Assembly: GCA_934045905.1 (NCBI GenBank)
Contig: OW203767.1
Location: forward strand, 29,758,520 to 29,822,519
Source: Leuctra nigra
Taxonomy: Eukaryota > Arthropoda > Insecta > Plecoptera > Leuctridae
Length of the DNA stretch: 64,000 nucleotides
Direction of reading: 5' to 3'
Numbering within the stretch: the first letter of the stretch is position 1; each line of letters begins with the position of its first letter. The translations under genes were made by a program, and so were the position numbers. Below the pieces are notes generated by a model. The model searched no databases, was not told the origin of the DNA, and saw only the letters and a program-made list of their open reading frames with translations. Positions 1 to 64,000 of this stretch are shown here, one piece after another.

Positions 1-862
1 TAGTTCTTTGTTTTATTTTGATTCTTCTTTTTGGGGCGACTAAGTTTATGCTATCAATCATACCTGATACATATTCTTCAGCCACTTCATCAATATCTTC
101 CAGTTTGGGGTTCCACTTTTTTTCACAAAGCACTTGATTTATAAATGTGTAGTCCTCAACTAGGAGTTTTCTTCGTACATATATTTCTTCATTCACATTC
201 TTTTCCATTTCACTTCTTTTTTCTTTAATAATATTGACTTGAAGCAGCTTGTGATCTGTAAGGGTTGGTTAAGGTCTAATCTTAGCCTTTACATTTCTAG
301 CATTTGTTATAACTAAGTCTAACAAGGTTTTACTTTCTTCAGTAACTCTAGTGTATCCCTTTACTAGTTGTATCATACCCGCTCTGTGGATTATATTTTT
401 TAACTTAGTGCTATATATTGACTTTACCATCATGTTTATATTAAAGTCTCCTATAATTAAGATCTCCTTATTGTTAACACATTTATCATCAAGCCATTTT
501 TCAAAACACTTTAAGAATTCTATATTAGACGCTCTTGGTGAGTGATACAAAATAACAATTACCAATCCACATATTTTTATACTCATGCTCCAATAATTAT
601 ACGGTTTAAACTCTTCATTTATCACTTTGTACTTTAGATCTTCCCTGATATAGACTCCCACTCCTCCAGTATGCCGACTAGTTGATAAACATTGTTCAAG
701 ACGATATCCTTCTATAATTAATTCATTGACATTTACATCATTAGTGATATGGGTCTCACTGAGGCACATGAGAATAGGCACTTCCTTTGCAATTAAATTA
801 TACACTTTATCAAAATTACTAGTTAGTCCTTGAATGTTACTGTATAGAATGCTATCGTTCAC
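1..862 (-). pseudogene. LINE ORF2 5' part: APE-type endonuclease, frameshifted
   Basis: Starts at 862, nine bases after the ORF1 stop. The endonuclease fold is recognisable: NIQGL near the start, the catalytic SETH motif, TGGVGVYIRED, and the GDFNIN motif. The frame stops at 269 right after the DLVITNAR region. The expected next motif, with DHKLL, is found in another frame from about 265 to position 1, so there is a frameshift near 265-275. The remainder is cut by the window edge. The copy is presumably inactive unless the shift is an assembly error. Confidence 0.75.
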
Positions 863-871
863 TCTTATTAC

Positions 872-2002
872 CTATTCCTCATAGGATGTCCTATTACGTT
901 GGCTCCTAATGATTCTATTTTTACATTCACAATCCTTATGTCCAACAACATGATCTGTGTAAAGCGATGTTTTATACTTGGAGTTTGCTTGTTCACAGTT
1001 CACGCAGTTAACTTCATAAGAGTCACATTCATGGTAGTTGTGGCCTTTGCCCCCACAAGATCCACATGTTTTTTCATATTGACAGTCGTTCTGGTAGTGA
1101 CCATACCTTGAACATTTATAACACATTATGACATGGAAGTAGTCTCTGATGGTATAGCTCTTCCATCCCATCCACATTGATCCTTGATCGAGTAGGTGAA
1201 CTCTCTCTTGGGCGTTTACTTCCAGAACAAGTTTTCCGATGTAGCCATTTGAATTAACCTTCTTGAACACAATTTTCAAGGAAGAACTTTGCGCAGATCC
1301 TCCAAAGTTTTGTGTTATAATATCTTTCTCAATTTCTCCATTTTCTTTATCTTGCATATCTATACCTAGCACAATCAATCTCGGCATTTTCTTTTTCGGA
1401 GTCACCATGTCGAATTTACCTCCCAACTCTTCATTCACTTTCTCACTGATTTTATTAAACGTGGTCTCATTTTCACACCTCACTACAACTCCTCCGCCCT
1501 TCTTCTCCTTCAGGATCCTGACCCCTACACCCATTGCTACGGGGTTGATACACTTCTGCAGAGCCTCTTTTACTAGTGAGTCCTGTTCAGCACCTTCCTT
1601 AGGATTGATGACCATGATCCTCCCCTTTTCTCTCCTGGCTACTGCGGCGTAGCTACTCTTCTTCTGCCCCTCGCAGTCACTCTTCTTTTGATCCTCTTCT
1701 CTCAGTGTATTCAATTTAGAAGCCATCTCGTCAACAACACTGTTCAACTTATCCATTTTCTTTAGGGTACCATTCACCTCACTATTTAGAAGCTGCATAC
1801 TCTCGTTTACAACCTCACACTCTTCACAAAACCACTTTAATGACTTTTTATTCTTCACAATGTCGAACTCCTTCTTAGTCATGTCCGCACACTTCATATG
1901 AAACCATCTTTGACACATTGAATCGCACCCAACCAGATCTGTTGCGTCTGAATTTACCTCTTTCCCACAGCTCCTCTTACCACACATAACCTTATCAGCC
2001 AT
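872..2002 (-). CDS. LINE ORF1: PHD finger and zinc-knuckle nucleic-acid-binding protein (376 aa)
   Basis: Gag-like ORF1 protein that would bind retrotransposon RNA. Residues about 7-62 form a PHD-type Cys4-His-Cys3 finger (CGKRSCGKE, CDSMCQRWFH, FCEEC). The middle has a coiled-coil-like Lys/Glu-rich stretch and an RRM-like region. Residues about 295-355 carry consecutive zinc knuckles (CYKCSRYGHYQNDC, CGSCGGKGHNYHEC, then CVNC). The frame is uninterrupted from ATG to stop, so this ORF may be young although ORF2 is broken. Confidence 0.8.
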   Translation of the reverse strand: MADKVMCGKRSCGKEVNSDATDLVGCDSMCQRWFHMKCADMTKKEFDIVKNKKSLKWFCEECEVVNESMQLLNSEVNGTLKKMDKLNSVVDEMASKLNTLREEDQKKSDCEGQKKSSYAAVARREKGRIMVINPKEGAEQDSLVKEALQKCINPVAMGVGVRILKEKKGGGVVVRCENETTFNKISEKVNEELGGKFDMVTPKKKMPRLIVLGIDMQDKENGEIEKDIITQNFGGSAQSSSLKIVFKKVNSNGYIGKLVLEVNAQERVHLLDQGSMWMGWKSYTIRDYFHVIMCYKCSRYGHYQNDCQYEKTCGSCGGKGHNYHECDSYEVNCVNCEQANSKYKTSLYTDHVVGHKDCECKNRIIRSQRNRTSYEE

Positions 2003-2225
2003 TTCTGAGGTTATGGTGCTGCAGGTTGGATGATGTTACCTACGAATGTTACGTTTGAACAGTTTTTCCACAGAAATTACAATTTAAATACACGACAGCA
2101 CTAGCAAGACATCAGTCCCATACTACTATAAATCATCTCAGTCTCAGTTTTCACTAAACAATACAAATTTTAAACAACACAGTACAGTCCACACCTCTAC
2201 TTGTCAGCCATCTTGTCAGGAGGAG

Positions 2226-3519
2226 GTACCTACATGGAAATTACAAATCTACTACAGATTAAAATTCTAAACGAATCCAAGTTACAAATCTGAAATCATA
2301 AATGAGTTAATTATACAGGAACAAATACGCGACTTCAAAAAATGACTGCCCAATGAATACACAACTAATGACAAATGAATATTGGTAAAAAGATTATAAA
2401 AAAGTTGCTAAGAAAACATAGGATACCCTATCAAGTTTACATAAAACCAGAGCATCTGGTTGAGAGCTGTCACGTGATGTAACTTGCTTCCTGATGACAT
2501 AAAAGTCTGAATCTCTGCACAATTCACATTAACATCACCGATAGTTTTAGTATAATTTTGATTCCCAAAACGTAACTGTCAATATACTAATGAGAAGTTG
2601 TGGCGTTATAGGTATGTATTCGGGCTTAAAAGTTCTCTGACGACCCCCCCCCCCCACACTCACCCTTTGCAACCCCAAAAAAAACATCTACGTAATTTAC
2701 ATTAAATTGCTTTACCCGTGGTTCTACTAAGTCAAGGTCCCAAGAGTTAATTCCAATTTTCGTTCAATGTAAAAAAATCACGGCCTACTGGGCCAATTTG
2801 AAAGTTTCGAAACTTGTCTGTTCTTCCATGGGCTACACGTCTTGGCAAGTTGGCTACACTCTTGCTTCTCATGTAATTTCTCCCAAAATACTGTCAAACG
2901 TTAGCGAAACGGAGTTAATTCATCAATCAGGTATGTAGAATGTGATTTCGTATATTATTTGAACGAACTATTGCTATAACTTACTTGAAAGTGGATAAAA
3001 AGATTCGTGCTGACATTTTGACGTTTTGAAAAGACATCTGGATTCATTTCCATTGTCGGACACCCGTTACACCCGTACATACGCGACATGCGCATGCGTG
3101 AAAAATGTACATTATGTAAGAGGACTAGAGGGACCCGCTTACAAATTGTAAGTTGTGTGATTCGCATTTATGATTAATTTATCACCAACTACCAAAGTTT
3201 GGGAATTGTTAAAAAGCGTCCTTCCTGACGGTTTTGTTCGTGGTATTACCTCAGTCGACAGGCAAATGCTGGGAAAGTATACCCAACAAATGGGCCCCAA
3301 ACGCCTCCTTCTCACCCTCCATCTTTACCTACTGTTCACCATCATCTAAGTTGTGTTATTCGCATTGATTAATTTATCACCAACTATCAAAGTTTGGGAA
3401 TTGTGAAAAGCGTCCTTCCTGACAAATTTGTTCGTGGTAATATCTCAGTCGACAGGCAAATGCTGGGAAGGTATACGCAACTAATAGGCCACGACCGCCT
3501 CCTTCTTCTGCTTCCATCT
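2226..3519. repeat. Dispersed 1-kb repeat (copy 1) plus two 200-bp satellite-like units
   Basis: 2226-3160 recurs with high identity at 7324-8383 and 9243-10313 (shared marks include ggaaattacaaatctactac, the poly-C run with caccctttgc, cttggcaagttggctacac, and the terminal agaggactagagggacccg). It is followed by two units of a roughly 200-bp repeat (key words tttgttcgtggtattacctc and ggccacgaccgcctcc). A poly-C run lies at 2644-2656. No coding potential. Confidence 0.85.

Positions 3520-3554
<35 letters not shown>
3520..3554. repeat. (TAA)n microsatellite, LINE 3' tail
   Basis: About 11 uninterrupted TAA units directly after the LINE 3' UTR; on the minus strand this is the element's terminal (TTA)n. 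Confidence 0.9.
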
Positions 3555-3555
<1 letters not shown>

Positions 3556-3843
3556 TAATTTATTGAGCACATAAAATAGGTACACAATTGGTCTGTATTC
3601 AACAATCGAGTCGTTGATCTTCCATACATCCATCTCTTCTCTTCAGCTGCTTCACCTCTTCACCGTTTACCTATTTCTTCTTAAGTTATTCATAAAAGTC
3701 ATTATACATATAGTTGTGCTTCAATGTCAGTGGTAATATTGGAAGAACATCCAAGCATTTGCTTTTTTTAGCTGAGGGTAAACCACTGAAAAAACATTAT
3801 CAGCAGGATGTGTGTGATCTTTATTGTTGTCTTCCAATGCACA

Positions 3844-6763
3844 TTACTTCTTGTTCTTGAATTCTTGTTCTTGAATTAGCGTGAGTTTGTTCTTGACTAG
3901 TGTCTTGAATGGTATTAAACTTAATGTCTGCTCTTCCCTAGTTGTTGCATTATACGCTACCGAGGCTGAATATGAAAAACAATTCTTAAATTTTGTACCT
4001 CGATGAGTGCCAAAGTCGAGCTTTTCTTTGGACCGCGTATCTCTTCCGTGAATATCTTGTCTTCTTCTTAACTTATCATTCAAATATTTAGGTTCTCCTG
4101 TTAACAGTATCTTGTGCGTTGCGCATGTCAAGTGAAGATTCCTTCTTGCTTCCATCTTCAACCAATGAAGTTTCTGAATGTAGGGACTTATATGGTGTCT
4201 TCTCTTAATATTGAATATAAACCTGGCACAAGAATTCTGGACTTCTGAACACGTCCTATATCTTTCTTTGAAATGCATGATCCGTAAACGATGTCGCAGT
4301 AATTTAAATTTGATATTATAAGTGCCTCAACGAGCTTTATTTTTGTTGACCTGGTCAGGATTTGTTTAAATCTTTGCAATGTTCGTAGTTTGCCGTAAGC
4401 TTTGCTGTTTGCTTTCTGAATATGATCTGTGTATGTCATTTGGCTATCCATGATTAAACCTAAATTCCTTGAAGTTTCTGAAATGGGAATTGTACAACCA
4501 TTTATATTTAGTTTAAACTCGCTATTAAGTATTTTGATTCGTTGACATTTGCTCCCTATAATCATTGATACTGTCTTCGAAGTGTTTAAGGAAAGTCCTT
4601 GACTTTCACTCCATGCAGCAATAGACTGAAGATCTTCGTTTATTTTCTCTTGCGCTGCAGCTAGATCTTGAGGGCGAAAGGTATATAGAAGCTGGGTATC
4701 ATCTGCAAATTTGTGTATGTTGCAGTGTTTCACACTCTCATCGATATCAGTTGTGTAAACTATGAACAGGAGTGGAGCTATACTTGAACCCTGTGGTACT
4801 CCTGTTCTATTTTTCCTTGGCATTGATACGTTATTAGCTGATAATTTTACCCGTTGTTGACGTCCGGTGAGGTAACTTGCAAACCATTTAATTGTCATCT
4901 CTCCCACTCCAAGATATGTGAGTTTAGCCAGTAAGAGTTCATGGTTGATTGAGTCAAAAGCTTTTGTAAAATCTAATAGCATAAGACTTGTAACCATTTT
5001 CTTCTCCATTCCCTTGATCGCTTCTACAGTTACATCTAGGAGTATTGATGTTGTCCCTCGATTTTTTCTGAATCCTGACTGACTATTGGAAAATAATTTC
5101 AGTTCTTCTAGGTATGCAGTCAGTTGTTTCACAACAATTCTTTCAAGTATTTTGGACATTGTAGTGAGAATACTTATGGGTCTAAGGTCTTTGAATTGTT
5201 TTGGATGCGAGCATTTTGGCAAAGGTGTTATTACTCCTTCTTTCCATAGATCAGGAAATATTCCAGAAACAAGAGACAGATTCACAATACTGTGTATAGC
5301 ATTTAAACAGTTTGGCATGCATAGAAGTAATGTATTGATATTTATATTATCAATACCTGTTGCTTTGGTCTTAATTTTCCTCAATTGATCAACTATTTCT
5401 TCTGTACTAACTGCTCTGAGCTCAAAGGCATTTTTTGACGTAACAGTGTGAGTGTTGTTCTTGTATTGATCAATTATACTTGAAGCAATTAAAGAATTTG
5501 GTATTGAATCAACATAATAGTCATTTATCAAATCCGGCTTAGCTCGTTCTTCAGGAATTATTTGTCTTGGCTTTTTCGAACTGTGGATATCCCACTCTTG
5601 AAGTTTCTTCCATAAGAATGCAGAATTGCCTACATTTGCTTGTATTTCTTTCCTCATGAATGATCTTTTCTCTCTCTTCACTGCTATTGTTATGTAATTT
5701 CTAACATGGCAATAATATTGCCAATTAGCTGCAGATGGCCTTCTTTTGAACTTCAAAAGTGCTTTTGACTTGAGCTTGCACATATTCTGAATGTTATCGG
5801 TAATCCATGGACATTTCGGTTTATTGGTTGTATAAATTCCTTGATCGGGGCTAGCTTATTCTCAGTATATTGTAAATTGTCGTTAAGTATTTTTAGCTTT
5901 ATATTAATATCATCTTCACCATCTGCAATATTCCAGTCAATGCTGTTCAAAACATTTTTCAATTCATGGGGATTAATTTTCTTGTAGTTTCTAAAAGTAA
6001 TCTTTCGAACCTCCCTTTTTGGTTTCCTGTAAACTAATGTACAAGATACTAGACAGTGATCAGTAACTGGCTTTCCACGCGAATCTATGATTTTTGATAT
6101 GTCTAATACTTTGGTGCTGACTACTGAGTCCTCATCCTGAACATAGATATGGTCAATAAGAGTGGAGGTTTGGACTCGACTAACAATACTTCCATCCTGT
6201 TGTTGAACTTCTTCTGTTATTCTTGTGGGAACTTGAATGATTTGATTTAATTTAAACTTTTTCATGAATTTAATGAGATACTTGCTATTTGGTTCTGCAG
6301 ATTTCAAGAGATCAATGTTCATATCCCCAATTAGAATTATATTATCAACCAATCCTTGAAGTGTCGAAAGCTGTTTCTCTAAAATACTGACATTAGTGTA
6401 GCAATTTTCAGGTGGCCGATAGACTACACACACGGCAATCTTTTTCCGTTTTAGGCTAATCTTAATCCATAAATATTCTAGTTTTCTGCCTGTATCGTTT
6501 TCTTCCTCTTCTTCTTCTTCTTCTTCTTCTTCTTCTTCAACTTCAATATCTGTTATGATCGCGTGTCTTATTGTTTGCTTGATATATATCCCCACACCAC
6601 CTCCTCTAGAATTATTGCGATCAGATCTTAGCAACAAATATCCTGGAATGGCATAATCTTCCGACGGGTGGTTCGGCTTAAGCCACGTTTCTGTCATACA
6701 AAATATATCTACGTCTTCTTCTATTACAATTTCCTTGATTTGATCGAAACCGTTGTTAAGCAC
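3844..6763 (-). pseudogene. LINE ORF2: endonuclease plus reverse transcriptase, frameshifted
   Basis: Three consecutive frames. 6763-5753 is the APE endonuclease (TETWLKPNH, GGGVGIYIKQ, GDMNIDLL, DHIYVQ, TDHCLVSC). 5783-4188 is the reverse transcriptase (GFRKNRGTTS, LDFTKAFDSINH, GVPQGSSIAPLLF and the catalytic FADDTQLL). 4278-3844 is the C-terminal domain (LHWLKMEARRNLHL, as in CR1/L2). Frameshifts near 5770 and 4230 and an upstream in-frame TGA make it non-functional. A (TTC)n run at about 6504-6538 encodes a poly-Glu stretch in the endonuclease and is probably slippage expansion. Confidence 0.85.
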
Positions 6764-6963
6764 TCTGACATTTAGCCCTGCAATGTGAATTTTTCGCCCT
6801 GTTCCCTGATCAGTAGGTGGGGTGTTCTTGCTCTTGCTACTGCTACAAGCATCAGGTACAGGGGACTGTAATTGTCAACGATACCGCTTTGGCTTGGATT
6901 TGTTTTTCCGGGCAGAACGTCGCGGTCTTATCTCTCTCTGCTTCTGTGAAGTGACTGGAAGAC

Positions 6964-9900
6964 GGACCTACTATTCACCTACTATTCACCTACTATTCAC
7001 CTACTATTCATCATCTATTCACCTACTATTCACCTACTATTCACCTACTATTCACCATCATCTAAGTTGTGTGATTCGAATTTATGATTAATTTATCACC
7101 AACTACGTACCAAAGTTTGGGAAATGTTAAAAAGCGTCCTTCCTGACGGTTTTGTTCGTGGTATTACCTCAGTCGACAGGCAAATGCTGGGAAGGTATAC
7201 CCAACTAATAGGCCACGACCGCCTCCTTCCTCTGGTTCCATCTTTACCTCCTATTCACCATCATCTCCCATCATCATAATAGGTTAGCTCAGAAACAGTG
7301 CGACGTTATACACTACTAAAACAAATAGGTACCTACCTACATGGAAATTACAAATCTACTACAGATTAAAATTTCTAAACGAATCCAAGTTACAAATCTG
7401 AAATCATAAATGAGTGAATTATACGCAACTTAAAAAAATAACGGCCCAATGAGTACATAAGAAATAAAAAATGAAAAATTGGGTAAAAAGATTTTAAAAA
7501 AGTTTCTAAGAAAACATGGAATACTCTATCAAATTTAGATAAAACCAGAGCAGCTCTCTCATTGACTGAAATCTGTCACGTGATCTTACTTGCCTCCTGA
7601 TGAAATAAAAGTCTGCATCTCTGCACAATTCCCATCAACATCAGGAATTCACTCAGGTTACATGGCAGATCAGCAGGGAGCCGCTGAGCTTTCTCAGTCG
7701 ATTCCCACATTGCTGAATGTCGCCTTTTTGTACTTAAAGATGTAAATAAAGATAATTGAAATTGAAATTGAAACATCAACGATCGATCGCTTTAGTACAA
7801 TTTTGATTCCCAAAACGTAACTGTCAATATACTAATGAGAAGTTGACTCGAGCTTAAAAGTTCACTTACGCCCCCCTCCCCCCTAACCCCTCACCATTTG
7901 CAACCCCAAAAATATAATCTATTTACATTATATTGCTTCACCCGTGGTTCTACTAAGTCAAGGTCCCCAAAGTTAATTCCAATTTTCGTTCAATGTAAAA
8001 AAAAAATCATGGCCTACTGCGCAAATTTAAAAGTTTCGAAACTTGTCTGTTCTTCCATGGGCTACACGTCTTGGCAAGTTGGCTACACTCTTGCTTCTCA
8101 TGTAATTTCTCTCCAAATACTGTCAAACGTTAGTGAAACGGAGTTAATTCATCAATCAGGTATGTAGAATGTGATTTCGTATATTATTTGAACGAATTAT
8201 TGATATAACTTACTTGAAAGTGGATATAAAGATTCGTGCTGACATTTGACGTTTTGAAAAGGCATCTGGATTCATTTCCATTGTCGGACACCCGTTACAC
8301 CCGTACATACGCGACATGCGCATGCGTGAAAAGTGTACATTATGTAAGACGACTAGAGGGACCCGCTTACAAATTGTAAGTTGTGTGATTCGCATTTATG
8401 ATTAATTTATCACCAACTACCAAAGTTTGGGAATTGTTAAAAAGCGTCCTTCCTGACGGTTTTGTTCGTGGTATTACCTCAGTGAACATGCAAATGCTGG
8501 GTAGGTATACCCAACTAATAGGCCACGACCGCCTCCTTCCCTGCTTCCATCTTTAACTTCTATTCACCATCATCTAAGTTGTGTGATTCGAATTTATGAT
8601 TAATTTATCACCGACTACGTACCAAAGTTTGGGAATTGTTAAAAAGCGTCCTTCCTGACGGTTTTGTTCGTGGTATTACCTCAGTGAACAGGCAAATGAT
8701 GGGAAGGTATACCCAACTAATAGGCCACGACCGCCTCCTTTCCTGCTTCCATCTTAACCTACTATTAACCATCATCTAAGTTGTGTGATTCGAATTTATG
8801 ATTAATTTATCACCGACTACGTACCAAAGTTTGGGAAATGTTAAAAAGCGTTCTGACGGTTTTGTTCGTGGTATTACCTCAGTCGACCGGCAAATGCTGG
8901 GAAGGTATACCCAACTAATAGGCCACCACCGCCTCCTTCCCTGCTTCCATCTTAAATTACTATTCACCAATCACCATCATCTAAGTTGTGTGATTCGAAT
9001 TTATGATTAATTTATCACCAACTTCGTACCAAAGTTTGGGAAATGTTAAAAAGTGTCCTTCCTGACTTTTTTGTTCGTGGTATTACCCCAGTCGACAGAC
9101 AAATCCTGGGAAGATATACCCAACTAATAGGCCACGACCGCCTCCTTCCCACCTTCCATCTTTACCTCTTATCACCATCATCTCCCATCATCATAATAGG
9201 TTAGCTGCAGAACAGTGCGACGTTATACACTACTAAAACAAATAGGTACCTACCTACATGGAAATTACAAATCTACTACAGATTAAAATTTCTAAACGAA
9301 TCCAAGTTACAAATCTGAAATCATAAATGAGTGAATTATACAGAAACAAATACGCAACTTAAAAAAATAACGGCCCAATGAGTACATAAGAAATGAAAAA
9401 TGAAAAATTGGGTATATAGATTTTAAAAAAGTTTCTAAGAAAACATGGAATACTCTATCAAATTTAGATAAAACCAGAGCAGCTCTCTCATTGACTGAAA
9501 TTTGTCACGTGATCTTACTTGCCTCCTGATGAAATAAAAGTCTGCTTCTTTGAACAATTCACATCAACATCAGGAATTCACATCAGGTTACATGGCAGAT
9601 CAGCAGGGAGCCGCTGAGCTTCTCAGTCGATTCCCACATTGCTGAATGTCGCCTTTTTGTACTTAAAGATGCAAATAAAGATAATTGAAATTGAAATTGA
9701 AACATCAACGATCGATCGCTTTAGTACAATTTTGGTTCCCAAAACGTAACTGTCTATAATCTAATGAGAAGTTGCGACGTTATAAGTATGTGTGCTCGGG
9801 CTTAAAAGATCACTTACGCCGTCCCCCCCCCCCCCCGCCCCCCCTAACCCCTCACCATTTGCAACCCCAAAAATAACATCTAATTTACATTATATTGCTT

Positions 9901-10320
9901 TAGCCGTGGTTCTTCTAAGTCAAGGTCCAAAGAGTTAATTCCAATTTTCGTTCAATGTACAAAAAATCACGGCCTACTGGGCCAATTTGAAAGTTTCGAA
10001 ACTTGTCTGCTCTTCCATGGGCTACACGTCTTGGCAAGTTGGCTACACTCTTGCTTCTCATGTAATTTTTCTCAAAATACTGTCAAACGTTAGCGAAACG
10101 GAGTTTATTCATCAATCAGGTATGTAGAATGTGATTTCGTATATTATTTGAACGAACTATTGCTATAACTTACTTGAAAGTGGATATAAAGATTCGTGCT
10201 GACATTTTGACGTTTTGAAAAGACATCTGGATTCATTTCCATTGTCGGACACCCGTTACACCCGTTACACCCGCGACATGCACATGCGTGAAAAGTGTAC
10301 ATTATGTAAGAGGATTAGGC
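6964..10320. repeat. Nested repeat block: two more 1-kb repeats and a 200-bp satellite array
   Basis: 6964-7055 has 11-bp ctattcaccta repeats. 7060-7260 is one 200-bp unit. 7324-8383 is 1-kb repeat copy 2. 8384-9180 holds four 200-bp units (anchor tttgttcg at about 8461, 8663, 8861 and 9070). 9243-10313 is 1-kb repeat copy 3. Copies 2 and 3 share an extra segment (catcaggttacatggcagatcagc) that is absent from copy 1. Open frames here recur in each copy and have no recognisable domain. I see no gene. Confidence 0.85.
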
Positions 10321-10520
10321 TTTAATGGGTCGCTACTGAGTTATCAAAATGTCAGAAAAACGCTCTGATATACGAAGTGTTTTCCGTTCGCTCTTCCACG
10401 CCTAGCGTATTCAAACAAGGAGGTGGGGCTGGGAGGAAAACATGGGTCAAAACACACTGAAAAATATCCACTTTATTGCCCCTCACAATAGCATCAAGAT
10501 AGACAGGAGGGGAAAGGAGG
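10321..10520. other. Unassigned AT-rich intergenic-type sequence
   Basis: No ORF or recognised repeat; includes aaaacgctctgata near 10350, resembling a fragment of the Helitron-like terminus. Confidence 0.4.
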
Positions 10521-11352
10521 CGAGGAGGCGTCTCCCTTTAGCTCTTATGGCACGGACCCCTGTTTTTTCTGTTTTTATTTCCTGTTACTGACGATATACA
10601 TGTTACAGTTTTTTCGATCAAGCTGAAATTTTGCACATATGTGCGGACCATTTCTGGGCGTTTCAGACCCTAATTGATTTGAAATCCATTAATTGGTTCA
10701 AATTTAAAATAAATTATCTTTCGATTGGTTGTTCCGATCAATTTGAAAATTTGACAAGTCATTAGGACCAACATTGTCCCCAATCTTACAAAGTTTCAGA
10801 TAAATCTTCCTATTGGTTAAAATTTAAACCATCTTTACTGTTATTTTCGAAATTGAAACTAGAACCGTTTGACCGATCGACTTAAAACTTTGCATTGTCA
10901 TTGGGACCAACATTATCTGTATTTTTGACAATTGTCAGCCTAATCTGTGTTTAATTTCAAAAGTTATTGACAGTTTACGGACATATTGCATGTTGGCTGT
11001 CAAATTTCTCGAATTTCATATTTCACGGCAACTTCGACTCTACAGTCCATGTTGTAGTTAGAGCAGATAACTTTCATAAATGAAACTGATATGACTGTTC
11101 AACAGATCGATCTAATACTTATATCCATGCTTATAATCATATGAGTGGTCCCTTGCAGATATATATTTTGAACGAGATCCTGTTATTTTTGGAAATTAGC
11201 AAGGAACCGTTTGATCGATCAACTTAAAATTTTGCAGTTTTATTGGGAATTGTTTTTAGGAAATCATGGAGATTTTAATACAAGTCCTTGACGAAATGAC
11301 GCGCGTATATCCGTGCGCGCTCATCAACGCGTTACACAGAGCGTTTTCCTAG
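10521..11352 (+). mobile_element. Helitron-like non-autonomous element (plus orientation)
   Basis: Begins with a degenerate form of the family 5' end (ggcgtctcccttt...cttatggcacgg). It contains the family's repeated phrases (ccgatcaatttgaaaatttg, gggaccaacattatctg) and ends with the hallmark ctcatcaacgcgttac, a hairpin AACGC/GCGTT, and TTTTCCTAG followed by T (CTAG at 11349-11352). No Rep/helicase coding. Confidence 0.55.
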
Positions 11353-11429
11353 TATAGCTTATAGTATAACTTATTTAAAGCGCACATTTCAAGTTACACC
11401 GCAGCACCGTCAAGATATTTTTCAATGTC

Positions 11430-11523
11430 TCACCGCCGGCAGAAAAAAACAAACAAATACGCATTAAAAACAGAGTTCCGTGCCAAAAGAGCGAATAGGA
11501 GACACTCGCTTCGCTCGCTCAAT
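11430..11523 (-). mobile_element. Helitron-like 5'-end fragment
   Basis: Carries the family 5' terminus, read on the minus strand as TATTGAGCGAGCGAAGCGAG, preceded by the A-rich/ccgtgccaaaagagc block seen in the other copies. Confidence 0.5.
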
Positions 11524-12045
11524 AGGGAAGTCTCATGAAATTTTATTCTAGTAAATTTCTATAAATAAACACAAATAATAATGACAAATACACTTATTAC
11601 CTGTGAAATCTTAAATTTTCATTCATAAAAATCGAGTTCAAATATCATATGATTTTTGGCGGGAAAAACGGCCTTTAACAAGAATCAGAACTGTGATGTC
11701 ATTTCCAAGTCTTGATCATTGTGTATACATGGGGGTTCCCTTGTTGCCATGGCAATATAGCAAACTGTGATATCATTGCCAATTTTCCTGTTTTTAAATG
11801 AGAGGAGATCTATCAAACTTTGTAAATTAATTATAGGAGAACTATTCGTCCAACAACAAAAATAATACCACATCTGTGTTCAGCAACATCTCAACTTTCA
11901 TAAAAAAAAATATTATTCTGAATTCTAATCTTCACGAGACTTCCCTATTGTCATATTGTCTGCTTGACGCCGATTGGTGCGAATCTATGAGGTCACATGG
12001 GGTGTCAATAACCTTATTTCGAAGTCCATTACTCGAAGTAACCCA
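11524..12045. other. Unassigned intronic-type sequence
   Basis: AT-rich, no supported gene. Short open frames (11685-11873 minus, 11876-12103 plus) show no domain, and the second runs into the foldback. Confidence 0.4.
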
Positions 12046-13280
12046 CATCCCAGAAAAGAGCACTCCATGTAAAAAAAAGGCAGCCTTAAGTCTCTTCACT
12101 TAAAAAAAAATCAACACCGAAAAGGAGTGATATCAAAAAAGGGGCCAAGTTAATGACATTTCCATGTATTAATTTATCGTATCTCTGAAATAAAAGTATA
12201 AACACCGATAAATTCTTTACAAGGACTTGGCGCATCATTTTTTTAAAGACATCATTCTATCCTAAATGGGGACAGAAATTTACAAGTATAGGCTGTTCAA
12301 TTTACGCTTACAACGCCGTTAGGGTGTAACTAAGCAGCACCATCCAGACCTCCCACCTGAATTCACACTTTGCCAACCTAAACTGTCCAAAGTTAAACCG
12401 CTAACTTGAATGTGCCATCTAGTTCTAGCTGATTTTCATTTTGTTGTGTTGGTGCTAGCGTAGTACATCATTTTCGTTGCCATCTTCACCACCAAAATCA
12501 TTGTAAAGAAGATTTGAACAAACTGTAGGTACATGTTCCTCTTTATATTTGAGCCGGTATCTATAAATCAAGCTACTTTTAGTAATAGCTATTTTATAGT
12601 TTTGTCAATGGCGATAGAATAAAGATTTCATGTTGTTATTGATAAGTAATATGGTGAAAGAATTAAATAACAATGAAGTGGGCTAATATTATTATAGCAC
12701 TGTTAATATGGTGATTTATAGAAGGGTATCTTTTCATAATTTGATCTTGACTGAGGGAAATCATGAAACGTTGTCAAATAATTACTAACTATCTATTGCA
12801 CGCTATTATATTTTTTGAAGTGTCAAGTGTATAAAGTTATTTTTTTTAAAGAAATTCGATGTGCCGTCACTGTGTACTTTGTGAATGTATTGTTACAAAT
12901 TCGAGAAATTTATTTCATGATGAGAAGGTATAACGCATGAGACTTAATTAATATATTGGCCACGAAACAATATTACGAAGATAACTATGTGTATTTATTA
13001 CAAACATAGAGGCAACAAGTTTCATCGTGAACATATTCATATAGAAAATATTTTACAGTAGGTATAAATAATATGTAATTGAAAGATGTGTCTCTATTAT
13101 TTTAAAAATTCTAAACGACTGTTGTATATAAATGGCATTATGTTTATATAAAAAGAAAAATATTTGGAAATATCATTGACTTGGCTCCTTTTTTGATATC
13201 ACTCCTTTTCGGCGTTGATTTTTTTTAAAGTAAAGAGACTTGGCTGCCTTTTTTACACGGATTTTTTTTTTACTGGGATA
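12046..13280. mobile_element. Foldback/TIR element, long-insert variant (composite family)
   Basis: Left arm 12046-12180 (cactccatgtaaaaaaaagg, aagtctcttcac, caacaccgaaaaggagtg, atatcaaaaaaggggcc) is matched inverted at about 13150-13280 (cttggctccttttttgat, cggcgttgatttttttt, gagacttggctgcc, tttacacgg). Arms are about 125 bp, separated by about 970 bp of AT-rich sequence without coding potential. It shares arm motifs with the shorter hairpins at 19690, 21621, 31300 and 34561. Confidence 0.7.
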
Positions 13281-13489
13281 TCACTTCTTTTGTTAGTTGA
13301 TTCATAAAGCTTGTAACACATGTCGGAGGAAGAAGGACTATAATTACTTGAAAAAAATACGCCTCAACCGATTTGGTTACTATTACTAAGAAAAGTTGCG
13401 TTTGGTATAAATTTAGTCTAAGGTATAAACTTAAAATGATTATCCAAGAAGAATAGCCCTAAGTTTCGTTACAATCGGTCCAGCTGTTT

Positions 13490-14030
13490 TCGATATCTGA
13501 CGTCACTGCCGGTTTTAATAATGGCGCCCGAACTGCTGCCTTGAATTCGTAATTATAAGTACATTACAATTGCATAATTAATCTGCGATCTGTGCAGCCG
13601 TTTTGTATACATGACGTTACTTCCGGTTTTGAAATAGCGGCCAAAAATAATGTCGTCTTGAATTCATAGTTATTATAAGTTCTACATAATTGCATAATTT
13701 GGTTACAATTGGTACAGCCGTTTTCGATATATGACGTCACTTCCGGTTTTGAAAAGGCGGCCGAAAAATATGTCGTCTTGAATTCATAATTATAAGTCCT
13801 ACATAATTGCATAATTTGGTTGTAATCAAGTTCAGCCTTTTTCGATATATTACGTCACCTTCGGTTTTGAAATGGCGGCCGAAAATAATGTCAACATGAT
13901 TTCATAAATATAAGGGATAATTACGTAATTTTGTTGCAATCGGTACATCTGTTAACGATAAATTACGTCATTTCCGGTTTTAAAAATGGCGGACAGAAAT
14001 AATGTGGTCTTGAATTCATAATTATAAGTC
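13490..14030. repeat. Tandem ~115-bp repeat with CRE/ETS/YY1-like module (5 copies)
   Basis: Five degenerate head-to-tail copies of a unit reading roughly cgatatatgacgtcacttcc, ggttttgaaaatggcggcc, then gaattcataattataagtcc, ataattgcataatttggtt and cagccgttttcg. It is the body of the composite repeat family. A minus-strand open frame at 13564-13812 is just the repeat and is not a gene. Confidence 0.8.
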
Positions 14031-14032
14031 CA

Positions 14033-15180
14033 ACTGGTGGTTTCATTATTACAATAATACATACTAAACGACAAGTTTTCACTGTTAATTTCACGCCTTT
14101 TTAAACTCAAATTTCTATCAATATAGAAATAAAATTTATTTTTGTATCACGGTAGCAGAAGATTGAGGAGGTTTCATTAGAAATGCAACAATATGTGTAG
14201 TGAATAAATCACTACATATCGTCCCCCCAGTTCAAGACACGTTATTTCAAAAAATCGTTTTTTTAAACTAAAATGTCTTTGTCAGGACCACACCTATTAT
14301 GTCCAATGATGCAAATTCTTATATTTCATAATTTGATCATCCTAGACCACATAACGTTGTATTACCCGTAGGTCATTTTCAACTTTTAATTCGTTCAATA
14401 CTACGTTATCTGCAAATTTCCTATGCTATTTACAGATAGTGTAGTCTTGCACCAGAATTATATGTAAACCTGGCGACAAAACTAAATTCAAGACAACGTC
14501 AGTATTTGCAGATAGTGCAATATGCTCTGGAATTTACCATGTTAAATCTGTCTTTAGAAATACAACTTGAGAAGAATGTTAGTTCAATACTGCACTATCT
14601 GCAAATAACGTTGTATTGAACAATAAATTTACCTATTAATTAATATTGCCAATTATAATAATTCAATCAATATTTTGAAAAGTACGTAATGCGTATTTCT
14701 GTTGAGATTAATTACATAAAAATAATGGTGCCATTTAACTGTTATTCTGATTTGTTAGGTAATTTTGAAATATTATAACGTCGTTTACCAACAATGAAGT
14801 TTTGCAGATAACGTAGTCTTGAACTGGGGATATAAATGCTGAATTATTATTTTTATGCTGAAAAATAATAATACACTTTTCAAAATGATCAACAGGTGGT
14901 TTTATTATTACAATAATTCAAACGAAACAACAAGTTTTGACTGTTAATTTCACGCCTTTTTAAATACAAAGTTAGGTATACCTATCAATATCGAAATGAA
15001 ATTTCTTTTGGTATCAGGTCAGGGTAGCAGAAGATTGAGAAGGTTTAATTAGAAATGCAACAATATGGAGTGCAGAAAAATAATAATAGACTTTTCCAAA
15101 ATATCAACAGGTGGTTTCATTATAACAATAATAATAAACTTAACGACAAGTTTTGACAGTGAATCTCACGCCTTTTTATG
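14033..15180. repeat. Three copies of a ~170-bp repeat, the first split from the second by a TIR insert
   Basis: Copies at 14033-14200, 14889-15062 and 15104-15180 (partial) share caacaggtggtttcattat, acgacaagttttgactgt, and ttcacgcctttttaa. They flank the small TIR element at 14224-14836. The block overlaps the probable 3' UTR of the SLC17 gene. Confidence 0.75.
14224..14836. mobile_element. Non-coding TIR element (~0.6 kb)
   Basis: Ends in inverted CCCCAGTTCAAGAC / GTCTTGAACTGGGG followed inward by cgttat(t)tgcaaa-like words. It contains several internal repeats of 'ctatctgcaaat'. No ORF; the target-site duplication is unclear. Confidence 0.55.
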
Positions 15181-15215
15181 TCACAGCCATGACGTCACTC
15201 CTTCACTTCTGTGTC

Positions 15216-15356
15216 TCACAGTAGCGCATGCGCGTCACCGGGCTGGTCGTTCCACTGCTGCAACGCCGTACTGGCGAACACCAAGTAGAACAATCCAGTG
15301 AAGAAGTTGATTGCAGCAGTGATAAAGAAGATGATCCGCCATTGAGACGTAGAACT
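15216..15356 (-). CDS. SLC17 exon 9, C-terminus (residues 428-473)
   Basis: The acceptor TTTGTCGTCAG is followed by SSTSQWRIIFFITAAINFF, the last membrane helix, and the short tail ending QQWNDQPGDAHALL and TGA at 15218-15216. QW(R)xxFxITA and the terminal QxWND are family-typical. It is separated from exon 8 by a 14-kb intron. The nearest AATAAA on this strand that I see is near 14901-14896, inside a repeated block, so the 3' UTR probably overlaps repeat sequence. Confidence 0.9.
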   Translation of the reverse strand, partial: SSTSQWRIIFFITAAINFFTGLFYLVFASTALQQWNDQPGDAHALL

Positions 15357-18300
15357 CTGACGACAAAGAAATTAATTTCGTACTGATAACATAATTGTAG
15401 TTTGGTTATTGTCAAATAATATTGAATTTATCATTCCATTGTACCTATTATTATTTTAATTTATGAGGGAAGATCTCTTGAGAATTAATCTTTAAAATTC
15501 GAAATATAAAAAGATGTGTATGTTCTGTAACTAAATAATGGCAAGAAAAAGTGGTCTGCATGTGGGCAAGTGGGATCTGCATGAACTAGTTTTAAAGATG
15601 TTATATCTGTTACTGTTTTTCCTTCAGTTCTTCAGTTCTTCAGATTTTCTGATATTATGACAGTTTTTATATATTGTAACAAATTTACGTTCGTGGACGT
15701 TTTAGGTACCGAGCTATGAGTGTTTTACTGCTTTTCAACAGGGACCCGAACCGGAACCGGAACCGGAACCTAGAACCGGTATGAACCTTTATAATTTCGG
15801 AACCAGAACCGGAACCGGAACCGTTATACTTTCTTCCCAAAGAACCGGAACCGGAACCCGAACCTTTATACACAATAAGGTTCTTAAAGGTTCTTAAAGG
15901 TTCTTTAAGGTTCCTTCTTTAAATAAAAAATCATGTATATCACTTGGATATAATATTATTCACAAAGTTGTATAAAGTTTATTTTTTGAAAAAATTTCCA
16001 AAATGTATTTTTTGTAGAAATTTTTAATTCTTGATAAGAAAGAATAATTCTTTATTATGAAAACGCTGCTCGAGTTTTCAATTTTTGAATCTGACTACTG
16101 CGATGAGAACTGCATTGCCGACAATTTGAATATGATAGTTCAGGAAAAATGAATGTTTACGTTGTCTTATGGAGAAAATTGCAGCCACTATACTGTCTCC
16201 TCTGATATTTACTCTGTGCACCATCATGTGAATTTTATACAGACACTGCCTCTACACCTGTGCTTGCATTCATAGGAAAATCCAAATCCAATAATTCCAT
16301 TAAATTTGACATTGGTAGGTAATACTGAAGTTTTATAATATAGTTGATTTAAAATTTTAGAACCGGAACCCGGAACCTTAATGCAGGAACCGTAACCGGA
16401 ACCGAACCTTTAAGAATATTTGTTTCTGAACCGGAACCGGAACCCGAACCTTTATAAACTAAAATTGTGGAACCGGAACCGGAACCCGAACCTTTATTCA
16501 TAAAGGTTCGGGTCCCTGCTTTTCAACGCTGATCACTATGAAAAGTGCAGTTTTTCATGCAAAACTGTTTAATTACGTTGTGTAATTGTAAACCTTCTTT
16601 GATTATTTTAAAATTATTTTGTCTTACTCGAGTTATGTAGCCTCTGCTTACTAAAATTTGAATGTTCAAATATGACGTATTTCACGTAGTAAGAAAAGCT
16701 GGAGATGAAGAGTAATATCCCCATCTTACTTATAGTTACCCAGTTCTGTCTCTCTGTGTGTCAGGAACGCCTGCGCGCGCATCCTCTCAATTTCGCGCGC
16801 ACACTCTCTATGTTGTATTTAAAATTAAAATGGTCGACGTTACAATTATCCCTTTGTGTTTATAAGAAATGTATTATAACACAGAATAACTGTCCAAATC
16901 TTTACATTACATTGAAAACGGCACTATTTGTATTTACAACGGTGGCCTTTCATTGCCAATCGTGTCTAAAAATACGTCTTTTGCCTTCACAAAGTAAAGA
17001 AAAGTAACCATAACTTACCTAACACGTAATCCTTATCCCTTTGAGTGTGTAAAAAATCTACTATAACACATAATAACCGTTCAAAAGAGACATTACATAG
17101 AAAATTCCTTCACGCCAAGAAATGTCAAAGTTTAATTTTTATAAATTTTTCATTTCCTCTGTATTTTAGAGGGCCATGAAAACCAAACAAAGCCGATAGA
17201 TTTTTAACATTGGCCTCAAGATACAATTTGCAAACGATCAAACGTATTATTTTCTTCCCACATTTAATCAACACGGCTCTGTAACCCTCAAACCAACTAA
17301 CCGACGAAGTTTTTAAATAATGTTGTTAGATTAATCATTTTGATCAGTCGTTTCTTATTTCGTAGAGGGGTCTGTATTATTGAGTCATGTATTGACAACG
17401 AATTCATGTTGCTGTTGATAAAGTTTGAAGAAACCAATGTTTAAGTTTTACATTGTCAACTGAATATCTATACCTTAATTAGAGGTAGATGGGCTGAAGT
17501 CCATTTCAATATTTTTGAAGTGAGCTCAGAGAACAGTATTTCTGACATCAACCAATCATTTGTAATGGTGACATGAGTTATTGTAAGAGAATACTTCAAT
17601 ATAACGTTATTTGTTAACAGTGAAACGGTACTTGATAGAGCTTGATTACAATCCAAAATTGTGCACCGCAAAATCAAACAAATTTACTTCCGCCCTACAT
17701 CCTGAGGAACATATATAATGAAACCGTAGATACCATGTAATAGCATAGCATCACAAATGAAGAAAAGGTCGTGGGCATCAGGTCACGGTATCAACGTAAT
17801 GTATATATATATATATATATATTATATATATTTTTTACGGCGCATAGGTACATTGTTTTTCTTCTTATTTTTACTTAGTACGAATACTCTGGTGTAAATT
17901 TGGAAACTTATATGAAATTGTTTCACCATAATAGGTATGATCAAATTGCTTTTCTTCGTTCCTCATTTGTTAACGTATCCTGTTAAGATTGGGTCATCAA
18001 CGACGTCAAGTGTATTAACGACGCACACTCTGCTGACAAATATTGCCGTCGTTTTATATTTACGCATACCTCACTGGTGCACATTGGTCATGTTTTACAT
18101 GACGGGACCCTCTAGTCTTACTTATAGTTACCCAGGACCCTTACCTAATATCGCCAGATTTCAGTAGCACCGTGTTACTGTAGCACAACTTTTGTTTTAA
18201 AAGTTTTAGCCATAAGAGCTAACATTGTCGCCATGGCAACTAGGTGATCGTGCTACAGTAACACGGTGCTACCGAAATATTGGCGATATTAGGTAAGGGT

Positions 18301-21300
18301 CCAGATCTGTCCGGAACGCCTGCGCGCGCATCACGCTCAAGCGCGCGCATCACTCTAAATTTATTGAAAATTGACGGCGTTTCGTTTCCCCTCACGTCTA
18401 AAAATACGTCCTCTGCTTCGCCTGAATATATCAATAACTGAAACTTACCTAAATTAATCCTTATCCCTTTGTGTTTATAAGAAATTTATTTTAAACAGAA
18501 TAACTGTCCAAATCGATAAATTACATTGCAAACGGCCAAAAGCTAACACTATTTTGAATTTAAAATGGTGGACTTTCTTTGCCAATCGTGTCTAAAAATA
18601 CGTCTTTTGCTTTCACTAAGTAAAGAAATAACCAAAACTTACCTAAAACGTAATCCTTATCCCTTTGAGTGTGTAAAAAATCTACTACAACACATAATAA
18701 CCGTTCAAACTAGTACATTGCGTAGAAAACTTCCTCACATCAGGAAACGTCAAAATGTAATTTTTTTTATACATTTTCCATTTCCTCAGTGTTTTAGAAG
18801 GCCCATGAAAACCAAAGCAGATAGATTTTTAACATTGGCCTCATGATGCAATTTGCAAACGATCAAATGAATTATTTTCTTCCTACATTTAATCAACACG
18901 GTTCTGTAACCCTCAAACCAACTAACCGACAAAGTTTTAAAATATTGATGTTATTATTAATAATTTCAATTAATTTCTTATTTCGTAGAGTGGTCTGTAT
19001 TGAGTCATGTATTGACAACGAAATCATGTAGCTGTTGATAAAGTTTGAAGCACCAATGTTTAAGTTTTACATTGTTAACTGAATATCTATAGCTTATTTA
19101 GAGGTAGATCGACTGAAGTCAATTTCAATATTCTTGAAGTGATACGTATTTCTGAATTCATCCGATAATTTGTAATGGTGACATGAGTGATTGTAAGAGA
19201 TTACTTCAATATAACGTAATCTGTTAACATCAGTGAAACGGTACTTGATAGACTTATGATTACATTCCAAAATTGTGCACCGCAAAATCAAAAAAAAAAA
19301 TTACTTCCGCCCTACAACTGAGGAACGTATATAATGAAAGCGTAGATACCATGTATAAGCATCATAAATGAAGAATAGGTCGTGGGCATCAGGTATAATG
19401 GTATCAACGTTACATATATATATTTTTTACGGCACATACTGATTTTTTTTCTTAATTCAACTAAGTACGAATACTCTGGTGTAAATTTGGAAACTTAATG
19501 AAATTGTTTTATCAAATTGCTTTTCTTCGTTCCTCATTTGTTAACGTATTCTGTTAAGATTGGGTCATCAACGACGTCAAGTGTATTAACGACGCACACT
19601 CTGCTGACAAATATTGCTATCGTTTTATATTTACGCATACCTCATTGGTGCACCTTTGTCATGTTTTACATGACGGGTCCCTCTAGTTAAAAATATACTT
19701 CAACTAAAAAAATATAGTAGAAATCTAAAATTCAGCACTGAAAAGTTGTGATGTCAAAAAATTTACCAAGTCAAAAATTTTCAAATATACTTTGCAAATT
19801 GTGCATATAATAGTATAGAAATAGGCCAGAAATCTAATATACTCATCTGTACATATAATATATCTAATATGCCATTATAAAACGATGCGCCAAGTATTTT
19901 TTGAAAAGTTTTGACTTGGCAAATTTTTTGATATCCCTTCTTTTCAGTGCGGAATTTTAGATTTCTTCTATTTTTTTTAGTTAAAGAGACTTGTCCGGTA
20001 TTTTTACATGGAGTTTTTTTTATGGGGAATCACTCCTTTTTTGGTTTATACTTACAACTTGTAACATTGTGGCACCAAAGACTATAATTCCTTTAATAAA
20101 TACGCCTTTGTGATTGGTTGCTAAGAAACGTTTTGCTGTTTACTATGTATACCTACGCTAAAAATAATATTATATGAAGTATAGCGAAAGTTTCGTTCCA
20201 ATCGGTCCAGCCGGTCTCGAGATATGGCATCACTTCCGGATTTCAAAATGGCGGCTGACATCACTGCCACCTAAAATGTGTATCTATAAATGTTATGTAA
20301 CATTATAAGCCTTCTGAATATGTAGTTCTTGTTATACGAGATGATTTTAGTCAGATTTGGCATTATTATGACGTCATTTCCGGTTTCGATAATAGTACAT
20401 TTCTATTTCGACCATTGATATTTTATATAGATGACAGTCCGAATCGTTTGGCGTTAATTTTGGACCGATCGGTCCATCCATTATTAAAATATGACGTCAC
20501 TTCCGGTTTCAAAATGGTGGCATAAAAACGGTCATAACAAATGGCACCTCAGACGCCAAAAGTGCATATGTTGTCAAAATTTCAGATCAATCAGTTAAGC
20601 CGTTTAGGCTGTGGCGGTGACAACAGCGTTTTCTTACAATATAATAATAATCAGATACCTTTTAAAAGAGGTGTAATTTCACGATTTTCACGGCCCTCTA
20701 GCTCGCAAATGGCATAACCTATTGTTCACAAATTTGGTATATGGGGTGGGTGGGTCATAGCCCGAAATTAAGATATTTTGCAACAATGTGAGATTTTCCA
20801 ATTTTAAGATCCAGTAGGCCGAAAATGCCATGTTGTTGCTTACAGTAAAAGTGTTTGGTCTGCTCCTCAGTTTATTAGGCAGTAACGGTATGTTGAGTGA
20901 GTGTGAGTGTACGGTACGACTTTGTTGTCGCTCCACTAGATAGAAAAGTTTGGCAGATTTTTGAATAGTTAGCTTGACCTTGAAGAATTTTTTAATCGAT
21001 TTTAATCAATTTTGCTAATGTGAATTTAAATTAATTATTGCTGAGTAATCGTTTGCAATTAACAAGACAATGAAAATAGTTTGAAAAGGTTTATTAGTAT
21101 TTTTTTCCTACATACGCAATCAACATCTGCAGGACGAACAAAAGGCTATCAGCTGTTCCAATTTGTGGCATAATTTTGATTAAACCGTATTTAAAACTCC
21201 TGAGAAGCCCAATTTCATAATACAATTATACTTGTTACAGATATTGATACGAATCGAATATAAACCTCTTCGTGACTATCCAACCAAAATGCCACAAATT

Positions 21301-24300
21301 TTCATTTGGAAGGGTTCAGTTGAGCAAATACTTCTCACTGGTTGATTGCACGCAACTAATTCGTATACTTCTACCATAAGTCTCATTGGATGTGCGCGTG
21401 TGAACTGGCCGATCATGCGATTCCGATTCTTACCAATTACCGATCGAATCGGGAGTATAGAGACTAGCTCTAAACTGGATGAATGAAGATTCCCGATTGG
21501 CGTCGTTGACCAATCAGATGTGAGAATTTCAGTCACGTGGTACTTACAAGGAAATCAAGATGGCTCCGAAAGTGTACAATGATATTAGAACGGGAATCAC
21601 AATTGTTTTATTATAACAAACCCATAAAAAAACACTCCGTGTAAAAATACCAGCCAAGTCTCTTCAACTATAAAAAATAGAAGAAATCTAAAAATTCAGC
21701 ACTGAAAAGGAGTGATATCAAAAAATGGGCCAAGTCAAAACTTAATTTTAAAAACCAAAATATACTTGGCGCATCGTGCATATAGATCGTTTAGAAGTAT
21801 AGGCCAGATGTGTAATGTACATAAAATCTATCTACCCTATAATGCCGTAAAAAACGATGCGCCAAGTATATTTTAGTTTTTAAAATTAAGTTTGGACTTG
21901 GCCCATTTTTTGATATCACTCCTTTTCAGTGCTGAATTTTTAGATTTCTTCTATTTTTTTTATAGTTGAAGAGACTTGGCTGGTATTTTTACACGGAGTG
22001 TTTTTTTTATGGGGATATCACTATTTTTTTTAGTTTATTAACACAACTTGTAAGACATATCGGAGCAACAATGAGAATGACTAATTCATTTAAAAAAAAT
22101 ACGCTATTTACGAATTGGTTACTAAGAAAAGTTTTGTTTGGTTCTAAATATAAGCTTAAAGGGATATTCCATGAAGAATTGCGAAAGCATCGTTCCAATC
22201 GGTCCAGCCGTTTTCAAGATATGGCATCACTTCCGGATTTCAATATGGCGGCTGAAATAACTGCCACCTAGAATTTATTTCTATAAATGGTATGTATCAT
22301 TATAAGCCTTCTGAATAGATATTAATAGGTTTTTATATAACAGAGAAGTGAATTTTCGCAGATTTCGCATAACTATGACGTCATTTCCGGTTTCAGTAAT
22401 TAGACAACTTTAGTTTCACTATTGATATTTCATATAGAGAACCGTCTGAATCGATTGGTGCTAGTTTTATTCCGATCGGTCTAGCCATTTTTGAGATATG
22501 ATGTCACTTACGGTTTCAAAATGGCGGCTTCCGGTTGGTTTTATAAAAAGGCACATCAGACGCCAAAAGTGCACATGTGGTAAAAATTTCAGATCGATCG
22601 GTGGGCCATAGCTCGAAATTAAGATATTTCGCAACAATGTGAGATTTCCCAATTTTGTGATCCAGTAGGCCGAAAATGCCATGTTATTGCTTACAGTAAA
22701 AGTGTTGGGTCTGCTCCTCTGTTTATTAGGCATTTACGGTATGTTGAGTGAGTGTGAGTGTACAGTACGACTTGGCTGGGTGGAGCGACCGCTCCACTAG
22801 ATAATTAGAGATAAGACGAAATAATGATGACAAACCTTCTTCTGGAACATTTCAACAAAAACAAAACAAAATATCTAGTTCCTACGCCTTCTAGAAGCAG
22901 GCAAGGTCGTGTGATTGAATACTTTGTCGTCTGAACTGGAAAATCGCTCACATTCAATGAGACTTATTCGCGGTTACCACCTCCGCTAGTAGCGCTGAGA
23001 TCGCCTGCGAATGGCGGACCGGGTGCGGATAAGCAGGTGGAGATTTCACGCGCTGTGTGCTATTCTTATACCGGGTGGCGCAAAACATCCCCTTGTTTGA
23101 GAGGTCACTACATCAACACTATTAAAGATAGGGGTTTGAAACATGAACATATTTTAGAAAACATACTGGCATATAATATATGTAAGTTTCAAACATATTT
23201 ATTGAATGGGAAAAATGTAAAAAATTACCGAAGTTGTTTTTGAAAAAACAGAATAAACCATACAAAATTACGTGTTTGAAGGATTTGTTTGCAGTTACTT
23301 TGTAGGAAGTAGGTGATATTATGTTTACTTATGAATTCATAAATGAACATGAAATAACTTTTAATACATCTATGTGAATTTATCCTTGGTTTATTGAGTT
23401 ATGTGTGAGAATGTATTTAACTTTCATCCACTGACATTAACGGGAGTTTAAATACCTACATTGTCTAAATCTTCGCTGAAAACACATACACCATTATTTT
23501 CTTCCCTCTCAATTTCTATTCCTGAAACCACAATTATCAATAAGATACTTTATACTAAATGGAGACAACTTTTATGGCAAATTATGACAACAATGGAAAC
23601 TTCTTTGCAAAACAGAGCTGATCTAGTCGGGCGCTAGCTCGACGCTGCCAAGCACCGCTCTAATACAACGTGCGAGCTACTACCAGACTTATACTGCAAG
23701 CGCTTCGGGCCCGATTTCGGGGTGTCAGTACGCATGCAAGCATTTAGAAATGAAAGTTGAAAACCATGGTTATCGGGTATATTTAGCCACCTGACAACAC
23801 CTAACCAAATATCAAGGTGCTGCGATCATCCCTTCGGGGTGAATTTTGGGCCTCAAACATGCAAGGATTGACTTTCATGTTAGTTAGTTAGTTAGTTAGG
23901 CACGGTCAATTTGTTTGCCCCTCTCCACAGGTTGAACGGTTTGTCCTAGAGAGTTGAAATTTGGCAGAGACATAGAGTCATATTTATAGCAGTGCCCTTT
24001 GAAAGAAAATCTGAAAAATTTTGACCGGAAGTGAAGTTATTACAATTTTAAATTTTAAATATTTTAAAAGTCAAACGGGTCCATCGAGAGTTTTGAAATT
24101 TGGCAACAATAAAGACAATGTATTGCTAGACACTCCACTTCAAGAAAAATCAATAAATTTAAACCGGAAGTGGGAAAATTATCAATATTTACGTTCCGCC
24201 CTTCTTCTTTGATACACTAAACAGCGGCTCTAATTCCCATCGGACTGATAGCTCATGTTAGGAAGGCAGCTGGCTTCGACATCTGCATAACACGTTCGAT

Positions 24301-27300
24301 TCCCGATCCCGGAAAACTTTTTTTTTCATATATTATTTTTTAATTTGTATAAGCGATGATACCTTCATGGATATATATTCAAATGAGAGGTCCAGGGATG
24401 CTGTGAAGATCATCAATAGACCGAAACATCGCAATCGCGGCACGCCAGTTGCCATCGTGAACACTGAAGATATCAGGGAATCAGGAATTGCGCACGTCGT
24501 TTTACGCTCCACCTTTCTTCTTTGATATACTACACAGGTTTATATTTCAGTGTGGCGAATTGGCTCGGTCACATGAGGCAAGTGACTTCGATCACGGCGT
24601 TGCCGGGTTCGATCCCCGTAACAAACGTTTTATTTTTTATCTTTTTATTTACTTAAAAAATGTTTAACCTTCTTGTGTATATATTAAAATGTTAATCCGA
24701 ATACATTCAACGATTACATAGCTACTCTTTTTATTATTATACTCATTGGACTCTAGTAATGATTGTCAATGTACACGTTGTACGTAAAGTTGTGCAATAA
24801 AACAATTCGTGGTCATGCTAATCAACAGAATCTTGGTGGCTCAGTTACTAAACTAGAAACCACACAAAAAAGGTTCCATTACTGGGTGCATAAGGTTGTC
24901 ACAGCTTTTAATTTATCCGAATTATTTAATTATGTAAAATTCAGTTAATTAAGTAAATAGTAAAATTCAGTGAAGGCTCCATAACTAATATTCAGAGTAT
25001 TAGGTGTTTACAACTTTTCATTTGTCACACTTATTTAATTATTTAAAATAGAGTTAATTTGTCAATATTGGTGGCTCAACAAGAAACAAGAACAACACGA
25101 AACAAGAAACCACACAAAAAGGCTCCATTACGTGCATCCATTACGTGATCACAACTTTAAGTTTCTAAAATAAATTTAATTATTTTAATTATGCAAATTT
25201 GTCGATCTTGATGGTTCAGATACGAAACAAGAAACCACACAAAATGGCTCCATTACTAGGTTTATTAGGTGTTTACAACTTAGTAAAAATTATTTCATTA
25301 TTTCAGATGTTGTAATCTGTCAATCTTAGAAGCTCGGTTACAATAAACAAGAAACTACACTAAATGGTCCATGATAATTAATGGACATCTGTGGGTATGA
25401 GAGATTTAAATTTCATTTCATCATCCAACAATGCTTACGTTAAAAAGTTAGAATAATAAAACGCTTTTAAATTGTCATGATTTATTTCCAAACTGTGAGT
25501 CAAAGTCTCATCAAGTGACATTGTTTAATGGAAATAAATGAAACTGAAACTGATGTTCCTCCTAATCTGACACTAATAAAATAAACATTGTTTTTGAGGC
25601 GAACGTTATATACGAAAGTGGTCTGGCTTGTTTACATCGGCAAAACAATAATATTCTTCAAGTATCTAGGCAATAGCACGAAGTTGTTTCCTGGTTTGAA
25701 AATATGAAAATATGATCTTCCACAGCAACATCACAAAACAATATAATAATCACTAAATAAGATCAGTGGACTAATTAAAATGCAAGCTCGATAACTGTTT
25801 ACAAGTACATATAGAAGAAGACAACAATACTAAATGGACATCGATCGTATTTGCCATGAACAAACAAATGTAAACATTAAGTTGACCTGACAGGGAGAGG
25901 CAGAGAGGTGGAGATGCCAGGTATAGGCCGGCCCATGCTATCCGTGTACATAGGCGAGTAAGGCGGGTAGCGTAAATTTCATCACCCGTCATACTCCTTC
26001 CCACCAGCACTATAAACACCAGGTGGCTCAGCTAGTTAATCTTAACTAAGTTCCTTTTAAGTTACATTGCCTTCCAAAAACCATCCGGATTTTATTTAAA
26101 ATGTGTTGTAAACATCTGTAAGCCTGCACGCTTTACCAATTGAGTTTATACTTCGGAACTTTGACATAAAAGAGTGAACATGGGAGAATTTAAAAATGAG
26201 GAAACGCATTTGCAATCATCTTTCGTGTACCTTTCAGTTTACCTAGTGGCGACAAATACGCGTTTTACGAGATGAACGCACAAATTCCGGTTTACTCCGG
26301 AACAATACACCTACAATTTACGTTATTCACATGACTCAAAGCTGTGAACTTTTAACAAATTATAATTTGATATAACTCAAATTCAACCAAAAGAAATGGA
26401 CCCTTTCGTTATACTAACTTCGGAACTATTGAAATAAAAACAGAAAACTTTAGACAAGAAGTGACGTTGTTGGCGTTAACTGTAATGATAGGTAACACTT
26501 AATGATCAGTGAAAGCTGCTATAAACTTATACCCCATATGACATGTTGTACAAAAACAAAAACTTGTAAAAAAAACTGCCAAGCACCTTCCCACTTAAAA
26601 CAATTGATATCTAAAAGAAGGGCCAAGCAATAATATATTGTTTAAACATTTTCGCACTTAAAATTCGTGAAATCATTTCGCCCAGTTACTGCCGCCAAGC
26701 ACAACACTAAAAACCTAATGTTGTGTCCAAATTTGAAGAATACAATCTAAGTGAACCATCATTGTAAATTTAACAAAATTATAAAAATTGAAAACGACTT
26801 CAAAATAAATTTAAAATTGAAATTAAAAAAATTAAAAATAAAGCTTGGCGCATTGAATTTGCACCGACCATATTGTAGACTTCCTCTATCTTCTTCCTAC
26901 TTTCTGTCTTTCTTCGGCTCCTTTATCGTCATCTTCTTTCTTATGTTGCCTTCTTCTTGACACAATGCGCCTAGCTTTATTTTTAATTTTTTTAATTTCA
27001 ATTTTAAATTTATTTTGAAGTCGTTTTCAATTTTTATAATTTTGTTAAATTTACAATGATGGTTCACTTAGATTGTATTCTTCAAATTTGGACACAACAT
27101 TAGGTTTTTAGTGTTGTGCTTGGCGGCAGTAACTGGGCGAAATGATTTCACGAATTTTAAGTGCGAAAATGTTTAAACAATATATTATTGCTTGGCCCTT
27201 CTTTTAGATATCAATTGTTTTAAGTGGGAAGGTGCTTGGCAGTTTTTTTTACAAGTTTTTGTTTTTGTACAACATTCTTTATAACAAAGCTACCAAATTG

Positions 27301-30300
27301 TTTAATCTCTAACGTGTGCTTTTCGAACGCTAGGTACATAAACTGTTAATCAAAGGCTCAATTCAAATGTATGTAACTTTTTTCTCATAACTCAAATATT
27401 TCTACAAATCGCATGCAATAAATTATCATATGTGTCCTATAACGTGTACAAATTTCAGCTCCTTATCATTTGTAATTCTGTCGGAGTGAACAGCGGGATT
27501 TTTTCGGCGAGTTTTGGGGGAGTTTTATTTTATTTACGAATTAATATGGATACCTCGGACATTTAATGATATAAAATCATGAAGTACGTGGGAAATTTTC
27601 AGCAACCTATTATAGAGTGGCAGCAATTTAAATGCGTAATGATGTATGGATGGAAACCTAGACAGGAAATGGGGCAAATTCACATAGATTTTGTACCAGA
27701 GTAACAAATTCGCTTTTCATTCATAAGTTCTGTTCTCATTTCGATTATTGTGTCAATTAATTAATAAATCATAAGCTAAAGAAGAGATTATGAAGGTTTT
27801 ATATTTCACTATAGAACTACAAAAGTTTTAATCAACCGAACCATCAAGATTGTATGAAATTTCCACTGGTTTCGCCCAATTTGCCCGCATTAATGGTTCT
27901 TTTGGATATGTATGAAAGGAATTTATTCCCGCTCTATTTTACATTGTGGCACTGAAAAGTATCTATTACTAACGGTACTCTTTGTTCCTAACGCATATCC
28001 GTGCTTTGACACTATTTCCATAATTATATTTAAGAAAAATCAAATAGATAGCAGTGGCCAGCGTCAATGACTAATAGCGTGCATAGCAGCCATGTTGGGT
28101 TCTTCAATCCGCACCTGGCGGGTTCAGCGTTTCGCCGCCAGATGTCACTGAGCTTTGCTGTTAATCGCCAATAGTAGACGTATACCAATGGGCTTGTTCA
28201 CTGCCATTTGCTCTCACCAGGATTGCTAGCATCGGATTAGCTTGGGCAGCTTCGTTGGGCCGAGATTAGTAACATTTTTCTTAGTAACCAAAATGTCCGT
28301 GGGATGGCGCCAGCGGTTGGGTAACATCTTTGGTAGTAACTAAAATGAGTTTTAAAGAGTTTAAATGACCAATTTATGTATTGATAGTCTTTGGTAGTCT
28401 GTTGTAATCTCAAATACATTTAAAAATGTAAATTACAGTGTCCTACGTGCATAATATCTTTGTAAAACGAAATGTCATCATTGACCCAACATAAATTCCA
28501 TATTTACAAAATTTCGTCATCTTGCCGCGTTCTAATCTCTGCCCAGTAAATAGTTTTCACATGAAAACAAGATACGACTTCAGGCTACATCTTTGTACTA
28601 TGTACATTTTAGTTTTTTTTTTGTTTTGTTCTGTTAATTTTTGGGTCATTTTTAATAATGTAAACACTCTGTGCCGTAATTATTTGTACCGGAAATCAAA
28701 GCCGGAAATGACGTCATTTTGTTACCCATCTCGGCCTAAAGTCGGATTAAAGCACGTAACATAGTGGCGCCATCTATGCTGAGCTTTGCGTGAACAAGCC
28801 AATTAGTTGCGTGCAATCAACCGTGTAAATGGACCTCTAGGACACAAGAAAAAGAACACTTAATGATGATTTAATTCCTTGCACCTTAATATTCTCAAAT
28901 CAAGACTTGAAGTTTAAGGAAATCCTACGAGTTGCCAAGAACAGCAAACTTTACTATAATAAAAAGGCACATATTCATCACAAACCTGACACAATGTCTA
29001 ATGAATAACATGCGCTCTTTCGTGCGCTTTTTTTCTACTGCAAAAATAAATATTATTGACTGAAATAATAAGCTCCATCCAACCAAATCATCTATCCAAC
29101 GAAATGTTGAGATATTAATCATATCCACTATTTTGAATGTAATATTTAAAATAACAGCACTGGGGTTTGACAGCTTTCAAAAGCGTACGGATACGCAAGA
29201 TTTTTTTTTATTATTATTAAATCACTGCAAAAATAAATATTATTGACTGAAAATATTGATAAGCTCCAGTATGCAGTGAATTTCCTTCAAAATTCACCTT
29301 GGATTACTCAACATGAACGATGTAAGGTATGTACTCATAGGTAACTATTTCTTTTGATCGGATGTAGAGAAATAAAGTCACGTGATATGCAATGGCCTTA
29401 AGGAGGATATAATTACGTCATCAAGAACAATGGCGCCGACTGCGATGGGCGCGAAACATGACACGAGACTGGCGAGACAGTTGGACACCCCTAGCACGGT
29501 CCCGGCAAAGTTGGGCGCCAAGTCGATGATGTTCAGCATGAAACTGACGATGACGCACGCCGTGAAGCCGACGGCTACCGACAGGAGGGCGATGACCAGC
29601 GTCTTGTCCGTGGCGTAGGCGAGACCGACCAGGGCGGCGGCGGGCGCCCACGAACCTGGCGGGGAGTATTGTAACATGCATGAGGAGGGCGATGACCAGA
29701 GTCTTGTCCGTTGCGTAGGCGAGACCGACCAGGGCGGCGGCGGGCACCCACGAACCTGGCGGGGAGTATTGTAACATGCATGAGGAGGGCGATGCCCAGA
29801 GTCTTGTCCGTGGCGTAGGCGAGACCGACCAGGGCGGCGGCAGGCACCCACGAACCTGGCGGGGATGATTTTAACATGCATGAGGAGGGCGATGACCAGA
29901 GTCTTGTCCGTGGCGTAGGCGAGACCGACCAGGGCGGCGGCAGGCAGCCACGAACCTGGCGGGGATGATTGTAACATGCATGAGGAGGGCGATGACCAGA
30001 GTCTTGTCCGTGGCGTAGGCGAGACCGACCAGGGCGGCGGCAGGCAGCCACGAACCTGGCGGGGATGATTGTAACATGCATGAGGAGGGCGATGACCAGA
30101 GTCTTGTCCGTGGCGTAGGCGAGACCGACCAGGAGGCAGCTACGAACCTGGCGGGGATGATGTCAAGAGGGTAGGTAAGTATAGGTTAATTTTATTTTAT
30201 TTAGTTTTGTTAAGCCTCCCCCCCCCCCCCCCCTCCACCTCCCTAACACCGTCCCTGGGAGAAAATAATTTTGCCTGATACTCGAATCTCTCGCTTTTGT

Positions 30301-33300
30301 TTCCGTATACTACCTACATTCCTGAAAAGGTCAAGATGAGACTTAGCAAAGTGACAGCATTGACTCTTGTTCGGCTTTAAACATACCAAGACAATGAAGT
30401 CGTCAAGTAATTGCTACTCTACAAACTATACGTATCTATCATTCAGAAACATGTAGACATTTCAAGATGAGAGAAGATGTACGTCAATTTCGGGGTTGGC
30501 CAGTCTGGGAGTTTGGTGGCGTGTACATACTGTCAGAAAATATGGGCTTTACTTTTATGTATTTACTTAAACTTCCAGTAACCTTTTAATGTATGACTGT
30601 AGAGCTACAGTAAGTATGTAACTATGCCAACTACGTCTACCCGTGGGTATCACTCTAGGTTGCAACCCGTGGCTGGAACCCGAGTATGGATCACGTGATA
30701 TTTCGCATGTGCAGAGACCAAATTTAGTCTTTGCACACGCGCATTGATAATTTGGATACGCAGGTTCCAGCCAACAACTGCAACCCAAGTTAATAGCCAC
30801 TACTTTATTCCTTCATAGGCGTGACTCACTCATGATGCCGAAGAGTTTCCTTGAAGCTGTTGTCGAAAGTATTTTCCGGTTCGTGAGGAAGTCCGATGCT
30901 TTGCTGGACAGAATCGAGAGGACGAACAACACCAGGAAGGGAAGTGCAGAGAGAAACCCGTCCTGAGAAAGTAGGGACATTCCAAGTACAGGTCGTGGAA
31001 GACAGTTGCAGAAATATACGGTTTGACAACTTGACTCCATGGGCAACAGTTGCCAGTTGAAAGAGCAGTGTTATATCAATGCCGGAACTTAGGGACGGAA
31101 TGCCCCTAGCATTACATATTTTAAAGGCTGGTGAAATTCCCCGCATGGGAGGGTCGACAGTACTCGCAGAAAATTTCGATTCCGATGTAAAAAAATCATA
31201 GAAATGCATAAAAATCCATTAGCTCTGGGTTGTAGTCACTTGTGACATTTAATCGTGTGCTGCATGTTGCATATTATACTGCTGTGAAGTAAGTTATATC
31301 CCCATAAAAAAAAACTCTGTGTAAAAATACCAGACAAGTCTCTTCAACTAAAAAAATATGCAATCTAAAAATTCTGTACGGAAATGTTGTGATATCAAAA
31401 ATGAGTCAAGTCAAGACTTAATTTGAAAATTAAAAAAATACTTGGCGCATCGTGTACCTATATAAATAGTTTAGAAGTATACTTCAAATATACGTCCATA
31501 CATATTATATACATAATACCCTAAAAAATGATGCGCCAAGTATTTTTTTATTTTCAAATAAAGTTTTGACTTGACTCATTTTTGATATCACAACTTTTCA
31601 GTGCCGAATTTTAGATTGCATATATTTTCATAGTTGAGACTTGGCTGATAAATTTACAAGGATTGTATTTTATGGAGATAGCACTCCTTTTTTAGTTTAT
31701 TCTTAAAACTTGTGACGTCATATCGAATAAACAATTACTAGATTTTCCCACTCGAGGAAAATCTTTTCACATTGCAGTTGGTATTTATTAATTACTAAAT
31801 CCTTTTAAAAAATCGCCATTTAGAATTTAGTTACAACTAAGGAAAATCTGTGAAAATCAAAGAAAATCGTCTTGTGTTGTGTCGTGTATCGTGATTGGGG
31901 ATGTTGCATGTCCTGTGCTCGCTCATCAAAGCGTTACACTGAGCGTTTTCCTAGTAGAATACTAGGAAAACGCTCTGTGAAACGCGTTGATGAGCGAGCA
32001 CGGATACGCGCAACACCTCGAACCGAAATTCTGCGTCTATCGAAAATATCAATAAAAGCCAATAATTCTTGAATTTTTCACAGACTTGTTTAAAAATCTC
32101 CAAATATCACTCAAATATTAGTCCCAATAACCATGCAAAGTTTTAAGTTGATCGATTGAACCTTTATAATTGAACTACAAATTCCCAGTAAATATAAAAA
32201 ATCACAGAATCTCTTTCAAAAAATATACCTGGGACCACTCATACGATATTAGTGTGTGTACACAATATCAGATCGATCTGTTGAACGGTCATTATTAGTT
32301 TCATGCGTTTAAAAGTTTTTGCTCAACTACCTTGGATTAGAACTGAAGAGTCAAAGTAGCCGTGATCAACATTTTTTCGAGAAACACGCAAAATGTCCGT
32401 AAAATGTCAATTACTTTTAGATTTAAACACAGATTAGTCTGAAAGTAATCAAAAATACAGATAATGTTGGTCCCAATGATCATGCAAAGTTTTAAGTTGA
32501 TCGGTCATACTGTTCTAGTTTAAATGTCAAAAAACACATGATTTTTTTTTTTTTAATTTCAACCAATAAGAGGATTTGGATGAAATTTTGTTTGATTGGG
32601 CAAAATGTTGGTCGTAATGACTTCTCAAAATTTCAAATTGAACGGACCAACCAATCGAAAGAGAATTTTTTTAAAAATTTAAAATTGTCAGAAAATTGTC
32701 AATAAATACAGATAATGTTGGTCGAAATGACCATGCAAAGATTTAAGTTCTAGTTTAAATTTCAAAAATCATTTTTTTTTATTTTTATTTAAACCAATGG
32801 GTGATTTGACTGAAACTTTGTAAGATTAGGGACGATGTTGGTTGGAATGACTTGACAAAATTTCAAATTTATCGGACCAACCAATCGGCAGGTAATTTTT
32901 TTAAAATTTGAACCAATCAGTGAATTTCAAAAATATTAGGGTCTACAACGCCCAGAGAATGTCCGAATATGTGTGCAAAATTTCAGCTCGATCGAATAAA
33001 AACTGTGACCTGTATACCGGCAGTAACAGAAAAAAAACAGAGGTCAGTGCCAAAAAAGCCAAAAGAAGTCACTCGCTTCGATCTCTAAACAAACAATGTG
33101 TATTATTTTAAGCTTTCTGAATATGTAATCATTACATAGAGAGGGGGTAATAATAATTTTAAATTTAAATGACGTCATTTCCGGTCTCATAATAGGTATC
33201 CGGTCTCATCCCTTTCTTAGAATCGTTTTTTTCCGAATCGTTTGGCTCTAGTTTCGTACCGATCAGTCTACCAGTTTTCGAGATATGACGTTACTTCCGG

Positions 33301-36300
33301 TTTCAAAATGGCAGCTGAAATATCTGACCCTTGAATTTTAATTTCAACATGATTACCTACATTATATCATAAGTTATCTCAAATAGTATTTTAAAATGTG
33401 TGACGTCATTTCCGGTTTTGGTATGGGAAACTACAAATATTACTGATGATAATACCGGGTGGCGCAAAAAAATCCCCCTGATTGAGAGGTCACTATATCG
33501 AAACAATTATAGATAGGATTCTGAAATTTGTACACATATTAGAAAACATACCAAAATTTAATATGTGCAAGTTAGTTTCAAAAACATTTCTGTTGTAGGA
33601 AAAAAGTTACAGCTGTTCAAATTTGGTTGTCAAAAAATTGATTAAACGGAGCTCAAATAGTGCGCGTCGAGAAAACTTCCAAAGGCCGGGACGCTGTTTC
33701 TTCAAAACTACTTAAGATATCAAGCTGAAAATTTCAAATTATATTGAAAATATATTAAGATCGACTGTGTAAAAATTTCAGTCAATTTGAATAAATGGAA
33801 CGAAAATTATAAAATCTTGAAGTTGAGCGTAAAATCAGAAAATGAAGATTATTTCTAAACTTGTATAACACACGTTATAAAAGTGATTCTTTTCCCACTA
33901 TTCTGTTTTCAAGCTCAACTTCAAGATTCCATAATTTTAGTTCCATTCATTCAAATTGATTGAAATTTTTACAGAATCGATTTTAATCTATTTTGAATAT
34001 AATTTGAAATTTTCAGCTTGATATCTTAAGTAGTTTTGAAGAAACAGCGTCCCGGCCTTTGGAAGTTTTCTCGACGCGCACTATTTGAGCTCCGTTTAAT
34101 CAATTTTTTGACAACCAAATTTATACAGCTGTAACTATTTTCCTACAATAGTAATGTTTTTGAAACTTGCACATATTAAATTTGGTATGTTTTCTAATAT
34201 GTGTACAAATTTCAGAATCCTATCTATAATAGTTGCGATATAGTGACTACTCAATCAGGGGGATTTTTTTGCGCCACCCGATACATAAAGTTGACGGTCT
34301 AAATCGTTTAGCCCTAGTTTCGTTCAAATCTGTAAAGCCGTTTTGGAGATATTATGTCACTTCCGGATTTAAAATGGCGGCTTCCTGTTGGCTTTATAAC
34401 AAGTCAAGTGAGATATCAAAAGTACATCCGTTACGTAAATATCAAAATAATCGGATCCACCTCTGTTGCCGAAATGCCAATCATATATTTCAAATTTCAT
34501 GACGTCATTTCCGGTTTTGTTAACATAATTTTAGGCCTTTTGCTACTGATAATCTGTACCCCTTAAAAAACACTCCATGTAAAAATACCAGCCAAGTCTC
34601 TTCAACTATAAAAAAAGAGAAGAAATCTAAAAATTCAGCACTGAAAAGTGAAAAGTAGTGATATCAAAAAATGGGCCAAGTCAAAACTTAATTTTAAAAA
34701 CCAAAATATTCTTGGCGCATCGTGCATATAGACAGTTTAGAAGTATAGGCCGGATTTGTAATATACAGAAAATCCTATAATGCCGTAAAAAACAATGCGC
34801 CAAATATATTTTGATTTTTTAAATTAAGTTTTGACTTCGTCCATTTTTTGATATCACTAATTTTCAGTGCTGAATTTTTAGATTTCCTTTTTTTTATAGT
34901 TTAAGAGACTTCGCTGGTATTTTTACACGGAGTGTTTTTATGGGGATATCACTAATTTTTTTAGTTTATTTAGGTACACAACTTGTAAAACATATCGGAG
35001 CAACAATGAGAATGAATAATTCCTTTAAAAAAAATACGCTAATCACGAATTGGTTACTAAGAAAAAAAATTGGTTCTTAATACAAGCATGAAGAATTGCG
35101 AAAGCATCTTTCCAATCGGTCCAGCCGTTTTCGAGATATGGCATCACTTCCGGTTTTCAAAATGACGGCTGAAATTACTGCCACCTAGAATTTATTTCTA
35201 TAAATGTTATGTATCATTATAGGCCTTCTGAATAGAAATTTATAGGTTTCTACTTTTTATACAAAGGGGAAGTAAATGTATGCAAATTTCGCATAATTAT
35301 GACGTCATTTCCGGTTTCAGTAATGAGACAAGTTTAGTTTCACAATTGATATTTGATATAGAGAGCCATCTGAATCGATTGGTGCTAGTTTTATTCCGAT
35401 TGGTCTAGCCATTTTCGAGATATGACGTCACTTTCCACTTCCGGTTTCAAAATGGCGGCTTTCGGTTGGTTTTATAAAAAGGCACCTCAGACGCCAAAAG
35501 TGCACATGTGGTAAAAATTTCAGGTTGATCGATTTAGTCATTTAGACTGTGGCGGTAATAGCGGTGTTTCCTGATATCTAAATCATCATCATCATCATCA
35601 GAATCAGAATCAGAAAGTGGTGTAATTTCACTGTTTTTACGGTCCTCTAGCTCGCAATGAAATAACTTATTGTTCCTAAATTTGGTATATGTTGTCAGGT
35701 GGGCCATAGCTTGAAATTAAGATTTTCGCAACAATGTGAGATTTCCCAATTTTGAGATCCAGTAGGCCGAAAATGCCATGTTGTTGCTTACAGTAAAAGT
35801 GTTTCGTCTGCTCCTAAGTTTATTATGCATTAACGGTATGTTGAGTGGCTGTGAGTGTACGGTACGACTTGGCTGGGTGGAGCGACCGCTCCACTAGATG
35901 GTTGACCGTCTGAATCGTTTGGCGCTAATTTCGTTCAAATCGGTCTAGCCGTTGACGAGATATGACGTCACTTCCGGTTTCAAAATGGCGGCACAAAAAA
36001 AGTCATGGGGGTGAGGGCACATCAGACGTCAAAAGTGCACACGTGGTAAAAATTTCAGATCACTCGGTTCAGCCGTTTAGGCTGTGGCCTGTTTACCGGA
36101 TTTTAGCTCCAGCCTGAGATTATTATGAAAACCGCCCTAAAACACAGTTTTCACTTCCCTCTAGCTCGCAAAGGGCATAACTTATTGTTATCAAATTTGG
36201 TATATGTGGTGGGGTGGGCCATAGCTCGAAATTAAGATATTTTGCAACAATGTGAGATTTCCCAATTTTAATATCCAGTAGGCCGAAAATGCCACTTGGA

Positions 36301-39300
36301 TGCTAAGAGTAAAAGTGGGTTGCTCCAGCCTTTGTATACGAGAGTGTGCGCGCCGTACGACTTGGCTGGCGTGGAGCGACCGCTCCACTAGATTCATTCA
36401 AATATTGAAAACCACGATAAAAAGGCGGCCCCTAATTTTTTCTTTGTGGCTTGACCGATTGTCTCCAAATTTTTACAGCACAGAGATTTTTATTTTTTTT
36501 ATTTATTTATTTATTATTGTAAACACACAAAAATACATACATTCCGTTTTCCACAAAGCCAAAACGGCTTTTCTGTGGATTAATTTAAAGAAAATTAGTG
36601 GATACAAAAATGTTTAAACAATATACAAGAAAAGAGAGAAAAATACATAATAAACTGATTAACAAAGAAGAAAAAAATAATATTTTATACATCATCAGAG
36701 TATTCATACAACCAAGATTTCACTTCTTTCTTAATACTACTATAATTATCTAAAGACTTAATTTCTTGAGGCAACTGATTGAAAATAAAAGGGACAGAGT
36801 AATTTAAACATCGCTTTCCATACTTATTAGTAAATCGGGGGAGTATTAAAGAAACTGGATTCACCATTGATCTAGTGGCCCTGGAATGATTGTAGATAAT
36901 TTTAAGTTCGTTCGAATAAAAATATTTGATTATGAATTTATATTTATACAAATCAGATATTGGAAGGAAGTTAAGATGATCGTACATTAAGAGAGTGTTA
37001 TTGTTACATTTGAGCTTAACGGCATCAGGGGTCAAATTCTTGATCATTCTATCCTGTATAGATCGAATGACTTGAAGGTGAACATTGGATGTGCTGCCCC
37101 AAGCAAGTAAACCGTAAGAAATTACAGATTCCACTAAAGCAGAATATATTAATTTTAAAATTCTAACAGGTAAAAAAGATTTTACATGAAACAATTGAAA
37201 CGAGCAAGAACGTAATTTGGAAGCTAAGCTATTTATATGAGGTCTCCAGGAAAAGTATTTATCAATTGTTATACCTAAATATAAACAAGTATCAACCTCC
37301 TCAATCAGATCAGTACAAGTACACAAAGCAAAATCTAATGTATGTAAACAATTAAAACTATGACACAATAATGTTACAGGGTCTAACCTACTTGCAATTG
37401 AAGGTGAACAAATGTGAATTAACTTAGTTTTTGTACTATTTACTAACAAATCATTATCATGAGTCCACATCAACAATGTATTGAAATCAGACTGAAGAAT
37501 TATCTGAGCCTGTTCTAAATTTTTATGAGCAGATACTAGAACAGTGTCATCTGCGTACATATAAATTTTACAATTTTGAATATAACTAGGCATGTTATTC
37601 ACATATAAGAGATAAAGAATTGGACCCAATATTGACCCTTGAGGTACACCAGAATTACATACCCCAGCTATACTCACAGTTTCACCAACTTTAACTATAA
37701 TTTGCCTATCCGTTAAATAATTGTGAAACCAACATAAGAGGGGACCCCGAATACCAGCATTTTCAAGAGATGTTAACAATTTTGTATGGTTTAACGTATC
37801 AAATGCCTTTGAAAAGTCTATAAAAAGAGCCAGAACGTGCATATTCTCATTTAATTTAGAATTTATGTAATCAGCGAAAAGAGTAAGCAGATCAGTGGTG
37901 CTTCTACCTTTTTGAAAACCAAACTGATGTGAATTGATGATTTTAAACTTTGATAAATAATCAGTTAATATTTTTGCAACACACCGCTCCATAATTTTCT
38001 CAATAGTAGGGAGCAAAGCAATTGGTCGGTAATTATTGAACTCGAGGTGGTCACCTTTTTTGTAAACAGGTCGAATTATTGACATTTTTAATTTAGATAT
38101 AACAACACCTTCTGAAATTGAAGTATTAATAATTTTAGCAATAACTGGGCTTACTTTTTCCGCTATATTTTTCAAATCAGTTATTCGTATCCTGTCAAAA
38201 CCCGGTTGTTTGTTAGAGTTTAATGAATTTATAATATAATTTATGCGGGTGGCACACACTGGAGGCATGTATAAAGACTGAAGCTGAACTACATCATAAT
38301 TGTAACTTAAAGTATGAATGTTGCAAACATGTTTCAAAGATTCTACCTCACTGATGAAACAGTGCAAAAATCTATCTGCAATCTGCTTATCATTGAATTG
38401 TTTCCCTAAATATTTACTTAAAACCTGATCTACAGTATCCTTTTTCTTTTTACCAAGTACATCATTAATAGATTGCCATGTGTCCTTAATACTTCCTCTA
38501 GACTTCTCAAAGACACCTGTATAATAAATTTTTTTGGCATTACGAATAGCATTATTTATTTTATTTCTGAATTTTTTGTACTCGACGCCATAGTAAAATT
38601 TCAATACACCGTTACAATTCTTCCATTTCTTAAATAGACGGTCTCTTTCTTTACAGGATTTAATAATATCAGCCGTCAACCAAGACTTTTTCTTACGTTT
38701 CCCCAGCTGGTAATTTAGGTAATAAGATTCATCATAACAATAATCAAACTTGGCAGTTAGGTTGTCAAAAACGTCAGTGCATGTATCATATGTCATAGGC
38801 TCAAGCCAATCACACTCTCTCAACAAACGTGTTAATTTAACTTCATTAATGCATTTTTTTACTGGAATTTGATGTTGAAATTTCTGAGATGAGCCATGAA
38901 ACATGATTCCGGCAATAATTATATAATGATCAGATATCTTGGTAGTGTACACAGCCGACTTAATATCATGGCAACTAGACTTAATAAAAATGTGATCAAT
39001 GCAAGTACTCGTAAAAACATCACCTCTACATTCCTCGCGTGTTGCATCATTAATACAATTAATATAACCATTTGCAGCCATTAGCGATAAATATGAACGA
39101 ACATTGCAATCATCTGAATCGAACAGATTTAAATTCATATCTCCTAATATTACAACATTATTTACTTTGGAATAATTTCCAATGTACATTTCCAATTCCT
39201 CCACGAAACCACCTCTATTTAAATTAGGTGGCCTATAAATTGCCAACAAGGTAATAACATTTCCATTTGCCAGAGAAAAGATTCCTCCTACTCCTTCAAA

Positions 39301-42300
39301 ATACTGAAATTCATCATCATTTACAACAAAATGCCATACAGATTTTACAAATAACAATATTCCTCCTCCACCCCTATTTACACGAGTATAATGAAATCTA
39401 TCATAACCTTCAATGCTAAAGAGAGAAATAGGTGTGGTTGCAGTTATTGCGATTTCGGTTATCGCAATGACATCCACAACCCCTATTTGCTTACATAATA
39501 TACCATTTAATTGGTCCCAATTTTTATTTATTGATCTGATGTTCACATGTAAACAAGTGAAAAATTCCTCTACTTTAGAAAACCAACTGTCAATATCTGA
39601 TATTACTTCCCTCTCGACTTCTTCTGTAAACACAAATTCTATGTTTTGCATAAACTGGAAGCAAGTATTAACCCGCTAAATCTGACTCAGCCTGCCTATC
39701 AGAAACCAAAAGGTCAATATCCTGGTAAGAAGTAATTCTAAATACTTTACGGGAATTTTCGTCCTTGCGCACCAAGACCTTTCCGTGGCTCCACCAAACG
39801 AACTTGTAGCCGGTTTCCTTTGCCCTAGTCTTGACCGACCAGAGGAGTTCGCGGAAGAAAGGAGCCAAATTCTCGTTGATGTATATGCGGGACTGACCCA
39901 CTTGTACAATATCTTGACTCTTAATTGTAGCTGCTACCTTCTTTTTGTTTATAATTTCGTCTCTCTTCTTTCTGTTTACGAATCGAACAATGATTCTAGG
40001 AGGTCTGACTGAATTCCTCGACGGAAGGCGATGCGCTGCCTCAATATCACTTGCAGACAAATCCACGGATAGTTTTGCCGCCACTTTAATAACGATAGCT
40101 TCAATATTTTCCCCCACGACTTCAGATACGTTGTCAATCTCAATGTTATTGCGCCTACCGTATTGGTCAAGATCGTTGACCTGCTGCACCAGAAACTCAA
40201 TCCGCTCGTCTTTCTCGTCGCAACGTTGTTGCAAGTCAGCCACCCCAGCCTCAATGGCAATAACTTTCTTCGCTATGTCGTCTTTGAAACAGCGCAAATC
40301 TTCAGACACTACTCTGAAACTCTCCAGAAGTTCACGCTTTAAATCAGCAATTGCCGCAGTAAAGTCAGGAAAAACAAACGGTGTATCGTCCTTGGGCGTT
40401 TTAACTTTACCCTTTATGCACTTCGGACAACGCCACAACTTCCTATTTTCCTGCGTTTTCAATTTAGCACAGTCAAAGTGACAATTTAAAGAACAACCTG
40501 AGCACTGAATGAAGTCAGCATCAGCTGATAAGTCTAACTTGCACTTGGAGTTTAGGCACGACATAATAATGATAATAACACAGTAAATTGTCAATACACT
40601 GAAACGATGCGGAGCTACTGCTAGACACAACCATCCACTACACGGACCAAACAAGATAAAGAGTAAATCTGCAGTGCGATTGTATAACTTTCCCAAATGC
40701 TAACAAAACAATATAAATAACAATAATAGTTTCCCTAACGACCAATATTGCACACTAGCAACCAGTGTGATTGTAAAAGGATAACAATAAAAATAATTGA
40801 GATGTAAATTGTATTTAGATCTTTCAAAGTGGGCGGTTTTCTTACGCCACTTCCGTTTTATACCGCAGCCAATGAAATTGCAGTATTATATTTAAAGAGT
40901 GAAAATTCGAATGTTTAAGGGCGTTCGAATCTTTCGGCCAGTCTACCGGGCATAAACACAAGTTTTTCATAACCTAATAAACTGGTAATATGTGTAACAT
41001 TGTAATTGTCGTGCTTTTTTACTAAACTATACCTTGTATCGTTGTTATTAGTGATAAAAATGTCAAAATCCTAATATTGTTATCGATAATGGCTGGGTAT
41101 ACAAAGCAATCGTTATTTCCAAGCAGCACAGTTTTTTTTTTTTTAATAGATTGTTAGCATAATGTTATACAATCACACTTTCTTTTATCAAGTGGTATAG
41201 ATAACGACCCATTATCTCGGCTAAGAAAGTTATACAATCGCCCTGCTGTGCCTCTAGTGCTTCAAAAAAAAAAATTACTCGTGTTGAGGAGGTGCCAATA
41301 TGAGCAATATATGGATCCTTTTGGCACCTCTACCCTGAAAATACTTAACAAAAAATAACACTTTTCGCGCACTAAGGCACAGATTTATTAATTATCTACA
41401 ATCTGTGAAATTTTAAAGACAATCAGTAAAGCCGTCTATAAAAAAGTTGGGACCTCCTTTTTGTGCTTCATAAAACATGAATTTCATCAAGTATCGTAGA
41501 CCCTAAACGTTTCTAAAGCCATAATGTTTGTAATCATTGTCCTGCACATTAACTCTTGACTATAGGGAAGGTGCTGTGGACATGTCCCCCATACGACCAA
41601 GGGCCCCTGGCAGTTGCCGGCCCAGACACTGTACGCTAAAACTCACTTACAGCCTTTAGGTCGTTACCACGAACGGATTCCAGGAAGGTTGGTATCTCTG
41701 TCAGCAGCATCCAGTAGCCCCAGCCCCAGCCGCAGTGCAAGGCAATGATCGCCCACACGGGCAGTGACGTCAGCATAGGCTTCCACGGCGTTGTCAACCT
41801 CTGAACATGAACAACACATTGTCAAGCGCTGACTTCAGGAAGGTTGGTATCTCTGTCAGCAGCATCCAGTAGCCCCAGCCCCAGCCGCAGTGCAAGCTAA
41901 TGATCGCCCACACGGGCAGTGACGTCAGCATAGGCTTCCACGGCGTTGCCAACCTCTGAACATGAACAACACATTGTCAAGCGCTGACTTCAGGAAGGTT
42001 GGTATCTCTGTGAGCAGGGTCCAGTAGCCCCAGCCCCAGCCGCAGTGCAAGGCAATGATCGCCCACACGGGCAGTGACGTCAGCATAGGCTTCCACGGCG
42101 TTGTCAACCTCTGAACATGAACAACACATTGTCAAGCGCTGACTTCAGGAAGGTTGGTATCTCTGTGAGCAGCATCCAGAAGCCCCATCCCCAGCCGCAG
42201 TGCAAGGCAATGATCGCCCACACGGGCAGTGACGTCAGCATAGGCTTCCACGGCGTTGTCAACCTCTGAACATGAACAACACATTGTCAAGCGCTGACTT

Positions 42301-45300
42301 CAGGAAGGTTGGTATCTCTGTGAGCAGCATCCAGAAGCCCCAGCCCCAGCCGCAGTGCAAGGCAATGATCGCCCACACGGGCAGTGATGTCAGCATAGGC
42401 TTCCAAGGAGTTGCCAACCTCTGAACAAATACAATTCATTGACTCTCATTCCACATTCAGTCATTCGTGTTTATGACAATCTCATCTGACGCAACAGCGG
42501 TAATGCTTTCAGTAAATAATTTCCTTATTTTACGTGATAACACTTCTGTACTTTTTTATATTATATCTTTCTTTCAACATGTATTTATCATACGGTTTGA
42601 CTGTGTTCCATAATAATGGAGCGAGCGAAGCGAACGACTTCTTTTTGGCTCTTTTGGCACGGTGTATGTTTATTGATTTTTTATGTTACAGCCGGTATAA
42701 AGGTCACGGTTTTTCTTCGATCGAGCTGAAATTGAAATTCGTTGATTGGTTCAAATGTTTAAAAAATCCGATTCGTTGGTCAGAACAATTTGAAATTTTG
42801 GCCACTTCCAGGCACATTTGCCGTAATTTGACATTGTCTTTAATCATACAAAGTTTCAGCCAAATCCTCCAATTGGTTTCAGTATAAATTATCTTCCGAT
42901 TGGTTGAAATCTTATAATGTTCCGATTAGAATCAAATTTTGCATGGTGATCAAGTCCAAAATTATCTAAAATTGTTATGATGTAGTGGATCAGAGCCCTT
43001 GATGGATGTATGTGGTTCCGGTGCGGTTCTTGCTCTGTTAGTTGCTTGTGCTGGCCCTGAAAAGGGCCGTTGGCAGCGACGTTTCTAGGCACTTGCTGTC
43101 CTCATCCTCAGGCAGGCTGGGTTGGAATGGCTAGATGATCATCATCAGCTTTCTTCTGGTTGCCATAATGTTGGCAACGATGTTTGGATCTTGGCTGTTG
43201 CCTATATATCCAGTCGCTGTTGGGAGTTAGGCATGGTGGTCGTCTTGAATCTGCAGGCAGCAGATGGTTGTTTCTCACAGATCCAGCGCTGTGGTCGGCC
43301 GCGCGTAGCGGTCGAAGGGATTGACCTCAATGAGGCTCAACTCATGGATCAGCGGGTTGGCGTTGTATGCCAACTGCTCGTAGAAGTCTTGGTTGAGCTG
43401 CAGCATGTGGTCGTCCAAGTACTCGAGGTCGAGCTGTCCGCTGTCCTCGCGTACATCGGGACTCCCAGGGCGAATCTTGCTGCCTTGTTCTGCACGCGTG
43501 GCAGGAGAGCTCGCGAGCTGAGCGAGGCACAGCCGCTCCACACTGGCGAGGCGTGTGTCAGCGTAGGTCGTATGATGGCAGTGTAGACGCGTGTCTTGCT
43601 CGATGCACTCATGGACTTACTGCGCAGTAAGGGATAAAGAGCGGCCATCTTCCTCGTAGCTCGCTGTTGCGTCCTCTCGATATGCGCTCGCCAGGTGTGC
43701 TTGCTGTCCAACAAGACACCAAGGTAGAGGCTATTGGGCTCCCTATTGGCTCCCCGTGCAAGGACAGCTCGGGCATGTGCTTCACAGTTTTGCGAGTGAA
43801 CATTGTTGCAGTAGTCTTGGCGGCGTTTGCTTGTATTCGCCACTTGGAGTACCAATCCGCTAAGGCGTCAAGGGCAGTTTGGAGTTTCCTCTCAATCTCC
43901 TTGCCACTCCACGATTGGGTAATGATGGCGGCGTCGTCAGCGTAGAGTGCCAAGTCCACACCTTCCACGTCTCTAGGGATGCTGTTTAAGAAGATGTTAA
44001 ACAGGAACGGCGCCATGATTGATCCCTGTGGTACCCCCGCTAGGATGTGGCGGGTGCTTGATTTCTCGTCACGGTGTGACAAACGGAATGAACGGCGTGA
44101 TATATAGCTTGCTACGAGGTTTACCAGATATGGTGGGAATTGTAGCTCGATCAGCTGGTATAACAAGCTCTCGTGCCATACTCTGTCGAAGGCCTTTGCG
44201 ACGTCCAGAAAGACGATTCCAGTCAGTTTGTTGATATTGAAGCCATGCGTGATCTTTGCGACTACTCTCAGTAGTTGGTGGTTTGTGGAGCGATTTCGGC
44301 GGAAGCCAAACTGCTCATTGATGGTTATTTCTTTCTCTTCTGCATGAATGGCTAGATGGGAAAAGCCGGCTTTTAATCAGGCCTACTGTCGCAAGTAGGC
44401 GAGCCAATGGGAAAAGAGGTGGAATTGGCTGCGTGACCAATGGGAGCGCGGGAAGTGAGTAGGAGTAGGGATGGAGAGCGGTGGAGGGGGATGACTGGTC
44501 AGCTGATCACTCAGTTGACCGCTGGAGCTCGGCCCTGGCACGACTGCATGCACGACTGCATGCGGCGGGGACTCCCGCGGTGACACGTCCGCGTGTCCGT
44601 GGTCCCTGGGTCGGGTCCGCGATGGTCGGCGGTGGCGGTGATCTGCGCCATGACCGGCTTCCAGGCATGTGGCAGCCTGATCGAGTCATACCGCTGGTTC
44701 ATGTTGTGCGGGCGGCGCTCGATCTCGATGGCTTCTCGGATGACTCGCAGGCTGCGGTACTCGACGGTGGCCCAAGGACTTCGTGCCCTCGAAGTTGATC
44801 CGGTGGCCCTCTGCTTCCACGTGCTGGGCGAGGGATGAAGTCGGTGCTCGGAGACGGACGGCTCTTCGGTTTTCCTTGAGCCTTTCAGACATGTGCCGGC
44901 CAGTCTGTCCGATGTAGGTGCGAGGTGTAGTCTCTGCAGGGGATCTCGTAGACGCCCTTCTCTTTAAGGGGGATCTTGTCCTTGGAGCTGCGGAGCCTCT
45001 CGCCGATCTTGAAGTCCGCCCGGAAGATGGTCTTGATGTCGGCCGTGGCGAGGAGCTTGCTGATGCGGTCGGTTGTCCCTCGGACATACGGCAGGAATGC
45101 GAGTCTGACCGGGTCGATGGGCGGCGAAGGCGTGTCCGGGTCCTTCGGCTTCCTGTTCCACGCCTTGAGGAAGTCGCGGTTTGAGTAGCCGTTGCTGAGG
45201 TGCGCCTTCCGCAGGATCTTCTGCTCCTCTGCGATGTGGTCGTCGTCTGCGACCCTCCTCGAGCGTGTGGTGAGCGAGTTGGCCACCGCCCGGAGCTGCG

Positions 45301-47187
45301 CTGGATGATGGTGCGATGACGCGTGCAGGTAGCGGTCCGTGTGAATTGTACACATTTTAAGCCCAATCAGTCAAGTAATTACAGAAAATGTAATAAAATT
45401 GTTTTATTAAGCGTGCGGTGCGAGCGTCTCCACTTGAAACTTATGGCTTGAATCTCTGTTTGTTTGTTTTTTTGTGTGTGTGTGTATTTGTGCATTTGGC
45501 GTCTCTTGCCAAACGAAGTAATGGATCAGGCCAACTTTTTCACACAACTTAAATTACTATTCTCGTTATGGTCAAAATGATTTTCAGCAAGTTCGCTCAA
45601 TTGGTTGCATCGGAAACTTGATGTGTAGTTATAGTTAGCTTGGCAATGGGGATGAAGGAAACTCTGTGTATATAACTGCAATAGTTTGACCGATCATCAC
45701 CAAATTTTGCAAGGTCATGTGTACCAGCATTATAAGTGATTTTTTTCAAATCTGTAATGAGCTTCAAGAGTAATAGAGATTTTACTGACATTTGTATACT
45801 TAATTTAAAACGGCCTGTAGCCACACCACCATTTGACCTATCAAATAGTCTTCGATTAATCTGATCAATCAAACTCATATTATGCATGGTCGTTCAGACC
45901 AACATTGTCTCTTATTTTACAAATTTTCAGCCCTACCAGTCAAGAACATAGATGCACTTATTGACAGTTTTAATAACTGTCAGAAATGACATTTCAAAAC
46001 AGAAATTCCACTGCATTCTGGGTTGCTCTATGTAGCAAAGCAAAGTTTATAGATGGCTATTCTCAATATCAATGTAAGACAGATTCTTTTATTAGTGGAT
46101 CATATTGCAATACACTAGGAAAACGCTCTGAGTAACGCGTTGATGAGCGAGCACGGATATGCGCAACACATCGAACCGAAATTCTGTCTATTGAAAATGT
46201 CATTAAAAGCCAATAATTCTTGAATTTCGTCACAGACTTGAATGAAAATCTCCAACAATTCCTAAAATATTGGTCCCAATAACCACGCAAAGTTTTAAGT
46301 TGATCGATTGAACCTTTATGATGAACGATTCCTTGTTAATTTCCAAAAATCACAGGATATCGTTCAAAAAAATGTTAAACGGTCATATCAGTTTCAACGC
46401 GTTGATGAGCGAGCACGGATACGCGCAACAACACCTCGCACCGAAATTATGTTTATCGAAAATGGCCTTAAAAGCAAATAATTCTTGAATTTCGTCACAG
46501 ACATGTATGAAAATCTCCAACAATTCCTAAAATATTGGTCCCAATAACCACGCAAAGTTATAAGTTGATCGATTGAACCTTTATGATTGAACGATTCCTT
46601 GTTAATTTCCAAAAATCACAGTATATCGTTCAAAAAATTTTAAACGGTCATATCAGTTTCATAATACGTTTGAAAGTTTCTGCTCTAACAACCTTGAAGT
46701 GAAGATTCGAAGATTCCATGAAATATGAAATTCGAGAAATATGATAGCCCATTCACGCAAAATATCCGTAAACTGTCAATAACTTTTGAATTTAAACACA
46801 GTTTAGTCTGAAAATTGTCAAAAATACAGATAATGTTGGACCCGATGACCATGCAAATTTTCAAGTTGATCGGTCAAACGGTTCTGGTTTAAATTTCAAA
46901 AAGCACATGAAATATATTTTTAAATTTTAACCAATGGGAGGATTTGGCTGAAAATTTGTAAAATAAGAAACAATGTTTGTCCTAATGACCATGCAAAATA
47001 TAAGGTCGATCACATTTGTCGAAGTTCATTTTCATTTTTCAGCCTATCAGGAGATGTTTATTTAAATTTCAACCAATGAATGGATTTCAAAAAAATTAGG
47101 GTCTGCAAACAGAGAAGGTTGGTTTTACATGTGTGCAAAATTTCAGATCGATCGGTGAAACGGTGCGACCTGTGTATCGGCTATTAG

Positions 47188-47225
<38 letters not shown>

Positions 47226-50200
47226 AGAGGTCCGCGCCAAAAGAGCCAAAAGGAGACGCTCGCTTCGCTCGCTCAATAATGTAGTCAAAATGTAATGTAG
47301 GTATTTCATATACATAGGTTTAGGTATACCTTATCTAAAATAATTTATTTTACGATATGGGCTGTGTTTCACAGTTATGAAAACAACGTTTTGACTAGAT
47401 AGCATCATATTTTACCAATTTCCAGCCCAATCGGTCAAGAATTTACATACTTATTGCTGTTTTAAGTGTTTGAATATCTGTCCAAAGAGATTGATGGAAA
47501 AATATCAGTACAATAATCTGTTATTTAATTGATCCAGAGTGTTTATGAAAAGTTGCAAGGAAAATTGGTAATAAATAATGTATAGTTAGTTATCTTTGAT
47601 TGAATGGATCGTGCTTGATTGGCGATGTCGTGCGTGTCGGTGCTCGCTCATCAACGCGTTAAACCGAGCGTTTTCCTAGTTTAAAATTGCTGCCAGAAGA
47701 GCAGCAAAAAGTAGCAAATTCAAGGTACGTTGATCTAGTATTCAATTGTTTCAGAATATGTAGATGGAAAGTTGCAATGAAAATCAGTTACGATGAAGAA
47801 GTAATTTCTTATTTATTGGATCGTGTTCGGTTGGAGATGTTACGCGTATCGGTGCTCGCTCATCAACGCGTTACACTGAGCGTTTTCCTAGTTACATTTC
47901 ACTGTAATCTCACCTGTATCGAGGTATTCGTCATTTACCTGTCCACTGATGTTCTCTTTAATCTTCAGGGAGTCTTGGATGTAGGCGCGTTCCTCTTCTG
48001 AGATGTGTCTATCCAGGACTGGAGTGTCGGCTCCCAGCCAGATCCAGAGCAAAGTCCAGACGATCCCGAGTCCCCCGAACCAGTAGAACACTGACGGCCA
48101 CCCTCCGCTGTCCGTGGACATGACCCCGCACAGCCCCATAGCCAAGACGGTGCCAACATGACCGCCTAGCAGGAAGGTCAAGGTGGGAATGAGCAATATT
48201 TATTAATAACTTTTAAATTATTGCAATACATCTTGCATACCAGGTGGCGCAAAAAAACTCTCCCTATCTCCCTCTCCCTATTTTCTGAAATGTTTACCTA
48301 ATTTTAAGAAAACATACCAAAATGTAATAGGTGCAGTTTCAAACATATCCGTAGAATAGGAAAAAAGTTAGAAGTGATTGAAGATAAAGTAGAAAAAATA
48401 GAATAAACCAGATAAATGACTTGTGTGAAAAATTAATTTGGAGTTATTTGGAGTTTGGAGTATGTTGTTTGGTCCACCTGTGATAGGATATTGAGTGGGA
48501 CTTTATAAACACTGTACTTGTATAATTAGTAATTAGTATTTATTTTGGTTCGTACATCCTAATAGCAATCTTCTAGAACGACTCCATCTTGGTTGACCTA
48601 CTTGTCATAACCATGACTACCAACTGCATAACATCACATCTCCCCATCCAGTACCTTTCCTATTAATAATAATTCCAATAGTAATAATCATTGCAAGGTA
48701 TTAAATGTCTGAAGTTACACATACTGATTTCAATAGTAATAATAATTGTAAGACTTGCAATGTCTGAAGTTACACATACTGATTTCAATAATAATAATAG
48801 TTGGTACATCACCAAAAACTAAAACACTAGATTTTAATTTGAATGTAGCTCTACAGATAATCATTGTACTTCTTGGGTCTCTTAGATACCCTTCCATATC
48901 TAGTCGTCACATTCCCTTCTTTTTCCACATTCTCATTTCCTTTCTTTTCCTCCTCCTGCATTACAATCGTCTCCTTCTCCTGCATTACAATCGGCTCCTT
49001 TTCCTGCCCTACATGAGGTAAAATTACACTGCTCTCAGGCTCGTCGGCCTGGACTGGCTGATAAGGATTAACTGATGGTTTAAGCATACTACGATTCCTT
49101 CGTAATTCTGACCCTGTCTCTGTTGTTACCATGTAAGACCTTGGTGCATCATGCTTTGCACTCACAATAGCTGGTTCCCATTCCTTTCCACGTTGCACGA
49201 CCACCACATCTCCTGGGTTGAGTTTCTTAAGTGGCCTTGCACTTCTATCGTGAAACTCTTTCTGCTTACTTTGTGCCTTTATCAACTGTTCTTTAACATT
49301 AGTATGTACCTTAGGCTGTAACTTACTTTCGATCATCGGCAAGGAAGACTTAAGACTACGACACATCATCATCTGTGCCGGAGATAACCCTAAGCCTGTA
49401 ATCGGCGTATTACGATATTCTAACAAGGCTCGGTACACATTAACATTTTCAAACTAAGCCTTTTTCAACATTCCCTTCGCTTGCTTCACTGCATTCTCAG
49501 CCATACCATTAGATCTGGGATACCTGGGACTCGATGTTTTAACAACAAAATTCCAATCTTGGTGCAAACTGTTAGAATGCAAAACTCGAGAACGGCATAT
49601 TGTCAGATATTAAGACATCAGGAACCCCTAATCTAGCAAATATACTTTGCAGTTTCACACTCACTTCAGCTGCTGTCTTTGATTTCAATTCCAGAACTTC
49701 CAACCATTTTGAATAGTAGTCTTTCACCACTAAATAGGTTCTACCATTGCAATCAAAGATGTCTGTTGCCAACTTCTGCCATGCCCTATTAGGTATAGGA
49801 TGTGGCATCAAAGGTTTCTTAGCATTAGCTTTGCTAAAGCGCTCACAAGTAACACAGCTCTTCACTTTGTCATATATGTCCTTGCTCATGCCTGGCCAAA
49901 AGGCTACACTCCTGGCCCTTTCCCTGCTCTTTTCCACCCCAAAGTGGCCCTCATGTGCAATCCTCAACAAATATGACCTTAATGAAGGTGGCACTAAAAT
50001 ACGCGACCCAATGAACACCAACCCATCATCCACTGATATGTCGTCCTTCATACTGAAGTAGTATTTGCAACTACTTGGAACACTGTACTGATGAGCAGGC
50101 CATCCTGACTGAACCAATTCCATCAACTGCTTCGCTACTTCCCAATTCGCGGTTTCCTTCTGAAATTCTCGTCTTCTCTCCTCAGTGATAGGTAAGTGTT

Positions 50201-53200
50201 TAGAGACACTGTGAACCAAGAATTTCATTTCTGGATCTTCATCCTCATCCGTACATTTCAGAAATGCCCTAGAAAGTGTGTCAGCCAACACCATCTGCTT
50301 CCCTGGCAAATAAGTAATCTCTAGATCATACTTTATGATTTTCAGTTGCATCCTTTGCAACCTTGGAGAAACCTTGTTCACTGTTTTAGACATGATCGTT
50401 ACTAAAGGTTTATGATCAGTTTGAATGATCACCTTCCTGCCATAAGCATAATAGTGAAATCTGGTCAGACCAAACACAATCGAATTGAGCTCTTTCTCGA
50501 TCTGAGCATAACCCTGTTCCGTTTCCGTCAAACTCCTGGAAGCAAATGCAATAGGATGTCCATCCTGAACCAAACACGCTCCCATCCCGTCTTTGGAAGA
50601 ATCGACTTGCAACACAAGTGGCTTTGTGTCGTCAAAATACACTAAAACTGGTGCCTGACATAACATCTCTTTCAGGTCCAAAAAAGCCTTTTCATGTTCA
50701 TGCTCCCAAACCCAATCAACGTCAGATTTCAACAACTGTCTAAGCGGACACGATACTGAGGACATATTGGGCATGTACTGACTGATGCACAAAATTGAGC
50801 ATACCCAAAAATCTTCGAATATCTGCGGCACAAGTCGGAGTTGGCATGTCAGCTATAGCCCTAACTCTTTCAGGATCCGGTCGCACACCTGTTGCTGATA
50901 CCTGCTGTCCCATGAACTTCACCTCTGAGAGACCATGCTGAAACTTAGCACAATTAAATTTCACGTTCATTTGTCTAGCCCTTTCAAGAACCTGCCTCAA
51001 AACTCTGTCATGTTCCTCCTGAGTTTTTCCCGAGATAATAATGTCATCAAATATTATCTGTACACCTTCAATGTCTCCAAAAATCTCATTGTTCATACGT
51101 TGAAATACTTCCGGACTTGAAGATAAGCCAAAAGGCATTCTGAGAAATTTATACCTTCCGAAAGGTGTGTTGAATGTACACAAGTCTGTACTTTTCTCAT
51201 TCAAGGTCACCTGATGAAACCCATCTTTCATGTCCAAAATAGAAAAAATTTTGCACCCTGAGAGTCTCGCTAATACATCCTCAGCCACAGGAATAGGATA
51301 GTGTTCCCGTTTTAGACTCTTGTTAAGCTCAGTAGGATCTAAACATACACGGAGATCCCCACTTGGCTTCTCTACAATTACCAGGTTGTGCACCCAATCG
51401 GTTGCATGCGTTACCTTCACAATCAGATTTTGTTTTTCCATTGCATCTAACTTAAATAAATAATAAATAAATAAAAAATAAAAAGGGCTTTATTAAGTTT
51501 ACGGCGAGATTAAGCACAAATGCTTCTCTTCCACCTAACCGTTTACATGCTAAAATAATTCAACATACATGTTATTAAGTTGCTTAAATGCTAGCTACAA
51601 CTTGGCTTTTAACTTATCCCTAATCGCTAAAGGTATACGACGAGGTGGCTCCACCTTTGGAACTGAATCATCCCTCATTTCCATTGTATACTGCCCTGGC
51701 ATACACCCCATACCTTCAAAAACATCTTTGTATTCTTTAATCCAAGCCTTTTTGGTATTCACAGTAGTAGTACCTACTTTGTCAACTTTCTCTATCAAGC
51801 CTAACTTAACACATGCTTCTAGGCCCAATAAAGGTTTACCTTTTGTATCTGTTACCATAAATGGTACCTTTTTCTTCTTATTGCCTTTTTCACAAGTTAA
51901 TGTAATGACTCCTAACGGCTTGACGACATTGTTGCCAAATCCTTCCAACTTTACATTTGTTGGACTTAGTTTCCCTACATTACCCATTCTTTTGTAACAA
52001 TCTGCAGGCAAGACACTCGTTTCTGCTCCTGTATCAAGCTTAAATGTTACCTTCTGTCCCGCAACCAGCACATCGGCATTCCACGACTGCTTCTGCGACG
52101 CTGAAACACCGTCTATCTTCTTTGTATTCTTCAAGGTCACGGACTCCATGGATAAAGTTGAAACATCTGGATGTTCTTCTTCTGATGACGTTTCTTCTTC
52201 GTCGTCGCTATCCGGCATGTTGTTCGGATCGTACTGCTCTACTGTCTTGACTGCTTTCTTCTTCATCTTGTTCTTCTTTTGTAGGCGGCACATTTTCTTG
52301 AAGTGCCCTTCCTTCTTACACCCCGAGCAGCGTTGCCCAAAGGCTGGACATTTACGAGGTGCATGGGAGTAGCCGCAAAAACTGCAATTATTCTTTAATG
52401 GCAGTTGATTCTTCAACTGCTGAATTGGCTTGCTTGTCTTTTGCACAAATTCTACGTTCTTCACTCCCTCGAGTTGTGCCAATTGTAGTCTGCTGGCTTC
52501 TGCTGCTCTACAATATTCTGCTGCTTTCATCAGTGCGAGGTCAGGAATACGCAGCAATCTCTCACGTAATGATTTATCATTGATTCCTAACACCACTCGT
52601 AACGTCAGCATCTGCTCCGTCTGATCTTTGAACTCACAAGTGGACGCCATCTTCTTTAACTTGGTCAAAAAACTTTCAAACGGCTCCCCTTCCGCTTGAC
52701 TGTGTGTGAAGAATTTTGACTGTTCAAAAATTAGATTTTTGCGGGGGTTGCAGTATAGTTCAAACTTGTTTAACACGTCTTTAAGGCTCGCCGAACTCTC
52801 ACCTGTTGCATAAGTGAATGTATTAAACACTTCAATCGCCTCTTCTCCAACAAAGTTTAATAGCATCGCCACTTGTACATCTTGAGGTTTTGCCTCTCGG
52901 CCCGTTGCTTTTAGATAAATTTCGAACCTTTGTTTAAATCTACGGAAATTTTCAGCTAAATTTCCCGTTAGATCCAACGGCGGCGGCGAATTAAATCGAG
53001 TTGCTGACATACTGCTTGCTTGGTGAGGTCAATTGGCTGTCGTTGTCTTCTTACTGCGTAGTTCGCGCACGTGTTGAAAACTCTTCTTAGCTTGTTTTCT
53101 CTGCCCTAGCTTAACACACGCAGTAATCTTGATTTGCACTACTTCTGACACCATGTAATAGGATATTGAGTGGGACTTTATAAACACTGTACTTGGATAA

Positions 53201-56200
53201 TTAGTAATTAGTATTTATTTTGGTTCGTACATCTTAATAGCAATCTTCTAGAACGACTCCATCTTGGTTGACCTACTTGTCATAACCATGACTACCAACT
53301 GCATAACATCACACCACCATTTTCATTGTGGACTATGCGCGAACAATGTTTAGATTTCTGAATCTAAATCTTGAGAGGGTCAGGACCCTCGCAAGACTGT
53401 GTTTCTGCAAAATCTCGGTAGAAAGGTACAAATCTCCAAAAGGCCCCTCGCAATGCTATCGTTGTCAGAAATTTGGCCTTACATCGAACTCAATAGAGTC
53501 AATAGACGTGCTAAATTTAAACATGACGATCAATGATTATATTTTAATCTTCTTATAAGGTACAAGCGTCAATAGACGTGCTTATTTTAACTATGACGAA
53601 CAATGATTTTATCTTATAAAACTACAATACTACAAAAATATGACTACAATACTTGGTACACTCTTACTCCATTATCTATTCTTAATTATTATTTTAAATT
53701 TTCTAGATCTTAGTTAATTATTTAATCGCTATACAGGTAGCCCAGCAAAAGTCATGTTTTAATAAAGTGAGGTGATTTTAAATAAAGTAGCGACGACTAG
53801 CCTTGATAAGGGTTTTAACCCGGTGCAGAAAGAAAGGGTTCATTAATCCTGGTCATACAAGGAAGGGGAGCAAACTATAAATGAATCTATATTATAATAT
53901 TCATTCATATAAATGAATGATACCAGCTGATCTGACACTGTTAAATGTTGGTGTTTGTTGTCGGTGTCCCGCAAGTGATGCTAAAAGGCTTCACTTTTTT
54001 TGGTGGAATGAGCCTACCTCTGTCATAGTGTTAGTACCTATATATCTCTCGATCTATATCGCTGTCGTGTATTAAACAAGGAAAACGCTCTGTGTAACGC
54101 GTTGATGAGCGAGCACGGACACGCGCAACACCTCGAACCGAAATTATGTATATCGAAAATATCATTAAAAACCAATAATTCATGAAATTTGTCAGACTTG
54201 TAGGTATAAAAATCTCCAAATATTCCTAAAGTATTAGTCCCAATAACCATGCAAAGATTTAAGTTGATCGATTGAACCTTTATGAGTATTGTTCCTTGTT
54301 AATATTCAAAAATCATAGGATCTATTTAAAAAATATACCTGGGACCACTCATATGTTATAAGTGTGTGTACTTACACAGTATTAGACGATCTGGTGAACG
54401 GTCATATCAGTTTCATACGTTTGAAAGTTTCTGCTCTAACTAGGTACCTTGGAACTATAAAGAGTCGAAGTAGCCGTGATCAACATTTTCGAGAAATTTG
54501 ACAGCCAACACGCAGAATGTCCGTAAAATCTCAATAACTTTTGGAATTAAACACAGATAAGTCTGAAAATTGTCAAAAATACAGATAATGTTGGTCCCAA
54601 TGACCATGCAAAGTTTTAAGTTGATCGGTCATACGGTTCTAGTTTAAATTTAAAAAAACATATGAAACATTTTTATAAATTTTAACCAATGAGAGGATTT
54701 GTCTGAAACTTTGTAAGAATGATTACAATGTTGGTTGAAATGACTTGACAAAATTTCAAATTGATCGGAACAACCAATCGAAAGATATTTTTTTTTAAAT
54801 TTGAACCAATCACGGGATCCCGTTCAAAAACGATCCCAGGGACCGCATAGAATACTTTAGTATGTGAACAAAATTTCAGATCGATTGCTTGAGCGGTTTG
54901 ACCTGGGCTGTGACCACAAAAAAAAAAAAAAAAAAAAACACACACAGAGAAAGTGCCATAAGAGTACCGTGGTGACGCTCGCTACGCTCGCTCAATAAGG
55001 CATTTTGAAAAGGCATTCATCGTAATATCGTGGAAATTGATCCTATTTAGGAGATGGATATCCTTAAAAAAAAAGCAGATCCTAAAAAAGGCAGAACTTC
55101 CTAAAAAAGCAGTACTTCCTATTTTTAGGATGGTCCTCCTTTCGCCGGATGCGAGAATTTTTTTAGCACAGAGATTTTTCCTATGGGACTTTTAACAGCC
55201 AATCAGAGAGCAGGACTAGGGGGCGTGACGTCAGAAGTTATGACGTCACTTAGCCATTTGTTATCGTGAATGAAAAATCCAACATCGCTGTTCAGTAATT
55301 TTCGCTGCAGCAATGAATCAAAATGAATTTAGCAACATTCCACTACATAGAAAGTAAGTTATAATGCCACTATGCTTTATTTTTATTGTTTCATTATATT
55401 CGTGCATTACAAAACAGTTGTTCATGGTCAGGTAGGGTTAGGTAGGGTAACATTTCAGTTTCTTATATCAAAGATACCTTAAGTTCGTAGTTAATACACA
55501 ATTTAAAAGTGAAATGCATTGAACAAACTATCTTTATACGCATTTTAATATACCTACCGACTATTTCAGTCTAGTACCTACACTCTGGTAAAGTAATGTG
55601 TGAGGTTAGGTCGACCAACCAACAATTTTAACACCGACATCAACTATCGCTCTATAATACATTTGCATAAGCACAAGACTATTATAATATTCACAATTAT
55701 GCAAATTCTTATCAGATTCCATTTCCATCTCACGAACATAAGAGTTGGGCATAATACATTCATCCTCATTCGCAGACATTTTAAGTTTTGACAGATTGGC
55801 GCAGATAATCAGCTGTTAAAGTCATATTTATTTGCATGGCGATTGCAGAAGTTCTGACGTCACGCCCCCTTATCCTGCACTCTGATTGGCTGTTAAAAGT
55901 CCCATAAGAAAAATCTCTGTGCTAAATAAATTCTCGCCCCCCGCGAGTACTTGGGAGCCATTTAGGATCCCCATTAGGAAGCTGTGGGGAGGCTTTTATG
56001 ATCATGTTAGAAAGGACTAGGGATATCCTACATCCTTTATTAGGAGGGACTAGGGAGATCCCAGGTACAACCTTGTGTTTGCTGGGATAAATGCACACAT
56101 GAGGAAATAGTTGCTTGAAAGATTGGGATTAAAGTTGTGAATTGAGTGAGGTGATTTGGCATCAAGAAAACATTGGATATTGGAAGGATTGTCATAGTGA

Positions 56201-59200
56201 GAGTATGAAGCAGTGAGAAATAAGACAAATTTGGTTTGAAAAGCCACTGCAATTGATTGTGCATGCGAGTGCCAGAGAGGTAGAGAGATAAGTGTCACAT
56301 CGGAGGAGCAATAAGCGCATGCGCTAAGGATTCAAGGGAGTCTGTACCTGTGTAAGACAGAGTGACGAGCAAGCCTCTCTCTTGCACGGGGATCCATCTA
56401 GCAAGCAGCGCATGCGTGGCAGGGAACACCATGCCCTGCGGAGAAAACAAGTTGAGACAAGAGAGATGGTAAGCTACAGGGGTGCTTGGAGCATACCAAT
56501 CAATCGAATTACTACTATTTTCATCACTGTCTAATATTGATATTTTTATTTTTAAAGTATTCATTCTATCCAGATGAGTCAGTGCTCCCACCTGGCTTAG
56601 CCCCTGCATGTTACACCTCCAACCTGGCTTAGCCCCTGCATGTTACATCACCCACCTGGCTTAGCCCCTGCATGTTACACCTCCCACCTGGCTTAGCCCC
56701 TGCATGTTACATCACCCACCTGGCTTAGCCCCTGCATGTTACATCACCCACCTGGCTTAGCCCCTGCATGTTACACCTCCCACCTGGCTTAGCCCCTGCA
56801 TGTTACACCTCCAACCTGGCTTAGCCCCTGCATGTTACATCACCCACCTGGCTTAGCCCCTGCATGTAACACCTCCAACCTGGCTTAGCCCCTGCATGTT
56901 ACACCTCCAACCTGGCTTAGCCCCTGCATGTTACACCTCCCACCTGGCTTAGCCCCTGCATGTTACACCTCCCACCTGGCTTAGCCCCTGCAAGTTACAC
57001 CTCCCACCTGGCTTAGCCCCTGCATGTTACACCTCCCACCTGGCTTAGCCCCTGCATGTTACACCTCCCACCTGGCCTAGCCACTGCATGTTACACCTCC
57101 CACCTGGCTTAGCCCCTGCATGTAACACCTCCCACCTGGCTTAGCCCCTGCATGTTACACTTCCCACCTGGCTTATCCCCTGCATGTTACACCTCCCACC
57201 TGGCTTAGCCCCTGCATGTTACACCTCCCACCTGGCCTGGCCCCTGCATGTTACACCTCCCACCTGGCTTAGCCCCTGCATGTTACACCTCCCACCTGGC
57301 TTAGCCCCTGCATGTTACACCTCCCACCTGGCTTAGCCCCTGCATGTTACACCTCTCACCTGGCCTAGCCCCTGCATGTTACACCTCCCACCTGGCTTAG
57401 CCCCTGCAAGTTACACCTCCCACCTGGCTTAGCCCCTGCATGTTACACCTTCCACCTGGCTTAGCCCCTGCATGTTACACCTCCCACCTGGCCTGGCCCC
57501 TGCATGTTACACCTCCCACCTGGCTTAGCCCCTGCATGTAACACCTCCCACCTGGCTTAGCCCCTGCATGTTACACTTCCCACCTGGCTTAGCCCCTGCA
57601 TGTTACACCTCCCACCTGGCTTAGCCCCTGCATGTTACACCTCCCACCTGGCCTAGCCCCTCATTGTTACACCTCCCACCTGGCTTAGCCCCTGCATGTT
57701 ACACCTCCCACCTGGCTTAGCCCCTGCATGTTACACCTCCCACCTGGCTTAGCCCCTGCATGTTACACCTCCCACCTGGCTTAGCCCCTGCATGTTACAC
57801 CTCCCACCTGGCCTGGTCCCTGCATGTTACACCTCCCACCTGGCTTAGCCCCTGCATGTTACACCTCCCACCTGGCTTAGCCCCTGCATGTTACACCTCC
57901 CACCTGGCTTAGCCCCTGCATGTTACACCTCCCACCTGGCTTAGCCCCTGCATGTTACACCTCCCACCTGGCCTAGCCCCTGCATGTTACACCTCCCACC
58001 TGGCTTAGCCCCTGCATGTTACATCTCCCACCTGGCTTAGCCCCTGCATGTTACACCTCCCACCTGGCTTAGCCCCTGCATGTTACACCTCCCACCTGGC
58101 TTAGCCCCTGCATGTTACACCTCCCTCCTGGCCTAGCCCCTGCATGTTACACCTCCCACCTGGCCTAGCCCCTAAATGTTACACCTCCCACCTGGCTTAG
58201 CCCCTGCATGTTACACCTCCCACCTGGCTTAGCCCCTGCATGTTACATCACCCACCTGGCCTGGCCCCTGCATGTTACACCTCCCACCTGGCTTAGCCCC
58301 TGGATGAACCGGAAGGCGAAGACGAGCCCCCAGCCTCCGTGCGCCGCTCCAACTGGGATCAGCATGCAGAAAGATGACGTCACGACTGTCGCCACGGCCA
58401 GGACGATCTTGGGACCGAAGCGCTCGGCCAACAATCCACCAGGCACTTGCAAGAGGAAGTAGCCCCAAGCAAAGCCGCTTAAGATTGTTGATTGAGTAGA
58501 CAAGTCCCAGTCATATTCCTGGAGAAACATCATAATATGAAGTATTGTAGACCTATGTTTGAATATATTTATTGGCCTAGTTTTGACATAAGCTTCGTCC
58601 AAGTTGAAATGTATGTATACTACCATAATACTATCTCACCTGGACTCCTATTCTACAATGAAAGCGAAATTATTTCGGTTTTAATCATTTGTGATTCGTG
58701 TTTTCCTTTTATAGCATACTGAATCTATGTCCGAATGTTATGATATTGATATCGATTTAGTTACAGAATAAGGGACCTGCTAGACGGAAAATGATTGGTT
58801 AGGACCCTTGATAGAAGCTTGAAGTTTCTGTGCGGTTTCTGCTCTGATTGCTTTATTGGACCCCAACCCAAACTACTTGGGGTATAGTACGTATTTGATC
58901 TAGGAGAATATACTTTGTGTGAATCTATCTATTGAGGAATTGCTAAGATCGCTGCCGGCGAAACGTCACTTGTCCCGGCCCTTAGAGGACCAGTGAACCC
59001 AAAAATTAAAATTTTACTATAATTCACGTTAGGGGATTTAAGCACATTGACGCAGTGTTGGAACATCTAGCCTAACGCGTATGGTCTTGAAATGGTACAT
59101 AAAAGAATGACCTTGCGACAAGTGGCGAGTCAGTATTACAGTGTAACATCGATTTCATCTTCAAATATTCGGTGTGAGCAAACTAAGTGCAATCCAGGAT

Positions 59201-62200
59201 GAAATAACAAACAAATCTTCCTCTTTCTAACCACATTTTATTCAAAACTATAGCGCCTATAATTTACCTGCAATTAATAAAATCTCTTATTAAGCCCCAC
59301 TTTATATTTTACCAGCTTTACGCCAACCCTCCTGTTCCATGAATTTAAATTTACGATCGAAATGAGATCACTTTTGAAGGTATTTAAACACACTTTATGA
59401 CCGTCAACGACACAATGTTTCTACTTAAAATGTACACTCAATTAATTGAAAAATGGCACACAAAGTTATTCAAGGTTATTATTGAACTTGATCTAACCAT
59501 TTTTATTTTCATAACCAATCAGAAGTTATGTTTTTAAATGTAAATCTTTGAACAAATCATTGGGCAATGCTCAAAAACAATCATAGGCTAAATTGGAATG
59601 GTGCAAAATGTTGCATGTGTGCAAAATTTCAGATCGATTGGATAAAAATGTGACCTACAGCGTCGGGGAAAAAAAAGAAGAACTGTCCATTAGAACCGAA
59701 TGAAGACCCTCGCTACGCTCGCTCAATAAAGTCGGTAGGTACCGGATTTTCAACGATAAACCCTACATTTATTAGTGCCTGTGACCAGGTAAGATATCAA
59801 GTTATTGAAAAAAAGAAACTTGATGCCCTCTTTGACTAGGTATTCATAACAAAGACAACGACCCCACTTGCAAGTCTGTATACCTACAGTGAAAATTGCG
59901 ATCTCTACGATATTTTTAATGCAGTACAGCAATATTTCGTCAATAATTTTCGGGACCAATATATTGGAGGCGAAAAAGGTCAAGTGGGTTGTAGCTTAGA
60001 CTAAATTCACTTATAGAATGAGGAAAATACATTAAATTCCTCTAATACAACAGTTTGAAAAATTTCGTATTCTATATTATATGTTTCATCACGTGGTTCC
60101 ACTCGAATACCCCTAAAAAGCAACTTGAGCTAAAACCGAATAGAAACTTTCATCAATGCTTGTCGTATTCCTGAAATAATTGCCTAAAGCCGGTTTCACA
60201 TAAAGCGCGTTTCGCGGTTTGCGTTTTGCGTTTTGCTTCTTTTTTATTGACCAATCACAAGTCTCCCTTGAGAGGTTTAGCTGGACTTGTGATTGCCGAT
60301 TGGTCGGAAAGAAAAACGCGAAACTCAATACGCGATACGCGCTTTGGTAGAGTATTATAGCTGTTCTGTTGAACGTCTACGAAGTTGGGAGTTGTGATGT
60401 GGTTTGACGGAACACTGTAGTAGAGAGTACACTGACGTGTGTGTACTCTATCTCTCTCTGCTCTATATAAAAACATGTTTATGATATGGGTCAGAGAGAG
60501 GCAGAGTGCAACTATCTTATTGCCGCCACTGTACATCTATGCTTTATGCTATTCAACTGACCAGATAGTCTGAGTTGACGGCCTCCTTGTCGACCATGGC
60601 GACGATGGCGACGGAGAGGTTGACGCGGAGGGTGATGACTGTGTGAAGTAGTGTCACATGAAGGGAAGTAAAGGCATGTACTGACCGGATAGTCTGGGTT
60701 GGCGCCCTCCTTGTCGACCATGGCGCCGATGGCGACGGAGAGGTTGACGCGGAGGGTGGTGACTGTGTGTAGTGTCACATGAAGGGAAGTAAAGACATGT
60801 ACTGACCGGATAGTCTGGGTTGGCGCCCTCCTTGTCGACCATGGCGCCGATGGCGACGAAGAGGTTGACGCGGAGGGTGATGACTATGTGTAGTGTCACA
60901 TGAAGGGAAGTAAAGGCATGTACTGACCGGATAGTCTGGGTTGGCACCCTCCTTGTCGACCATGGCGACGATGGTGACGGAGAGGTTGACGCGGAGGGTG
61001 GTGACTGTGTGTAGTGTCACATGAAGGGAAGTAAAGGCATGTACTGACCGGATAGTCTGGGTTGGCACCCTCCTTGTCGACCATGGCGACGATGGCGACG
61101 GAGAGGTTGACGCAGAGGGTGGTGACTGTGTGTAGTGTCACATGAAGGGAAGTAAAGGCATGTACTGACCGGATAGTCTGGGTTGGCACCCTCCTTGTCG
61201 ACCATGGCGACGATGGCGACGGAGAGGTTGACGCGGAGGGTGGTGACTGTGTGTAGTGTCACATGAAGGGAAGTAAAGGCATGTATTGACCGGATAGTCT
61301 GGGTTGGCACCCTCCTTGTCGACCAAGGCGACGATGGCGACGGAGAGGTTGACGCGGAGGGTGGTGACTGTGTGTAGTGTCACATGAAGGGAAGTAAAGA
61401 CATATACTGACCGGATAGTCTGGGTTGGCGCCCTCCTTGTCGACCATGGCGACGATGTCGACGCAGAGGTTGACGCGGAGGGTGGTGACTGTGTGTAGTG
61501 TCACATGAAGGGAAGTAACGACATGTACTGACCGGATAGTCTGGGTTGGCGCCCTCCTTGTCGACCATGGCTACGATGGCGACGGAGAGGTTGACGCGGA
61601 GGGTGGTGACTATGTGTAGTGTCACTTGAAGGGAAGTAAAGACATGTACTGACCGGATAGTCTGGGTTGGCACCCTCCTTGTCGACCATGGCGACGATGG
61701 CGACGGAGAGATTGACGCGGAGGGTGGTGACTATGTGTAGTGTCACTTGAAGGGAAGTAAAGACATGTATGACCGGATAGTCTGGGTTGGCGCCCTCCTT
61801 GTCGACCATGGCGACGATGGCGACGGAGAGGTTGACGCGGAGGTTGATGACTGTGTGTAGTAGTGTCACATGAAGGGGAGTAAAGACATATACTGACCGG
61901 ATAGTCTGGGTTGGCGCCCTCCTTGTCGACCATGGCGACGATGGCGACGGAGAGATTGACGCGCTGTGTGAAGACTACCACCATGTTGAGGAATGCCAAG
62001 GCCACCTGGAGGTGACGTATGCCGAGACATCGCTCTGCAAGTTAAGTCAATGCGGACCTTTCAAAGTGATTCTAGACACTTTCATTTTTAATCACACACT
62101 TTATACAATAAATACATATATTTCCATAAGTAATACACAAATTAAATACAATGTATAAAGTGTTGTAGAATGCGTCAATAGTAATAAACTTGAAACTTGA

Positions 62201-63173
62201 AACTACAGTCAGATTGAATTTTAGTAGTATTTTTTTTTATTTTTGCTTCTAACATTGGACACTGATATTGTTACAAAACCGCACAAAAATAATGCTCAAT
62301 CGGTAAATCGGCAATCGACACCACTGCATGTCGGATATATCTCTGCCCAGGACCCTTATTCTAAAACTTTACTTTTGTATTCGGCCGAGCCGAATCTGAT
62401 TCGTCCCGGATCAGATTCGTGTGTTCCCAATTCGGCTGAACCGAATATGATTCCATTTCGTATTCTACAACAGCAAACGGATCGGGACGCGCTATTCTCA
62501 CGAAATAATGCATTTATAGCAGACTCTTGTTTTACCGACGTATCGGTAACCAATGAGAATAGAGAATTTTGATCACGGTGTACGGAACATACTTCACACA
62601 TTGGTTTGATTGTCATTTGTCATTTTATCAACTCTCCGTGTTTGACACATCACATAACATTCAAAATGAAGCAGGACATTATTACGAAAGTAGGTAATAA
62701 TAGGTATATTTCAAACACTTATTGGACGATTATTTGAAGGAATAACAGTAAATATACACACATTAATAATTATTGGTATAGTTTAGTGCCCAAATAACCT
62801 AACTTTTATCCCGATCCGGCGAGCAAACAGCTGACGAATCTGATCCTGTCAGACACGAATCGAATCCGGGTCGCCATTTTGAATATTGTCTTGCAGAATA
62901 CCAATATCTCGGATTCGTCTCTCACGAATTCGATTCGGGACGAATACGGAAAATTTTTAGTTTTAGAATAAGGGTCCAGAGTGTGTGTATGATAGCTATC
63001 AGACAAGAGACAATCTGAAGCAGGTATTGCACGTATCGGTGCTCGCTCACGACGCGTTTCACTGAGCGTTTACAAGACTTCGACCTTGGTGACTCACTCG
63101 GTTTCGACGCCGCTTTGACGGGCGTCTCGACGCTCGTGTCCGACGTCGCGTCGTTGTTTGACGCGGTTGTCAT
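15216..63173 (-). CDS. SLC17-family major-facilitator transporter gene (nine coding exons, 473 aa)
   Basis: Predicted multi-pass membrane anion transporter of the SLC17 family (sialin, vesicular glutamate and phosphate/organic-anion carriers); substrate and membrane location are not determinable here. I assembled it by hand from GT/AG junctions: the exon lengths 76, 137, 231, 88, 227, 150, 133, 239 and 141 bp sum to 1422 bp, phases agree at all eight junctions, and it ends in TGA. Family hallmarks in order: a cytoplasmic N-tail; TM1 with R50-VNLSVAIVAM; the loop NPDYPEYDW; WGYFLLQVPGG; the TM4 signature QGLSQGMVFPA at residues 144-154; PVQERG; GWPSVFYWFG; a long charged central loop; the DGFLSALPFL segment; and a C-terminal QWRIIFFITAAI helix. 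The length matches the family's usual 460-500 aa. Where many family members have acidic residues in TM4, this protein has Q144 and Q148. Four exon edges are tandemly amplified. An additional upstream non-coding exon cannot be excluded. Confidence 0.9.
15357..15738. other. Start of SLC17 intron 8, no feature seen
   Basis: AT-rich, no ORF. A small cttcagttcttcagttcttcag triplication lies near 15625; otherwise nothing is recognised up to the hAT-type insert. Confidence 0.5.
15739..16518. mobile_element. Non-autonomous hAT-type element with (GGAACC)n subterminal repeats
   Basis: Terminal inverted repeats CAGGGACCCGAACC (15739) and GGTTCGGGTCCCTG (ending 16518) are bounded by a perfect 8-bp target duplication CTTTTCAA (15731-15738 and 16519-16526), as expected for hAT transposition. 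Both subterminal regions are packed with aaccggaaccggaacc hexamer runs (15745-15870, 16360-16500), likely transposase-binding repeats. The core of about 480 bp has no coding potential. The open frame at 15685-15873 minus merely reads the hexamers. Confidence 0.85.
17800..17830. repeat. (TA)n microsatellite
   Basis: About 14 TA units with one interruption, much shorter in the sister copy (near 19420). Confidence 0.85.
18135..18302. mobile_element. 168-bp MITE with GGACCCTTA termini
   Basis: A near-perfect hairpin: GGACCCTTACCTAATATCGC ... inverse at the right end. Arms are about 65 bp. The tandem sister copy provides the empty site (16741-16750, taccca followed by gttctgtc), proving insertion after the duplication. 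Confidence 0.85.
19690..20942. mobile_element. Composite repeat copy: hairpin head plus CRE/ETS/YY1-motif body
   Basis: The hairpin head 19690-20029 (left arm truncated) is followed by a body with tgacgtcatttccggtttc (20369), tgacgtcacttccggtttc (20492) and caaaatggcggc words, then ttacagtaaaagtgtttggt, and the terminal GCTCCACTAGA (CTAG at 20936-20939). The same order recurs at 21621-22802 and 34561-36391. Minus-strand open frames in the tail are repeated in every copy and look non-coding. Confidence 0.75.
20943..21620. other. Unassigned intron 8 sequence
   Basis: No recognised repeat or gene. A minus-strand open frame (21276-21536, 86 aa) has no domain that I know. Confidence 0.4.
21621..22802. 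mobile_element. Composite repeat copy with intact hairpin head
   Basis: The head 21621-22014 is an almost perfect inverted repeat (cccataaaaaaacactccgt ... acggagtgttttttttatgg; arms about 185 bp) containing cttggcgcatcgtgcatat. The body has tgacgtcatttccggtttc at 22376 and aaaatggcggc. The tail ends GGAGCGACCGCTCC A CTAG at 22782-22800, a 6-bp-stem terminal hairpin. Confidence 0.8.
22803..23070. other. Unassigned sequence
   Basis: No supported feature between the composite repeat tail and the next foldback-type end. Confidence 0.4.
23071..23290. mobile_element. Solo end of the GGGTGGCGC foldback family
   Basis: Starts taccgggtggcgcaaaacat, followed by gagaggtcactacatcaac, attttagaaaacatactgg, and then aaaacagaataaacca. 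It shares the terminus with the full foldback at 33453 and the tail phrase with 48236-48478. Confidence 0.65.
23291..24179. other. Unassigned region with (GTTA)n and a small internal duplication
   Basis: gttagttagttagttag lies at 23879-23898. Two ~110-bp related segments follow (gttgaaatttggcagagac... and gttttgaaatttggcaacaa...), each near ttgaccggaagtg / ttaaaccggaagtg. No gene seen. Confidence 0.45.
24180..24330 (+). repeat. tRNA-like SINE head, copy 1
   Basis: Box-A-like gatagctcatgttagg and box-B-like acgttcgattccc are spaced as in a Pol III promoter and followed by a T-rich stretch. Preceded by cttcttctttgata, also found before copy 2. Acceptor-stem pairing is absent, so it is not a tRNA gene. 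Confidence 0.4.
24490..24640 (+). repeat. tRNA-like SINE head, copy 2
   Basis: Box-B-like gggttcgatcccc and a D-arm-like ttggctcggtcacatgagg, with the same upstream word as copy 1 and a following T-rich run. Likely tRNA-derived. Confidence 0.4.
24826..25370. repeat. Degenerate tandem repeat (~4 copies)
   Basis: Repeated word order: ttggtggctca, gaaaccacacaaaaaggc, tccattac, then an AT-rich attcagttaatt segment. Copy lengths are uneven. Non-coding. Confidence 0.6.
25371..26542. other. Unassigned intron 8 sequence
   Basis: AT-rich, no recognised repeat or gene. The short minus-strand frame at 25771-26019 has no domain. Confidence 0.4.
26543..27275. mobile_element. Long near-perfect foldback element (arms ~314 bp)
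   Basis: Left arm 26543-26856 and right arm 26961-27275 are inverted copies with almost no mismatches (atgttgtacaaaaacaaaaa ... gtttttgtacaacat), around a ~104-bp pyrimidine-rich loop. It contains cttggcgcatt and gatatc near the ends, echoing the composite-family hairpins. Non-coding. Confidence 0.85.
27276..29416. other. Remainder of SLC17 intron 8 next to exon 8
   Basis: No gene supported. Contains one isolated tgacgtca (28709) beside ccggaaat, and two copies of tgcaaaaataaatattattg (29040, 29226). Confidence 0.45.
29417..29655 (-). CDS. SLC17 exon 8 (residues 348-427), functional copy
   Basis: The acceptor CCCGCCAG is followed in phase 1 by SSWAPAAALVGLAYATDKT, two membrane segments, the motif NIIDLAPNFAGTVLGVSN typical of SLC17 (LAP-N/R-aG), then SCFAPIAVGAIVLDD at the donor GAC|GTAATT (29416). 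239 bp, phase 1 to phase 0. Its first 73 bp are the exonic part of array D. Confidence 0.92.
29583..30147 (-). repeat. Array D: 6 copies of a 100-bp exon-8 acceptor-edge unit
   Basis: The unit is the first 73 bp of exon 8 plus 27 bp of intron 7 ending CCCCGCCAG. Exon-start positions are 30147, 30055, 29955, 29855, 29755 and 29655; the outermost spacing is 92 because of a small deletion. Copies differ by a few substitutions. Only the last copy continues into the full exon and its donor. 100 is not a multiple of three. Long open frames on the minus strand through this array are read-throughs of the repeat, not proteins. Confidence 0.96.
30148..30829. other. SLC17 intron 7, non-array part
   Basis: A poly-C run lies at 30212-30231. 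The sequence tgcaacccgtggctggaacc near 30660 and its inverse ggttccagccaacaactgca near 30765 form a small imperfect hairpin. No gene. Confidence 0.45.
30830..30962 (-). CDS. SLC17 exon 7 (residues 304-347 plus 1 nt)
   Basis: The acceptor CTACTTTCTCAG is followed by DGFLSALPFLVLFVLSIL, then KASDFLTNRKILSTTASRKLFGIM, and ends with one base of the next codon at the donor ATGA|GTGAGT (30829). The N/DGxLSALP segment and the RKxLSTTxxRKLF loop are strong SLC17 signatures. 133 bp, phase 0 to phase 1. Confidence 0.93.
30963..31299. other. Intron 6 sequence flanking exon 7, with a repeat shared with 63630-63730
   Basis: Includes a ~100-bp segment (about 31155-31255: actcgcagaaaattt, gatgtaaaaaaatcatagaa, atgcat) that occurs inverted near 63630-63730. 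Otherwise unassigned; the minus-strand frame at 30826-31209 is an alternate-frame shadow of exon 7. Confidence 0.45.
31865..31954 (+). mobile_element. Helitron-like 3'-end fragment
   Basis: Ends gtgctcgctcatcaaagcg, hairpin, ttttcCTAG|T (CTAG 31951-31954). Confidence 0.5.
31962..33107 (-). mobile_element. Helitron-like non-autonomous element
   Basis: 3' end (minus) CTAG at 31965-31962 preceded by the AACGC/GCGTT-type hairpin. The 5' end near 33107 is a degenerate form of the GAGCGAGCGAAG terminus. The interior has repeated phrases such as ataatgttggtcccaatgac and tttaagttgatcggtca. No transposase coding. Confidence 0.55.
33453..34283. mobile_element. GGGTGGCGC foldback element (arms ~400 bp)
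   Basis: Left arm from taccgggtggcgcaaaaaaa to about 33850 is matched inverted by about 33880-34283 ending ttttttgcgccacccgata, with few mismatches. The loop is short (about 30-50 bp). Partial family members lie at 23071 and 48236. Non-coding. Confidence 0.85.
34561..36391. mobile_element. Composite repeat copy with a duplicated tail
   Basis: Hairpin head 34561-34944; body with tgacgtca at 35300, 35423 and 35963, the last two beside cacttccggtttcaaaatgg; (ATC)n at 35583-35603; first tail ggagcgaccgctccactag (CTAG 35894-35897); then a second partial body and a second tail (CTAG 36388-36391). Confidence 0.75.
36685..39651 (-). CDS. LINE ORF2: APE endonuclease and reverse transcriptase (988 aa)
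   Basis: Nicks target DNA and reverse-transcribes the element RNA. The N-terminal ~230 residues are an APE endonuclease (LHVNIRSINKN, the TEI site, RGGGGILLFV, GDMNLNLFD, and SDHYIIIAG near its end). Residues about 480-760 are the reverse transcriptase (NNYRPIALLPTIEKIMER, GFQKGRSTTD, LFIDFSKAFDTLNH, GVPQGSILGPILYLLY, and the catalytic YADDTVLV). A C-terminal domain of about 220 residues follows. Starts 16 bp after the ORF1 stop. No stops or frameshifts. Jockey/CR1-type; the exact clade is not resolved by eye. Confidence 0.9.
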   Translation of the reverse strand: MQNIEFVFTEEVEREVISDIDSWFSKVEEFFTCLHVNIRSINKNWDQLNGILCKQIGVVDVIAITEIAITATTPISLFSIEGYDRFHYTRVNRGGGGILLFVKSVWHFVVNDDEFQYFEGVGGIFSLANGNVITLLAIYRPPNLNRGGFVEELEMYIGNYSKVNNVVILGDMNLNLFDSDDCNVRSYLSLMAANGYINCINDATREECRGDVFTSTCIDHIFIKSSCHDIKSAVYTTKISDHYIIIAGIMFHGSSQKFQHQIPVKKCINEVKLTRLLRECDWLEPMTYDTCTDVFDNLTAKFDYCYDESYYLNYQLGKRKKKSWLTADIIKSCKERDRLFKKWKNCNGVLKFYYGVEYKKFRNKINNAIRNAKKIYYTGVFEKSRGSIKDTWQSINDVLGKKKKDTVDQVLSKYLGKQFNDKQIADRFLHCFISEVESLKHVCNIHTLSYNYDVVQLQSLYMPPVCATRINYIINSLNSNKQPGFDRIRITDLKNIAEKVSPVIAKIINTSISEGVVISKLKMSIIRPVYKKGDHLEFNNYRPIALLPTIEKIMERCVAKILTDYLSKFKIINSHQFGFQKGRSTTDLLTLFADYINSKLNENMHVLALFIDFSKAFDTLNHTKLLTSLENAGIRGPLLCWFHNYLTDRQIIVKVGETVSIAGVCNSGVPQGSILGPILYLLYVNNMPSYIQNCKIYMYADDTVLVSAHKNLEQAQIILQSDFNTLLMWTHDNDLLVNSTKTKLIHICSPSIASRLDPVTLLCHSFNCLHTLDFALCTCTDLIEEVDTCLYLGITIDKYFSWRPHINSLASKLRSCSFQLFHVKSFLPVRILKLIYSALVESVISYGLLAWGSTSNVHLQVIRSIQDRMIKNLTPDAVKLKCNNNTLLMYDHLNFLPISDLYKYKFIIKYFYSNELKIIYNHSRATRSMVNPVSLILPRFTNKYGKRCLNYSVPFIFNQLPQEIKSLDNYSSIKKEVKSWLYEYSDDV
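39668..40564 (-). CDS. LINE ORF1: PHD-like finger, coiled coil and FP-like domain (298 aa)
   Basis: RNA-binding ORF1 protein. I start it at the ATG at 40564 (MSCLNSKCKLD) because the upstream extension to 40696 runs into the host MITE sequence. Residues about 3-50 form a PHD-like zinc finger (CLNSKC, CSGCSLNCHFDC, CPKC). Residues about 70-150 are heptad-like (coiled coil). The segment DLDQYGRRNNIEIDNV followed by AAHRLPSR and RPPRIIVRFVNR resembles the FP-like C-terminal domain of many insect LINE ORF1 proteins. Confidence 0.82.
   Translation of the reverse strand: MSCLNSKCKLDLSADADFIQCSGCSLNCHFDCAKLKTQENRKLWRCPKCIKGKVKTPKDDTPFVFPDFTAAIADLKRELLESFRVVSEDLRCFKDDIAKKVIAIEAGVADLQQRCDEKDERIEFLVQQVNDLDQYGRRNNIEIDNVSEVVGENIEAIVIKVAAKLSVDLSASDIEAAHRLPSRNSVRPPRIIVRFVNRKKRDEIINKKKVAATIKSQDIVQVGQSRIYINENLAPFFRELLWSVKTRAKETGYKFVWWSHGKVLVRKDENSRKVFRITSYQDIDLLVSDRQAESDLAG
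40685..41243. mobile_element. Non-coding TIR element (~0.56 kb) nested in the MITE
   Basis: Ends CAG(T/G)GCGATTGTATAACTTT and inverse AAAGTTATACAATCGCCCTG. The interior has no ORF. It lies between two fragments of MITE family A. Confidence 0.65.
41481..41650. other. Intron 6 sequence just after exon 6
   Basis: No feature other than the exon 6 donor GTAAGT at 41650. Confidence 0.5.
41651..41800 (-). CDS. SLC17 exon 6 (residues 254-303), functional copy
   Basis: The acceptor CATGTTCAG is followed by RLTTPWKPMLTSLPVWA, HCGWGWGYWMLLTEIPTFL, and ends ESVRGNDLKA at the consensus donor GCT|GTAAGT (41650). 150 bp, phase 0/0. The first 120 bp are the exonic part of array C. Only this copy continues into the real exon 3' end and donor, so it must be the one spliced. 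Confidence 0.93.
41681..42420 (-). repeat. Array C: 5 copies of a 155-bp exon-6 acceptor-edge unit
   Basis: The unit is the first 120 bp of exon 6 plus 35 bp of intron 5 ending TTCATGTTCAG. Exon-start positions on the minus strand are 42420, 42265, 42110, 41955 and 41800, a strict 155-bp period with only point differences (for example ggg for gct near 42010). All five acceptors are essentially identical, but only the last copy has a donor. 155 is not a multiple of three, so inclusion of upstream copies would shift the frame. Confidence 0.96.
42600..43000 (+). mobile_element. Helitron-like 5' part, truncated
   Basis: 5' end ggagcgagcgaagcgaacga at 42619, then cttttggcacggtgtatg and the family phrases (tcgatcgagctgaaattg, ttccgattggttgaaat). 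No 3' terminus before the adjoining jockey remnant. Confidence 0.5.
43001..44352 (-). pseudogene. Jockey-clade LINE remnant: reverse transcriptase
   Basis: Minus-strand RT fragment beginning near 44352 with EEKEITINEQFGFRRNRSTN, then FLDVAKAFDRVW, AGVPQGSIMAPFLFNIFL, and the catalytic LALYADDAAIIT, followed by the C-terminal region (LGVLLDSKHTWRAHI, LGVPMYARTAD). The coding frame shifts at least twice (near 43800 and 43450) and ends by 43275. Endonuclease and ORF1 are missing, so it is 5'-truncated. More GC-rich than its surroundings, like the adjoining Penelope remnant. Confidence 0.82.
44353..45360 (-). pseudogene. Penelope-like element remnant: RT C-terminus and GIY-YIG endonuclease
   Basis: Begins near 45358 with HTDRYLHASSHHHPAQ and ANSLTTRS, the conserved end of Penelope-like reverse transcriptases, then a linker with ISKLLATADIKTIF and GVYEIPCRDY. 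After a frameshift near 44910 it continues TYIGQTGRHMSERLKENRR, the GIY-YIG core, and later REAIEIERRPHNMN and LPHAWKPV, typical of the family's C-terminus. The RT catalytic core is absent (5' truncation). A 3' region to about 44360 abuts the jockey remnant in the same orientation. Confidence 0.85.
45400..46030 (+). mobile_element. Degenerate Helitron-like copy
   Basis: 5' end near 45410 (ggtgcgagcgtctccacttg) and the family's phrases (tgaccgatcatcaccaaatt, cagaccaacattgtctc). No clear 3' terminus. A (TG)n stretch lies near 45474. Confidence 0.4.
46115..47277 (-). mobile_element. Helitron-like non-autonomous element, both ends present
   Basis: 5' end at 47277 (ATTGAGCGAGCGAAGCGAGC on the minus strand). 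3' end with hairpin and CTAG at 46118-46115 followed by T. An internal duplication repeats the 3' module (46393-46640 versus 46130-46385). Poly-A run at 47193-47224. No coding. Confidence 0.6.
47380..47679 (+). mobile_element. Helitron-like 3'-end fragment
   Basis: Ends ctcatcaacgcgttaaaccg, agcgttttcCTAG|T with CTAG at 47676-47679. Confidence 0.5.
47690..47891 (+). mobile_element. Helitron-like 3'-end fragment next to the exon 5 donor
   Basis: Same terminus, CTAG at 47888-47891, 47 bp from the SLC17 exon 5 donor. Its upstream half resembles 47500-47676, so the two fragments may be a tandem pair. Confidence 0.5.
47939..48165 (-). CDS. SLC17 exon 5 (residues 178-253)
   Basis: The acceptor TTCCTGCTAG is followed by GGHVGTVLAMGLCGV, the family-conserved GGWPSVFYWFG, a Trp-rich helix (TLLWIWLGADTP), and the charged cytoplasmic loop with SEEERAYIQ ending NISGQ. 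227 bp, phase 1 to phase 0; donor CAG|GTAAAT at 47938. A Helitron-like 3' terminus (CTAG at 47888-47891) lies only 47 bp into the following intron. Confidence 0.93.
48236..48478. mobile_element. Partial GGGTGGCGC-family end
   Basis: Starts taccaggtggcgcaaaaaaa, followed by aagaaaacataccaaaatgt and agaataaaccagataaatga. The gypsy element inserted at its right side. Confidence 0.6.
48479..48638 (-). repeat. 3' LTR of the gypsy element
   Basis: 160 bp, tgtgataggatattgag ... taacatcaca. Differs from the other LTR at three positions. Confidence 0.93.
48639..48650 (-). other. Polypurine tract
   Basis: TGGATGGGGAGA directly upstream (minus strand) of the 3' LTR; the plus-strand primer site expected at this place. 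Confidence 0.7.
48851..51441 (-). pseudogene. gypsy pol: RT, RNase H and integrase, multiply broken
   Basis: RT at 51441-50740 (LDPTELNKSLKREHYPIP, LDMKDGFHQV, FGLSSSPEVFQRMN, and IIFDDIII as the YxDD-type site). After a frameshift near 50780 comes RNase H (LQVDSSKDGMGACL, TDHKPL, ADTLSRA), then the integrase HHCC finger (HEGHFGVEKS, CVTCERF) and core (LATDIFDCNG, ISDN). A frameshift near 49572 follows, then the NGMAEN glutamate block, a TAG near 49455, and the C-terminal region (EYRNTPITGLGLSPAQ, PGDVVVVQRG). Several breaks make it non-functional. Confidence 0.9.
51450..51598 (-). mobile_element. Short 5'-truncated retro-insert inside gypsy pol
   Basis: About 145 bp interrupt the gag-pol frame between KLKAKL and DAMEKQ. 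Read on the minus strand the insert ends in cccttttt followed by a ttatttatttatt-type A/T tail and is flanked by the short duplication AAGTT. It looks like a LINE 3' end. Confidence 0.7.
51595..53010 (-). CDS. gypsy gag and protease (471-aa open frame)
   Basis: Open from ATG at 53010 (MSATRFNSPPPLDL). The gag part has the typical YLKATGREAKPQDVQVAMLL and YCNPRKNLIFEQSKFF segments; zinc knuckles lie at about residues 213-250 (CSFCGYSHAPRKC, CSGCKKEGHFKKMC); then an acidic linker and an aspartic protease with FKLDTGAETSVLP near residue 330 and GLEACVKLG. It runs into the RT and stops at the retro-insert at 51598. The gag and protease are uninterrupted. Confidence 0.9.
   Translation of the reverse strand: MSATRFNSPPPLDLTGNLAENFRRFKQRFEIYLKATGREAKPQDVQVAMLLNFVGEEAIEVFNTFTYATGESSASLKDVLNKFELYCNPRKNLIFEQSKFFTHSQAEGEPFESFLTKLKKMASTCEFKDQTEQMLTLRVVLGINDKSLRERLLRIPDLALMKAAEYCRAAEASRLQLAQLEGVKNVEFVQKTSKPIQQLKNQLPLKNNCSFCGYSHAPRKCPAFGQRCSGCKKEGHFKKMCRLQKKNKMKKKAVKTVEQYDPNNMPDSDDEEETSSEEEHPDVSTLSMESVTLKNTKKIDGVSASQKQSWNADVLVAGQKVTFKLDTGAETSVLPADCYKRMGNVGKLSPTNVKLEGFGNNVVKPLGVITLTCEKGNKKKKVPFMVTDTKGKPLLGLEACVKLGLIEKVDKVGTTTVNTKKAWIKEYKDVFEGMGCMPGQYTMEMRDDSVPKVEPPRRIPLAIRDKLKAKL
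53137..53153 (-). promoter_or_regulatory. tRNA primer-binding site (tRNA-Leu type)
   Basis: Directly abuts the 5' LTR. TGGTGTCAGAAGT is complementary to a tRNA 3' end ...ACTTCTGACACCA, which I recognise as that of an insect tRNA-Leu. Confidence 0.7.
53154..53313 (-). repeat. 5' LTR of the gypsy element
   Basis: 160 bp, tgtaataggatattgag ... taacatcaca. Adjacent CCACC is the target duplication. Confidence 0.93.
53328..53500 (+). pseudogene. Jockey-type LINE ORF1 fragment
   Basis: A short plus-strand frame ends with VERYKSPKGPSQCYRCQKFG, the PKGPxQCxRCQxFGH motif at the start of the jockey-like gag zinc knuckles. Nothing else of the element remains next to it. Confidence 0.6.
53501..54078. 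other. Unassigned intron 4 sequence
   Basis: Contains a small duplication (gtcaatagacgtgcta... at 53501 and 53567). No gene. Confidence 0.45.
54079..54997 (-). mobile_element. Helitron-like non-autonomous element
   Basis: 5' end at 54997 (minus ATTGAGCGAGCGTAGCGAGC). 3' end near 54079 with the hairpin and a mutated CTTG in place of CTAG. Interior phrases match the 46115 and 31962 copies. Poly-A at 54919-54938. Confidence 0.6.
55151..55937. mobile_element. ~0.79-kb TIR element with CRE-like motifs in its terminal repeats
   Basis: Terminal inverted repeats of about 95 bp (gcgagaatttttttagcac, then gatttttcctatgggact, ttttaacagccaatcagag, gggggcgtgacgtcagaa) at both ends. tgacgtca occurs at 55226, 55241 and 55855. 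The interior is non-coding. Confidence 0.8.
55938..56347. other. Intron 4 sequence just downstream of exon 4
   Basis: No recognised repeat. Minus-strand open frames at 56040-56298 show no domain. Confidence 0.45.
56348..56435 (-). CDS. SLC17 exon 4 (residues 149-177 plus 1 nt)
   Basis: The acceptor TTTTCTCCGCAG is followed by GMVFPATHALLARWIPVQERG, completing the TM4 signature begun in exon 3, and ends SYT plus one base at the donor ACAG|GTACAG (56347). 88 bp, phase 0 to phase 1. The PVQERG motif at the cytoplasmic end of TM4-5 is typical of SLC17 and plant PHT4-type carriers. The exon sits just downstream of array B. Confidence 0.92.
56589..58287 (-). repeat. Array B: 32-bp minisatellite of the exon-3 donor (53 extra copies)
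   Basis: Intron 3 is nearly all minisatellite. Each 32-bp unit holds the last 15 bp of exon 3, the donor CCAG|GTGGGAG and 17 bp of intron. From the first unit (56589) to the authentic junction (58285) is 1696 bp, exactly 53 x 32, so there is no net indel. Variants include ccaacctgg, gcctgg for gcttag, and gcaag for gcatg. Three variant marks recur 416 bp apart (56991/57407, 57121/57537, 57161/57577), which shows a 13-unit higher-order block. The units are contiguous with no spacers. Confidence 0.97.
58288..58518 (-). CDS. SLC17 exon 3 (residues 72-148)
   Basis: The acceptor TTTCTCCAG is followed by EYDWDLSTQSTIL, WGYFLLQVPGG, then LAERFGPKIVLA (the MFS loop 2-3 region) and a helix ending RFIQGLSQ. 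Phase 0 at both ends, 77 codons. The donor is CCAG|GTGGGAG at 58287. The final 15 bp (codons Q144-Q148) with 17 bp of intron form the 32-bp unit of array B. Confidence 0.93.
58519..60189. other. SLC17 intron 2, distal part
   Basis: Mostly unassigned AT-rich sequence. It contains a Helitron-like 5'-end remnant at about 59465-59730 (see next entry). No gene. Confidence 0.45.
59465..59730 (-). mobile_element. Helitron-like 5'-end remnant
   Basis: Ends ccctcgctacgctcgctcaa, with the family phrase tgtgcaaaatttcagatcg and an A-rich tract before it. The 3' half is missing. Confidence 0.5.
60190..60360. mobile_element. Short MITE-like hairpin (~170 bp)
   Basis: Inverted arms of about 75 bp: aagcgcgtttcgcggtttgc ... 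gaccaatcacaagtc versus the inverse near 60285-60345. Non-coding. Confidence 0.6.
60557..61963 (-). repeat. Array A: 12 copies of a 121-bp exon-2 donor-edge unit
   Basis: The unit is the last 66 bp of exon 2 (R50 to P71) plus 55 bp of intron 2. It is repeated about 12 times head to tail with high identity (scattered substitutions, occasional 1-3 bp indels). Almost every copy keeps the donor G|GTCAGT. One copy (near 61770) has lost a base in the donor. Each copy also has an acceptor-like CTACACACAG just before TCACCACCCTC. In principle each could therefore act as a 77-nt mini-exon, but 77 and 121 are not multiples of three. Reading through the array reaches a TGA within about three units. It lies entirely within intron 2 if the first donor is used. 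Confidence 0.95.
61898..62034 (-). CDS. SLC17 exon 2, first membrane helix (residues 26-71)
   Basis: The acceptor TTGCAG precedes 62034. The exon begins in phase 1 and reads KRCLGIRHLQVALAF, then TM1 with the family-conserved arginine R50 and NLSVAIVAM, ending NPDYP at the donor CCG|GTCAGT (61897). This is the most SLC17-typical stretch of the protein. The last 66 bp of the exon (from R50) plus 55 bp of intron 2 form the 121-bp unit that is repeated downstream (60557-61897). Only this copy carries the upstream half of the helix, so it is the functional exon. Confidence 0.92.
62035..62349. other. Intron 1 sequence upstream of exon 2
   Basis: The acceptor TTGCAG lies at 62040-62035; otherwise AT-rich with no feature. 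Confidence 0.5.
62350..62977. mobile_element. 628-bp TIR element with GGACCCTTA termini
   Basis: GGACCCTTATTCTAAAACT and inverse AGTTTTAGAATAAGGGTCC at the ends, with further inner inverted gaatctgattcg-type words. It shares its first nine bases and the flanking CCCA/AGA context with the 168-bp MITE at 18135. Plus- and minus-strand open frames inside it have no domain. Confidence 0.8.
62985..63077 (+). mobile_element. Helitron-like 3'-end fragment in intron 1
   Basis: tatcggtgctcgctcacgac, gcgtttcactgagcgttt, then acaag in place of tcctag. It lies 20 bp from the exon 1 donor. Confidence 0.45.
63098..63173 (-). CDS. SLC17 exon 1 (residues 1-25 plus 1 nt)
   Basis: Encodes the hydrophilic Ser/Thr-rich N-terminal tail, beginning MTTASNND. 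The ATG at 63173-63171 is the first in frame after an in-frame TAA about 50 bp upstream. Its Kozak context is unremarkable. The exon ends ...CCGA followed by the consensus donor GTGAGT at 63097, giving a phase-1 junction that joins codon 26 to exon 2. The family has no conserved sequence in this tail, so the assignment rests on frame, phase and position. A Helitron-like 3' end lies about 20 bp inside the following intron. Confidence 0.7.
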
Positions 63174-64000
63174 TGGCGTCGTGACTTGACTCAACGACGC
63201 GTTAACGACGTGTTGATTGCGGGGAGCTGGTTAACAACCTATAATACTTGATGATATCCATGTTTTACGAAGCACAAAAAGGCGGCCTCTACTTTTTTCT
63301 AATCAGCTTTACCGATTGTCATAAAATTTCCACAGGTTATAGATAAAGAGTAGTTCTGTGTCTCTAGTGAACCCAAAGTTTTATGTTTTGTTTAGTTATT
63401 TCAGGGCAGAGGTGCCAAAAAGACTCATATATTGCCCATGTAAGCACCTCCTCGAAACATAATAAAAAATATTATTTTTTTGAATCACTAGAAACACAGA
63501 TTTACTCTTTATCTCTATGCTGTTAAACTTTGAAGACATTCGGTCAAGCCGTATAAGAAAAAAGTAGGGGCCGCCTTTTTATGTTTTTTTGTGGTTTTCA
63601 ATATTATTAAAATAACGTACTTCACATCACGATTAAATGTCACAAAATGTCACGTAGCTAATGCATTTTCATGCATTTCTAGGATTTTTTTACATCCGAA
63701 ACTAATATTTCTGCGAGTATTATCTCTGGGTTCTCTTCTTGGTGCATAGGCAACGAGTCGGACCGGTGAGGGCGCAATGAACAGTGCTTGACGCGCAATC
63801 TAGTGGACGAAATGTGCGTTTTGATACATCTTTTAGCCTTTTTACAAGTGATTTCTTAACGACACCAATGCTGGTACCAATTATCTATTCATTAAATACG
63901 TATCAAAGCATTTTGCTATGTGTTGAGTTGGGAAATTGTTTGCTATGAAGTTGTTTGAAATAGTTAATGTCGGTTGATTTATGTGAAAATGAGTTACTTA
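63174..64000. other. Region upstream of the SLC17 start codon
   Basis: Expected to hold the 5' UTR or an upstream intron. I see no convincing TATA box or initiator. It contains a complete MITE (63265-63605) and a segment shared, inverted, with 31155-31255. Confidence 0.4.
63265..63605. mobile_element. MITE family A, complete copy
   Basis: Inverted ends cacaaaaaggcggcctctac / ggggccgcctttttatg. The interior has gcagaggtgccaaaaagac and gcacctcctcg. Uninterrupted reference for the split copy at 36400-41480. Confidence 0.75.

Follow-up and report, generated by a model that had tools for sequence, protein, structure and literature searches.

The stretch of Leuctra nigra DNA analysed in this study (64,000 nucleotides, hereafter the window) holds a gene of the SLC17 family on the minus strand, modelled with eight exons (E2-E9) and GT-AG introns. 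As for the insect's placement, a tree did not settle its order, and the closest match listed in a LINE search had 47% identity or less. When the eight exons are joined through the exon-proximal copies of their repeated junctions, they form a single open frame of 447 codons plus a stop codon. Four junctions of this gene lie in head-to-tail arrays of near-identical units, and TRF placed all four at the positions given in a preliminary description of this DNA (Table 1). The outermost copy of the E8 acceptor is found at 30148, slightly beyond the TRF range, and the last copy of the E3 donor is only 156 bp from exon 4. The remaining exons had been described as free of arrays, and a search at E <= 0.01 indeed gave no second copy across the other junctions of the window gene.

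Table 1. Exons and tandem arrays of the SLC17 gene in the window
Feature	Position	Strand	Details
Exon 2	61898..62034	-	end = exon-proximal array copy, donor at 61897
E2 donor array	60556..61963	-	121 bp x11.6, 95% match (TRF); 12 cores
Exon 3	58288..58518	-	donor at 58287 = first of 54
E3 donor array	56585..58306	-	32 bp x53.8, 94% match (TRF); 54 cores
Exon 4	56348..56435	-	gene model
Exon 5	47939..48165	-	no array in window gene
E6 acceptor array	41681..42427	-	155 bp x4.8, 96% match (TRF); 5 cores
Exon 6	41651..41800	-	start = last (exon-proximal) acceptor copy
Exon 7	30830..30962	-	no array
E8 acceptor array	29583..30160	-	100 bp x5.5, 97% match (TRF, 29583-30133); 6 cores, range extended by eye to outermost core
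Exon 8	29417..29655	-	start = last acceptor copy
Exon 9, up to stop codon	15216..15356	-	gene model

The units share a general anatomy, in which a core made up of an exon edge, its splice site and 6-14 bp of intron is joined to a filler of 10-49 bp. All four window arrays have n cores and n-1 fillers, and the filler occurs solely between copies and not in the single-copy flank. In the E2 unit the core consists of the final 66 bp of exon 2 and GTCAGT, with a filler of about 49 bp; in the E3 unit it is CAGGGGCTAAGCCAG up to the junction and GTGGGAG beyond it, with the 10-bp filler GTGTAACATG. The E6 filler is 28 bp long and the E8 filler is CATGCATGTTACA (13 bp). The units were originally taken to be an exon edge with its adjoining intron. 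The exon edge is borne out, but the non-exon part is mostly filler, and by eye only 6/55 (E2), 7/17 (E3), 7/35 (E6) and 14/27 (E8) of its bases match the single-copy flank. A search of the window for a source of the filler found nothing convincing, and there was no Rfam match at the gathering score.

When copies were located by script using core motifs, the junction dinucleotides were intact in 76/77 copies (E2 12/12, E3 53/54, E6 5/5, E8 6/6). At three of the junctions the full protein is obtained from the exon-proximal copy only (1/12 for E2, 1/54 for E3, where one of the 54 lacks GT, and 1/5 for E6), and at E8 it is obtained from two of six copies, the exon-proximal one and one inner copy. 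Use of the E8 copy at 29955 would preserve the frame and add 100 residues. Of the distinct variants in the exonic parts of the copies, excluding the first copy of E8, 12 are synonymous and 25 non-synonymous, and the expected synonymous share is 0.22-0.29. The copies thus vary like neutral sequence and show no sign of protein constraint. One suggestion in the preliminary description was selection on decoy splice sites. On this view the arrays would be kept as splicing regulators, and both the intact dinucleotides and the presence of arrays in many paralogues (see below) are in line with that. However, the neutral-like variation of the copies runs against this suggestion, as does the first core of E8, which has an 8-bp deletion and a TAG in the exon frame, and near-identical genes differ in copy number. 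Regulatory decoys are therefore considered highly improbable. As for special keeping of the splice dinucleotides, the overall divergence of the copies is too low to show it.

The arrays are not confined to the window gene. Of 20 paralogous stretches of 10 kb from this 536-Mb genome, 16 bear exon-overlapping arrays; setting aside L027 and L028, chosen because repeats had already been seen there, leaves 14 of 18. Although the SLC17 coding matches make up 15% of the non-array sequence, 25 of the 30 paralogue arrays overlap them, bearing in mind that these 25 arrays are not independent. By eye, all 25 reach an exon end with GT or AG there, and none sits wholly within an exon. The junctions affected in paralogues are E2d, E3a, E3d, E5a, E5d, E6a, E6d and E9a, and the E8a of the window brings the number of junction types to nine. 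The same core-filler anatomy recurs on several contigs with differing copy number. The near-identical duplicates L010 and L011 have 21.7 and 30.7 copies, and L009 has 100 copies compared to 54 in the window; judging by these sequences, array copy number turns over. Long arrays are difficult to assemble, and an artefact of assembly might be suspected on that ground. However, the copies in the window arrays hold internal variants in a definite order, and paralogues on separate contigs show like anatomy with different copy numbers. In amphioxus, similar repeats in PGBD5 were upheld when old and new reads were re-examined, according to the part of that account consulted (PMC3902484). An artefact is scarcely credible.

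The units are far more alike between loci than the genes that carry them. Units were compared as TRF consensus sequences. In eight paralogues spread over five large contigs (C1, C5, C6, C8 and C11), the whole 121-bp E2 unit, core and filler together, shows 96-100% identity to that of the window, and raw matches of two units at other loci reach 97%. For the 36 pairs among the nine genes with an E2 array, mean identity is 0.98 (minimum 0.97) over the exonic part of the unit, its initial 70 letters, and 0.995 (minimum 0.96) over the non-exon remainder. Exon 3 DNA of the same pairs averages 0.75 (0.65-0.94), and both parts of the unit exceed it in 36/36 pairs. Likewise, the E5 donor unit is 94-99% identical where E3 is 72-87% and E4 69-80%, in 6/6 pairs. 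The best reading of these data is that units have been homogenised between loci.

DNA-level constraint could partly account for the high identity of the units, and it might be argued that the arrays are ancestral to the family and that strong constraint, rather than exchange, keeps them alike. The paralogues with a single core (L019, L021 and L026) fit this argument, as their core identity is 97-100%; the two-core paralogues L010, L011 and L015 stand at 97%. However, the similarity of the exonic part of the unit is equalled or surpassed by that of the non-exon part, which lies in introns, these genes are much less alike in exon 3, and in six other paralogues (L018, L020, L024, L025, L027 and L028) the cores are only 70-86% identical over aligned lengths of 35-69. 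Ancestry with constraint is judged improbable.

The association with exon edges had been noted in the window, and it stands: if single units were placed at random, the probability that all four straddle one of the 15 junctions would be 1.5e-7, which rules out pure chance, and the association recurs in the paralogues. The preliminary description had further suggested a process that targets splice junctions or the edges of transcribed exons. Such a mutational process, with breaks linked to the spliceosome or to R-loops as one example, would seed the arrays. The position of every exon-overlapping paralogue array and of the four in the window at an exon end with its splice dinucleotide speaks for this. 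However, a process aimed at junctions is not needed. Since units of 100-155 bp have roughly the length of an exon, a unit of that size that overlaps an exon straddles exactly one junction with a probability of 0.68-0.81 (0.29 for the 32-bp unit), and the product for the four window arrays is 0.12. Arrays internal to an exon would alter the protein and be removed by selection, as an array spares the protein only if an intact copy remains next to the exon.

Sequence shared between fillers also favours targeting. The E3 and E8 fillers of the window with their context share 11 letters, as do 278 of 200000 pairs of random pieces, with six array pairs open to comparison. Sharing of 9 letters arose for the E3-E8 pair in 8 of 20000 random sets and for some pair among the four in 445 of 20000. 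Letters resembling CATGTTACA are present in the E2 and E8 types (in E2 types with one mismatch) and in three of four E3-donor units of paralogues. However, even with one mismatch allowed, CATGTTACA does not occur in units of the E3a, E5, E6 and E9 types or in the E3 donor unit of L024, so a single filler motif behind all arrays was rejected. Other gene families argue against targeting as well. Two chaperonin (CCT) genes, whose exons are partly similar in G+C (41-63% in the exon matches), gave no exon-overlapping array, and neither did a third of 40-49% G+C. Among 98 P450 matches (92 of 835 candidates scored) and 57 CCT matches (55/55 candidates scored), match lists that short copies might escape, no exon was noticed to be matched in part more than once. 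On balance, targeting of junctions is unlikely.

Two simpler properties of the DNA were also rejected as causes. Hairpins do not account for the arrays, as the units have no folding advantage over G+C-matched pieces of the window (of 200 pieces, 46 were as low or lower for E2, 194 for E3 x3, 38 for E6 and 135 for E8). The arrays lie at the 98.4th-99.8th percentile of abs(G4Hunter) outside arrays, but CCT exon matches of up to 63% G+C are without an array, and G+C or G-richness alone does not explain why SLC17 is struck.

Satellite families are known to evolve in concert between loci, their units being more alike than their surroundings, but they are not known to be built of exon edges or to carry coding sequence along. 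A closer parallel is found in amphioxus, in repeats called mirages, the original paper on which reportedly dates from 2002. The preliminary description regarded the arrays as matching no described system, yet mirages are already on record as minisatellite-like duplications of exon-intron boundaries in Adh3, troponin C, the globins BflGb6 and BflGb9, and PGBD5 (PMC3087553, PMC3902484). As far as the consulted parts of these papers go, mirages are tandem repeats across a donor or acceptor with units of 10 to about 160 bp, in which AG/GT is kept in many copies and the array is homogenised. The SLC17 arrays likewise consist of head-to-tail near-identical units that span a donor or acceptor and mostly keep its splice signals. 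They differ in occurring in an insect, at four junctions of one gene, and with up to 54 copies in the window gene, a number that rises to 100 in a paralogue nearby. They also have filler between the cores, and genes on several contigs share near-identical units, which is not reported for mirages in those parts of the two papers. Two other described systems are comparable: tandem duplication of an AGGT segment also multiplies splice sites in coding genes and gives rise to a new intron (PMC4974935, PMC2891723), whereas the SLC17 introns seem lengthened and the message would be unchanged; and human genes in segmental duplications have internal tandem repeats at exon-intron boundaries (PMC2812944). 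The latter are also minisatellites in duplicated genes that vary between paralogues, but are reported to change splicing or protein and average 30-bp units x4. No insect case of exon-edge arrays was found in the literature searched.

The explanation we favour, with a probability of roughly 0.7, is that these are mirage-type minisatellites, tolerated beside exons, whose core and filler have been copied between SLC17 genes. An array would begin with the tandem duplication of a segment across one splice junction, a short filler separating the copies, and recombination would then expand and homogenise it. The original junction would survive in the copy adjacent to the exon body, leaving the remaining copies intronic, and for this reason arrays would be tolerated; exon definition would prefer that copy, which is the first donor or the last acceptor. 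Because the exon edge is common to paralogues, the core would give homology for ectopic exchange, and either gene conversion or excised circles that re-inserted would have carried core and filler between SLC17 genes on different contigs, overwriting the final 66 bp of exon 2 in the process. The arrays themselves are presumably without function. It is possible, though doubtful, that they go further and form a self-spreading unit that amplifies beside an exon, moves through core homology, overwrites the coding edge and can land elsewhere, a candidate for the last being an E2-type array (95 bp x4.8) on contig C13, where the 3.5 kb examined gave no other SLC17 exon.

These data extend a little-known curiosity of amphioxus to an insect and to a whole gene family, in which distant loci apparently evolve in concert at the arrays and their exon edges and diverge over the rest of the genes. 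If units truly move between genes, intronic repeats can homogenise short coding stretches, and gene trees would be misled as a result. The SLC17 arrays are thus an unusual test case for sequence exchange within gene families and for splice-site choice; 54 near-identical donors spaced 32 bp apart upstream of one acceptor amount to a natural experiment for comparing exon definition with intron definition.

The four tandem arrays reported in the preliminary description, at the donors of exons 2 and 3 (E2, E3) and the acceptors of E6 and E8, are real, as they were recovered by repeat search and copy alignment. In all four, cores alternate with fillers. Each core comprises an exon edge, its splice site and 6-14 bp of native intron; the fillers, measuring 49, 10, 28 and 13 bp (E2, E3, E6 and E8 arrays), are present only between copies, so that n cores are joined by n-1 fillers; these boundaries were placed by eye from the flanks and stacked copies, and the assignment presumes that present-day flanks are the original ones. 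Had contiguous sequence merely been duplicated, the intron part would be left at one end, which is not the case. The founding step may have been a duplication in which letters were inserted, or a circle closed with filler and then re-inserted.

The arrays lie in a minus-strand SLC17 gene (MFS_1 domain, E 1.2e-49). By E-value its best homologue, at 47% identity, is a putative inorganic phosphate cotransporter from Anabrus simplex. A 33-row tree places the gene in a 20-member clade with support of 100/99; besides the gene itself, this clade holds 4 unnamed rows and 15 named ones, every one of the latter an insect. Six further insect rows are placed elsewhere, together with crustacean, collembolan, cnidarian and amphioxus rows. 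Eight exons, located by tblastn and splice motifs, join into 447 codons plus stop, while exon 1 was not found by this search. Retrotransposon-like frames (a 996-aa LINE-type frame, another RT frame and a gag-pol-like set) lie in two introns and downstream.

Coordinates of individual features (window positions unless a contig is named)
Feature	Positions	Remark
Retrotransposon-like frame(s)	36685-39675	
Retrotransposon-like frame(s)	4188-6874	
Retrotransposon-like frame(s)	48851-53028	
Tandem ~200-bp repeat	8377-9183	no overlap with exons found
Same repeat, tandem	3149-3522	no overlap with exons found
E8 acceptor copy	29955	in frame, would give 100 extra residues
E2 copies	61960-61975	exon-proximal copy FTQRVNLS, array copies LRVNLS
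E2-type array, L029 (C13:46935000-46938499)	1223-1678	95 bp x 4.8, 99% match

Random placement of single units gives four junction hits with a probability of 1.5e-7, whereas the product of straddling probabilities is 0.12 once overlap with an exon is granted. This suggests that the anomaly is exon overlap and not aim at junctions, and the targeting of splice junctions proposed earlier is not needed. Outside the arrays, 562 of 3034 100-bp pieces of the window with at least 53% G+C overlap coding exons, so a G+C preference reduces the anomaly without abolishing it.

A search of the genome (536 Mb, 144 contigs) found at least 135 matches to E3-E4 among the best 150 of 307 candidates scored, including runs of partial E3 copies in paralogues. 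With an array filter of period >=25, copies >=2.3, match >=85% and score >=300, the 20 paralogous 10-kb stretches examined contain 25 arrays that overlap coding matches (30,876 bp) and 5 that lie clear of them (2,886 bp). These 25 are not independent, because L010 and L011 are near-identical duplicates and the E2 arrays are mutually related. The 153-bp E3 donor array of these two genes, both on C5, has 21.7 and 30.7 copies, respectively. Unit translations in paralogues reach the E2, E3, E5 and E6 donors and the E3, E5, E6 and E9 acceptors, or nine junction types counting the E8 acceptor of the window. At least one exon-overlapping array occurs in 16 of the 20 stretches versus none of three chaperonin (CCT) genes (Fisher's test 0.02, small sample). 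No array passed the same filter in two CCT genes with 14 exon matches between them, which hold one 2-copy 185-bp repeat between matches and three minor repeats, and the third has no exon array, only a 2-copy repeat outside its matches. Eight random unannotated 5-kb stretches yielded one array by this filter, cut by the stretch end. Repeated partial copies of a single exon, of which short ones could escape, were noticed neither among 57 CCT matches nor among 98 P450 matches (best 92 of 835 candidates scored).

When the window is compared with 8 paralogues located on five contigs, the E2 unit consensus, which masks variation between copies, shows 96-100% identity. Across these nine genes the unit is more alike than E3 in 36/36 pairs, with mean identities of 0.75 for E3, 0.98 for the unit's 70 exonic letters and 0.995 for its remainder. 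In its upstream half, exon 2 differs between the window and L009, L012, L014, L016, L017 and L023, each compared at the first copy; L013 and L022 gave an inner copy instead. The E5 donor unit follows the same pattern (more alike than E3 and E4 in 6/6 pairs), and between the window and L013 the E6 unit is 93% and E3 81% identical. A two-unit query had 78 matches (79-100% identical) on C1, C3, C4, C5, C6, C8, C10, C11 and C13, the full-length ones besides the window's own copy being at most 97% identical. Beyond these genes, the E2 core was compared in a further 12 stretches: it is 97-100% identical in three that have a single core, 97% in three that have two, and 70-86% over 35-69 letters in six. 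Array loss after an earlier conversion could give this picture, as could constraint acting on some of the genes. Reading the identities as exchange between loci leaves scope for constraint, given the E2 core of the single-core genes, and does not account for SLC17 being hit and CCT spared. Amphioxus mirages, minisatellite-like duplications across an exon-intron boundary, are alike in form to the window arrays, for which the preliminary description could name no described system. The descriptions of mirages consulted report no units common to different genes, which are present here. No insect case was found in the literature searched.

By computed coding capacity, a full protein results only from the first of 12 E2 donors, the first of 54 E3 donor positions (one lacking GT), the last of five E6 acceptors and two of the six E8 acceptors, namely the final one and the inner copy at 29955. 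No other inner copy of the four arrays gives a full-length protein. Intron 3 (1852 bp) is mostly array, and exon 4 lies 156 bp beyond the last donor copy. Exonic parts of the copies, omitting the first E8 copy, hold 12 synonymous and 25 non-synonymous distinct variants, close to the neutral share. The motif of the E2 copies (RVNLS region) is held by 83 of 120 homologues; the residue preceding R is L or M in 78 of them and Q in 2. Near the L029 array is a reverse-transcriptase-like frame, with no other SLC17 exon in the 3.5 kb examined; this array is possibly an orphan landing of the E2 unit.
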